From assembly GCA_903918755.1 (NCBI GenBank), contig CAIXFN010000050.1:1-44548 (forward strand): a stretch of DNA of 44,548 nucleotides, written 5' to 3'. The stretch is from an uncultured Pedosphaera sp. (GTDB lineage Bacteria > Verrucomicrobiota > Verrucomicrobiia > Limisphaerales > Pedosphaeraceae). Below the pieces are notes generated by a model that saw nothing but the letters and a program-made list of their open reading frames with translations, was not told where the DNA came from and made no database searches. The position numbers and the translations under genes are program-made. Shown one piece after another: positions 1-44,548 of the stretch; position 1 is the stretch's first letter; every line of letters begins with the position of its first letter.

Positions 1-87
1 CACCCCAATGGCACGGTCACCATCCTCGCGCAAGAACCCAATCCCAAGGAACGCCCAAAGATTTTGCTGCAAATCCGCAGCCCTTGA
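1..87 (+). CDS. C-terminal end of an unknown protein (5' end outside window)
   Basis: Frame 1 is open from the first base to a TGA at 85-87 and gives 28 residues ending in ILLQIRSP. No domain can be recognised in so short a piece. It converges on the histidine kinase on the other strand, and the two stop codons are one base apart. It could be a chance open frame, since only 28 codons are visible. Confidence 0.35.
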   Translation, partial: HPNGTVTILAQEPNPKERPKILLQIRSP

Positions 88-88
88 C

Positions 89-1819
89 TTAGTCCGCCTT
101 TGCTCGCACACATTTGTTCGCCTTTGAAATCCTCGCGACACGGCCCCCGGTGACCATTGCATCCCGGGCGTTTACGCATAGATTCATCAAAGCCTGATGG
201 ATTTGGGTGGCATCTCCCGTCACGGTCCAAAGCGATTCCGGCAGCACGCCCACAATTTCGATGGATTTGGGAAAAGTCTCCCGCGTGACGTCCACGATTT
301 CGGTGAGCACGCGACGGGCATTGACCGGCATGCGTTGGCCGTCAACGCCCCGGGCAAAAGAAAGCACTTGTTTGACCATCTGGGCACCCCGCCGGGCGCT
401 GGCGTGCAGGATTTCCAGCAAGGCCTTGCTTTCGGCGTCACCGGCGTAATCACGCAACATCACGATGGACATCAGGATCGGCGTCAGCACGTTGTTCAGG
501 TCATGCGCGATACCCCCGGCCAGGGTGCCGATACTTTCCATGCGCTGGGCCCGCAGAAACTGCCGCTCCAGTCGTTTGCGCTCGGTAATGTCCCGCGCTA
601 CCTTGGAAACCCCGACCACCCGTCCCACGGAATCTTTAATCGGGGAAACCGTGATGGCGACTTCCAGCAATCGTCCATCCTTCGTTTGCCGTTGCGTCTC
701 CAAGTGCTCGACGCTTTCCCCCAGGCGGATCCGGTCCATGATTTCCTGTTCCTCGCTCTGCCGTTCCTCCGGGATCAACCGCCGGATATTTGTCCCCACC
801 ATCTCGCCGGCGGTGAATCCGAAGATTCGCTCCGCACTGGGATTCCAACTCGTGATGATTCCGTCCAATTCTTTGCCGATGATCGCGTCACCGGATGATT
901 CCACGATGGCCGCCAGGCGCAGGGAGATCAGTTCGGCCCGGTGGAGTTCGGTGACGTCTGTGATGACGACGACAACCAACCAACCCGATCCGCCCGATTG
1001 GGTCGGCTCGTATTTCACGAGAAAATGCTTTTCCCCGCCCGAGCCAGGCCGGCGCATTTCAAAGGAAATCCTTTCCCCTCGCAGAGCGCGCTCCAGACGT
1101 GGTCGGATCTGCGCTTCATACAGGTCCGGCAAGACCTCGGCGACCCGCTGGCCGACGATATCGGCCCCCGGGAGGTGGAACATCCGGGCATAGGCCTCAT
1201 TGGCATAAACGTAACGCTGGTGCCCATTGACCATCACGAGTCCCACGGAAGCGGTGTCCGTGACCAGCCGCATGCGTTCCTCCGTCTCCCTCAGTTCGGA
1301 CGCCTGGCGGCGAAATTCCAATTGCAGCATGACTTGGCGGCTTAACCGGAGCAGGGCCGCGGATTGTTCGGGACCCAACTCGCGTGGGACCCGGTCCATC
1401 ACGCAGAGCGTGCCCAGGATATCCCCCTCCGGAGTGAGGAGCGGCGCGCCCGCGTAAAATCGCACTCGGGGTTCTTCGCGGACCAACGGAAGTTCCGTGA
1501 ACCGGTCATCCCGGGTGGCATCGGGAACGATGAACAATTCGGCTTGCGCCATTGCCCGCTCGCAGAACGAGAGCGAACGGGGCAGCGCGGTTGCCGCCAG
1601 GCCGATTTTGGATTTGAACCACAGACGGCCCTCGTCCACCAGGGAAATCAGGGCGATCGGAGTGGCGCAGATGTGGGTTGCCAGAGCAGTCAGGTCATCC
1701 ATCGCGGGTTCCGGTCCGGTGTCCAACACTCCATAGCGTCGCAGACTAGCCAGACGGCGTTGTTCTGCGGCTATGTTCTCTCCCTGAGTCATTGTTTGAA
1801 ACAACTTACCGGGCAACAT
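89..1819 (-). CDS. GAF-PAS-PAS sensor histidine kinase, truncated in the ATPase domain
   Basis: Cytoplasmic sensor kinase with no signal peptide or membrane segment. Visible in order: a GAF domain (about residues 20-170, with the family signature VLDTGPEP then PIALISLVDEGRLWFKS), a first PAS domain (about 180-295), a second PAS domain with PAC (about 300-415, ending ARDITERKRLE), and a HisKA helix with the phospho-acceptor motif GGIAHDLNN (His439). The N-box of the HATPase domain (LMNLCVNARDAM, about 544-555) is present, but the protein ends 21 residues later, so the G1, F and G2 boxes that close over ATP are absent. Relatives of this layout have a full HATPase domain, often followed by a receiver domain. 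As it stands it should not autophosphorylate; it may be a decayed gene or a partner-dependent remnant. Met10 (start at 1792) is an equally good start, and neither has a clear ribosome binding site. Confidence 0.85.
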   Translation of the reverse strand: MLPGKLFQTMTQGENIAAEQRRLASLRRYGVLDTGPEPAMDDLTALATHICATPIALISLVDEGRLWFKSKIGLAATALPRSLSFCERAMAQAELFIVPDATRDDRFTELPLVREEPRVRFYAGAPLLTPEGDILGTLCVMDRVPRELGPEQSAALLRLSRQVMLQLEFRRQASELRETEERMRLVTDTASVGLVMVNGHQRYVYANEAYARMFHLPGADIVGQRVAEVLPDLYEAQIRPRLERALRGERISFEMRRPGSGGEKHFLVKYEPTQSGGSGWLVVVVITDVTELHRAELISLRLAAIVESSGDAIIGKELDGIITSWNPSAERIFGFTAGEMVGTNIRRLIPEERQSEEQEIMDRIRLGESVEHLETQRQTKDGRLLEVAITVSPIKDSVGRVVGVSKVARDITERKRLERQFLRAQRMESIGTLAGGIAHDLNNVLTPILMSIVMLRDYAGDAESKALLEILHASARRGAQMVKQVLSFARGVDGQRMPVNARRVLTEIVDVTRETFPKSIEIVGVLPESLWTVTGDATQIHQALMNLCVNARDAMVTGGRVARISKANKCVRAKAD

Positions 1820-2037
1820 TTTGCGGTGTCAATCTGAATCGCGCACCCGACGGCAGCGTGAGCCATTTCGCCCCGGCGGACAGCCGACTCTGCGCGTGCC
1901 GGCCACGAATTCTACACTGCGATCCGAACTCCCCCGAGGGACCTGGGGCGGATTAAGTTGGGTGCCCCGGAAATGGTCCTAATCGATTTGACAGCGCGGG
2001 CGGGTGCATCCTCTGGTCCGGGACCGGTCTGCCTGGT

Positions 2038-2267
2038 GTGGATGCCGGGGCGATGGCCATTGTTGACTGCAACAACGTCGATTGTGGCGAATTGGTGCTC
2101 GCCTTCTCCGACCGGCCGGGCGCTCAATGCCACATCCAGTCCGTCCCCGCATTGGACGGCACCTGGACCACCGCGGCTCCGTCACGGAAATCCAACCCGG
2201 CCATTAGGAGTTCCGCGAACCCCTGACGGCGGACACTTCGCGGTTCTATCGGGTGGTGTTGCGGTAG
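2038..2267 (+). pseudogene. Remnant of the C-terminus of an exported verrucomicrobial protein
   Basis: One frame reads CHIQSVPALDGTWTT (about 2128-2172), which matches the strand common near the C-terminus of exported Verrucomicrobiota proteins (pattern Y/C-x-IQ-S-x-x-L-x-x-W-T-T). The expected terminal strand, DTSRFYRVVLR followed by TAG at 2265-2267, lies in another frame, and that frame has a TAG just upstream of it. The two halves therefore look like one domain split by a frameshift. This is a judgement from pattern similarity; no full-length parent is present in the window. Confidence 0.45.
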
Positions 2268-2332
2268 GCTCCGGAATCCTGACTTCATGGAACCTGCGTG
2301 GCCCGCAACCGATGGCCGCCCTGCTTTCTTCC

Positions 2333-2363
2333 CCCTCTCCACCATTCCGAATGGAGGAGAGGG
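2333..2363. repeat. Near-perfect palindrome, probable dispersed intergenic repeat
   Basis: The arms CCCTCTCCACCATTC and GAATGGAGGAGAGGG pair over 15 bases with one mismatch around a single central base. Such palindromes with CCCTCTCC/GGAGAGGG arms are common as dispersed elements in GC-rich genomes. It lies in the intergenic region and overlaps no supported gene. Copy number cannot be judged from one window. Confidence 0.5.
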
Positions 2364-2467
2364 CAGGGAAGAGGAGGTGCCATCCATCTTCCTCGCCCGC
2401 CAAAACCCAAGGCGCGGAATCAGGTGTCCAGGGGCTGAACCAAAAACGGTCACAAAGGACCGCTCCC

Positions 2468-2532
2468 CAACACCAAAGGTGTTGTGCCATCTAGCCCATG
2501 GTTGGCGCGAGGCACGAGCGCCTACCTTGGGC
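2468..2532. repeat. Two consecutive hairpins forming a structured intergenic element
   Basis: A perfect 7-bp hairpin (CAACACC-AAA-GGTGTTG, 2468-2484) is followed by a 15-bp imperfect stem (GCCCATGGTTGGCGC at 2494-2508 and GCGCCTACCTTGGGC at 2518-2532) with a 9-base loop. It may be a dispersed repeat or a transcribed structured RNA. There is no U-run typical of an intrinsic terminator directly after the second hairpin. Confidence 0.5.
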
Positions 2533-2636
2533 ACCCATCAATAAATTTCCCCAACCTATGTGAAGGAGGTTGTGGCCAACTTGTCCTAATACTGAAATAA
2601 AATGTGCCAATGTCGTCGCCAGCTTCCTGAATAGCA

Positions 2637-3551
2637 TCAAACCGTCTCGCCGGCGGTGGGATTGATCATCAGCCGCCGGGCATGCTTCACGAAGGGAAAC
2701 CCGAATCGGTGCTGGCGGGCCAGTTGCCTGGCCAGCGCGTTGATTTCGGTCGCGGACATTGGGGCGCTGTTGACGGCAAAGAAAACGGTGCCGCCCCGGG
2801 TTGTCCTACCCGCGTAAAGCGTCTGGCCGGCGGCCCGCAACAGCTCCACCTTTTCCCGGTAACGTGCGTCCCCATGTAACAAATTGACGACGACCACTCC
2901 ATCCCGAGCCAGATGACGCTGGCACAGCGCATAGAAATCCGTCGAAGCCAATCCGATCGGGCTGCTCGCGGTGCCGTCGGACAGATCGACAAACAGGAGA
3001 TCATAATTCCCCGGTTCGGTCTTCCCCTCCAGATAGGCCCTTCCGTCCATGATCGTCACCCGCAAGCGGTGGTCCAGGCGGATGCCAAAATGACTCTGCG
3101 CGACCGCCAACACGTCCGGATCGATTTCCGTGCAATCGACCACCACCTCCGGAAAATAATGATGCAGCACTTGGGGGATCCGGCCCGCCCCAAACCCGGC
3201 CATATAAATCCGTTCCGGCTGCTCCCGCCAAATCAGGGCGAGCATCATAATCTGGGCATAGGGCGCGAGCAGATAAAGCGGATCATCCAGGCGCATCCGG
3301 GATTGCGTCAGCGGGCTGTCCTGCCCCTGGAACACCAGCCGCAATTGTTTCCGTTGCCGCACCACACACAATTGCTGCAGCGACTCCGGTAGAAAGAGCA
3401 CCTCTCCGGAAGGCAGCTCCGCCAGGAACGCCGTCCGCTTCATCAATCGCGCCCGATTCCGCACGCCCCAATCCGATTTGCGGCGTGCCAACCCGCTCCG
3501 CGTGATTGCGGCAGGACCCTGTCTCCCGGTGGATTGTTTCGATGTTTTCAT
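2637..3551 (-). CDS. Spermidine-synthase-like (PABS-type) SAM-dependent methyltransferase fold protein
   Basis: The Rossmann core of the polyamine-synthase family is clear. A short N-terminal beta domain (SGEVLFLPESLQQ) is followed by the SAM/dcSAM-binding loop MAGFGAGRIPQVL. Next come the acidic strand end VVDCTEIDPDVLAVAQ, then DGRAYL and the catalytic-region motif YDLLFVDLSDG, and finally the late-strand motif DGVVVVNLL. True spermidine synthases have a particular active-site Asp set; the DLSDG motif resembles it, but I cannot assign the substrate. The frame is open to 3800, but the part upstream of 3551 looks non-coding. ATG at 3551 has AAGG eight bases upstream. ATG at 3443 (MKRTAFLAEL) also fits the family N-terminus and would give 268 residues. 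It is cytoplasmic and stands alone on its strand. Confidence 0.8.
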   Translation of the reverse strand: MKTSKQSTGRQGPAAITRSGLARRKSDWGVRNRARLMKRTAFLAELPSGEVLFLPESLQQLCVVRQRKQLRLVFQGQDSPLTQSRMRLDDPLYLLAPYAQIMMLALIWREQPERIYMAGFGAGRIPQVLHHYFPEVVVDCTEIDPDVLAVAQSHFGIRLDHRLRVTIMDGRAYLEGKTEPGNYDLLFVDLSDGTASSPIGLASTDFYALCQRHLARDGVVVVNLLHGDARYREKVELLRAAGQTLYAGRTTRGGTVFFAVNSAPMSATEINALARQLARQHRFGFPFVKHARRLMINPTAGETV

Positions 3552-4095
3552 TTCGATGGCCTTGCGGCCGCCGCAGGAATCAGACATTTCCGAATACCGG
3601 GCCACGACGACGCCTCTCGGGTTTGGGGCTACTCCCGCTTCGAAAAGGTCTTGTGTTCTGGCATTTGGCTTAGCTCTGCATTGGCGGTGATCACCATCCC
3701 TCAACCCAGAACCGCATTTTGGTTTGAATCGACTCCGCAAACGGCCCAGCACGCCAACTCTACCCGGATCGGGCCGGCCCCGCACGATTTTTAAGCGCAC
3801 CTCCTACTCCGCCACCGCCAAAGTCGCCGCTCTGGCCGTTCAAGTGTGACGCGCAATGGACGGTTCGCTCCGGCAGAAAGTCTGGTGATTCCTTGGCTGC
3901 CCCCATCGATGGTCCCCGCCGCGCGGCCGAGCCCCCAAGGCCTGCGCGTCCTTGTACCTGGTGCCGGGAATTGCTTGTCCGCCTTTGTCTCCAGATTTAA
4001 AATTTGACCGTTGCTTCAACCGAAGAGGAGAAGCATCCCTTTCTGCAATTGACATTGGCTCACGGCATGTTCACGGTTGAAATTACCATGCCACC
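3552..4095. other. Intergenic region without a supported gene
   Basis: Divergent region between the methyltransferase and the small membrane protein. A TTGACA at 4049-4054 could be a -35 element for the plus-strand gene, but I see no convincing -10 box 16-18 bases after it. Short open frames on both strands lack domains and good starts. Confidence 0.35.
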
Positions 4096-4461
4096 ATGAG
4101 CGAAGACCAACTGCAGCCTGGTGAAGTCGAGATTTTATCCCCGCCGAAAGTCGTCTATCCGGGATATCGGCCGTGGCTTTTTGTGGCATTCCTTTTTTGC
4201 TTTGTGTGGCTGCTCTTGCTGGCTTTCGGGTTGGCGGACAAACTGCCCTTGCCAGCTGAACTCAAGGCTACGATTTGCTTTCTAATTCCCCTTTTGGTCG
4301 CCGGTGCCATGCTGCGACCGACGGACCTCTACCGCGAGCAGCGCCGCGGGGGCCGCCTCTTCAATTTGTTCGGCGTGTCCCTCGCTTTGCTTATTTGTGC
4401 GGGCGCCCTTTTGTTCCTTTGCATTTTGATTCTTTTTTTCGCGGGGGGCGTTTCACCATGA
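4096..4461 (+). CDS. Small multi-pass membrane protein of unknown function
   Basis: A 121-residue protein. A soluble N-terminal stretch of about 25 residues is followed by hydrophobic segments at about 27-45 (WLFVAFLFCFVWLLLLAF), 58-70 (ATICFLIPLLVAG) and 92-116 (LALLICAGALLFLCILILFF). Between the second and third is a basic loop (REQRRGGR), so the positive-inside rule places that loop in the cytoplasm. No family motif is recognised. The composition is typical of a real inner-membrane protein and the start ATG is the first in frame. A possible 62-codon gene overlaps its stop by ATGA. Confidence 0.6.
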   Translation: MSEDQLQPGEVEILSPPKVVYPGYRPWLFVAFLFCFVWLLLLAFGLADKLPLPAELKATICFLIPLLVAGAMLRPTDLYREQRRGGRLFNLFGVSLALLICAGALLFLCILILFFAGGVSP

Positions 4462-4646
4462 TAAAATTTCCCAAGCTCGTCTCACCAATCATCCTGAACC
4501 TGAAGTCGGACGCATCATCGGATCCAGCTGCCTTGGGCGCTGGCTGTTCTGCCATCGCAGTCCACGTCGCGAGTGACGCGTTGCGTTGGTTCCGCGCCGT
4601 TTCAGCCGCCGGATTTCCCCTTGTTCGCGCCGTAATTATGCCGTAA
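4458..4646 (+). CDS. Possible 62-codon gene coupled to the membrane protein
   Basis: ATG at 4458 overlaps the TGA of the preceding gene in an ATGA arrangement, which often marks translational coupling. The product (MIKFPKLVSP... to VIMP) has no signal peptide, membrane segment or recognised motif. With only the overlap as support it may equally be untranslated leader of the tRNA region. Confidence 0.2.
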   Translation: MIKFPKLVSPIILNLKSDASSDPAALGAGCSAIAVHVASDALRWFRAVSAAGFPLVRAVIMP

Positions 4647-4667
4647 TTTGCCCCCGCTTGAGGCCAA

Positions 4668-4742
4668 GCCAGTTTAGCTCAGCGGTAGAGCAACGGTTTT
4701 GTAAACCGTCGGTCGCCGGTTCGATCCCGGCAACTGGCTCCA
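4668..4742 (+). tRNA. trnT: tRNA-Thr (anticodon UGU), CCA encoded
   Basis: The full cloverleaf can be drawn. The acceptor stem GCCAGTT (4668-4674) pairs with AACTGGC (4732-4738). The D-stem is GCTC/GAGC (4677-4680/4688-4691). The anticodon stem ACGGT/ACCGT has the loop TTTGTAA and anticodon TGT at 4700-4702. The T-stem GCCGG/CCGGC encloses TTCGATC. The discriminator base is U4739 and CCA is encoded at 4740-4742. It decodes ACA and, by wobble, other Thr codons. A short hairpin, GCTCG-CAAAAAA-CGAGC, follows at about 4749-4765. Confidence 0.97.
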
Positions 4743-4832
4743 GCCTTCGCTCGCAAAAAACGAGCTATAGCTGGCAATCCATCCCTCTTAATTCCGCGAA
4801 TAGCTTAATCCAGGCTAAAAAGAGCGAAGGCT
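4742..4832. repeat. Segment bounded by an 11-bp perfect inverted repeat beside the tRNA
   Basis: AGCCTTCGCTC (4742-4752) is exactly inverted at 4822-4832 (GAGCGAAGGCT). The 91-bp segment begins on the last base of the tRNA CCA and contains a smaller hairpin and a lower-GC stretch. No target duplication or transposase is visible, so it may be a small mobile or repeat element or simply a structured tRNA trailer. Confidence 0.4.
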
Positions 4833-5090
4833 ACGCGCCAACATGTTCGCCATTGTGCGCAGCGCGGCGGCGGAAGTTTCGTCCCGCTGAGCGGCGACGA
4901 ACGCTGGGACGCAAAATTGCCGATTGAAGGTAACGTTAAGGGATGGTTAAAAAATATCCAACTTGATCGGTTACCACCACGTTTACGTACCGCAATCGCT
5001 TTCAAAGCCCGACGAGGAATTTTTGGAATTATCGAAAACCTCAAGACGCGTCTTCCTGACCAAAACGCCGGCCGGGGCTCCGACTGGTGA
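4809..5090 (+). pseudogene. Startless open stretch, probably the decayed end of a gene
   Basis: The frame is open from a TAA at 4806-4808 to TGA at 5088-5090 but has no ATG. The distal half (about 4880-5087) reads like real protein: SGDERWDAKLPIEG, then LDRLPPRLRTAIAFKARRG and FGIIENLKTRLPD. AT content is higher than in the neighbours. I cannot name the family. It could be the remainder of a gene cut by whatever inserted next to the tRNA. Confidence 0.3.
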
Positions 5091-5117
5091 AGACCTGTAA
5101 GTACAACAGCGCGGACT

Positions 5118-5534
5118 TCAGAACTCGAACGGGGCCACCAGCGGAATTCTTTCCCGCCCGTGCTTGCGAAAGACCTTGAAATCGGAGTCAGTGGTGCAAA
5201 CAGCGGTGTCGGGGTGAAGTTCAGCCAGACGAAGCACGCAAGAATCCGCAAAATCCATTGGCGTGTCGGCGTAGCCGGCCAACAAATCTTGAAGGGCCGC
5301 CATTTCATTGGCCAAGGATACCGGTTGCAGCCGCAAGCGGCGGATAAATTCAATTACGCGCGCCGCAGCGACGCCCTCTTTGGCGGTCAAATGGCAGGTT
5401 TCGGCCAAAACCGCCTCGCAAACCAAGGAGCCAGGCGCAATCTCTTGGAAGGTCTGCCGCACCCAGGCGTGATGTTCATCGCGCGGACAAAGGCAGGCGA
5501 CCAATGGCCCGGTATCGAGAATGACCCTCCTCAT
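5118..5534 (-). CDS. PIN-domain ribonuclease, probable VapC-type toxin
   Basis: A 138-residue protein of normal PIN length. It starts MRRVILDTGPLVA with the first acidic catalytic residue (Asp7), followed by Glu45 in AVLAETCHL, Asp94/Asp97 in MDFADSCVLRLAE and Asp116/Asp118 in TTDSDF. These are the expected metal-binding positions of the family. PIN toxins cut RNA, often tRNA or rRNA; the target here is unknown. The ATG overlaps the stop of the upstream antitoxin gene by ATGA, the usual type II toxin-antitoxin layout. The acidic set is complete, so it is likely active. Confidence 0.85.
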   Translation of the reverse strand: MRRVILDTGPLVACLCPRDEHHAWVRQTFQEIAPGSLVCEAVLAETCHLTAKEGVAAARVIEFIRRLRLQPVSLANEMAALQDLLAGYADTPMDFADSCVLRLAELHPDTAVCTTDSDFKVFRKHGRERIPLVAPFEF

Positions 5535-5770
5535 CGACCAAGATCAGCCAGGTGCAGTCGATTCGTGGAGAGATCGGTGTGGGTGCCATTGCCGATGCCG
5601 AAAAAATCCTTCGCCAGATCGGCCAGCGAGGTTGCCGGAGCCGCCGTCGGCTCGGTGGCTGGCTCGTCCAAAATGGTGAGGAGCGCGTGAGCTTTGGCCG
5701 GCAAGGTTTCCGAATGTGCGGCATGCACCACGCCATTTTCGAGTTCAACTTCCAACGTCCTGTAGCTCAT
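5531..5770 (-). CDS. Probable antitoxin of the PIN toxin
   Basis: A 79-residue protein beginning MSYRTLEVELENGVVHAA, a short beta-rich N-terminus seen in small antitoxins that accompany PIN proteins. It includes LPAKAHALLTILD and a polar tail rich in A, P and T. The gene lies directly upstream of the toxin and overlaps it by four bases, so the two should be translated together. By analogy it should neutralise the toxin and bind the promoter region upstream of 5770. I see no clear ribbon-helix-helix or AbrB motif, so the DNA-binding role is inference. Confidence 0.7.
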   Translation of the reverse strand: MSYRTLEVELENGVVHAAHSETLPAKAHALLTILDEPATEPTAAPATSLADLAKDFFGIGNGTHTDLSTNRLHLADLGR

Positions 5771-6195
5771 GGCGCTACACTACCACCCCCTTCCGGTCGG
5801 TCAAGGCTGCGAACCGGGGGGGCTCGATGCGAATTTGAACACATGCCCTGATGTCCTGTTCCATTACGCAGATGGGGCGCTGGAACTGCTGGGGACGATT
5901 TGGGGGAACTGGCCGGCAGTTGCGATCACCTCTGATCCTGCCCCGCACGCCGAAGCCAATCCCATCCGCGAAGCCAACCGCGAATTCAGCGACCTAATCG
6001 TCCCAACTCCGCGCCATCTGGAACCAGCAGCACTCCGACCGAAACGTGACTGCCCGGCCACGCGGCTGGCCATCAACGCAGCAACGCTGCTTACGACCAT
6101 GCCGTCCACCCCCCCGGCACTGACAATGAGGTGAGAAATTCTGGCAAAAGCTGCGGACGGTGCCATCCGCGGAGCACCCTCCCGGATGGACTCGT
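5771..6195. other. Intergenic region without a supported gene
   Basis: An open plus-strand frame of 121 codons (5769-6134) starts one base away from the antitoxin start codon on the other strand. A minus-strand frame also crosses the region. Neither has a domain, signal peptide or ribosome binding site, so I do not call a gene. The plus-strand frame includes LFHYADGALELLGTIWGNWP, which is not absurd as protein and keeps some doubt open. Confidence 0.35.
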
Positions 6196-6657
6196 TCAAT
6201 TGCCATTTGCCGCTTTCAACCGGAGGAATAGACTTCCGGCCGACGTTGCGATGGTGACACTGTTGGTTCCATTCAGCGTCGTCACCGGAAAATTGGCGTT
6301 CGACCAGCCGTCGGTCTGCGTGAGGTTGACGGTCTGTTGCAGCACGAATCCGGGGTTGGCCGGCCAAAGAATTTGGACGCTTCCGGCACCGTTGGGAACG
6401 ATCATTAGCAAAGGCGCATCGGGGGTCTGTTGCACTTGCACGACGCTCCAGAAGCCGCCTTGCAGGGCGTAGTTCCCGCCCGACATGGCCGGGCCGGCGT
6501 CCGGTTGCCCGAGGGAACCGGTCAGCGAATAGGTGCCGCCCGCGCTCTGGCCGCCTCCGTTGACGACGGCGGATTGATTCAGGGAATAGGTTTGCGCTCC
6601 GCCAATACCGGCGGAAAGCACGAATAGCAGCAGGAACCGTGTGCTGGAGGAATTCAT
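6196..6657 (-). CDS. Small exported protein with 'GQPDAG...GGFW' motif
   Basis: A 153-residue protein from the Met at 6657. Signal peptide: MNSSSTR then hydrophobic FLLLFVLSAGIGG, with cleavage near GGAQ. The mature N-terminal part has the pattern GGTYSLTGSLGQPDAG followed by MSGGNYALQGGFWSV. This module is frequent in exported proteins of Verrucomicrobiota and Planctomycetota and has no known biochemical role. The second half is an Ig-like strand set ending in SLFLRLKAANGN. The frame is open further upstream to 6864, but that part lacks a signal peptide and overlaps the next gene. It is the third gene of a minus-strand set and lies 76 bases after the phospholipase-like gene. Confidence 0.75.
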   Translation of the reverse strand: MNSSSTRFLLLFVLSAGIGGAQTYSLNQSAVVNGGGQSAGGTYSLTGSLGQPDAGPAMSGGNYALQGGFWSVVQVQQTPDAPLLMIVPNGAGSVQILWPANPGFVLQQTVNLTQTDGWSNANFPVTTLNGTNSVTIATSAGSLFLRLKAANGN

Positions 6658-6733
6658 GGTGGAATGCTTGATTATTGGGAGGTTCTTTTGTGCCGTTGAC
6701 ATTTTCGGAGATTTCCGTGGGATCATGGGAAAA

Positions 6734-8332
6734 TCAGTGAGTGCCGATAACCGCTGATCCATTGCCATAAGTGGGTTCCTTGACCAGGCGGCAGGGGCGG
6801 TCGATGCGGCCGGTTTCTTTGTACGCGCCCGGGCCCAGGTGGACGACTCCATTGGTTCGCACATACGTGGTGGCGCTGAAAACCTGGGGCCAGGGATGGG
6901 TGGAACTGCCGTCCGCGGGCAGGGCGGTCGTGGCCGCGTTGGCCCACGCCACCGTGTAGGGCTGGCTGCTTTGCGCGGTCAAACGAAACCCGGACGTTTG
7001 CCCGCTGTTGATAAAGACATCGATCGTTTGACTGTTTGGCCCGGTACTCGCGGTGTAGTAAAAGCCGCCATTGACCGGGCTCACGGGGCTCAGCCAGCGT
7101 GCGCTGTAAACCGCCAGGCTGTGCAATTTCCAGCCCGGAGCGTTCCCCGAACCGTCGTTTGAGATCTGCACGGTTTGCAAATTGCCAAGGTCTTTGCTGG
7201 GAATGGTCACATGATCGACCGCACCCGCCTCCATGCGACCCCATTTGTTCGCATCTACTTGAATGCTCGCGGAGCCCTTATCTCCAATGAGGGTAAACGT
7301 CAGAATCGCGTCGGTGCCGGAATCGGTGTCCGAACTCGTGACCATTTCCAAGGCATACGCTTCGTTCTTTGGTTGAAAGGGATTATCCGTCGGTGCCGCC
7401 AGGCGAATATCCCGGCGCGTGCCGATGACGTGGTAAAGGTCGTTAATATATTGCGGACTAAAGGGCGGGTCGGTGACCGTCACCGCCGAGAACGCGTCGG
7501 GAATGATGCCATCCTCGCCTCCATCGATAATCTTGTTTTCATCCAGACCGTTGTCAAAGATATACAGGTAGGGCAACGCCTTCGGATTACCGGTCTTGGC
7601 TCGCAGGAAAGCTGCCTGATCCATGTCCTGCCAGTATTTGTTGGCGACCAAGGGGAATTCGGCTGCGGCGCCGCCATCGCCCACGGTGACGTTATTCAGA
7701 TAACCCCGGCCGGCGAAATAGAGGAGGACCCCGGCGGGATCGTTCTGTCCGTCCACCTGCACCCCCTCGGTTGGTCCCAGCTGGCTCAGAATGTTATCAA
7801 ACACCGCGCCGTCGTTGGTGCTGCCCACGCTGATCACAAAGGGGATGTTGACCCCATTGGTATTCAGGTGGGTGCGGATGGCGTTCAGAATCACCGGACC
7901 CAGGGCGGCTTTGGCGGCCGAAGTTTTGGTGTCAAAGGTGATCAACGCAATCTGTTGGTGCTGGAGCGCCAGTTGGTGCACTCCGTCCAGCCATTGGATG
8001 AAATGGGTGTCGCCGGAATTCCCATTGCGGAAGGGAACGCTGGAGTCCCAGTTTACCAGATAATCGATGGTATCCGGGAAGTCATCGCTGCCCCCGTCAT
8101 AGGCTTTGGTGATGTCTGGTTCGAGGGCGTTGGCGCCGGCGTTCAGTGCCGCCACCACATCCGCAATCGTGTTGGGATTGTGCGCCACGATGTAGAAGGG
8201 GCGGGGACTGGCGCCGTTGGCGTCCCCCGGTGGCCCCGCGCTCAGGCGCGGTTCGGCCAACAGGCCGGCCAGCAGTAAAATAGGGAGCCACGCTGGCCGC
8301 GGTGAAAAGGCAGGCATGTTGATGAATTTCAT
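6734..8332 (-). CDS. Exported sphingomyelinase-D/PLD-like phosphodiesterase with PLAT domain
   Basis: A 532-residue exported protein; the signal peptide lies in the first 31 residues (hydrophobic core LPILLLAGLLAE). Residues about 46-290 match the TIM-barrel of the sphingomyelinase-D/GDPD superfamily. Seen are YIVAHNPNTIADVV (His51, first catalytic His), GANALEPDI (Glu71, Asp73, metal ligands), LITFDTKT (Asp134) and the late motif DGGEDGIIPD. The second catalytic His of the SMase D toxins (YHG then a CDCGR-like loop) is not seen; the region reads DYLVNWDSSVPF. Residues about 325-417 form a PLAT/LH2 lipid-association domain, and a C-terminal strand domain follows. Likely substrates are phospho- or sphingolipids at the cell surface (inference). 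GTG at 8356 is an alternative start; the ATG at 8332 gives a better signal peptide. The gene follows the S74 protein gene after 27 bases. Confidence 0.8.
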   Translation of the reverse strand: MKFINMPAFSPRPAWLPILLLAGLLAEPRLSAGPPGDANGASPRPFYIVAHNPNTIADVVAALNAGANALEPDITKAYDGGSDDFPDTIDYLVNWDSSVPFRNGNSGDTHFIQWLDGVHQLALQHQQIALITFDTKTSAAKAALGPVILNAIRTHLNTNGVNIPFVISVGSTNDGAVFDNILSQLGPTEGVQVDGQNDPAGVLLYFAGRGYLNNVTVGDGGAAAEFPLVANKYWQDMDQAAFLRAKTGNPKALPYLYIFDNGLDENKIIDGGEDGIIPDAFSAVTVTDPPFSPQYINDLYHVIGTRRDIRLAAPTDNPFQPKNEAYALEMVTSSDTDSGTDAILTFTLIGDKGSASIQVDANKWGRMEAGAVDHVTIPSKDLGNLQTVQISNDGSGNAPGWKLHSLAVYSARWLSPVSPVNGGFYYTASTGPNSQTIDVFINSGQTSGFRLTAQSSQPYTVAWANAATTALPADGSSTHPWPQVFSATTYVRTNGVVHLGPGAYKETGRIDRPCRLVKEPTYGNGSAVIGTH

Positions 8333-8359
8333 GACGAGATCGCGGTTGGTAGGCACCGA

Positions 8360-9868
8360 TTAGCGCATGGAATTGGAACCCTTTTCGCGCACCGCCAGTA
8401 AGCGTTCGATGGCGGCGAGGCGGTCCGCCAGGGCCTGGTTTTCCGAGTGCAGGCGAGCCAACTCGGCTTCCTTTTCGTCCAGCTTTTGATTCAGTCCCTG
8501 GATGGCGGCCAGCGCCACCCCGTCCTCATCCACGCTCGTGATGTGCCGCTCATCCCGACCCAGCGCAAAAGCCTGGTGAAAATCCTGCGCCATGGGCCCG
8601 AGATGCCGGGCACCCGGCTCCGATTTATATTGCCAGCTGGTGATCGGCAGGTGCGTCACTTTTTCCAGTACGGCGCGCGGATCGACGGTCTCGAAAACCT
8701 CCTTGGCGTTGCGATCACTGGTGATGTTGACGGCCGTGCAGGTGATCTCGCCGGCCACATCGAGCTTCGTCGCGGGATTGACTTTGCCAATGCCCACGTT
8801 GCCGCTGAAACGGTCGATAAACAGCGCTGACACCGGGCCGCCGTACGGATAGCGGATGATATGCAATCCATTGGTATTCGGCCGCTCGTCGTCTTCGATA
8901 TTGAACCCGCCATTGTCGGCGAAGTGACGGAATTTGAGCCCGGCGCGGAAATTGTTCCCGCCCGCGGTTTTTATCGACAGATATTGATCGGCGAGCGTGT
9001 TCAAACTGCCGATTTGCAACTGATCAGTGGGCAGATTGTTTCCGATGCCAAGATTGCCGCCGGGGGCCAGATAAAGCCGAAAATCGGCGATGGCGGTTTC
9101 CACAAAATTCAACCCCCCGCCGATTCCCGTCAGATGCCATCGGTTGACCCCATCCGAGTCCTGAAAACCGAGATAATCCGAGTTCGCGCCGAGTCCGCCC
9201 ACGGTCAGCGGCATGAACGGATTGCCGGCGTGCATGCCGACCACTCCGGTAAAAGTATTCACCCCGGTGAACCTCTGGGTGGGGGCATCCAGCAACGCGA
9301 CGTTGGGGGGCACTTGCGCGGGCGCCAGCGGCCCGATGAGATTGGCGGCCAGGAGGTGGGTCAGCCCGCTGCCGTCGCCCGCGAAGGTGTTACCCGGGTT
9401 AACCAGGTTCACGGCACTCCCATAAGCTCCGCTGAGGCTGCCGGATGGCAGCGGTCCCTGCAGCCCGGAGGCATTGACGCCCGCGGCAAAGGTGGCATAT
9501 GGCACTGAAGTAAGCGCCTGGCGTGGCGTCAGAATCGTGAAGTCGTTGGTGGTCGAACCCGGGCGCGCGGCGATTTCCAGCCAGAGCGGGCTGCCATTAA
9601 AGACTCCCGGCCCAAAATCCAGCGTAACCGTAAACAGCCCATTGCTGAGGGCAAGGTTGTCTACCGCCTGGGGGGCTCCCACTGGATTGCCGCCGGTCGC
9701 GGCGCCATACAAGGTGAAAGTCAGGTCGCACCGACTGTTCGCCGGGGCTCCCGCTTCGTTCAGTTGGCCTTGATAGGTGAATGCCGTGCCTTGGCCAAGG
9801 GCCGGTGTGATCGTGGCGCCAAGACCGCACAGGACGGTCGCGCAAAGGATAAGAGGCAGTGTTTTCAT
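8360..9868 (-). CDS. Exported protein with S74 intramolecular-chaperone (tail-spike type) C-terminus
   Basis: A 502-residue protein with a signal peptide (MKTLPLILCATVLCGLG, cleavage near ALGQG). The N-terminal 130 residues carry the QGQLNEAGAPANSR...YDL-type module ending in LTPRQALTSVPYA that is common in exported verrucomicrobial proteins. A middle region of fibre-like repeats follows (GNVGIGKVNPATKLDVAGEI). The C-terminus is a peptidase S74 domain with the catalytic pair in SDRNAK (Ser384, Lys389), the conserved PMAQDFHQAF and VALAAIQGLNQKL, and a terminal coiled coil of about 40 residues. S74 domains trimerise phage fibres and then cut themselves off just before the Ser. Here the domain sits on an exported cellular protein and predicts a trimeric surface fibre. 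It is the first gene of the minus-strand set. Confidence 0.88.
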   Translation of the reverse strand: MKTLPLILCATVLCGLGATITPALGQGTAFTYQGQLNEAGAPANSRCDLTFTLYGAATGGNPVGAPQAVDNLALSNGLFTVTLDFGPGVFNGSPLWLEIAARPGSTTNDFTILTPRQALTSVPYATFAAGVNASGLQGPLPSGSLSGAYGSAVNLVNPGNTFAGDGSGLTHLLAANLIGPLAPAQVPPNVALLDAPTQRFTGVNTFTGVVGMHAGNPFMPLTVGGLGANSDYLGFQDSDGVNRWHLTGIGGGLNFVETAIADFRLYLAPGGNLGIGNNLPTDQLQIGSLNTLADQYLSIKTAGGNNFRAGLKFRHFADNGGFNIEDDERPNTNGLHIIRYPYGGPVSALFIDRFSGNVGIGKVNPATKLDVAGEITCTAVNITSDRNAKEVFETVDPRAVLEKVTHLPITSWQYKSEPGARHLGPMAQDFHQAFALGRDERHITSVDEDGVALAAIQGLNQKLDEKEAELARLHSENQALADRLAAIERLLAVREKGSNSMR

Positions 9869-10422
9869 GTTATTGTTTGCAACCGCGTCATGCGGAGTTG
9901 GCAGCATCCTTCCGCCGGATTCACCCGCATGTCGCGCTATGTCTTCATGGGGTTCTAACCCGAAATTATCCCCTCGGACCGCGGATTGAGAAAAAAATTT
10001 GCGAGCTTCGAGCCGGGAGACGAATTTGGCGTTGGTAGTGGAATCCGGGGGTAGGGGATCGGCGCACTTTTTGCGATGTGCCCGGATTCCGCTGGCCAGG
10101 GGCCCCCTGATTCCAATGACACGCTAATGAGATTTTGGCGTTGGCAAATTCCTCTCCTGATTGGCTTGGTTTTTGGCGAAGCTTTGAGTAAAACTACTCA
10201 CAGCGCTGAGTAATTCGTATGATCCGCCAAAGCATTCGCGATGGATTGTTGCAACGGCTTCAGAAAAAGCGCCGATTCCTCCGGGTTTTGGCTACCCCGC
10301 GTTTTACTCCAGATGCCAGTATCGACGTTGGGTCGAACTCCGTCCGCACCGGATGGCCAATTGAACCTCAGCTAAAGCTGGAGGATTGAAATACCGCGCT
10401 GACCTGCCTTTAACTCTCAGCC
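9869..10422. other. Divergent intergenic region with two inverted repeats
   Basis: Shared upstream region of the S74 set (minus) and the ankyrin gene (plus). GGAATCCGGG (10040-10049) is inverted at 10081-10090 (CCCGGATTCC) with a 31-base loop. CCTCAGCTAAAGCTGGAGG at 10366-10384 is a small palindromic REP-like sequence. No gene is supported; both promoters must lie here, but I cannot place them. Confidence 0.4.
10366..10384. repeat. Short REP-like palindrome
   Basis: CCTCAGCTAAAGCTGGAGG pairs CCTC-AGCT with AGCT-GGAGG around a minimal loop. Sequences of the form CTCC-AGCT-AA-AGCT-GGAG recur between genes in related bacteria, but copy number cannot be tested here. Confidence 0.35.
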
Positions 10423-11718
10423 ATGCCTCCCACTCCCCTCAAACCGTTGCCCTTGCGGTCCGGTCTCGACTGTTACGATGCCCAAGTCACCGCGCTGCTT
10501 GCAGCGTATCGAGTGGGTGATGCCGAAGCGCTGCGCCACATCCGGCAATACCATCCGCGGCTGCCCGGTCGGGCCGACACCAATGACCGTAACCCCGTCA
10601 CACCGTCTGACATCCGGCGGGCCGATGTCAGCCTCGATGACGCCCGCTGTATCGTGGCGCGCTGGCATGGATTTGCGGACTGGGGGAATCTGGCCTCCCA
10701 TGCCGCCGCGTTGGTGGAGGAAGACTCCCCGGTATTGGCTTTTGAAACCGCGGTCGAAGCCATTATCACGGGCGATGAATCGGTGCTGGCATCGTTGCTG
10801 CGCGAGACTCCCGAGTTGGTGAGGGAGCGTTCAACGCGGGCGCACCGCGCAACGTTGCTGCACTACGTGGCCGCCAACGGCGTCGAAGGTTATCGCCAGC
10901 GGACGCCGCCGAACGCGGTGGCAATTGCCAGACTGCTCATCGCCGCCGGAGCGGCGGTGGATGCGGACCTGGATTACGGCAGCGAAGGTCGCCGGATCTA
11001 CCCCGAACGCGTGGGATCGACCACCCTGGGCCTGGCTGCCACCAGTTTTCATCCGGCGGCGGCGGGCGTGCAGATCGCGCTACTGGAGTTGTTGCTGGAG
11101 GCCGGGGCGTCCGCGGACGGAATCCCGGGAGGCGGGAACCCCGTCATCGCCGCCTTGCATAATGGCCGTTGCGATGCGGCGGAGTTTCTCGCCCGTCGCG
11201 GGGCCAGGCTCGATCTGGAGTCGGCGGCCGGAACCGGGCGAATCGACCAGGTGCGGTCGTTTTTCTCGCCGGATGGCCAACTGACCTCGGCCGCCACTGA
11301 AAAGCAAATGGCGTTCGGTTTTATCTGGGCTTGCGAATATGGCCATGATGACGTCGTAGCGTTCCTGCTGCGGAGCGGCGTGTCGCCATTAGCCACGCCC
11401 CATGGCGAAACCGGCCTGCATTGGGCCAGCTATGGCGGACACGTCGAAATCGTTCGGATGCTGCTCCAACGAAAAGTTCCGCTCGACACCCGGGACATTC
11501 GATTTAATGCCACACCGCTAAAATGGGCACTCCACGGATGGTGCTATCCGCCACCCGAGGTCGAACCGGCGCGCAATTATTACGAAGTCGTGGAATTGCT
11601 GGTTTTCGCCGGGGCCCGGCTGAAATGTCCCGAGGACTTGGACCGTGGACAAATCACCAAGCTTCATGACGATCCCCGCATGCGCTCTGTGCTTGGATTC
11701 TCCGAACTTCTCAACTGA
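10423..11718 (+). CDS. Cytoplasmic ankyrin-repeat protein
   Basis: A 431-residue protein without signal peptide or membrane segment. After an N-terminal part of about 100 residues there are ankyrin-like units, for example ATLLHYVAANGVEG, AIARLLIAAGAAVDADL, IALLELLLEAGASADG, NPVIAALHNGRCDAAEFLA, DDVVAFLLRSGVSPLA and ETGLHWASYGGHVEIVRMLL. The unit from about residue 325 (GETGLHWASYGGHVEIV) is closest to consensus; others are degenerate. Ankyrin stacks bind protein partners; none can be named from this sequence. It is a single gene and converges on the nuclease gene. The ATG at 10423 is the first in the frame. Confidence 0.85.
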   Translation: MPPTPLKPLPLRSGLDCYDAQVTALLAAYRVGDAEALRHIRQYHPRLPGRADTNDRNPVTPSDIRRADVSLDDARCIVARWHGFADWGNLASHAAALVEEDSPVLAFETAVEAIITGDESVLASLLRETPELVRERSTRAHRATLLHYVAANGVEGYRQRTPPNAVAIARLLIAAGAAVDADLDYGSEGRRIYPERVGSTTLGLAATSFHPAAAGVQIALLELLLEAGASADGIPGGGNPVIAALHNGRCDAAEFLARRGARLDLESAAGTGRIDQVRSFFSPDGQLTSAATEKQMAFGFIWACEYGHDDVVAFLLRSGVSPLATPHGETGLHWASYGGHVEIVRMLLQRKVPLDTRDIRFNATPLKWALHGWCYPPPEVEPARNYYEVVELLVFAGARLKCPEDLDRGQITKLHDDPRMRSVLGFSELLN

Positions 11719-11773
11719 GCCGGCGGCGTCGGCGCACGGATGACTCAGAAATGGGCGCAATCACGCCGCAGTT

Positions 11774-12691
11774 CTATTTCAGGCAATGGGCCAGCTCGTC
11801 CGCCAGCCGGTGGCCCGCCAGGGCGGCCTGACGCTCGGCGACGATTTTCGCCTTGGCCGGGTAATCCGGGAGCAGGGGACGGGCGTTTTCCGGCGTGGTG
11901 CCAGGTTTCAATTTGCTGTGCCGGTAGGCTTCATCCAGGGCCAGGGCGCGGCCGGCGACACTCCACTGCCCGGGGGTGGTTTCGCGCTTGAGTTCGGCCA
12001 GACTGCGACGTGGATGTTCGGAACTGATACGGATCGCCTCGTTCACGGCGGCGCGGGGGTCGTGCCGGGTGCCCAAGAGCCCATCCCAAAAGCTGTGCAG
12101 CGGAATGGCGCGGTCTGCCGGTTTGATCCAGAACCGGTTTCCCCCTTCATCGCCCGCGGGAAATTCAGGGCTGAACAGCGAGGCGCAGTGGAGCGGTTGA
12201 TGCAGGTCGCCGGTCAGATGGATAAGCCAGGCGAGCGCCGCTGCCCGGGCGGCTGGTGCGGTCCGTCGGTCCGTGAGAGCTTTTTCGGATTCCGCGATTC
12301 CAGTCAGGATGTCGTCGCCGCCCGGCGACGCGGATTCGCGGCGGAAACGTGGCGCGCGCAACGGGTGGTTGATGTAGTGCCAGCGGGGGTGGTCGTACGC
12401 GCCGCCCTGGCGGCGGATTTCATCCGGCCATGCCGAGGCCCGCAGCACCAGATAAAGCGCAAGGTCCAAGCCCTGGCTATCGCGGGCAAAGTCACGCTGC
12501 CAGTCGCGATAATCGGGGTGGGCTTTCAGAATTTCGCTGACGTGCCGCTGGACCGCCGGGGAAAGTTCGCGCCAGGCCGCGGCGGCGATCACCATGTGGC
12601 CGTTGGCACTCCAGGCCTGCAGGGATGGCGCGGTCGCCAGTAGGAGACTGGCGGCGGTCAGGAGGCGGAAAAGGCAGGAAAATCGTGACAC
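11774..12691 (-). CDS. Exported S1/P1-family zinc nuclease
   Basis: A 305-residue protein with signal peptide (LLTAASLLLATAPSLQA). The mature protein begins with Trp27 in AWSANGHMVIA, as required because the N-terminal Trp and His32 bind zinc in this family. Further zinc-ligand motifs are AWPDEIR (Asp90), PRWHYIN (His105), LIHLTGDLHQPLH (His158, Asp162, His168) and PLHSFWD (His199, Asp203). All expected ligands are seen, so it should be an active trinuclear-zinc nuclease for single-stranded DNA/RNA and 3'-nucleotides outside the cytoplasm. A role in nucleic-acid scavenging or phosphate supply is inferred. It lies 173 bases downstream of another exported hydrolase-like gene on the same strand. 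Confidence 0.93.
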   Translation of the reverse strand: MSRFSCLFRLLTAASLLLATAPSLQAWSANGHMVIAAAAWRELSPAVQRHVSEILKAHPDYRDWQRDFARDSQGLDLALYLVLRASAWPDEIRRQGGAYDHPRWHYINHPLRAPRFRRESASPGGDDILTGIAESEKALTDRRTAPAARAAALAWLIHLTGDLHQPLHCASLFSPEFPAGDEGGNRFWIKPADRAIPLHSFWDGLLGTRHDPRAAVNEAIRISSEHPRRSLAELKRETTPGQWSVAGRALALDEAYRHSKLKPGTTPENARPLLPDYPAKAKIVAERQAALAGHRLADELAHCLK

Positions 12692-12864
12692 GGGAAAAGG
12701 GTGGCGAGATCGGTTGGCTTTTGGAAGCGCGAAAAATGCTTTGCCCAGGATGATTCCGTCTTCGCCGCCGATCCGGACAATTTGCTCAGGATGGATTCTT
12801 AGCGGGGCGGGGGAATGCCTGGTTATCGTGGGGAAATGGTTGGCCGGCTTGGGAGATCGCTGGG

Positions 12865-13941
12865 TCAGTGGGGAATTGATTTTTGGGTGGTGAACTGGCG
12901 GTGGTGACCCGTGGCGGGAATGCTAACTTCGTACGTGTGGGAGTCGGGCGCCACCGTGAGTTGGATGGCGTTGCCGGCGCAGTTTTTCTCCCGGTTTGCG
13001 ATGTACTCCGGGGCGGTATTGTTCTGGACGTCGGCGCGCAGGTTGCGGTGGATCTGGTAACGCGCTTGCAACCCAGGCAGCGCGGAGAGAGTGGCGCACG
13101 TTTCCGGTTCGCAGCCTTTTTGGGTGCCGTTGCTCATGATCGCCACGGCGGGTTGCAACGCGCGCAAAAGGAGCGGGTTGTTGCTCGCGGCCAGGCCGTG
13201 GTGGGTGACCTGATAAACGTCCACCGGGCCGACGAGATTGACCGGGCAGGCAAGCCGGGCCTCGACGTCCCAGGTGAGGTCGCCGGCGATGAACAGGCGG
13301 AAATCACCGTATTCCAGCAGCAGGACGAGGCTATTGGCGTTGTCGGAGGTGTCTTTCCCTTTGGTCCTGGCATTGGCGCAGTCAGCGGCGGGGACCAGGC
13401 TTGCCCCGGTTGGCGCGGCGATGAATTGCTGGTTGGCGCCAAGGCAACGCAGGGTGAGTTTCGGCGTTTGCTCCACCTGGCGCAGGGGGAGCGTGTCGCC
13501 GGCATGGATCTGGCGGCGCTCGGCAACCTTCATCTCCCGGTAGGGCTTGATCAGGAGCGGGAATCGGGTGTCGTTGGGGTTGCCGTCGGGGGCGGCGGTC
13601 GGCAGCCCCTTGTCATATACCACCCCCACGGGCAGGAGCTGCGCCACCTCCGGGATGCCGCCGAAGTGATCGGTGTGGAAGTGGGTGAGAACGAAGTAAT
13701 CGATCTTCTGCAAGCCCGCAGCCCGGGCCGCGGCTTGGATCCGCCCCGGATCACGGCCGCCGGCCGAGCCGGAGTCGATCAGGACGGATTCACCAGCCGG
13801 GGTGACGATGAGCGTGGCGGCGCCGCCTTCAACGTCCACCCAAAGAATGGAAAGCTTTGGGTCGGCGGCGCGTGCGATTCCCGGGAACGCCCCGAGCAGG
13901 AGGGCGGCAATCGTGGTGGAAAACAGGTGGAGGCGGTTCAT
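12865..13941 (-). CDS. Exported metallo-beta-lactamase-fold protein, ComEC-C-terminal-like
   Basis: A 358-residue protein. The signal peptide is MNRLHLFSTTIAALLLGAFP, with cleavage near ARAA. The metallo-beta-lactamase fold is clear: VDVEGGAATLIV, SVLIDSG, the zinc motif THFHTDHFGG (His87, His89, Asp91, His92), LFIAGDLTW and QVTHHG. The order fits the family related to the nuclease part of the DNA-uptake protein ComEC, but as a stand-alone exported enzyme. The late segment has four Cys (KGCEPETCATL and NCAGN with an earlier ADCANA), which could form disulfides outside the cytoplasm. Substrate is unknown; a nucleic acid or phosphoester is plausible given the nuclease gene next to it. Confidence 0.88.
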   Translation of the reverse strand: MNRLHLFSTTIAALLLGAFPGIARAADPKLSILWVDVEGGAATLIVTPAGESVLIDSGSAGGRDPGRIQAAARAAGLQKIDYFVLTHFHTDHFGGIPEVAQLLPVGVVYDKGLPTAAPDGNPNDTRFPLLIKPYREMKVAERRQIHAGDTLPLRQVEQTPKLTLRCLGANQQFIAAPTGASLVPAADCANARTKGKDTSDNANSLVLLLEYGDFRLFIAGDLTWDVEARLACPVNLVGPVDVYQVTHHGLAASNNPLLLRALQPAVAIMSNGTQKGCEPETCATLSALPGLQARYQIHRNLRADVQNNTAPEYIANREKNCAGNAIQLTVAPDSHTYEVSIPATGHHRQFTTQKSIPH

Positions 13942-14339
13942 AGCGTTTGCGAATGGCTGGCGTCAGGTTTGGTATGGCGAGATTTGTAAGCCGGGGAAGG
14001 GGGGGCGGCAACGGAAAAATTGGTGGATAAAGCCGCGTCTCAATTGCCGGAATGCCCTTGGATTTGGACCGGGGTTGCTGGCCCGCCGGACCCGGGCGAT
14101 ACCTTGGGAATTGTCCGGGGAAACGGCGACGGCAATTGTAAACAGAGGGTCGAGTTGGGGGCGCATACCTCGAAAGTAGTATGTCAGTTCGGGGATTTAA
14201 CATTGCCACGCGGCGAGACCGGCGCCAAATTCCCCTGGCGTGAAGCGCCACCGGTTCGGACTGGTGCGCGTGCCTGGCGATTCTTGTTATCAGCGGACGC
14301 GGGCGGGATGATCGGCAGTTGGCGGCAGTTATTTTGTTT
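13942..14339. other. Divergent upstream region of the giant-protein operon
   Basis: About 400 bases between the exported metallo-hydrolase (minus) and the giant gene (plus). It includes small hairpins (for example TGGCG-TGAAG-CGCCA near 14238-14252) and a CGGCAGTT-GG-CGGCAGTT direct repeat just before the start. I looked for a riboswitch or sigma-70 promoter and cannot support either. The operon promoter should lie here. Confidence 0.35.
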
Positions 14340-17300
14340 ATGCGGTTCATTAAAAGTTTTGCTTGGCTGGTGGTCGCGATGGCGTGGGCGACCGGAACTC
14401 TCACGGCGGGGTCGTATAACTGGACGGGAGCCGTCTCGACTGACTGGTCCAATCCCGGCAACTGGAGCCCCAATGGGAATCCTGGGGCGGCTGACACCGT
14501 CAATTTTTCCACCGGCACCATCAATTTCACCGCCCCAACTTCGTTTGGCGGACAGTTCAACTGGTCAGGCGGGGCCCTAACCGGGAATCCACTGACCCTC
14601 GCAGCTGGCGCGGCCATGAATGTGACGGGGTTTGTGGGATTGAACAATGTGCTGACCAACGCCGGGACGGTGACCGTCTCGGGCAGCGGCCGTGTGCAGG
14701 TGGTCAATAATAGTGCGAATTTCCGTGGCGGAATCTTCAATCTTGCCTCCGGCATCTGGGATTTTCAGAATAATCAGGATATCCTCTGCGGCTGTTACGG
14801 CGCCGAGTTTTTCAACAACTCAGGCCTGCTCCGCAAGTCGCAAGGCACCGGCCAAAGCTGGGTTAGTGTGGCGTTCACGAATTCGGGCACCGTCACCGCT
14901 TTGACCGGCGGGTTGGCCTTTCAGGCGGGCGGATTGATCAACGGGAACTATAACGCGGCCAGCAATGCGCTCGTGCTCTTTGCCAGTGGCAGTTTCCGGT
15001 ATACCCAGCCGCCCACCCTGACCGGCCCGGGCAGCCTGCAGTTTGCCGGCGGAACTCTCACCCTGGTGGACGACATCCTCCCGAATCTGAGCCATACCGG
15101 GGGAACTCTCTCGCTGGCGCCCGGTTTCCAGGGTGGCACGATCACCAACCTGGCCTTGAACGGGTCCGCCTTGAGCGGGACCAACTTTGTCAGCGGGGTG
15201 TTGACTCTGGCCAGCGGTACTTTGAACGGTCCTCTGCAGGTGCAGGCCGGGGGGGTGTTCAACTGGGGCAATGGTTTAGCCTCCGCCAGCGTCACGGTGG
15301 CCACCAATGGTGCGATCAACGTGATCGGCGGCGCGCTTGCCAGTGCGCCGGTGACCAACAACGGGGCGGTCACCGTCACCGGGGCCGGGACTTTCGGCCT
15401 GCAGAACAACAACGGCAACCTGCTTGGGGCGGTTATTAACCAGCCCAACGGGATCTGGGATTTTCAAAATAACCAAAATGTCAATTGCGGCTGCTACGGC
15501 CACGAGTTTTTCAATAATGCCGGACTGTTGCGCAAATCCGCCGGCACCGGCCAAACGGCGATCAACGTGGGTTTCACTAATTCCGGGGTCGTGACGGTGC
15601 TGGTGGGGGGGATCAGCTTTTCCGGCGGCGGCCTGGTCAACGGCGTCTTCAACGCGGCGGCGGGGGGCAATATTTCATTCACCGGGGGCAACTTTGCCTA
15701 CACCCAAGTCCCCGTGTTGAATGGCCCCGGGGTTGTGCAATCGACCGGGGGCAGCTTCACCCTGCAGGCAGACATTGTTCCCAACCTCCTGCTCAACGGG
15801 GGGACGGTGGTGCTCGCCCCGATTTTTCAGGGAGGGGCGATCACGAATCTGAGTCTGCTGGCCGGAACGTTGGCGGGTACGAATGTTGTGGCGGGAACCT
15901 TCAACTGGCAGGGCGGCCTTTTGCCAGGCAGCCTCACGGTGCAATCTGGGGCGGTTCTCAATTGGTCAGGGGGAACGGCCGGCGGCGGCCTGGGCGTGGC
16001 CAGCGGTGCCGTGGTGACGATCAGTGGATCGGTCATCGTGCAGAGCCCCCTCACTAATCAGGGCACGGTGTTCGTTTCCGGCGCCGGCAGCGTGGGCGTC
16101 AACAACAACGCGGGCGGATTCATCGGGGCCATTGTGAATGCGGCCGGCGGGGTCTGGGATTTTCAGAACAACCAAAACATCAATTGTGGTTGCTACGGTC
16201 ACGAATATTTCATCAATGCCGGTTTGCTACGCAAATCCCAAGGCACTGGTCAGACCTGGATCAACGTGGCCTGCACTAATTCTGGAACGGTCACCGTCCT
16301 TCAGGGTACGATCAATTTCCTGGGAGGCGGGCAAATCGGGGGCACCTATAACGCCGGGGCGGGCACTTCCATCCTCTTCGGGGGCGGCGCCTTCAGCTAT
16401 GCGGCGATTCCCACCATGAACGGTCCGGGCGCCCTCCAATTCACCGGCGGCACGCTGACCCTGCAATCGGATTTCATTCCCAATCTGCAATACGCCGGGG
16501 GCACCTTGGTCTTGTCACCGGCTTTTCAGGGCGGATCCATCACAAATCTGACCCTGGCTGGGGGGACCCTCGCGGGCAGTAACACCGTCACCGGCGTCCT
16601 GACGATGTCCGGGGGGACGATTAACGGACCTTTATTTGTGGCCTCCGGGGGAAGCTTAAACTGCAACGGCGGGACGTTTAATGCCCCGGTGACTGTGGCC
16701 ACCAACGGGGCGGTGAATATTACGGGCGCGATGTCCATTTACAACGCGTTCAACAACAACGGAACAGTGACGATGAGCGGCGGCGGTTCGGTCACGGTCA
16801 ACAACAATGCGGCTGGCTTCCTCGGCGCCATCAACAACCTGCCCTCCGGGTTGTGGGATCTCCAAAACAACCAGAACATTAGTTGTGCCTGTTATGGTCG
16901 CGAATTTTTCATCAACTCGGGCGTGCTCCGCAAATCCGCCGGGTCCGGGTCGTCGGGCGTCAATGTGGCGTTCACCAATGCCGGCACGGTGCTGACGCTG
17001 TCCGGGACCCTTAATTTTGGGGCGGGTGGTTTGGTGGCGGGGATTTACAATACCGGTCCGGGGGCGACCATGGCCCTGGGTTCGGGGAATTTCCTGATGC
17101 TGGCCCCGCCGGTGGTGACCGGGGCGGGGCTCACGGAATTAAGTTCCGGCAATCTCTTGATGCAGCAAGACGTTGCCCCGAACCTGCTGCTGGCCGGGGG
17201 CAATGTGTCGCTGGCACCGGGTTTCCAAAACGCCGGGATGATTACCAACCTGACGCTGAGCGGCGCCACCTTGGCCGGGACCAATCGATTGACCGGTACG

Positions 17301-20300
17301 ATGATTTGGGCGGGTGGGCAGATTGGCGGTCCCCTCACCGTGGCCAGCAACGCCGTGTTAAACCTCACGGCCGCGGGTTCCGTCATCTTGTCGGATGTGC
17401 TCACCAATCAGGGCCAGGTGCTGTGGTCGGGGAGTGCGTCGCTTTCCGTGGCCAACAACCTGGGCGTCTACCGGGGCGCCATCTACAACCAGCCGGGAGC
17501 CGTGTGGGACATGCAGGGAAACGTCACCCTCGGTTGCCCCTGCTATAATAACGAGTTCTTCATCAATGCCGGGCTGGTGCAAAAATCCTCCGGCGTCGGG
17601 ACCGCCAGTATCGGCATCGCCTTCACCAATTCCGGGTTGGTGAGCTGCCTCGCCGGCACCCTCGGTTTCAATAACGGCGGCAGCGTCGGAGGTGGTTACA
17701 CCACCGTTTCCGGAAGCGCGATTAATTGTGCGGGCGGCAACTTTACCATGGGCGCCGCGCCGGTGATCAGCGGCCCCGGCAGCACCGCGTTTACCGGCGG
17801 TAAAATCGCCTTGAACCAGGGTGTGCCGGCGAATTTCCCGCTGACGGGAGGAATCGTGACCCTGGGCGCGGCGTTTCAAAATGCGGGGGCCATCACCAAT
17901 CTGACCTTGAGCGGTTCCACCCTGGCGGGGACCAACCTGGTGACGGGAGTGATGAATTGGGCCGCCGGCGCGGTGGGGGGGCCGTTGACCATCGCCGGCG
18001 GGGGCACCCTCAATCTGTTGCAATCGGGCTCCGTCGGCCTCAATGACGTCCTCACTAATGGCGGCACGGTGAACTGGTCCGGGGCCGGTGGGTTGGTGCT
18101 GAACAACAACAACTCTGCCGGCTTGCGTGGCGGAATCGTCAACCTGGCTGGCGGATTGTGGGACATGCAGGGCAACCAGACGCTGGGCTGCGCCTGCTAC
18201 GGTTTTGAGTATTTCAACAACGCCGGCCAGTTGCGGAAATCCGCCGGCAGCGGCACCGCCACTCTCGCTCTGCAATTCAACAATACCGGTTCGGTCAATG
18301 CCCAGGTGGGCACCTTCAGTTTTTCCGGGGGCGGGTTGGTGGCGGGGAATTATTCCGCCGCCGCTGGTGCATTCATCAACCTTGCGGGCAACGGTTTCAC
18401 CATGGGACAACCCGCGGTTTTCACTGGCCCGGGATCGAGCCAATTGATCAGCGGCAGCCTGACTTTGACGCAGGATGTTCCGGCCAATTTCGCGCTGACG
18501 GGCGGAGTGGTCTTGCTTGGCCCGGCCTTCCAAAACGGTTCCATCACCAATTTCACGCTCAGCGGGGCGACGCTGAACAGCACCAACACCGTGACCGGCG
18601 TCTTCACCTGGAACGGCGGGGCGCTGACGGGCCCGCTGACCATTGCCACGAACGGGTTGCTCCAGATCGTCGGATCCACCCAGGCGACTTTGAGCGCTCC
18701 GTTGACCAACGCCGGGACCGTTACGGTGACGGGCCCAGGCAACTTGCTGCTGAACAATAATAACGCCGGTCTGCGGGGCGCCATCTACAATCTCCTGGGT
18801 GCTAACTGGCAGATTCAGACCAACCAGCTCATCAGCTGCGCTTGTTTCGGGTTCGAGCTCTTCAACAACGCCGGCACGATTCAGAAATTCCCCGGCACGG
18901 GCATGGCCACGATCGGTGTGCCGGTGATCAACTCGGGCACGATCGACGCGGAGACCGGGACGCTGGCGTTCACCGGAAATCCGGCCTACGCCCAGACCGG
19001 CGCCACCATGACCTTTGGCGTGGGACCCACCAATACCGCCTCGGGCAATGTGAGCATTAATGGCAATGTGAACTTGGACGGGATCTTGGGCATCAACCTC
19101 TTGAACGGCTACACCCCCGCCTTGAGCAATTCGTTCACGCTGGTCAATTACGGGACGCATGCCGGCGTCTTCAATAACTTGAACCTGCCGCCGGCCGGAA
19201 CGGGACGCGGGTGGCAATTGACCTATGGTTCGGGCACGATCGGTTTGCAAGTGGTGACAAATCCCGTCGCCGCCACGATGATTTCCGGCGTCGTGACGGA
19301 CAATCTGGCCCAGGGCATCACTAATTTGGTGGTATTTGTCTTCACGACCAACACCACGAGCATCTTCTTGACCGCGGTGACGGATGCGAATGGCCACTAT
19401 GCCATCAGTGTGCCGAATGGGAACTACACCGTGGGCGTGCAGGGATTGCCGGCCCGGGGCTACAATTCGGTGACCAATCAGTTTGCGACGGTTGCCGGGG
19501 CCAGCCAGGTGGTCAATTTTTCGACGAGTCCGTTTTCCGGCCAGAGTTTCACGATCAGCACCAGTGTGAATCCCCTGGGTACCGGCTCCGCGGTGGGTGG
19601 GGGAGTTTTTGCTGCCGGCAGCACCGTCACCCTCACCGCCACGCCGAACACAAATTCGCTGCCGTACATCTTTTCCAGTTGGACGGAAAACGGGGTGTTT
19701 GCGAGCCCGAGCCCCGTTTACGCCTTCCCCGCCGTGCGCAACCGCCAATTGGTGGCCAATTTCGCGCTGCCCAGCTTCCTGATCACCGCGACCAATAACC
19801 CCGCCAGCGCGGGAGCGATCACCGGGGCCGGTTCCTACTTTTACCTGGCCACCAATACCCTGACTGCCTTCCCGAATTTCGGTTATAAGTTCGGCAATTG
19901 GACCGAGGCCGGCGTTATCGTGGGCACTAATCCAGTATTGAGCACCCAGGTCCTTACCAACCACAATTTCACCGCAAATTACCTCGAAGCCAACACGACC
20001 CACGTGGTGACCACCGTGACTCAACCCCCCGGGTTGGCCACGGTGACGGGCAGTGGGACCTATACCAATGGGCAAACCGCTAATTTCAGCGCGCCCGCCA
20101 GTGTGACCAACGCGCCGTTCATTTACACCTTCCAGCAATTCACCCTGGGTGGCAGCTTCGTCAGTTCCGGAGCGGGCTTTGCGAAGAAGTTTTCCACCCT
20201 GGATCCGACTAATCTCCAATATGTGGCCGTTTACCAGGCCACCAGTATCTTGCCGCAGGTGGCGAATGTGAGCGCTAATTTCAGCAGCCCGGTACCGGCC

Positions 20301-23300
20301 ACCACCAATTTCCTGCTCACGGTGCGGTTTGACCGGGCCATGCAAACCAGTGCCACCCCGGTCTTGTTCCTCACCAATGCCGCCGCGGTCACTGGCCTGA
20401 CCTTTCCCACCAATGGCGGCTCCTGGACGACCTACAACCAGGCGAATGATACCTATGTGACGCCGCCAGTCACCATTGCGCCGGCACTGAACGGCACCAA
20501 CCAACTCTTTGTGGCGGGGGCCTTGGCGATTGGGGGCGGTGTGCTCGGAACCACCAACCCGGTCAGCTATGTGGTGGATGCCACCCCTCCGCCCGCGCCG
20601 ATCCTGAGCCTTTCGTCCTCCAATGCGAACTCGGCGATGGTGGCCTGGAATGCTTATGCCGCGCCGGGCGATCTCGCCTCCTTCCGGGTTTTTGTGCAGA
20701 CCACCAACTTTGCTTCGCTCGTCGGCTTGCCGATCTTTAACGGCCTGGGTGCGGCCAGTCGCGCGGCCAATTTTTATGGCCTGACGCTCGACACCACCTA
20801 TTTCGTGGCGGTGCAGGCGGTGGATACCGCCGGAAATACCAGTCCCTTCACCACGCCCCTGCCGGTGATCCTGCCCAGCACCGTGCCCCCGGCGGTCTCG
20901 GTCCAGCAATCCCCGTTGGGCGCCACCACGGCGGGGCTCGCCTGGAACGCTTACAATACTTCCGCTCTGTTTGGATTTGCCGGTTTCCGGGTGTATCACG
21001 CGACGACCAATTTCACCAGCGTCACCGGGCTGACCCCGGATGCAACATTGGGAACTGCGGCGCGGACTTATCAGGCCACGGGACTGGATCGTTCCCAGAC
21101 GTACTATTTCGCAGTGGTTGGCTTCAACGGCACCAACGGATTCAATCCAAATGTGACGACGGTTTCGTGGTCCGATCCGTATGCCGGCACGCTCGGCGCC
21201 AACACCACCATCGGAGGGAACACGCCCAGCGTGGTCAACATCTACCAAAACATCCAGGTCGTCAGCAACGCGACCCTCACCGTGTCCCCGGGGACCACGC
21301 TGTTGTTCGCCCCCGGTACTGGCATTACCGTGGTGCAAGGCGCCCTGGTCGCGGCGGGCACCGCCCTCAATCCAATCCTTTTCGATTCCGTCAATGACCT
21401 CCCCGGCGGTTCCCCTCTGCCCGGGGATTGGCAGGGCCTGAATCTCGGGCCGGGCGCGGGCGCCTCAGTATTGAATTTTGTCGAAATCCGTTATGGTGCG
21501 GGCCTGACGCTGGACGGCTGCTCCCCGACTGTGGGAGCGTTTACCGCGGATCTCAACACTCCCGCGGGCCTGAGCCTCGTGAACGCGGCCACCCTCACCA
21601 CGGTGGATGCGCTGCTGACTGGCAATAGCGTGGGTGCCCTGCAAACCGATAACGCGCTGCTGACCGTGCACAACTCCGTGATCCAGAACAATGACACGAA
21701 TGCCTGGGGCGCGGGTGCTTTCAACATGTTCGCCAGCGGCAACTGGTGGGGCAGCCCGTCGGCCGCCGATGTCGCGGTTACCGTGCAGGGAAAAGTGGCG
21801 TACCAGACCATCCTGAATTATGAACCGGTGTTGACCCCGGCGATTGGGGCCTCCAATGGCGTGACGCAGATCGGGACCTCCTCGGCAAATCTTCGGCTCG
21901 CCTGTCGTACCGCTGACTCGTTCCGAATCAGCGAGGACAACACGTTTGCCGGAGTCTTTTTCACCCCGTTCACCAACGCGGTGACATTCCCGTTCTCGCC
22001 GGGCGGTGGCTTCAAGCATCTCTATGCGCAATTCCGCAGCGCCACCGGCCAGACCAATACGCCCTTGGAACTGGATTTGAACTACCTCACCGGCGGCCCG
22101 ATCATCCAGTCCTTCAGTCTCGGCCAGAACCAGACGCTCCACCGGCCCCTCACCGTGACGGGTTCCGCCACTGCCGTGCTGGGGATGCAGGACATTGAGT
22201 TCTACGTGGACGGCGTGCTGCAAGGGACGAACGCGGGCGGAAGTTTTTCCCAATATTTTGATGTGCGCAATTTCGGCAATGCCATCCATCAAGTGCAATT
22301 GCTCGCCCGGGATACCATGGGCAATTTTGCCACGCTGACCGAGAACGTCATCCTCGCGGTGACCCCGCCGCTGGCGCCCACCCTCGCCACTCCGCCGTAC
22401 GACTACATCACGAACAACGCCACCCTCACCATCCTGGGCACGGCGGAGCCCAATCTCAACATTCAGATCACGGATAACGGACAGATTCTGGCATTGCTGA
22501 CCACGGACGCGGCCGGAAAATTCGGTGTCACCAACGCCACGCTCATGGAAGGTGCGAACACGCTGGTGGCGGTGGCCTCGGACAGCACCGGGACGACTCC
22601 CTCCGCTGCCCGGCATGTGACCGCGGAGACGGTTTACCCTGCCGCCCTGGTGCTGAAGACGCCGGTTTACTACCCCGCCTCGGGTTTGAATGTGAGTTGG
22701 CAGTTTGCTCCCGCGGGCAAGCAGGCGATCAATTTCAAATTATTCTGGGCCACGAATACGTTTGCGACCACGAACCAGGCCACCGGCCATTCCACGCTCC
22801 TGGGTTCAATGAATTACAACGTCCAGGCGCTGGCCGATGGCACCTACTACTTTGGGGTGGTGGGGTATGACTCCGCCGGCAACCCGAGCCCACTCTCCGC
22901 CCTGGTAGCCTCGGTTTATGATGCCACCGCCCCCGCCTTGGCCATCTCCTACGGTCATCCTTCACCGGTGGGAGTGGGGCCGCTCAGCGTCATCCTGAGT
23001 TCCAGCAAGGCCCTCGTCGCCACTCCCAACCTGACGTTGCAACCCACTGGCGCCGGATCGCCCCTGCTGCTGAATCTGACCAATGTGGCGCAGAACACCT
23101 GGCAGACAGTTTTCAATGTCACCGCCAGCACCCCGTCCGGCACGGTGAATGTGCAGGCGTCCGCCCAGGACCTGGTGGGTAATTCGTTTTCCGGGGCGCC
23201 CGCCGGACTTCCGCTCGTGGTGGACACGACGCCCCCCACCGCCAGCCTCGTGACCGTGCCCCTGGGACCGGTTCCGACTGCCGTGCCGACCAATGTGAGC

Positions 23301-26300
23301 ATCAGCCTGACGCTCAGCAAATCGGTGGGGCCGGGGACCTCACCAACGCTGTCGTTCACTCCGCCCGCCGGAACCAATATTCCGATCCAATTGGCCGGCG
23401 CTGGCAGCAATTGGAACGCTAGTCTGCCGTTGACGGCGACCATGAGCAACGGGTTTGGCCTCTTCTCCTTCACCGCCCAGGACGCGGTGGGCAATGTGGG
23501 CACCAATTTCACCGCGGGCCGGCAATTGGAGTTGTACAACACCGCGCTTCCCGCCGCTCCCGCGGCCCCCTTGAATCTGGCCGCCGCCAGCCTGCCGGGC
23601 GGCGGAGTGGGGCTGACCTGGACAGCCGTTTCCAATGCGCAAATTTACCGGCTTTACCGCCAGGCGGGAACGAACCTGACCCTGCCGGCCGCCGTTTACC
23701 TCGACAACATCACTTCCAATCATGTGACCGATTTGCCGCCGGCCGATGGTTCCTATGCTTATGGCCTGAGTGCGAGCCGGTTCGGTTCCGACAGCGCCGT
23801 GTCCAAGACAGTGGGCTTGTCGGATCGCGTGCCGCCCCCCGCGCCAACAAACGTAGCCGTGGCGCTCGCTCCCAGCGGGGTGCAGATCACCTGGCAGCAA
23901 CCTGCCGGTGAAGTGCCGGCGTCCTACCGGATTTACCGTAATGGCGTCTTGATCCAGACCACGGGAACCATCGCGCCGGTCAGCGATTATCCCCCAAAGG
24001 GGACGAACAATTACGTGGTGAGCGCGGCGGACAGCATTGGCAACGAAAATGCCAGCGTCCCGGCGGCGATCACGCTCCTGGTCAGTCCGGTGAGCCATTT
24101 GTTGGTGCAGGTGAATTACGGTCAGGCGCCGTCGATCAGTTGGGTGTCGCCGGATCCCACCGCCGTGGGCTTCAACCTGTATCGCAACGGCGTCCGGCAG
24201 AATGCCGCCCTGATTCCGGGCACGAATTATACGGATCAATTGCCGCTCAGCGACCTGACCCAATATGCCGTCACCGCCGTGAACGCGGCGCTGCAGGAGA
24301 GTCCGCCCCGCCAGGTGAATGCGTATCCGGTGGCCTTCAGTTTGCAGGCCAATCCCGCCAATGGGCAGGCGAACAATCCCCTGTATGTAAACTACTTTGA
24401 TAAGTTTGTCCTGGGGTTGACGAATCGTGCCAGCGGCAGTCCCTTGCCGGTCGCGCAGATCCAGTTCAACCGCACCATCGTCGGGCTCGATCCGTTGGGC
24501 CTCACCCAGACGGTGAATTCCGCCGTGGCGCCGGGCTCCAACTTCCAGTCGGTCGTGGTCTTTCCGGAAGCCTCCGCTCCCGCCGCCGAAAGCCTTTTGG
24601 TCACCGTCAGCCAGCAGACTGACAGTGGCGGCAGCGAGGTGCTTTATCTGGATAACTTCAATCTCCCCGCCGCCCAATTGCCGGCCACCGAAATCGCGGT
24701 GTCCGTCAATCAACTGCCCCTCGCGGGCGGCCTGACCCCCTTCCAGGTCCAGGTGTATAATCGCGGCTTTACGGAGATGCAGTTCATCGTCGCCCGCGGT
24801 GGTGGCGGTCTTCCTGGCGATCTTTACGTTTCCGTGGAGAACAGCCTGGGGCAGGAACTCAGTCGCACGCCGTTCCTGGGGATTCCGCCCGGCACCACTT
24901 TTCTCGCGGATGGACGGGCGTTTGTGAAAATCGCGGCCGGTGCCTCCCTCTCCTTCACGGTGCCCAATGTGCTCTCCCCGGCGGCCCTCGCCGGCGCCAC
25001 CAATGTGATTTATGCCGTGGGGATCAGCAACATTTACTACAACTTCAACCACGCCGACCAGGTGATTTCCGGTCCGCTGGCGGGCTCCATGGTGTCCTCC
25101 AGCCTCGCCCTGGCTCCTTACTACGCCCTGGCGCAGACGGACAAGACGAACTACGCCAACAATGAAGCGGTGGTCATCACTGGCCAGGCGCTGGATACCG
25201 TCACGGGTTTGCCGGTACCCAACAAGCCGGTGAACATCGGCTTTGCCACCCGGGGCTTCAAATGGTACCACCCCGTAACCACGGATGGGGCGGGAAACTT
25301 CCAATACACCTACATGCCCGCCGCCGGATTTGGTGGCACCCTCGCAATTTGGGGCGCGCATCCGCTGGTGGTGGACCGGTTGAACCAGAATCAAATCGTC
25401 GTTTACCGCTTGTATGCCAATCCGTCCGGCGGCGATATCCAGATGTCCAAGAACGACACCTTCAAATTCTCCATCGGCTTGATCAACCCCGGCGATACCC
25501 CGCTGACCGGGTTCGTCACCACGTTCAATGCTTATCAATTCTCCGGAACGAACCAGACCCCGGTTGCGTCGGTGACCGGGACCAATCTGACCGGACCGGG
25601 CTTTACTGTGGGACCCGGCCAGACCCAGACCGTGAATCTGGAGTTGTCGGCCGCGCTGAATGCGCCGAATTCCCTGGGGGTGGATTTTACCTTCACCTCG
25701 CTCGAAGGGGCCGCCGCCACCTTCCATGGCAATCTCACCCTCCTGCCGGCCCTGCCGGTGCTTGCGGTGGTGAATCCGCCGTCCGGCTATTTGCAGGTGA
25801 ATGTGAACCGGGGCAATCAGAAAAGCGGGCAGGTGACCATTGCCAACAACGGCCTGCGGGACCTGCAGGGCGTCACCCTGCAACAGCCCACGAATGAAAA
25901 CTGGATTCGGGTGAATCTGCCGACATCGGCGGATGGCAAAATTCATCTGCCCGATCTCGCGGTGGGCCAATCCAACACATTTACGGTGGTCTTCAGTCCG
26001 CCGACCAATACCGCGCTGGGATTTGCGCCGGATGGCATCGTCATTCAGGGCACCAATGCCGCGGCGCCCTTCACGATCGGGGTTTATGGCCTGGTGACTT
26101 CGGATCTCACCGGGGGCATGCAATTTTTCGTGGACGATACCCTCGGCGCTCCGGTGCCCAATGCGGGCGTGCGGTTGCATAACAACGCGCTGCAGTTGGA
26201 TCTTCCTCCATTCTACACGGATACCAACGGGTTGGTGACGATCACGAACATGCAGGAGGGGAGTTGGAATTGGCAGGCCAGCGCGCCCGGTTGTTCCCCC

Positions 26301-27506
26301 ACCGTGGGACAGTTGGACATCGTGGCGGATCAGACTGGTTACCTCCACACCCGGTTGTCCCGCAGTCTGGTGACCGTCAGTTTCTCCGTCGTGCCCGTCC
26401 CGTTTACGGACACCTACGACATTCAGGTCGAGCAGACCTTCCAGACCCACGTTCCGGCCGGGGTGCTGGTGGTGACGCCTCCGTTCCTCAGCTTTTCCAA
26501 TCTGGTGGATGGGTTCGAGGCGGATTTCACTGCCACCGTGGAAAACTATGGTCTGATTCAGATGACGGATTGTGTGCTGCACAGTGCCCAGTCCGGGGGG
26601 CTGCAATTGACGCCCCTCATCACCTACATCCCGGTGCTTTTGCCGATGCAATCCGTGGAGGTGCCCTATGTGCTGACGTACACCACCTCGGGAAATGGGC
26701 CGATGAGCGTCCAAGGCGGCATCGAACGCCGCCAGGTCGGAGTGGGGGACTGTATTGCAAATGGCGTGCCCACCGGCGGGTTGGGAGCGGATCAGGAAGC
26801 TGGTTTGGCTGGCATCATCAACGCCGCGATGAAATGTTACTCGGATGATCACATCCAGAACGGTGTGGCGGCCATCGGCATCCTTGCGGGACTGAGTATC
26901 ATTGCCTCGACCTTGACCGGACCGTTGGAGTTTTTCGCCAATGCCCTGGGTGCCGTGCTGGGCTGCCTGGTGGGGCTTTTCATCAGTGATCTGGGCGGCG
27001 CCCTGCCCGCGGACACCCCGGTGGAAGCCACCTTGAACGTGGCCAAGGGGGACGGCTGTTTCACGGCCGAGACGCCCGTGCTGATGGCCGATGGCACTTC
27101 GCGCCCCATTGCCGCGATCCATACCAATGACCTGGTGCGGACGGGGACTGAATATGGCAATGTCGCCACCGTCCGGGAAATCGTCTCCCTGGCAGTGACG
27201 AACCTGTATGACCTGCGTTTTGGTCCGGCCGGTGAAAAATTGCTGGTCACGGGTGAGCACCAGCTCTGGGTCGATGGCAAGGGCTGGACGCCGGTGTTCA
27301 GCCTGCATCCCGGGGATTGGCTGTTTGATTTCGCGGGCCATCGCGTGCAGGTGAATACCCGCGAGTTGTTGAATCAACCCGCGCAAGTTTACACCCTTGG
27401 ATTGACTGGTGACAACGCCTTCTACGCGAATGGAATTCTGGTCCATGAAGGCTGCGGCCTGTCCCCCGGACTGGCGCGAGTCGGTCGGAAAGGGGGTGCC
27501 CGGTGA
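14340..27506 (+). CDS. Giant exported repeat protein with C-terminal Hint domain
   Basis: About 4,388 residues from the ATG at 14340 (a TTG at 14319 is possible; neither has a good ribosome site). Signal peptide: MRFIKSFAWLVVAMAWATG. Residues about 30-1640 are seven beta-rich tandem units with a C-x-C-[YF] motif. Then follow: a carboxypeptidase-regulatory-like domain (about 1641-1728, DANGHYAISVPNGNYTV), two InlB-B-like repeats (about 1737-1884, FSSWTENG and FGNWTEAG), Ig-like and FN3 domains, a right-handed beta-helix (about 2280-2500, VSPGTTLLFAPG then GNWWGSPSA), more Ig-like/FN3 modules, and MG2-like and NEW3-like parts. A hydrophobic segment lies at about 4174-4220 and a Hint domain at 4240-4372. 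It is first in a tight four-gene set. Most likely it is a cell-surface adhesin or scaffold with self-processing; the function is inferred. No transmembrane anchor or sorting motif is seen at the very end. Confidence 0.92.
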   Translation: MRFIKSFAWLVVAMAWATGTLTAGSYNWTGAVSTDWSNPGNWSPNGNPGAADTVNFSTGTINFTAPTSFGGQFNWSGGALTGNPLTLAAGAAMNVTGFVGLNNVLTNAGTVTVSGSGRVQVVNNSANFRGGIFNLASGIWDFQNNQDILCGCYGAEFFNNSGLLRKSQGTGQSWVSVAFTNSGTVTALTGGLAFQAGGLINGNYNAASNALVLFASGSFRYTQPPTLTGPGSLQFAGGTLTLVDDILPNLSHTGGTLSLAPGFQGGTITNLALNGSALSGTNFVSGVLTLASGTLNGPLQVQAGGVFNWGNGLASASVTVATNGAINVIGGALASAPVTNNGAVTVTGAGTFGLQNNNGNLLGAVINQPNGIWDFQNNQNVNCGCYGHEFFNNAGLLRKSAGTGQTAINVGFTNSGVVTVLVGGISFSGGGLVNGVFNAAAGGNISFTGGNFAYTQVPVLNGPGVVQSTGGSFTLQADIVPNLLLNGGTVVLAPIFQGGAITNLSLLAGTLAGTNVVAGTFNWQGGLLPGSLTVQSGAVLNWSGGTAGGGLGVASGAVVTISGSVIVQSPLTNQGTVFVSGAGSVGVNNNAGGFIGAIVNAAGGVWDFQNNQNINCGCYGHEYFINAGLLRKSQGTGQTWINVACTNSGTVTVLQGTINFLGGGQIGGTYNAGAGTSILFGGGAFSYAAIPTMNGPGALQFTGGTLTLQSDFIPNLQYAGGTLVLSPAFQGGSITNLTLAGGTLAGSNTVTGVLTMSGGTINGPLFVASGGSLNCNGGTFNAPVTVATNGAVNITGAMSIYNAFNNNGTVTMSGGGSVTVNNNAAGFLGAINNLPSGLWDLQNNQNISCACYGREFFINSGVLRKSAGSGSSGVNVAFTNAGTVLTLSGTLNFGAGGLVAGIYNTGPGATMALGSGNFLMLAPPVVTGAGLTELSSGNLLMQQDVAPNLLLAGGNVSLAPGFQNAGMITNLTLSGATLAGTNRLTGTMIWAGGQIGGPLTVASNAVLNLTAAGSVILSDVLTNQGQVLWSGSASLSVANNLGVYRGAIYNQPGAVWDMQGNVTLGCPCYNNEFFINAGLVQKSSGVGTASIGIAFTNSGLVSCLAGTLGFNNGGSVGGGYTTVSGSAINCAGGNFTMGAAPVISGPGSTAFTGGKIALNQGVPANFPLTGGIVTLGAAFQNAGAITNLTLSGSTLAGTNLVTGVMNWAAGAVGGPLTIAGGGTLNLLQSGSVGLNDVLTNGGTVNWSGAGGLVLNNNNSAGLRGGIVNLAGGLWDMQGNQTLGCACYGFEYFNNAGQLRKSAGSGTATLALQFNNTGSVNAQVGTFSFSGGGLVAGNYSAAAGAFINLAGNGFTMGQPAVFTGPGSSQLISGSLTLTQDVPANFALTGGVVLLGPAFQNGSITNFTLSGATLNSTNTVTGVFTWNGGALTGPLTIATNGLLQIVGSTQATLSAPLTNAGTVTVTGPGNLLLNNNNAGLRGAIYNLLGANWQIQTNQLISCACFGFELFNNAGTIQKFPGTGMATIGVPVINSGTIDAETGTLAFTGNPAYAQTGATMTFGVGPTNTASGNVSINGNVNLDGILGINLLNGYTPALSNSFTLVNYGTHAGVFNNLNLPPAGTGRGWQLTYGSGTIGLQVVTNPVAATMISGVVTDNLAQGITNLVVFVFTTNTTSIFLTAVTDANGHYAISVPNGNYTVGVQGLPARGYNSVTNQFATVAGASQVVNFSTSPFSGQSFTISTSVNPLGTGSAVGGGVFAAGSTVTLTATPNTNSLPYIFSSWTENGVFASPSPVYAFPAVRNRQLVANFALPSFLITATNNPASAGAITGAGSYFYLATNTLTAFPNFGYKFGNWTEAGVIVGTNPVLSTQVLTNHNFTANYLEANTTHVVTTVTQPPGLATVTGSGTYTNGQTANFSAPASVTNAPFIYTFQQFTLGGSFVSSGAGFAKKFSTLDPTNLQYVAVYQATSILPQVANVSANFSSPVPATTNFLLTVRFDRAMQTSATPVLFLTNAAAVTGLTFPTNGGSWTTYNQANDTYVTPPVTIAPALNGTNQLFVAGALAIGGGVLGTTNPVSYVVDATPPPAPILSLSSSNANSAMVAWNAYAAPGDLASFRVFVQTTNFASLVGLPIFNGLGAASRAANFYGLTLDTTYFVAVQAVDTAGNTSPFTTPLPVILPSTVPPAVSVQQSPLGATTAGLAWNAYNTSALFGFAGFRVYHATTNFTSVTGLTPDATLGTAARTYQATGLDRSQTYYFAVVGFNGTNGFNPNVTTVSWSDPYAGTLGANTTIGGNTPSVVNIYQNIQVVSNATLTVSPGTTLLFAPGTGITVVQGALVAAGTALNPILFDSVNDLPGGSPLPGDWQGLNLGPGAGASVLNFVEIRYGAGLTLDGCSPTVGAFTADLNTPAGLSLVNAATLTTVDALLTGNSVGALQTDNALLTVHNSVIQNNDTNAWGAGAFNMFASGNWWGSPSAADVAVTVQGKVAYQTILNYEPVLTPAIGASNGVTQIGTSSANLRLACRTADSFRISEDNTFAGVFFTPFTNAVTFPFSPGGGFKHLYAQFRSATGQTNTPLELDLNYLTGGPIIQSFSLGQNQTLHRPLTVTGSATAVLGMQDIEFYVDGVLQGTNAGGSFSQYFDVRNFGNAIHQVQLLARDTMGNFATLTENVILAVTPPLAPTLATPPYDYITNNATLTILGTAEPNLNIQITDNGQILALLTTDAAGKFGVTNATLMEGANTLVAVASDSTGTTPSAARHVTAETVYPAALVLKTPVYYPASGLNVSWQFAPAGKQAINFKLFWATNTFATTNQATGHSTLLGSMNYNVQALADGTYYFGVVGYDSAGNPSPLSALVASVYDATAPALAISYGHPSPVGVGPLSVILSSSKALVATPNLTLQPTGAGSPLLLNLTNVAQNTWQTVFNVTASTPSGTVNVQASAQDLVGNSFSGAPAGLPLVVDTTPPTASLVTVPLGPVPTAVPTNVSISLTLSKSVGPGTSPTLSFTPPAGTNIPIQLAGAGSNWNASLPLTATMSNGFGLFSFTAQDAVGNVGTNFTAGRQLELYNTALPAAPAAPLNLAAASLPGGGVGLTWTAVSNAQIYRLYRQAGTNLTLPAAVYLDNITSNHVTDLPPADGSYAYGLSASRFGSDSAVSKTVGLSDRVPPPAPTNVAVALAPSGVQITWQQPAGEVPASYRIYRNGVLIQTTGTIAPVSDYPPKGTNNYVVSAADSIGNENASVPAAITLLVSPVSHLLVQVNYGQAPSISWVSPDPTAVGFNLYRNGVRQNAALIPGTNYTDQLPLSDLTQYAVTAVNAALQESPPRQVNAYPVAFSLQANPANGQANNPLYVNYFDKFVLGLTNRASGSPLPVAQIQFNRTIVGLDPLGLTQTVNSAVAPGSNFQSVVVFPEASAPAAESLLVTVSQQTDSGGSEVLYLDNFNLPAAQLPATEIAVSVNQLPLAGGLTPFQVQVYNRGFTEMQFIVARGGGGLPGDLYVSVENSLGQELSRTPFLGIPPGTTFLADGRAFVKIAAGASLSFTVPNVLSPAALAGATNVIYAVGISNIYYNFNHADQVISGPLAGSMVSSSLALAPYYALAQTDKTNYANNEAVVITGQALDTVTGLPVPNKPVNIGFATRGFKWYHPVTTDGAGNFQYTYMPAAGFGGTLAIWGAHPLVVDRLNQNQIVVYRLYANPSGGDIQMSKNDTFKFSIGLINPGDTPLTGFVTTFNAYQFSGTNQTPVASVTGTNLTGPGFTVGPGQTQTVNLELSAALNAPNSLGVDFTFTSLEGAAATFHGNLTLLPALPVLAVVNPPSGYLQVNVNRGNQKSGQVTIANNGLRDLQGVTLQQPTNENWIRVNLPTSADGKIHLPDLAVGQSNTFTVVFSPPTNTALGFAPDGIVIQGTNAAAPFTIGVYGLVTSDLTGGMQFFVDDTLGAPVPNAGVRLHNNALQLDLPPFYTDTNGLVTITNMQEGSWNWQASAPGCSPTVGQLDIVADQTGYLHTRLSRSLVTVSFSVVPVPFTDTYDIQVEQTFQTHVPAGVLVVTPPFLSFSNLVDGFEADFTATVENYGLIQMTDCVLHSAQSGGLQLTPLITYIPVLLPMQSVEVPYVLTYTTSGNGPMSVQGGIERRQVGVGDCIANGVPTGGLGADQEAGLAGIINAAMKCYSDDHIQNGVAAIGILAGLSIIASTLTGPLEFFANALGAVLGCLVGLFISDLGGALPADTPVEATLNVAKGDGCFTAETPVLMADGTSRPIAAIHTNDLVRTGTEYGNVATVREIVSLAVTNLYDLRFGPAGEKLLVTGEHQLWVDGKGWTPVFSLHPGDWLFDFAGHRVQVNTRELLNQPAQVYTLGLTGDNAFYANGILVHEGCGLSPGLARVGRKGGAR
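14427..19260 (+). repeat. Seven tandem coding units with conserved C-x-C-[YF] motif
   Basis: The first Cys codon of the motif lies at 14787, 15486, 16185, 16884, 17535, 18189 and 18837. Spacing is exactly 699 bases (233 residues) for the first three steps, then 651, 654 and 648 (216-218 residues). Each unit runs FQ(G/N)x-ITNLxLxGxTLxGTN, then beta strands, then WDxQxNQxxxCxCYGxEFFxNxG, then LRKSxGTG. The motif versions are CGCYG (three times), CACYG (twice), CPCYN and CACFG. Unit edges by the FQ motif are near 15126, 15825, 16524, 17223, 17874 and 18528. The strands resemble autotransporter-type beta-solenoid repeats. Confidence 0.93.
27057..27455 (+). other. Region encoding the Hint (hedgehog/intein) domain
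   Basis: Residues 4240-4372 of the giant protein. Block A is CFTAETPVLMADGTSRPI with the nucleophile Cys4240. Block B is VTGEHQLWV, with the Thr-x-x-His of the family. The later blocks are LHPGDWLFDF, VYTLGLTGDNAFYANGILV and the end HEGC. Hint domains normally end in His-Asn before a Cys, Ser or Thr; here the Asn position is Glu. Only 16 residues follow Cys4372, so no cargo domain is attached. Confidence 0.88.
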
Positions 27507-30500
27507 ACCATTTTTTGAAAACAACTGATATGAGCAGGTCCCGGAAGTGGTTAGAGGCCGTGCGCTGGCTTGCGGTAATCGCCCTGCTGGGCTCCGCGCT
27601 GCCCGGTGGGGAAGTGCGCGCGCAGCAACAGCAACAGGGGCTCTGTGCGGAAATCAAGATGGTGATCAACCAACGGTTGACCCTGGAGCGGACCGGATTT
27701 CTGGCCACCTTGACGATCACGGACAATGATCCCACTGATCCCATCACCGATTTCGGGGCGAACTTGACGTTCGAGAACTCGCTGCTCTCCACCAACGGAA
27801 CGGTGAACGATTCGTCGGGCAAGTTCTTCGTACAACCGCCGACCTTGCAGGGCATCTCGGATGTGGCCGGCACTGGCATTATCTCCCCGGGACAAACGGC
27901 CACCATCAGTTGGTTTATCATCCCAGCGACGAATGCCGGCGGGATGACGCCCAACGGCATCGTTTACCAGGTCGGAGCAGCGCTGAGCGGCAAGATTCGT
28001 GGCAATGCCATCCCCGCTGCGACCCTGCAGGTGTTCCCGGCGTCCATCACGGTGCAACCCGATGCCCTGCTGCGCATCACCTACTTCACCCCGCGGGATG
28101 TCACCGGCGACAATCCGTTCACTCCCCAGGTGGAAAGCCCCATCCCGTTCACCTTTGGCGTGCTCGTTCAAAACGTCGGTTATGGCCTGGCGCACAATAT
28201 GATCATTGCGTCGCAGCAGCCCAAGATCACGGAAAACAAACTAAACCTGCTTATCGTCGCTCAATTGCTTGGCTCGCGGATCAACGATTCCCCGCTGTCC
28301 GCGGCCAATTTGACGGTGAACTTGGGGGATCTTCAACCGGGCCAGGCCACCAAGGGAGCCTGGGACATGATCACCAGCCTGTCCGGCACCTTTTTGGAGG
28401 TCAGCGCCAATTACACCCACTCCAGCGCCTTGGGGGGAGCCGAAACTTCCCTCATCCAATCCGTGTCCGCGTACCTTTTTCTCCATGAGGTGCTGAACGA
28501 CCAGGCCGGCCGCGACAATGTGAAGGATTTTCTGGCCGATACGAGCGGGGCAGTGGATGCCATCGGGAACCTGATACCGGATTCAATTTATGAAAGTCAG
28601 GGCAATATCCTACCCGTCAACCTTTTGACCAATGTGGCGGTGGTGGGCGGCGGCGCTTCCTGCCAGGTGAATGTAGCGGCCAATTTCCAGGGTTGGGGAT
28701 ACATCCGGGTCCCAGACCCCGGCCAGGCCAAATTGCCCATCGGCAGCGTGGTGCGCTCGGACGGCAAGGTCCTCAATCCCAACAATTATTGGAGCAACGT
28801 CCATTTCGAACCCATCAACAATCTCGAGCACGATTATCTCAATATTCTCGATTTGGTTGACATTGGAAATTATTCCTACTCGGTGACCTACACCAATATC
28901 CCGGGTGATGTTACGCCGCCGGTGACGACCCTTTCCTTTGCGGGTTCCGTCAGCCACACCAATGGGGCGTATTATGTCACTCCCGAGACCCAAATTTACT
29001 TTCTGGCCGCGGATGCCAGCCCCGTGAGCATCTTCTATAGCCTGAATGGCGGCCCGACCTTGCCCGCCTATCCGTTCAGCTTGACCACCCCGGGTAGTTA
29101 TCAAATCACCTATTTTGCCATTGATACCGCCAGCAACCAGGAAACGAATCATACGGCCACCATTGTGGTGCCCGGCTCCCACACGCTGGGCTTTGCCCAG
29201 TCCGCCATACCGGGAGCCCCGCTGTTTGTTTCGGGGGGCGCGGCCTCGGTCCGGCCCACGGTGACCCCCATCAGTTTTACCGCCTTGCCCGACCCCACTC
29301 CCGTCAACGCGCGGATCGAAGTCTTTCAAGGTGCCGTCGGTTGGGCCGTGCTCAGCCAGGTGCCGTCTTCGCCGACCGCCGCCACCACCGCATCGCTGGC
29401 CGTGGGCGGTGTCAACGTGGACTTTTACCAGTATCGCCTGAATGGCGGCGCCTGGAGTGCGGAGGCGACGGTGGGCACGCCCCTCGCGCTCTCCGGGCTC
29501 GCTCCGGGGACAAATGTCCTGGCCGTGCTCGGGCGTTCGCAGTTCGGTGCTTATCCCAACCCCACGAATGCCGTGACGGTCGGTTGGTTCGTCGATCCCG
29601 CCGCCCCGCCAACGGTCATCACCGGCACCCCGGCGACGCCGAGTCGGTTGGATAGCGCGCAACTCGCCATCAGCGGCTCAGGTGTGACCAGTTATTCCTG
29701 GACCACGAATCTCAGTTTCTTCCGCGCGCCCGCTCCCGTCGCCACGCCGCTGATCCTGAGCAATCTGCCCAATGGATCACTCGTGGTGGATATCCTGGGA
29801 ACCGCCGGTGGGGTGACGCAGGCTACCAACCATCCGACGACCGTTGCCTGGACCGTCAATCCCCTCTACGGTTTTGATCAGGGTAACCTGCCTTTGGTCC
29901 GCAGCGCGGCCTTCACCAACGTCGGCACCCAGCCCGTCACGTTTGGCTGGGATGGCCGCAATGGGGCCGGGGTGATTCAGCCGCCTGGTGTTTACACGGT
30001 CCGCATCACCCTCACGGATGCCCTGGGTTATACCAATTTTGTGGTCGGCCTGGCGCAGATCAGTTCGCTTGCGGGCACGAATGTGCTCCTGGCGGATGTG
30101 TCCCGCGGTCCCCTCAATCCCCACGCCCGCGGCCGCTGGGCGGTCTGGCAGGACCAGAGCAGCGGGCACAATGAAATCTACGCCCGGGATGTGACTGTCA
30201 CCAACGGCGCCATCATCAAAGTGAGCAACTCCACCTTCAGCCAGCAGAACCCGCGGACCGATGGTCGCTATGTGGTGTGGCAGGGGCGCCAGGCCAATGC
30301 GAGTTGGGATGTTTACATCGCCGATCTCGAAGGCACGAATGGTCCGGTGGCGGTGACCAGCACGCCGACCCAGGATGAGACCGCCCCGGCGTTGGATTGG
30401 CCCTGGGTGGTTTATCAAAGCCGTCCCGCAGGCAACCCCACGGCACCCTGGCAACTCTTCGCCCGCAATGTGCTGGATGACCGCCATTTCTTCATCTCCC

Positions 30501-31528
30501 CCTCGGTGGCGGATCAGGTCACTGCCGATGTGCAGGCCCGCCGCGTGGTTTGGCAGGATTTCCGCGATGTTGGCCCCGGGGAGATTTACCTGGCGGACTT
30601 GGAGACGGCGGCGGTGCGCCGGATTTCCACGAACTTGTTTGGCCAGTATCATCCCGTCATCCAGGGCAATTGGATTGTCTGGCAGGACAATCGGAACACC
30701 CAGAACGACCTCTACGGCTTCGACCTGCTGCGCAATCGTGAAGTGCGCCTCACCAGCACCCCGGAGGATGAAACCCAGCCCTTCATTGACGGCGATTGGG
30801 TGGTTTGCCTCGAGAATTCCCTGGGCGCCAATTCGCCCAACGCCCGTTTGGTGCATCTCCCCAGTTTGCTGGCCGTTCCGGTAACCCGCACCTCGGCCAT
30901 GAAGACCGCGCCCGTTTTGGCGAATGGGCTGGCCCTCTGGCAGGAGGGATCCGGGGGCGCCAACAGCATCACCGGGATCGTCCTGCCCGCCCTTCAGGGG
31001 GTCTTCCAGAATCGCAATCTCGTGGCGATCACTCCGGCCATGGTCAGTTATGTTCAGAACGCCTTCGGCTTGCTGACCAGTTGGGCCTCCAATGGGGTCA
31101 CTGAAATCACGGTTTACACCGCGCTTTCGCCCACGGTGGCCAGCCAGACCGCCAAACTGGTCAATGGAACGCCCACGGGCGCCAATTTCAGCCTGACCGC
31201 CGGCGGCTTTCTCTGGGTCCAGTTTGGCGGACGTCAGGTCCTCGACTTGGGCGCGGATCCCGGGGCGCCGGTCAACCTCGTCGCGGGCGACAATGTGGTC
31301 AGCTATACCCGGTTCCCGAATGGTTACGACGCCTACCAGTTGCTCCGGCAATTGGGTCTCGGTAATGCTCCCGTGGTCCGGATGTTGGACGCGGGGAACG
31401 GCCGGTGGCGGGTGGCCGAGGCGCCGGGGGGCGTCCTGGCGGGCGACAACTTCCCCATTCCGAACGTGGCCGTGCTCCTGATCAATCTGGCCAACCCGGT
31501 GAACCAGTTCCTTCCCCAAACCCAGTAG
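27503..31528 (+). CDS. Large exported protein with OmpL47-like, FlgD-like and TolB-type propeller parts
   Basis: 1,341 residues from GTG at 27503, which overlaps the giant gene's TGA in a GTGA arrangement and has AGGGGG about 7 bases upstream. ATG at 27530 has no ribosome site but gives a neater signal peptide (WLAVIALLGSALPGGEVRAQ). Seen in order: beta-rich domains with conserved-repeat (DUF11-like) style to about 460; an OmpL47-like beta domain (about 470-556, IFYSLNGGP and YFAIDTASNQE); further Ig-like parts; a FlgD-like Ig domain (about 815-853, WDGRNGAG then PGVYTVRI); and a six-blade TolB-like propeller (about 872-1126, with blade cores WAVWQD, YVVWQG, WVVYQS, RVVWQD, WIVWQD and WVVCLE). 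It is likely a surface or periplasmic partner of the giant protein. Confidence 0.9.
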   Translation: MNHFLKTTDMSRSRKWLEAVRWLAVIALLGSALPGGEVRAQQQQQGLCAEIKMVINQRLTLERTGFLATLTITDNDPTDPITDFGANLTFENSLLSTNGTVNDSSGKFFVQPPTLQGISDVAGTGIISPGQTATISWFIIPATNAGGMTPNGIVYQVGAALSGKIRGNAIPAATLQVFPASITVQPDALLRITYFTPRDVTGDNPFTPQVESPIPFTFGVLVQNVGYGLAHNMIIASQQPKITENKLNLLIVAQLLGSRINDSPLSAANLTVNLGDLQPGQATKGAWDMITSLSGTFLEVSANYTHSSALGGAETSLIQSVSAYLFLHEVLNDQAGRDNVKDFLADTSGAVDAIGNLIPDSIYESQGNILPVNLLTNVAVVGGGASCQVNVAANFQGWGYIRVPDPGQAKLPIGSVVRSDGKVLNPNNYWSNVHFEPINNLEHDYLNILDLVDIGNYSYSVTYTNIPGDVTPPVTTLSFAGSVSHTNGAYYVTPETQIYFLAADASPVSIFYSLNGGPTLPAYPFSLTTPGSYQITYFAIDTASNQETNHTATIVVPGSHTLGFAQSAIPGAPLFVSGGAASVRPTVTPISFTALPDPTPVNARIEVFQGAVGWAVLSQVPSSPTAATTASLAVGGVNVDFYQYRLNGGAWSAEATVGTPLALSGLAPGTNVLAVLGRSQFGAYPNPTNAVTVGWFVDPAAPPTVITGTPATPSRLDSAQLAISGSGVTSYSWTTNLSFFRAPAPVATPLILSNLPNGSLVVDILGTAGGVTQATNHPTTVAWTVNPLYGFDQGNLPLVRSAAFTNVGTQPVTFGWDGRNGAGVIQPPGVYTVRITLTDALGYTNFVVGLAQISSLAGTNVLLADVSRGPLNPHARGRWAVWQDQSSGHNEIYARDVTVTNGAIIKVSNSTFSQQNPRTDGRYVVWQGRQANASWDVYIADLEGTNGPVAVTSTPTQDETAPALDWPWVVYQSRPAGNPTAPWQLFARNVLDDRHFFISPSVADQVTADVQARRVVWQDFRDVGPGEIYLADLETAAVRRISTNLFGQYHPVIQGNWIVWQDNRNTQNDLYGFDLLRNREVRLTSTPEDETQPFIDGDWVVCLENSLGANSPNARLVHLPSLLAVPVTRTSAMKTAPVLANGLALWQEGSGGANSITGIVLPALQGVFQNRNLVAITPAMVSYVQNAFGLLTSWASNGVTEITVYTALSPTVASQTAKLVNGTPTGANFSLTAGGFLWVQFGGRQVLDLGADPGAPVNLVAGDNVVSYTRFPNGYDAYQLLRQLGLGNAPVVRMLDAGNGRWRVAEAPGGVLAGDNFPIPNVAVLLINLANPVNQFLPQTQ

Positions 31529-31539
31529 GACGAACAATT

Positions 31540-32403
31540 ATGTTTGGTAAATATTATCCATGGATCGGCCGGGCCGGGCTCACGGCACTGTTCGCGGCGG
31601 TTGGCTTGCATGCCGGGGCGATGACGGTCGCCCAATTGCGGGACCAGTTGGCGCAATCGACCGCTTTAACCGTGATTGACGTGCGCTTGCCCGGGGTTTA
31701 CGCGGAAGGTCACATTCCTGGGGCCATCAATGTGCCCGCTTCCTTGTTGCCCTACCAAAACCTGCCGCCTTTCAGCCACGTGGTCGTCTGCGGGGCCGGT
31801 GTCGGGCGGGATGCCCTCGAAGATGTGGTGGCCGCCCTGGCTCGTAAACCGGGCTGCCAGGTGGAGGTTTTGGAAGGGGGCTATGCGGCCTGGTCCAGTG
31901 CTTTGGGTGCCAACACCCGCGGCCGCGGATTGCATGCCGAGGTCCACCACTACCTGACCTATGCCGACCTGCAAAAGGCCAAGGCGGGGGATACCGTCCT
32001 CCTCGATTTGCGGAAGGCCCCCGCGCCGGTGCCCGCAGGGCGTCTGGCCGGCGCCAACGCCGCCGCCCACACGCCGTTGACGGATTTGGCGACCACTTTC
32101 CCCGGGTTGCCCGTCGTGAAGACGGTGCCGTCCGAGTCGGGTCGGGCCAATTCCGCTCTCGCGACCACCGGCAGCGCGCCCTTGTTGGTGCTGATCGATA
32201 ACGCCGACGGCACGGCGGAAGCCATGGGACGGAATTTGCTCGCGGGCGGCAACCGCCGTTACGCCATCCTGCTCGGAGGGGAAGAGATCCTGGCCCGCGG
32301 CGGTCAGGCCGGCTTGCAACGCAAGAGCAACCTCAAGGTGGTTCCCGCTCCCAAAAACGCGGCTCCGGGGCTTGCCCCCACCGCCAACGTGTCCAACCAA
32401 TGA
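31540..32403 (+). CDS. Exported tandem-rhodanese protein with one active-site Cys
   Basis: 287 residues from the ATG at 31540 (AGGA 10 bases upstream; 11-base gap after the propeller gene). The N-terminus IGRAGLTALFAAVGLHAGA is a probable signal peptide, so the enzyme should act outside the cytoplasm. The first rhodanese domain (about 30-120) shows VIDVRLPGVYAEGHIPGAI, then the active-site loop VVVCGAGVGRDA (Cys84) and VLEGGYAAW. The second domain (about 138-262) shows VLLDLRKA and PAGRLAGANA, but where the active-site Cys belongs the sequence is VLIDNADGTAEA (Asp220), so this half is probably inactive. Rhodaneses move sulfane sulfur to a thiol or cyanide. An exported one in an operon with a Cys-motif surface protein may serve thiol or persulfide chemistry there; that is inference. 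Confidence 0.85.
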   Translation: MFGKYYPWIGRAGLTALFAAVGLHAGAMTVAQLRDQLAQSTALTVIDVRLPGVYAEGHIPGAINVPASLLPYQNLPPFSHVVVCGAGVGRDALEDVVAALARKPGCQVEVLEGGYAAWSSALGANTRGRGLHAEVHHYLTYADLQKAKAGDTVLLDLRKAPAPVPAGRLAGANAAAHTPLTDLATTFPGLPVVKTVPSESGRANSALATTGSAPLLVLIDNADGTAEAMGRNLLAGGNRRYAILLGGEEILARGGQAGLQRKSNLKVVPAPKNAAPGLAPTANVSNQ

Positions 32404-32409
32404 ACCGCC

Positions 32410-34074
32410 ATGAGCTCCGCATTCTTTGATTTGAAAACTTCCTTCCGCAACTGCGGCCGCCACCTCCGGGTGCTGCTGGCTCTGGCTGGTCTCCTCCTTT
32501 TCCCCCGCCTGGGTTCCGCTCTGAACATCACCAACGTCACCGCGGTCAACGTCACCCCCAGCGGATTTTCCGTGGTCTGGCGTGGACCATTGAACGGTAC
32601 CCCGGCGCTTTCCGTTTTTGCCGATGCGGCCGGGACGGTGAATCTTGCCGGCCAGTTGGGGATCGAACTTTACCCGGTGCATTCGGGGGATCCCACCCTC
32701 ACCAATGGTTATGCCCATTTGCAAAACCTCGACCAATTGACGAAGAAAATCATGGCCCAAAGTACGGTTTACGTGCGCGTGACGGGCTGCGCTCCGGGAA
32801 CCAAGTACTTTTACCGCGCGGAGCTCCGCGATGCCACCGGCCAGCCGATCGCCGTTTCCCCCGCCACCGGACCGCTGCCCGCGGTGACCACGGCGCTCGA
32901 GAATTCGTTCGTTCTGCAATCACGGCAATTATTGATCACCCTGCCGGGGGGAAATCCCACCGGCAGTCTCGTTCTGCTCTCCAATCCGAACACCCCCAGC
33001 GTGCTGGCTGGCGTGGTGGGGGATGGGGCGGGTCCCAACCAGGTGTTTTTCAATCTCGATGATGTGTTGGCGGCGGGCGGGGCCACCAATTACCTGCCCC
33101 TGGGCGGGCTCACTTTCACCGCCTCCGTATTGGGTACTTCCACCAACGGGTTGTCCCAGGCTTACGGTCTCGTCTTCACCGGCAGCTTCCTCGTGGGACA
33201 ATCGTCCGGTTTTAATCTGGGTACCTTTCTTGGGTTGAGCGTCGGCTCTGCCGTGGTCCGTTCGGGTGCCTCCGGCAGTCTGCCGATTCTCCTGAACGCC
33301 AGCACCGCGATTACGAATGTGTCCGTCCTGCTCCAGGTGGACACCAATCATTTCACGAGCCTGAGTCTGCAGGGTTTGGTGCCGCAATTGGGCCCCCCCA
33401 CCTTCCAGTCGGTTGCTTCCAACTTGTTCCTGCTCAAATTCCCGGCCGCCTCCGGCCAGAACCTCCTGGGGAACCAGGCCATCGCGCAAATCAACTTCAC
33501 CGCCGCCTCGAACCAGCCCTCCGCGTTTGTTCCCTTCACGCCCGGTTCCCTGCAGGGCCTGAATGTGGATGGCTCACCGGCCCTCTCGCTGGGATTGGGT
33601 GGCGGCCGGGTGGTGATCATTGACAATCAACCGCTCCTGGAAGCCACGCAGGCGGCCGATGGTTCCCGCAACCTCACCTTGTTTGGCAAGGACGGCGCCA
33701 GTTACCAGGTGCAATTCTCCACCAACCTGCTGGACTCCGCGGCTTGGACGGATCAGGCCATCGTCGCCCTGTCCGGCATGACCCAGGATCTACCCGGGCA
33801 GGACACCACGCCGCCGGAGGTCTACTTTCGCGCCTATGAATTCACGCCCTCCTCCGGAATGCTGAAGTTGCAGGCGGCTCCGGATGGGCGGGTCTCGGCC
33901 ACGGCTTTCGGCCGGCCGGGGGCCCGCTACACGCTGGAATACGCCACCAGCCCCGCCGCCGGGGCCCACTGGCTCCCGCTGGTGAGCTACACTTTGACCA
34001 ATTCCTTCACGACCGTGGCGAATCTCGGCAAAACCAATTCCGGCCTGTTCTTCCGGTTGCAGAACGCGAATTGA
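32410..34074 (+). CDS. Exported protein with FN3-like and cohesin-like domains
   Basis: 554 residues. The start ATG lies six bases after the rhodanese stop. The signal peptide is in the first 38 residues (LRVLLALAGLLLFPRLGSA). Residues about 40-165 are an FN3-like domain (NVTAVNVTPSGFSVVWRG, then APGTKYFYRAEL). Residues about 278-401 resemble a cohesin fold (SGSLPILLNASTAITNVSVL, LFLLKFPAASGQNLLG, AIAQINFTA). The last 150 residues carry two strands of the ASYQVQFSTNLLDSAAW type and end in SGLFFRLQNAN, the usual verrucomicrobial C-terminal pattern. A cohesin would bind a dockerin, but none is visible in this window. It is last in the four-gene set and ends before a perfect hairpin at 34107-34138. 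Confidence 0.85.
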   Translation: MSSAFFDLKTSFRNCGRHLRVLLALAGLLLFPRLGSALNITNVTAVNVTPSGFSVVWRGPLNGTPALSVFADAAGTVNLAGQLGIELYPVHSGDPTLTNGYAHLQNLDQLTKKIMAQSTVYVRVTGCAPGTKYFYRAELRDATGQPIAVSPATGPLPAVTTALENSFVLQSRQLLITLPGGNPTGSLVLLSNPNTPSVLAGVVGDGAGPNQVFFNLDDVLAAGGATNYLPLGGLTFTASVLGTSTNGLSQAYGLVFTGSFLVGQSSGFNLGTFLGLSVGSAVVRSGASGSLPILLNASTAITNVSVLLQVDTNHFTSLSLQGLVPQLGPPTFQSVASNLFLLKFPAASGQNLLGNQAIAQINFTAASNQPSAFVPFTPGSLQGLNVDGSPALSLGLGGGRVVIIDNQPLLEATQAADGSRNLTLFGKDGASYQVQFSTNLLDSAAWTDQAIVALSGMTQDLPGQDTTPPEVYFRAYEFTPSSGMLKLQAAPDGRVSATAFGRPGARYTLEYATSPAAGAHWLPLVSYTLTNSFTTVANLGKTNSGLFFRLQNAN

Positions 34075-34106
34075 GATCCCACCAATATTGAATGTTTGCA
34101 GGTGAA

Positions 34107-34138
34107 ATGCGGTCAAAAGGCTGTTACCTTGACCGCAT
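34107..34138 (+). promoter_or_regulatory. Perfect 10-bp hairpin directly before a start codon
   Basis: ATGCGGTCAA (34107-34116) and TTGACCGCAT (34129-34138) pair perfectly with a 12-base loop. The ATG of the 52-codon gene begins on the next base. No Shine-Dalgarno sequence lies upstream of that ATG. The hairpin could be an attenuator or operator, could block translation, or could end the upstream operon; there is no U-run. Confidence 0.5.
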
Positions 34139-34297
34139 ATGGACCTTGGAAGCCTGCTCCATTGGTTGACCGAGACCTGGCACGAATCTCCCCGCCTGAT
34201 CGTGCTAGGAGTCTTGGGCTTGGGGGCCTTCCTGCTGGTGACCATCAATGCGATGTGCAACCGGCGGAAACGGCCCCGTCACCGCGAGTCCAAATAG
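34139..34297 (+). CDS. 52-residue single-span membrane protein
   Basis: ATG at 34139 to TAG at 34295-34297. The product starts MDLGSLLHWLTETWHESP, then has one hydrophobic span of about 22 residues (LIVLGVLGLGAFLLVTINAM), and ends in a strongly basic tail (CNRRKRPRHRESK). That is the shape of a small inner-membrane protein with a cytoplasmic C-terminus. It lies in the gap between two larger genes, just after a hairpin. No ribosome site is seen. No family is recognised. Confidence 0.5.
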   Translation: MDLGSLLHWLTETWHESPRLIVLGVLGLGAFLLVTINAMCNRRKRPRHRESK

Positions 34298-34366
34298 GCG
34301 GTCTTTGCGTGTCCCGGACTCCACCGCTCCCGCCCCGTCCGCTTGCGCTCACCGCCATTACGTGCG

Positions 34367-35020
34367 ATGATGCAGTGCATGAATCTCGCCCGTCCGCTGG
34401 CTGCCCGGACTTTCCGTGCCCCGTTGCTGGGAGCGTTGGGTCTGCTGAGTTGCTGCTTGTTGCTCCCCTCTGTTCCGGCCCAGACTACGGCTAATGGACT
34501 CGCCAAACCCTTGGGCGGAACGAATACTTCCGATTCTCCGGCCATGCTTGACCGGCTGCCTTCCTCCAATGCTCTGGTGCTGCTTAACGAACCGGTGAAG
34601 CCCTCGCTGGGCACGAATGTCGCCGACGGCCCCATCATTTTCGACAAATTGCTTTCCACCAACAGCTCGGTGCTGATGACCAATGCCGAGTTTCGGCGAA
34701 TGTTCGGCCGGAAAGTTATCTTCAAAAGCGGTTTTCTCTCGGACAGTTTTGATATTGAACGCCTGCACCCCAGCGTATTGGTCCGGCTGAAACTGGATGT
34801 GGAAAAGGCCAGGGCCGACCAACTCACTTTGGAAGAAGCCAACAAGAAATACCTCGTGGATGCCGAGAAGCGGCGACAGGATTTGGCAGCCCAACAGGCG
34901 GCGGCCATCCAGAAAGCCCAGGCCGATGCCGCCGCCGCGGCCGCGGCCGCCGCCGATCTGGGCGACCCTACCGCCACCAACCGGACGGGGCGTGGGCGCG
35001 GGCGGCGGGTAAAGCCATAA
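34367..35020 (+). CDS. Exported protein with alanine-rich coiled coil and basic tail
   Basis: About 217 residues from ATG 34367; ATG 34370 and 34379 are alternatives and a TTG exists at 34343. The signal peptide is LLGALGLLSCCLLLPSVPAQ, with cleavage likely at VPA-Q. The Cys pair could be a weak lipobox, but the residues before it fit poorly. The mature part has two T/N-rich segments ending in SLGTNVADGPIIFDKLLSTN. A helical stretch rich in A, E, K and Q follows (about 145-205: EKARADQLTLEEANKKYL, QQAAAIQKAQADAAAAAAAA). The tail is RTGRGRGRRVKP. No family is recognised. It may be a cell-envelope structural protein; the basic tail could bind nucleic acid or acidic polymers (inference). Confidence 0.65.
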   Translation: MMQCMNLARPLAARTFRAPLLGALGLLSCCLLLPSVPAQTTANGLAKPLGGTNTSDSPAMLDRLPSSNALVLLNEPVKPSLGTNVADGPIIFDKLLSTNSSVLMTNAEFRRMFGRKVIFKSGFLSDSFDIERLHPSVLVRLKLDVEKARADQLTLEEANKKYLVDAEKRRQDLAAQQAAAIQKAQADAAAAAAAAADLGDPTATNRTGRGRGRRVKP

Positions 35021-35030
35021 CTGCGAGCCC

Positions 35031-35040
35031 GGGGGGGGGG
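35031..35040 (+). repeat. Run of ten G
   Basis: A homopolymer of ten G follows the coiled-coil protein gene by 10 bases. Such runs slip in replication and are also prone to sequencing error. It lies 163 bases before the acyltransferase start, so a length change could at most affect transcription. Confidence 0.9.
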
Positions 35041-35202
35041 ACCCATCCGAGTTGATCCCGTCCGCGGCTCACACCCGGCGCATCTGCGGGGAGATTTAGT
35101 GCGTTGCGGTTTGTTGTGGTTTGATTTCCTTGACGCCTCGCCACGGAATCCCTACATCAGGCGGGCATGATGCTTTTCCCCGACCCGGCCTGACTCAATT
35201 GA

Positions 35203-36375
35203 ATGACCACCGTCGGCCCAACCGCCGCCAGCGCCACTCCCTCGCGCTTTTTCGGTGCCCTGGAATCTCTGCGCGGATTGGCGGCGTTAATGGTGGTTCT
35301 CTTTCACCTCTCCTGGCCTAATCCGATTTCCGAACTCCGGCTGGTCAAGAACGGGTACTTGATGGTCGATTTCTTTTTCGTGCTTTCGGGATTTGTCATT
35401 TGCCAAAGCTATGCCCGGCGGATCGCCTATGCCCATGATTTGCGGCGGTTTGTCCTCCTGCGCTTCGGCCGCATCTACCCCCTGCATTTTGCCGTTCTGT
35501 TGGCGTTTCTCGTGTTGGAAGTGATCAAATACGCGGGGTTACTCAGTTCCGGCCTGGTTTACCGCAACGGCGCGCCATTTGCGGTGAACAACGGTTGGTC
35601 ATTTCTGGTCAATGCCCTTTTACTTCAGCCCTTTGGGCATTTTCCCATCTGGACGTTTAATTCGGTGAGTTGGAGCATTGCGGTGGAGTTTTACGCCTAT
35701 TTATTGTTCGGATTCTTGGTGCTGTGGGTGCGTCCGCTCCGCCGTTTCTTTGGGGTGGCTTTGCTTTTTACGGTGCTGGCCGGCGGGATTCTGGCTTGGT
35801 CGGGTAATGCCGGTTTGACGACCACCGAGCATACGGTGCAGTGGAGCGTTTTTCGTTGCCTCATGGGTTTTTTCCTGGGGACCTTGATGAGCGCGACCTT
35901 TGACCGCTGGCAACCCCGGATTTGTGGCCGAAGTCCAGCGTTGTTCGGGTGGACTGGCGGAGGCACGGTGGCACTGCTCGCCTGGAAGGAAACGGGACCT
36001 TCGGATTTTTGGGTGTTGCCGTTGTTTGCGGTGATCATCCTCGCGGCCGCCGCACTGCCCGAGGGGCCGCTCCGGCAGGCGCTGAATTCCGCCCCGCTGC
36101 GCTGGTTGGGCCGGGTTTCCTATTCGATTTACATGCTCCATGCCTTCGTGATCATTCTGCTCGGGCGTTTGGTTCCGGTGGTCTTGAAAGTGCTGCAGTC
36201 GGGCCGTTCGAATGAAGGGATGGCTTGGTGGCGGCAGTCCGGTAGTATTGGTCTTCTCTTCCTTGGCTTGACCTTGCTGGTGGTTCTGGCCTTGGCGGCC
36301 CTGACCCAGCCTTTAATCGAAGTCCGCTGCCAACGCTGGATCAAAGCCCTGGTGGCCAAGTGGCTCGGGCCTTAG
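35203..36375 (+). CDS. Acyltransferase-3 family membrane O-acyltransferase (OafA-like)
   Basis: 390 residues with about ten membrane spans. The N-terminal family signature is complete: ALESLRGLAALMVVLFHLSW with the catalytic His35, then MVDFFFVLSGFVI and the basic RFVLLRFGRIYPLH. The late motif LRWLGRVSYSIYMLHAFVI is also typical. These enzymes acylate sugars of surface glycans, lipopolysaccharide or antibiotics, with the donor on the cytoplasmic side. The two O-antigen-ligase-like genes that converge on it suggest modification of a surface polysaccharide. It has no fused SGNH domain, so it is the short type. The start follows a poor ribosome site. Confidence 0.9.
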   Translation: MTTVGPTAASATPSRFFGALESLRGLAALMVVLFHLSWPNPISELRLVKNGYLMVDFFFVLSGFVICQSYARRIAYAHDLRRFVLLRFGRIYPLHFAVLLAFLVLEVIKYAGLLSSGLVYRNGAPFAVNNGWSFLVNALLLQPFGHFPIWTFNSVSWSIAVEFYAYLLFGFLVLWVRPLRRFFGVALLFTVLAGGILAWSGNAGLTTTEHTVQWSVFRCLMGFFLGTLMSATFDRWQPRICGRSPALFGWTGGGTVALLAWKETGPSDFWVLPLFAVIILAAAALPEGPLRQALNSAPLRWLGRVSYSIYMLHAFVIILLGRLVPVVLKVLQSGRSNEGMAWWRQSGSIGLLFLGLTLLVVLALAALTQPLIEVRCQRWIKALVAKWLGP

Positions 36376-36390
36376 CGCAACCGGGATGCC

Positions 36391-37926
36391 TCAACGGGTC
36401 AGGGAGATGAGTTTGAGCCGATTGAGCTGGTTTTCCGGCACCGGTTCGACGGCGGGAGAGCCGACGCCGTTGTTCAGCGCCACGCTCAGCCCTAAGACCC
36501 CGGTGAACCACATCATATCCGAATACAATGAGCCGAAAACCAGGAAGAAGAAGATGACCTTGGCCACGAAATAGCTGAGGAAAAAAGTGTTGACGGTCTT
36601 CAGGTGTGGCAAACCATGCAGATAATTTTGGTACAAGGCCTGGATCCCTGCCTTGACGAACCATAAAAATGCGATCACTCCCCAGATGCCAAATGGCATG
36701 ATGACCGATAAGGGGCCGCTGTGATAGTCTCCCGCCAGATAGGCCCCCTCATACCGGTCCACGCCGCGCAGCATGTTGCCTTCCATAATGGCCATATCTG
36801 CGGGATCAATGCCGTAACCCTTGCCAATAAAAAGGTATTTGGGAATTTCCGGATAGGTGCGCTCCCACATCGCGAGTCGCCATTCCACCGATCCTTTCGC
36901 ATCCATTTCCGTCATGGTGTCAATTTCCACCGGCAGGAAACTGATGGTGCGCTGCACGGCCAGTGGCAGTTTTTTGGCGAAAGGAAGGACGCAGGCGCCT
37001 GCCAGGATCATGCCAACAACCAGCACCGGCAGCAAACGACTGCGAAACAAGCCCTCAAAATAGAATTGAATGATAAAAAGCAGGATGACAAAGATCAGCG
37101 CTGAGCGGTAACCGCCCATCGTGGTGGCGGCGCAGCAGGCCACTAATAGCCCCATCCGCCAGAATTTGGAGGGTTGAAAAGTCTCCCGGATCCCGAGTAG
37201 CGCCAGTAGCGCAAAAAATCCTGTCGAGCCAGCCACCGAAACTCCACCGAGCCGGATGGCCGTCCCGGCGAAATTGCTCTCATCCACCGCCATGGCGCTC
37301 AATTCCGCAAAGTCGGCTGGGAAAATCCAAAAAATAAAATAGAGGGACGGGCTGATGACCGTGGCGAGATTGCCAAAGGCCGCTGTGAGGGAACTCAGGA
37401 TGTACATCCGGACATAAGTCAGGGCCTTCTCCGCCGGGATGTGCTTGGCGGTGAACGCGAAATAACCGGCGACTGCCGCAAAAATGGTGAGGTAACGCTT
37501 GCCGCCATAGCTGCCGCCACCGGCAACGCGTAAACCGATCCCGCCCGTCAATTCCGCCGTGAGCAGCACCACCAGCGTCAGGAAAATGATGGGCATTGTA
37601 ATCGTCGGGACCGAGATGAACGCCTGCTTCTTGTTCATCGCGTATTGCAAGGCCGAGATCCCAAAACTGACAAAGGCCAGCGGCAGCCAGATGAGCGGTT
37701 TGCCGGGCAGAAAGAACGTCAACGCTCCCAGATTCCACCCCAAGGTTAACAGGGGGTGATGCCACTTGAGCAGCAGCGGCAGCAGCAGGACCCCCAAAAC
37801 AACCCCCACGATGCCCGCATTGGTGGTGTCGTCCGGGTTCGCGACTAGATAGCCCAAAAACACCGCCAACGGCAAACAGACGCCGTAGATGACGAGCGAG
37901 CGAAACAGTGTGAAGGCATTTAACAT
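36391..37926 (-). CDS. O-antigen ligase/polymerase-like membrane protein (copy 2)
   Basis: 511 residues with 10-12 predicted spans, starting with a short cytoplasmic end and LVIYGVCLPLAVFLGYLVA. A long periplasmic part at about 330-410 holds AVQRTISFLPVEID, EWRLAMWERTYPEIPKYLF, GKGYGIDPADM and AGDYHSGPLSVIMPFG. The conserved Arg and the YHSGP segment match the large loop that carries catalytic residues in the Wzy_C/WaaL group. The substrate may be a lipid-linked polysaccharide. It is a paralog of the gene at 38023-39522, which lies just upstream on the same strand with a gap of 96 bases. AAGGAA about 11 bases before the ATG serves as ribosome site. Confidence 0.8.
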   Translation of the reverse strand: MLNAFTLFRSLVIYGVCLPLAVFLGYLVANPDDTTNAGIVGVVLGVLLLPLLLKWHHPLLTLGWNLGALTFFLPGKPLIWLPLAFVSFGISALQYAMNKKQAFISVPTITMPIIFLTLVVLLTAELTGGIGLRVAGGGSYGGKRYLTIFAAVAGYFAFTAKHIPAEKALTYVRMYILSSLTAAFGNLATVISPSLYFIFWIFPADFAELSAMAVDESNFAGTAIRLGGVSVAGSTGFFALLALLGIRETFQPSKFWRMGLLVACCAATTMGGYRSALIFVILLFIIQFYFEGLFRSRLLPVLVVGMILAGACVLPFAKKLPLAVQRTISFLPVEIDTMTEMDAKGSVEWRLAMWERTYPEIPKYLFIGKGYGIDPADMAIMEGNMLRGVDRYEGAYLAGDYHSGPLSVIMPFGIWGVIAFLWFVKAGIQALYQNYLHGLPHLKTVNTFFLSYFVAKVIFFFLVFGSLYSDMMWFTGVLGLSVALNNGVGSPAVEPVPENQLNRLKLISLTR

Positions 37927-38022
37927 TAACTAATCAGTTCCTTAGCAAAATTGCCGACTCTCCGCAATCAGATTCCGGGTGGCCACCGGCCAACCGTCCG
38001 CGCCGCGTGCCCCAGGCGGTTT

Positions 38023-39522
38023 TCAGCCGGGCAGCACCCGGGGAGCATCCTTTTCCGGGCCACCTCGACCCAACTCGTCACGGTTCAAAGTGACGCCAAA
38101 ACCAACCAGACCCGCAAAATTGATCAAATCGCTGCTGAAGGAGCCGAATACGGTCAGGAAGAAAATCAGCCGGGCGATGAATATGGCTAGCAGGAAGGTG
38201 TTCACCCGCAGCAGCGCGGGATCCCCGTAGCGGTAATTTTTATAGAGCACCTGCAGCGAAGCCACGCTGAACCAGGCAAAACCGAAAACCCCGAAGATGC
38301 CAAAGGGAATGATCAGGGAGAATGGCCCGCTGTGGTAATCCCCATTCAATCGGGCAAATTCGGCGGCTTTGCCAAATCCCCGCAATTCCGATTGCCAGAC
38401 CATGAACATGTCGTTCGGGTCCACCGCGTAGCCTTTGCCGAGAAAAAGGTATTTGGGTACCTCGGGCAGCAACTCCCGCCACATGTCCAATCGCCATTCG
38501 GTCGAGGCATCCGCACTCGCCTGGGCGATGGGATCCACTTCCACCGGCAGAAAACTCAGGGTGCGTTGGACCGAAAGGGGGAAATGCCGGACGAACGGCA
38601 TCGTGATGGCCAATCCCAAGATTCCGGCGAGCACGATTATCGCCACCAGTCGGGTGCGCAACAAACCTTCCCAATAAAACAGCGCGCCCAGAATGAGCGC
38701 ATACATGACCAGGACCGACCGAAAGCCGGCAAAAAGGCTGCCGAGAATGGCCAGGAGCAGCAGGGTCGCCCGCCAGGGATGGTGGATATCCAGTACTCCG
38801 CGGAGGCCGTAACGCATGAGCAGGAAACAAAATAGCCCCATGGTGGCAAAATTGATGCTGCCGAATCGCGTCACCGCTTCCGACGCCCCGTCACCCTCCG
38901 TTTCAAAACTCTCGGGCAGGATCGCGTGCAGAAAATCCATGCTGGGACCGCCTAAATCCCCCAACAGCCCGGGGAAAATCAGCAGACCGGAGAGGTAAAA
39001 GAGGGCAACATACATTCCCACACGGTGGCGCGGCATTCGCTGCCCCACCATGGCAAAATAACCCAGCACCCCCATGAAGAGGAGCAGGTACTTGCGACCG
39101 CCGAAGGAAGCGGAACCAAGCGCCCGGACCCCAACCCCGCCCGTCAGGACAGCGGTGATCACGATGACGGCAGTCAGAAAAACCAGCGAACGGCTTACCG
39201 AACGGGAGCCAAAGAAATCCACCTTGCGTCCCACGGTCCGGTCCATCAGCGAAAACGTCAGGCTGATCCCGACCATGACGACCCCGAGCGACAATCGGCC
39301 AGGCAGGAGTGAGAAGAAAATTGGCGCGTTCCAACTGAAAATCAGCAGGGGATAATGCCACCGCATCAGGAGCGGGACACTCAGCACGGAAAGCACCAGG
39401 ATGACCACCGAGAGGCTGTCCGACTCAAACGGGGTGGCGAGGAAATAGCCAACGAGTACGGCGAGTGGCAAGCACACGCCGTACATCAAGTGGGATCGTG
39501 AGATCGCAAACGACTCAGCCAT
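38023..39522 (-). CDS. O-antigen ligase/polymerase-like membrane protein (copy 1)
   Basis: 499 residues, same architecture as the next gene downstream. Parallel segments: YGVCLPLAVLVGYFLA, LTGGVGVRALGSASFGG, SVQRTLSFLPVEVD, EWRLDMWRELLPEVPKYLF, GKGYAVDPNDM and NGDYHSGPFSLIIPFG. The conservation of the large periplasmic loop in both copies suggests both are active, while transmembrane parts have drifted, which points to an old duplication. GGAG lies close to the ATG (spacing three bases). The C-terminal tail is shorter and more charged than in the paralog. It probably forms a transcription unit with the second copy. Confidence 0.8.
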   Translation of the reverse strand: MAESFAISRSHLMYGVCLPLAVLVGYFLATPFESDSLSVVILVLSVLSVPLLMRWHYPLLIFSWNAPIFFSLLPGRLSLGVVMVGISLTFSLMDRTVGRKVDFFGSRSVSRSLVFLTAVIVITAVLTGGVGVRALGSASFGGRKYLLLFMGVLGYFAMVGQRMPRHRVGMYVALFYLSGLLIFPGLLGDLGGPSMDFLHAILPESFETEGDGASEAVTRFGSINFATMGLFCFLLMRYGLRGVLDIHHPWRATLLLLAILGSLFAGFRSVLVMYALILGALFYWEGLLRTRLVAIIVLAGILGLAITMPFVRHFPLSVQRTLSFLPVEVDPIAQASADASTEWRLDMWRELLPEVPKYLFLGKGYAVDPNDMFMVWQSELRGFGKAAEFARLNGDYHSGPFSLIIPFGIFGVFGFAWFSVASLQVLYKNYRYGDPALLRVNTFLLAIFIARLIFFLTVFGSFSSDLINFAGLVGFGVTLNRDELGRGGPEKDAPRVLPG

Positions 39523-39592
39523 TATCTCCGGCTATTGAACCGCACCGGGGGGAAAAAACAACCATTATCCGGGGCGGATCGCGGCCGCGAAA

Positions 39593-41767
39593 TTACCGGC
39601 GGGTGTAATATTTCTCCGTATACTCAGCCACCATCCGGCGCGTGCTGAACTGCGGCACCAGGGTCACCATCGCCCGACGGATCATTTGGATCCAGCGGCG
39701 GGGCACGCCCAGGCTGTCCCGGTCAAAGAAGGTGGGAATGACGGTTTCCGTGAGCGCGCGATACAGATTCGCACTGTCCACCCGATCCTGTTCCTCGATG
39801 GTTGCCGCGTGCGAATCCTCGCCAATGGCAAAGCCGTTGGTGCCGTCAAAACCTTCCCGCCACCAGCCATCCAGAATGCTGAGATTCAGGCAGCCGTGGC
39901 AGGTTCCTTTCATGCCGCTCGTGCCGGACGCCTCCAAGGGGCGGCGGGGATTGTTCAGCCAGATATCGCAACCGGAAACCAATTGCCGGGCCACATGGAC
40001 ATCATAGTTTTCTAGGAACACCAGGTGTCCTTTCATGTCCGTATACTTGCTCAGGTGGATGATGTTCTGGATGAAGCGCTTGCCCTCATCATCGCGCGGA
40101 TGGGCCTTGCCGGCAAAAATGAACTGGATCGGGCGGGCCGAATCGCGGGTCAGCCGCACGATGTTTTCCATTTGTTGGAAAATCAACGGCGCGCGCTTGT
40201 AGGTGGCGAACCGCCGGGCAAAACCAATGGTCAACGCGTCAGGATTCAACAGTTGGTCGAACGCAATGAAGTCCGATTGCGTGTTCCGGTAGCCCTGCCT
40301 TTCCAGGCGGCGGCGGGCAAATTCAATCAACTCGCGCCGCAGGGAATAACGCAAGGCCCAGAGTTCTTCATCCGAAATGAAGGCCGGATCCGCCAGTTTG
40401 TCCCAAAAAGCGCTGGAATTGATCTGTTGGTCCAGCGCGTCCGGCGTGAGTGCCACCGTGGCCGTTTCGGAACCGTTCGTTGTGGTGAGGCGCCGGCGCC
40501 AGTAGCGGCGGACGGTGCCCTTCATCCAGCCCAGCAGATGCACCCCATTCGTGATGTGGCCAATCGGGACTTTCTCCACCGGCACGCCCGGATACAGCAC
40601 CTGCCACATGTGGCGGCTGACTTCGCCGTGCAATTCGCTGACCCCGTTGGCCGCCCGGCAAACCTTCAGGGCGAGCACGGTCATGCAGAACGGTTCGGAC
40701 CCGTTCGCCGGGTTCACCCGGCCCAGACCGAGGACCTCCTGCCAGGGCAGTTTCAGGCCGCCGCAGTATTTATGCAGGGCATAGTCCATCAATTCAGGCG
40801 TGAAGCGGTCGTGGCCGGCTTCCACCGGCGTGTGGGTCGTGAAAATGCACTCGGTGCGCGTGGCGGCCAGGGCGGCTTCCGGCGTGACTCCGGAGTCGAG
40901 CTTTTCCCGGAGCAGTTCCAGGATCAAAAAGGCCGCGTGGCCCTCGTTCATGTGGAAGACCGAGGGCGCCACGCCCAAGGCCCGCAGCAGGCGCACTCCG
41001 CCAATGCCCAGCAGGATTTCCTGCATGATGCGGGTGGTGGTGTCACCGCCGTAAACCCGCAGGGTGAGGTCGCGGAAGTGCTGCGGATTTTCCGGCCGGT
41101 TGGCGTCGATCAGGTAAACGGGGTTGCGGCCCACGTTCACCCGCCAGACCTGGAAAAAGACTTCCGTGGCGGTGATGTCCACCGAGCAAACCAGGGGCTG
41201 TCCCTGGGCATTTAGCACCGGCTCAATCGGCAGGTTCTTCGGGTTCAGCAGGGTATAATACTCCGTCTGCCAGTTTTCCTGATTGATCGCCTGTTGGAAA
41301 TAACCTTCCCGGTAAAAGAGCGAGATGCCGACGAAGCCGATCCCGAGATCGCTTGCGGATTTGGCGTGATCGCCCGCCAGAATGCCGAGCCCGCCGGCCG
41401 CGATCGGCAGGGTCTCGTGGAAGCCAAACTCGGCGGAAAAATAGGCGACCGGGTTTTGGTACAGCGCCGGCGCCGCCGTGTGCGCCCAGGTCTGGGGCTC
41501 GTTCAGGTAGGCCTCAAAGGAAGCGAGCACCGCGCCCACCCGGGTGGCGAATTCCCGATCCTGCAACCGCACCCGGAGTTCCGTGGCCGAGACCTCGTGC
41601 AGAATGGCCACCGCATTGTGATACAGATTTTGCCAGCCCCGGGGCGAGAGATCGTGGAAAACTTCCTGCGCCTCCTGGTTCCAGGTCCACCAAAGGTTGT
41701 GGGCCAGCTTGTGGAGCCCGTTGACCAGGAAATCCAATTCGGCGGGGTTCAATGGTGTGTGCTTCAT
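39593..41767 (-). CDS. glgP: Alpha-glucan (glycogen) phosphorylase, short type
   Basis: 724 residues from the ATG at 41767, after which MKHTPLNPAELDFLVNGL leads into the family N-terminus HNLWWTWNQEAQEVF. It catalyses phosphorolysis of glycogen to glucose-1-phosphate in the cytoplasm. Seen: AYFSAEFGFHETLPIAAGGLG, FHMNEGHAAFLILE, IFTTHTPVEAGHDRF, IGHITNGVH and the pyridoxal-phosphate site EASGTSGMKG (Lys620). The length and the absence of the regulatory N-terminal extension place it with the bacterial/archaeal short form (the TIGR02094-type phosphorylases), not the muscle type. The Lys is followed by GTCHGCLN, where relatives more often have A-x-x-N-G; the rest is regular. The frame is open to 41815. 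It is a single gene, divergent from the ABC permeases. Confidence 0.95.
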   Translation of the reverse strand: MKHTPLNPAELDFLVNGLHKLAHNLWWTWNQEAQEVFHDLSPRGWQNLYHNAVAILHEVSATELRVRLQDREFATRVGAVLASFEAYLNEPQTWAHTAAPALYQNPVAYFSAEFGFHETLPIAAGGLGILAGDHAKSASDLGIGFVGISLFYREGYFQQAINQENWQTEYYTLLNPKNLPIEPVLNAQGQPLVCSVDITATEVFFQVWRVNVGRNPVYLIDANRPENPQHFRDLTLRVYGGDTTTRIMQEILLGIGGVRLLRALGVAPSVFHMNEGHAAFLILELLREKLDSGVTPEAALAATRTECIFTTHTPVEAGHDRFTPELMDYALHKYCGGLKLPWQEVLGLGRVNPANGSEPFCMTVLALKVCRAANGVSELHGEVSRHMWQVLYPGVPVEKVPIGHITNGVHLLGWMKGTVRRYWRRRLTTTNGSETATVALTPDALDQQINSSAFWDKLADPAFISDEELWALRYSLRRELIEFARRRLERQGYRNTQSDFIAFDQLLNPDALTIGFARRFATYKRAPLIFQQMENIVRLTRDSARPIQFIFAGKAHPRDDEGKRFIQNIIHLSKYTDMKGHLVFLENYDVHVARQLVSGCDIWLNNPRRPLEASGTSGMKGTCHGCLNLSILDGWWREGFDGTNGFAIGEDSHAATIEEQDRVDSANLYRALTETVIPTFFDRDSLGVPRRWIQMIRRAMVTLVPQFSTRRMVAEYTEKYYTRR

Positions 41768-41825
41768 ACGCGATCGGTCATTCTCGTCAGTCTGTGATGT
41801 TGGGCCCGGCTGCATTCCGCCTCCA

Positions 41826-41886
41826 ACCGGTCGGACCGGTGGGGCGGTTTAAAAAATAATTTCAAACGGACGGGAATCCTTTCCCG
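41826..41886. promoter_or_regulatory. Inverted repeats in the divergent glgP/ABC-permease region
   Basis: ACCGGT-CGG-ACCGGT at 41826-41840 is a symmetric site that could bind a dimeric regulator. A 6-bp hairpin CGGGAA-TCCT-TTCCCG lies at 41871-41886, upstream of the permease GTG start. An A/T-rich run (TTTAAAAAATAAT, 41848-41860) sits between them and may hold a promoter. All roles are inference. Confidence 0.3.
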
Positions 41887-41923
41887 CCGGCGTCGCATCT
41901 GTTACAAACCCACCCGCAATGCT

Positions 41924-42727
41924 GTGAAAAAATACTGGCACGTCATTAATATCGGAATTCAGAATAATCTAACGTACCGGGTGAATTTCCTGTTCCGGGC
42001 GGTCTTTGGGTTTGTACCGCTGCTGGCGACAGTTTATTTGTGGCGGGCCATCTATCAAGGGAAAAATGGCGGGAATGTGGCGGATTATTCCCTCGCCCAG
42101 ATGACTTCCTATTATCTCCTCGTCACGGTCGTGGACGCTTTCACCGTCGTGAGCGAAGACGACTGGCAGATTGCGGCGGATATCAAGGATGGAAATATCA
42201 GCCAGTTTCTCCTGAAGCCGATTGATTATCTCAGTTACCGGTTATGCTTGTACCTGGCCGGCCGATTGATTTATCTGGCGGTGGCGGCCATCCCGCTCCT
42301 GCTGTTCATTTATTGCCTGCGTGCGTATTTTGTGCCACCGGGTGGATGGTTGGTGCTGGCGGAATTTCTGTTCTCCGTGGGGCTCACCGCGCTGCTCCAG
42401 TTTTTCATGTCCTACACCATGGCCCTCCTTGCCTTTTGGGTGCTGGAGGTTTCCACGTTCATTTTCATCCTTTTCGCGTTCGAATATCTGGCCAGCGGAC
42501 ATCTTTTTCCCCTGGATATTCTGCCGCCCGCGTTGCACCGCGTTCTGGATTTCACCCCGTTTCCTTATCAAATGTACTTTCCGGTGGGAATTTACATGGG
42601 CCGGATCACCGGCAGCGAACTGCTGCAGGGGTTGTTCATCCAGGCGAGTTGGGTTTTGGGGGCCTACCTGCTCGCGCGGTGGGTTTGGTCCCGCGGCATC
42701 CGCAAATATTCCGCAGTGGGAGGCTGA
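41924..42727 (+). CDS. ABC-2 type transporter permease subunit A
   Basis: 267 residues with six membrane spans and a short cytoplasmic N-terminus (MKKYWHVINIGIQNNLTYR). The pattern, including FTVVSEDDWQIAADIKDGNI, LLKPIDYLSYRL, and FPLDILPPALHRVLDFTPF near the end, matches the paired permeases of the uncharacterised ABC-2 family (COG4587/COG3694 type, PF06182). In that family two different permeases and one ATPase form an exporter of unknown substrate. The start is GTG at 41924; I see no ATG that keeps the first conserved segment. The partner permease follows after three bases. Confidence 0.85.
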   Translation: MKKYWHVINIGIQNNLTYRVNFLFRAVFGFVPLLATVYLWRAIYQGKNGGNVADYSLAQMTSYYLLVTVVDAFTVVSEDDWQIAADIKDGNISQFLLKPIDYLSYRLCLYLAGRLIYLAVAAIPLLLFIYCLRAYFVPPGGWLVLAEFLFSVGLTALLQFFMSYTMALLAFWVLEVSTFIFILFAFEYLASGHLFPLDILPPALHRVLDFTPFPYQMYFPVGIYMGRITGSELLQGLFIQASWVLGAYLLARWVWSRGIRKYSAVGG

Positions 42728-42730
42728 AGC

Positions 42731-43588
42731 ATGGCGATCTCTCCTGAACCTGTTGCCCCCAGCCGGGGCGCTTCCTCGCCCGGTCGCCGCGCCACCCTGG
42801 TTCGTTACCTGAGCATCTACGCCGCGTTGTGGAAGAATTCGGTCACGCGGGAGATGGGTTTCAAATCCAATTTCCTCTTGTGGATTCTGGTCGAGTTGTT
42901 GTGGTTCGGGCTGCAACTGACCTTCATGGGAGTGCTCTACTTGCACACGGATACCATCGGCGACTGGACGCAATGGCAGGTGGTGCTGCTGGTCGGCACC
43001 AGCCATTTCATCCAGCAAATCTTCCAGGCATTTTTTCTCACGAATTGCACCCAGCTTTCCGAGTTGGTTCGCACCGGCAAATTGGATTTTCTCCTGCTCC
43101 TGCCGATCAACACCCGCTTCATCATTTCCTTCCGCCAGGTGGACCTTGGCGGTTTCATCAATGCCGGTTCGGCCATTGGTGTGATGGCCTACGCGGCCCA
43201 CCGGTTGCACCTCTCTCCCTCGGCGCTCCAAATCGCTGGGTTTTTTGTGCTCTGCGGGGTGGGGGTCACCATCCACTACTCGCTGATGTTTTTGCTTTCC
43301 AGCATTTGTTTTTGGACCGTGCGCGCCCAGGGCATCGTCTGGGGGTATTACAACCTGTTCAATATCGCCCGCATGCCGGATAACGCGTTCCACGGCTTTT
43401 TCCGCGCGTTCTTCTCGTTTGCCGTGCCCATGCTCCTGGTTTCCAACGTGCCGGCGCGCGTTCTGGTCGGTAAACTGGACTCCCCCACTCCGGTGCTGGT
43501 CTTGTTGCTCATGGGCGCGGCTTGTCTGGCGGTCTCGGAATGGGGGTGGCGCAAGTCCCTGCGCCAATACACCAGCGCCAGTTCTTGA
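42731..43588 (+). CDS. ABC-2 type transporter permease subunit B
   Basis: 285 residues with six predicted spans. A GGAGG lies 8 bases before the ATG at 42731, the best ribosome site in this region. An N-terminal stretch of about 30 residues precedes the family start (YAALWKNSVTREMGFKSNFL). Typical segments are VGTSHFIQQIFQAFF, LVRTGKLDFLLLLPINTRF, RMPDNAFHGFFRAFFSFAVP and the terminal basic end. It pairs with the upstream gene to form the membrane part of an exporter. No ATP-binding subunit is encoded on either side within the window: upstream is glgP and downstream is an amino-acid permease. Confidence 0.85.
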   Translation: MAISPEPVAPSRGASSPGRRATLVRYLSIYAALWKNSVTREMGFKSNFLLWILVELLWFGLQLTFMGVLYLHTDTIGDWTQWQVVLLVGTSHFIQQIFQAFFLTNCTQLSELVRTGKLDFLLLLPINTRFIISFRQVDLGGFINAGSAIGVMAYAAHRLHLSPSALQIAGFFVLCGVGVTIHYSLMFLLSSICFWTVRAQGIVWGYYNLFNIARMPDNAFHGFFRAFFSFAVPMLLVSNVPARVLVGKLDSPTPVLVLLLMGAACLAVSEWGWRKSLRQYTSASS

Positions 43589-43894
43589 TCCAGTCCGCGC
43601 GGCCGCGCCGGGAGTCATCAACCGCAAAGTTGGTTGGGGCAAATCAGGTTCGGAGTTCCGCCTTCCCTGGCCTGCGACCTGTCCGGCGAAGCCTCGGCGA
43701 AGACGGAAGCTTCCGAGCGAAGCACGGCAGGCGGTCGGGGCCTCCGCCAATACCCTCGCGCGCGCTTTTTCCCACGCACCACACTCTCCGTCCCCGGCCC
43801 GCACACCAATGGAAAATGACTTGCCCGTCGCCTTGCCGGATCAGTAGCATCCTCGCGTCGGCAGCCCATCAGCCTCTGCTGGCAACCAAAACCC
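43589..43894. other. Intergenic region with repeat-like sequence
   Basis: The stretch around 43645-43730 (GGAGTTCCGCC... then GTCCGGCGAAGCCTCGG and GGAAGCTTCCGAGCGAAGC) has the look of dispersed intergenic repeats found in related genomes. GGAAGCTTCC at about 43706-43715 is a perfect palindrome. No gene is supported on either strand. Confidence 0.35.
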
Positions 43895-44548
43895 ATGGCG
43901 GACGATCTCCCCAAAAGCCCACCGCAGGCCACCCCGGACCAAACCCGGGCCGCCGTCATCTCCGAGGATGAACGCAACCTTCGGCGCCTGGGCTATCAAC
44001 CGGAGTTGCTCCGCCGGATGTCCGGGTTTTCCAATTTCGCCATTTCGCTTTCCATCATTTGCATCCTGGCCGGCGGCATTACCTCGTTTCAATTCGGCTT
44101 TTGCGGGGTGGGAGGCGCGGCCATCGGGGTGGGGTGGCCGCTGTTGTGCGCCTTCTCCCTGGTCGTGGCTTTGAGCATGGCGCAAATCGCCTCCGCCTTT
44201 CCGACCGCCGGCGGACTCTACCATTGGGCCTCGATTCTGGGGGGGCGGGGCTGGGGTTGGACCACGGCCTGGTTCAATCTCATCGGCCTGATTACGGTTG
44301 TCGCTGCGGTGGATGCGGGGGCCTACGATTTTCTTGCCGGCGCGTTTCACTGGCCCACGGGCGGCCATCCCGACGCCTGCCGCAACGCCGGGATGGCTGC
44401 ATTGCTGCTTTCCCAGGCATTCATCAATCACCGCGGCATCCGCCTGACCACGCGGTTGACCGATCTGTGCGGCTATTTGATTCTGCTCATTGCCCCGGTG
44501 ATTACCGTGGCCATGCTGTGGTACGCGCCGCACTGGGACTGGTCGCGG
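43895..44548 (+). CDS. APC-superfamily amino-acid permease, N-terminal part (cut by window end)
   Basis: ATG at 43895 and 218 codons in frame to the last base. A cytoplasmic N-terminus of about 45 residues carries the family lead-in EDERNLRRLGYQPELLRRMS and then the first span FSNFAISLSIICILAGGI. Further signatures are VGGAAIGVGWPLL, MAQIASAFPTAGGLYHWAS and GWGWTTAWFNLIGLIT, all typical of the GABA/amino-acid/choline-type permease group. About five spans are visible and the rest lies outside the window. The substrate cannot be told; related proteins import amino acids or amines. It lies 306 bases after the ABC permeases and is probably a separate unit. Confidence 0.9.
   Translation, partial: MADDLPKSPPQATPDQTRAAVISEDERNLRRLGYQPELLRRMSGFSNFAISLSIICILAGGITSFQFGFCGVGGAAIGVGWPLLCAFSLVVALSMAQIASAFPTAGGLYHWASILGGRGWGWTTAWFNLIGLITVVAAVDAGAYDFLAGAFHWPTGGHPDACRNAGMAALLLSQAFINHRGIRLTTRLTDLCGYLILLIAPVITVAMLWYAPHWDWSR

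What the first reader, a model, noticed from the sequence alone, without database searches (positions are those of the whole stretch)
14340..34074. Four-gene exported 'giant Hint - propeller - rhodanese - cohesin' operon
Four exported proteins are packed with a GTGA overlap, an 11-base gap and a 6-base gap, so they are almost certainly co-expressed. The mix is unusual: a giant Cys-motif repeat protein with a terminal Hint domain, a TolB-type propeller protein, an extracytoplasmic rhodanese and a cohesin-like protein. A working model is a surface assembly that is autoprocessed (Hint), thiol-modified (rhodanese) and held by protein-protein modules (propeller, cohesin-like). I know of no named system with this order.
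Basis: partly seen in the sequence, partly recalled or inferred. Interest (0 to 1): 0.8.

Follow-up and report, generated by a model that had tools for sequence, protein, structure and literature searches.

The report
Four-gene giant surface protein operon
A fixed set of four exported proteins, built around a giant, probably self-trimming surface protein, is inherited as one block by scattered Verrucomicrobiota; it looks like a multi-protein surface assembly whose main modules other members of the group make as one single giant protein.

Summary
In detail: giant (14340-27506), propeller protein (27503-31528), rhodanese-fold protein (31540-32403) and cohesin-fold protein (32410-34074) form one block. 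In 320 genomes of the order, propeller and rhodanese-fold proteins occur in the same 20. All 23 loci with the first three genes on one contig keep their order; 20 have the fourth next. The block also occurs in other classes of the phylum.

The interpretation needs correcting. The rhodanese looks dead (catalytic Cys in 3 of 27). The Hint keeps Cys1 and the block-B His in 25 of 25 but never has the terminal Asn: self-cleavage rather than splicing. The 'Cys-motif' repeats were found in no other giant. The cohesin fold is supported, but the genome shows no dockerin.

New: relatives encode the giant's C-terminal part and the propeller protein's N-module (P2N) in one chain, without a Hint where read; the break lies at the Hint. 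P2N's only conserved cysteine must there pair outside P2N, so in the operon it may link giant and propeller protein. A subtilase lies beside the operon in 12 of 26 genomes (0.5 expected), but one carrier has none.

Best reading: a self-trimmed, cysteine-joined surface adhesin complex; chemistry, location and secretion route are inferred.

The parts
14340..27506 (+). P1: giant exported protein, 4388 aa; N-terminal repeats (aa 1-~1735), conserved chassis (~1735-4235), conserved Cys 4138/4166/4209, Hint domain ~4239-4372
   Evidence: translation; Pfam; orthologs; cysteines; Hint profile
14340..19541 (+). P1 variable N-terminus (aa 1-1734) with seven repeats holding a C.C[YF] motif; in several other loci it holds FG-GAP, LamG-type and C-type lectin domains
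27054..27455 (+). Hint domain, aa 4239-4372 (Cys1 = Cys4240; block-B His; ends V-H-E-G-C)
27503..31528 (+). P2: exported protein 1341 aa; N-terminal P2N module (~aa 41-480, 71% mean column identity over 15 rows) with the single conserved Cys48, C-terminal beta-propeller
31540..32403 (+). P3: exported tandem rhodanese-fold protein, 287 aa; catalytic Cys missing in 24 of 27 orthologs
32410..34074 (+). P4: exported protein 554 aa with a cohesin-fold domain (~aa 273-404) and a C-terminal part shared with fused giants

Best explanation
The locus encodes one extracellular adhesin-type assembly made of separate chains. P1 is the adhesin: a variable, lectin-like or repeat-built head on a conserved chassis of about 2.6 thousand residues. 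After export its terminal Hint domain cuts itself off at Cys4240 by an N-S acyl shift (Hedgehog/BIL-like, no splicing), leaving a new C-terminus just behind a cluster of three conserved cysteines. P2 docks there through its very conserved P2N module; its only conserved cysteine (Cys48) pairs with one of P1's. This rebuilds the P1C-cysteines-P2N arrangement that relatives make as one chain. P4 (cohesin fold, whose C-terminal part also follows P2N in single-chain relatives) and the probably dead rhodanese-fold P3 are further structural subunits. In about half of the genomes a secreted subtilase gene stands next door and may process one of them. Shown: gene order, co-inheritance, folds of Hint, rhodanese and cohesin, residue patterns, fused counterparts, subtilase linkage. 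Inferred: surface location, Hint cleavage, the P1-P2 disulfide, any substrate of the subtilase, the adhesive role.
For: P2 and P3 in the same 20 of 320 genomes. P1-P2-P3 order in 23 of 23 loci, P4 next in 20. ATGA/GTGA overlap of P1 and P2 possible in 20 of 25 junctions; Shine-Dalgarno-like motif in the last codons of P1 in 17 of 24 (not in the window, which has GGGGG). Pairwise distances of the four proteins correlate, r 0.80-0.96. Hint Cys1 and block-B His in 25 of 25 (Thr of TxxH 23, Ser 2), terminal Asn in 0 of 25. Conserved Cys in P1's last 2,750 residues: 4138 (23 of 23), 4166 (21), 4209 (22), 4240 (23), 4372 (23) and 2522 (19); P2 has one, Cys48 (23 of 24). In 12 of 12 fused genes examined P2N has exactly that one Cys, with 2-12 Cys in the 200 residues before it. 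P4's C-terminal part follows P2N in 3 of 4 fused giants read in full. Subtilase within 6 kb of the operon in 12 of 26 genomes, 0.5 expected within 7 kb; one type in 9 of 20 carriers and 1 of 300 non-carriers. Lectin or FG-GAP domains in 6 of 9 giant N-termini scanned.
Against: No experiment. No secretion machinery sits in the block, so surface location is unproved. Asp at the Hint's end (20 of 25) is allowed in some inteins (PMC7664689, passages read), so C-side chemistry is not excluded. The subtilase is not obligatory: it is beside the operon in 12 of 14 genomes of the first set (picked when 10 were already known) but in 0 of 12 of the second, many of these with short contigs, and G453 has the operon and no subtilase at E <= 1e-10; the window's own lies on another contig. 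In G001 P4 lies upstream of P1, and in L062 and G578 P4 is not clearly present behind P3. The structure models of P2N (pLDDT 54) and P4 (58) are weak overall. Conserved Cys could bind metal or stay reduced. Shared ancestry alone gives correlated distances; no species-tree control was run.
Confidence: 0.5

Rival explanations
1. Hedgehog-like anchoring: the Hint thioester is resolved by an external nucleophile (a lipid, or an amine of peptidoglycan or of a partner), so the giant is covalently tethered to the envelope through its new C-terminus.
For: Conserved Cys1 and block-B His with loss of the terminal Asn is the Hedgehog pattern; the profile also matches Hedgehog Hint (E 2e-4); a Gly-rich linker precedes Cys1 in many loci.
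Against: No acceptor-binding domain follows the Hint: a tail of 16-36 residues in 24 of 25 loci, whose end in many loci is explained by the P2 ribosome-binding site.
Confidence: 0.2
2. The Hint is a vestige: the four proteins work together, but no autocleavage occurs in vivo.
For: The terminal Asn is lost in 25 of 25; fused relatives show no Hint where read.
Against: Cys1, block-B His and the +2 Cys are kept in 25 of 25 loci over several classes of the phylum, which a dead domain would not be expected to show.
Confidence: 0.15
3. Polymorphic-toxin locus in which the Hint releases a C-terminal toxin and the downstream genes are immunity or accessory proteins.
For: Hint before a toxin is the classic architecture (PMC3482391, passages read); PT-HINT is a weak Pfam hit.
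Against: The ORF ends 16-36 residues after the Hint in 24 of 25 loci, and in the last, G099, runs on into P2; the downstream genes are constant and carry signal-like N-termini.
Confidence: 0.03
4. One reading: rhodanese-driven thiol or persulfide modification of the surface assembly.
For: P3 is rhodanese-fold and P1/P2 have conserved cysteines; the window's own P3 has a Cys at the active position.
Against: Cys at that position in 3 of 27; the others have Tyr, Phe or Val, and the loop lacks CxxGxR (the CxxGxR consensus is recalled).
Confidence: 0.05

Closest known systems
Bacterial intein-like (BIL) and Hedgehog (Hog) Hint domains
   Same: Hint fold, catalytic Cys1, block-B His; in those families cleavage rather than clean splicing (PMC7664689 and PMC5874633, passages read)
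   Different: Sits at the very C-terminus of a giant adhesin-like protein with no C-extein and no sterol-recognition region; terminal Asn never seen (0 of 25); Cys at +2 in 25 of 25
Single-chain giant proteins of the same order (e.g. G000:C46, 5107 aa)
   Same: P1C, then P2N, then (3 of 4 read in full) the P4 C-terminal part in one chain
   Different: A stretch with 2-12 Cys and no Hint motif before P2N; no match to P3 or to P2's propeller half in the four read in full; P2N of the two forms lie on two sides of a 100/100 branch
Cellulosomal cohesins
   Same: P4 middle domain has the cohesin fold
   Different: No dockerin match in the window's genome; cohesin-like part also fused into giants
Polymorphic toxin systems
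   Same: Large secreted proteins with a C-terminal Hint
   Different: No toxin domain after the Hint

Membership tests
Hint superfamily | Hint fold by profile | tested here: met
   A1 profile vs PDB, E 5e-17 to 8e-16
Hint superfamily | N-terminal Cys1 and block-B His | tested here: met
   25 of 25 loci (in alignment A1 one row starts after Cys1)
Splicing intein | Terminal Asn (or Gln/Asp) plus +1 Cys/Ser/Thr and a C-extein | tested here: not met
   Asp 20, Glu 3, Gln 1, His 1, Asn 0 of 25; +1 Ser/Thr in 7 of 25, Cys in none; tail of 16-36 residues in 24 of 25
BIL domain | Lacks the +1 nucleophile and gives cleaved products | tested here: inconclusive
   +1 Cys/Ser/Thr absent in 18 of 25; products not testable here
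Hedgehog/Hog | Sterol recognition region after Hint and cholesterol transfer | tested here: not met
   No domain after the Hint; transfer itself not testable
Polymorphic toxin | Variable C-terminal toxin after Hint | tested here: not met
Active rhodanese (sulfurtransferase) | Catalytic Cys in the active-site loop | tested here: not met
   Cys in 3 of 27 (window, G007, G011), loop not of the active form
Cohesin | Cohesin fold | tested here: met
   Foldseek: top hits cohesins, TM on target up to 0.82; domain pLDDT mostly 75-90; sequence profile alone only E 0.12
Cohesin-dockerin system | Dockerin partner in the genome | tested here: not met
   PF00404: 0 matches in the window's genome at E <= 0.001; control rang in 2 of 14 known genomes
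TolB | TolB equivalog score | tested here: not met
   TIGR02800 14.4 bits vs cut-off 343

The most novel reading that the evidence does not exclude
The Hint is a trans-ligase. Its thioester at the P1 C-terminus is captured by Cys48 of P2, made N-terminal by trimming of the QQQQQG leader (perhaps by a subtilase where one is present), so that P1 and P2 are joined by a peptide bond into one chain with the module order of the single-chain relatives. The Cys at +2 would act as a redox latch on Cys1 until the right time. This would be natural two-gene protein ligation outside the cytoplasm. (Lowered from 0.09 after one search showed a carrier without any subtilase.)
Probability: 0.07. Interest if true: 0.88.

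Novelty: new variant of a known kind. Interest (0 to 1): 0.62.

Why it matters
Giant genes of Verrucomicrobiota mostly lack an assigned function (recalled, not searched). A fixed four-gene block with single-chain counterparts and a probably self-cleaving terminus gives a first testable set of parts: which chain binds which, at which cysteine, and where the giant is cut. It also offers a bacterial, Hedgehog-like Hint in a setting without toxins.

Tried and rejected
Rejected: splicing intein, polymorphic toxin, active rhodanese, TolB proper, dockerin-mediated assembly (see the membership table). The recurring C-terminal tail of P1 ([KT]EV[VA]) looked like a sorting motif but is explained by a Shine-Dalgarno-like sequence for P2 (17 of 24). 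P1 and P2 in one ORF in G099 looked like a natural fusion, but P2's signal peptide is still inside, so I do not use it. The P-domain subtilase beside G018, G088, G047 and G199 belongs to a group common in the order (132 of 225 genomes at E <= 1e-40), so only its position is informative. Two structure predictions had shallow alignments (5 and 3 rows) and are weak outside the cohesin domain; the P2N model was not searched. P2N has no PDB relative at E <= 1. Promoter and terminator scans found nothing at either end.
Full report
What is there. The window is a whole contig (C50) of a 7.19-Mb draft genome. A contig of a same-genus genome has the length of a 'Pedosphaera sp.' record (G001:C714, 47,380 bases, CAIYZC010000714.1) and another in the order that of a 'Limisphaerales bacterium' record (G264:C507, 26,579 bases, PLZQ01000298.1), so the order is probably Limisphaerales, Verrucomicrobiota (inference). 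The four genes are as described, with a GTGA overlap, an 11-base gap and a 6-base gap. Each starts with a signal-peptide-like sequence (inspection; no predictor was run).

Is the block real? In 320 genomes of the order, the C-terminal 941 aa of P2 match in 20. P3 matches at E < 1e-40 in the same 20; two further weak hits (G001 at 7e-8, G105 at 5e-7) cover one rhodanese domain only. P1's segment from about aa 2300 on matches at 44% identity or more in those 20 (in G104, G200 and G252 as fragments) and in G109 (a 718-aa fragment at a contig end; neither P2 nor P3 found there). Searches scored only the two best candidates per genome. I read 27 loci: 21 in the order including the window (G200 in two fragments; G201 has two), the named record L062, and five from elsewhere in the phylum. 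Four are cut by contig ends (G252, G104, G072, G200). In the other 23, P1-P2-P3 stand in this order on one strand in 23 of 23 (in G099 P1 and P2 are one open frame). P4 follows P3 in 20 of these (G438 only weakly, 50 bits). The exceptions are G001 (P4 upstream of P1), L062 (a partial match 0.6 kb on) and G578 (an unmatched 529-aa ORF in the place of P4). In a draw of 386 other genomes of the phylum 6 have P2 (2 in the same class, 4 in other classes); five were read, and in the sixth, G639, P3 was found by similarity. P1 and P2 can overlap by four bases in 20 of 25 junctions, and 17 of 24 P1 genes carry a Shine-Dalgarno-like motif in their last codons (the window has GGGGG instead). That fits translational coupling. 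Pairwise distances of the four proteins correlate (r 0.80-0.96), without a species-tree control.

Single-chain relatives. P2's N-terminal module (P2N) matches at about 31-41% inside open frames of up to 5,610 aa in many genomes. In four read in full (G000:C46, G002, G031, G003), P1's C-terminal chassis (about 3590-4130) precedes P2N, and in three of four P4's C-terminal part follows. A motif scan finds no Hint in 12 distinct fused genes as far as they were fetched; six of them are whole, the others include the stretch before P2N. On a tree of P2N, 23 operon rows and 12 fused rows are the two sides of a 100/100 branch (two partial duplicate rows dropped, and matches under 330 columns not used). 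So the operon is a separate lineage, and the break between P1 and P2 lies where the Hint sits. By 'Rosetta stone' reasoning P1, P2 and P4 are expected to touch.

The Hint. The profile of 25 rows matches PDB Hint domains (8w20 E 5e-17; BIL 2lwy 8e-16; Hedgehog 6tyy 2e-4). Cys1 and the block-B His are kept in 25 of 25, with Thr (23) or Ser (2) three residues before the His. The last residue is Asp 20, Glu 3, Gln 1, His 1, Asn 0; Ser or Thr at +1 occurs in 7 of 25; Cys at +2 in 25 of 25. A tail of 16-36 residues follows in 24 of 25; in G099 the frame runs on into P2. [quoted passage not shown] it also lists Asp among terminal residues of inteins, so C-side cleavage is not excluded. I infer N-side self-cleavage. 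Because the two ends of a Hint fold are adjacent (recalled), Cys1 and Cys(+2) could form a latch disulfide; an intramolecular disulfide on a catalytic intein Cys is reported in PMC6195587 (abstract read). That part is speculation.

Cysteines at the joint. In P1's last 2,750 residues the columns with Cys in at least 80% of 23 rows are 2522 (19), 4138 (23), 4166 (21), 4209 (22), 4240 = Cys1 (23) and 4372 (23); P2 has one, Cys48, in 23 of 24 rows. In 12 of 12 fused genes P2N has exactly one Cys, at that place, and 2-12 Cys in the 200 residues before it (16 rows, four genes twice). If it is bonded, its partner in the fused form must lie outside P2N, most likely just upstream; in the operon form that stretch is P1's pre-Hint cluster. 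Hence the predicted P1-P2 disulfide. Metal binding or free thiols are not excluded.

The other parts. P3 is a rhodanese fold (PDB 1yt8 E 4e-21) with a second, similar half, but the catalytic Cys is present in 3 of 27 (window, G007, G011). P4's middle domain is cohesin-like: profile E 0.12 and 0.73 to cohesins, and a model whose best PDB matches are cohesins with TM up to 0.82 on the target. No dockerin match in the window's genome. P1's N-terminus varies: FG-GAP, LamG-type and C-type lectin domains in G269, G018, G047, G199 and G088; FG-GAP in G011; Ig-type, DUF642 or other small domains in G007 and G015; no family in G001 (nine giants scanned in part). The window's C.C[YF] repeats (7) were not found in 15 other giants by a C[GA]C[YF] scan of what their contigs hold. 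This supports an adhesin with an exchangeable head.

A frequent neighbour. Subtilases (PF00082) number 0-19 in the 26 genomes with the operon that I examined. One lies within 6 kb of the operon in 12 of 26 (9 of these 12 within 500 bases of open frame), against 0.5 expected within 7 kb (related genomes are not independent). The split matters: 12 of 14 in the first set, which I picked after one search had shown 10 cases, and 0 of 12 in the second. In the second set G011, G072, G104, G200 and G252 have short or cut contigs, but G438 (nearest 22 kb away), G578, G099 and G639 have none near, and G453 has no subtilase at all at E <= 1e-10. In the first set the exceptions are the window's genome and G015 (whose contig starts 270 bases before the giant's frame). 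One type without P-domain occurs at E <= 1e-60 in 10 of 320 genomes, 9 of them operon carriers; the window's genome has it on contig C22 (Fisher p 2e-11, optimistic because genomes are related). In G201:C99 it directly follows P4, and in G369 and G478 its open frame overlaps P4's. The P-domain type is common (132 of 225). So the subtilase is linked, not obligatory; a processing role is inferred.

Literature. Searches for Verrucomicrobia with giant and Hint (no paper), with giant protein, cohesin, dockerin or adhesin and for Limisphaerales or Pedosphaera with giant and adhesion listed no title that describes this block; only listings were seen, apart from passages of PMC3482391, and the library is open-licence PMC.

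Verdict. A real, co-inherited, exported system built from known folds, for which I found no description. Most likely a self-trimmed, cysteine-joined adhesin complex (0.5). The bold alternative, Hint-driven ligation of P1 to P2, is not excluded (0.07, lowered) and has a simple mass-spectrometric test.

Noticed in passing
G018, G088, G047, G199, G268, G269, G001, G007, G264, G201:C99, G369, G478: Subtilase gene within 6 kb of the operon; three kinds (no P-domain, with P-domain, and frames of about 1.8 thousand residues).
   Followed up: yes
L109:1860-4073 (-); G478:C126:46825-49077 (-): A protein with an FGE-sulfatase domain and TSP3 repeat stands behind the subtilase in G369; a similar ORF is in G478.
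   Followed up: partly
L062 (JARGFW010000097.1): Operon on a contig filed under Deferrisomatales; transfer between phyla or a misbinned contig.
   Followed up: partly
L078, L079 (G201:C124 and G201:C99): One genome holds two diverged copies of the operon.
   Followed up: no
L032:2683-18003 (G000:C46): A 5107-aa single-chain relative in the window's own genome.
   Followed up: yes
window:36391-37926 and 38023-39522 (-): Two neighbouring paralogs, 41% identical; the first matches O-antigen ligase Wzy_C.
   Followed up: no
window:6734-9907 (-): A PLAT-domain protein next to a protein with a Peptidase_S74 (endosialidase chaperone) domain.
   Followed up: no
window:11774-13941 (-): S1/P1-type nuclease gene and a metallo-beta-lactamase-fold gene just upstream of the giant.
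   Followed up: no
G202:C212, G204:C143, G250:C268, G237:C81: ORFs of about 755-821 aa matching only the Hint part of P1 (33-37% identity): related terminal Hints in smaller proteins.
   Followed up: no
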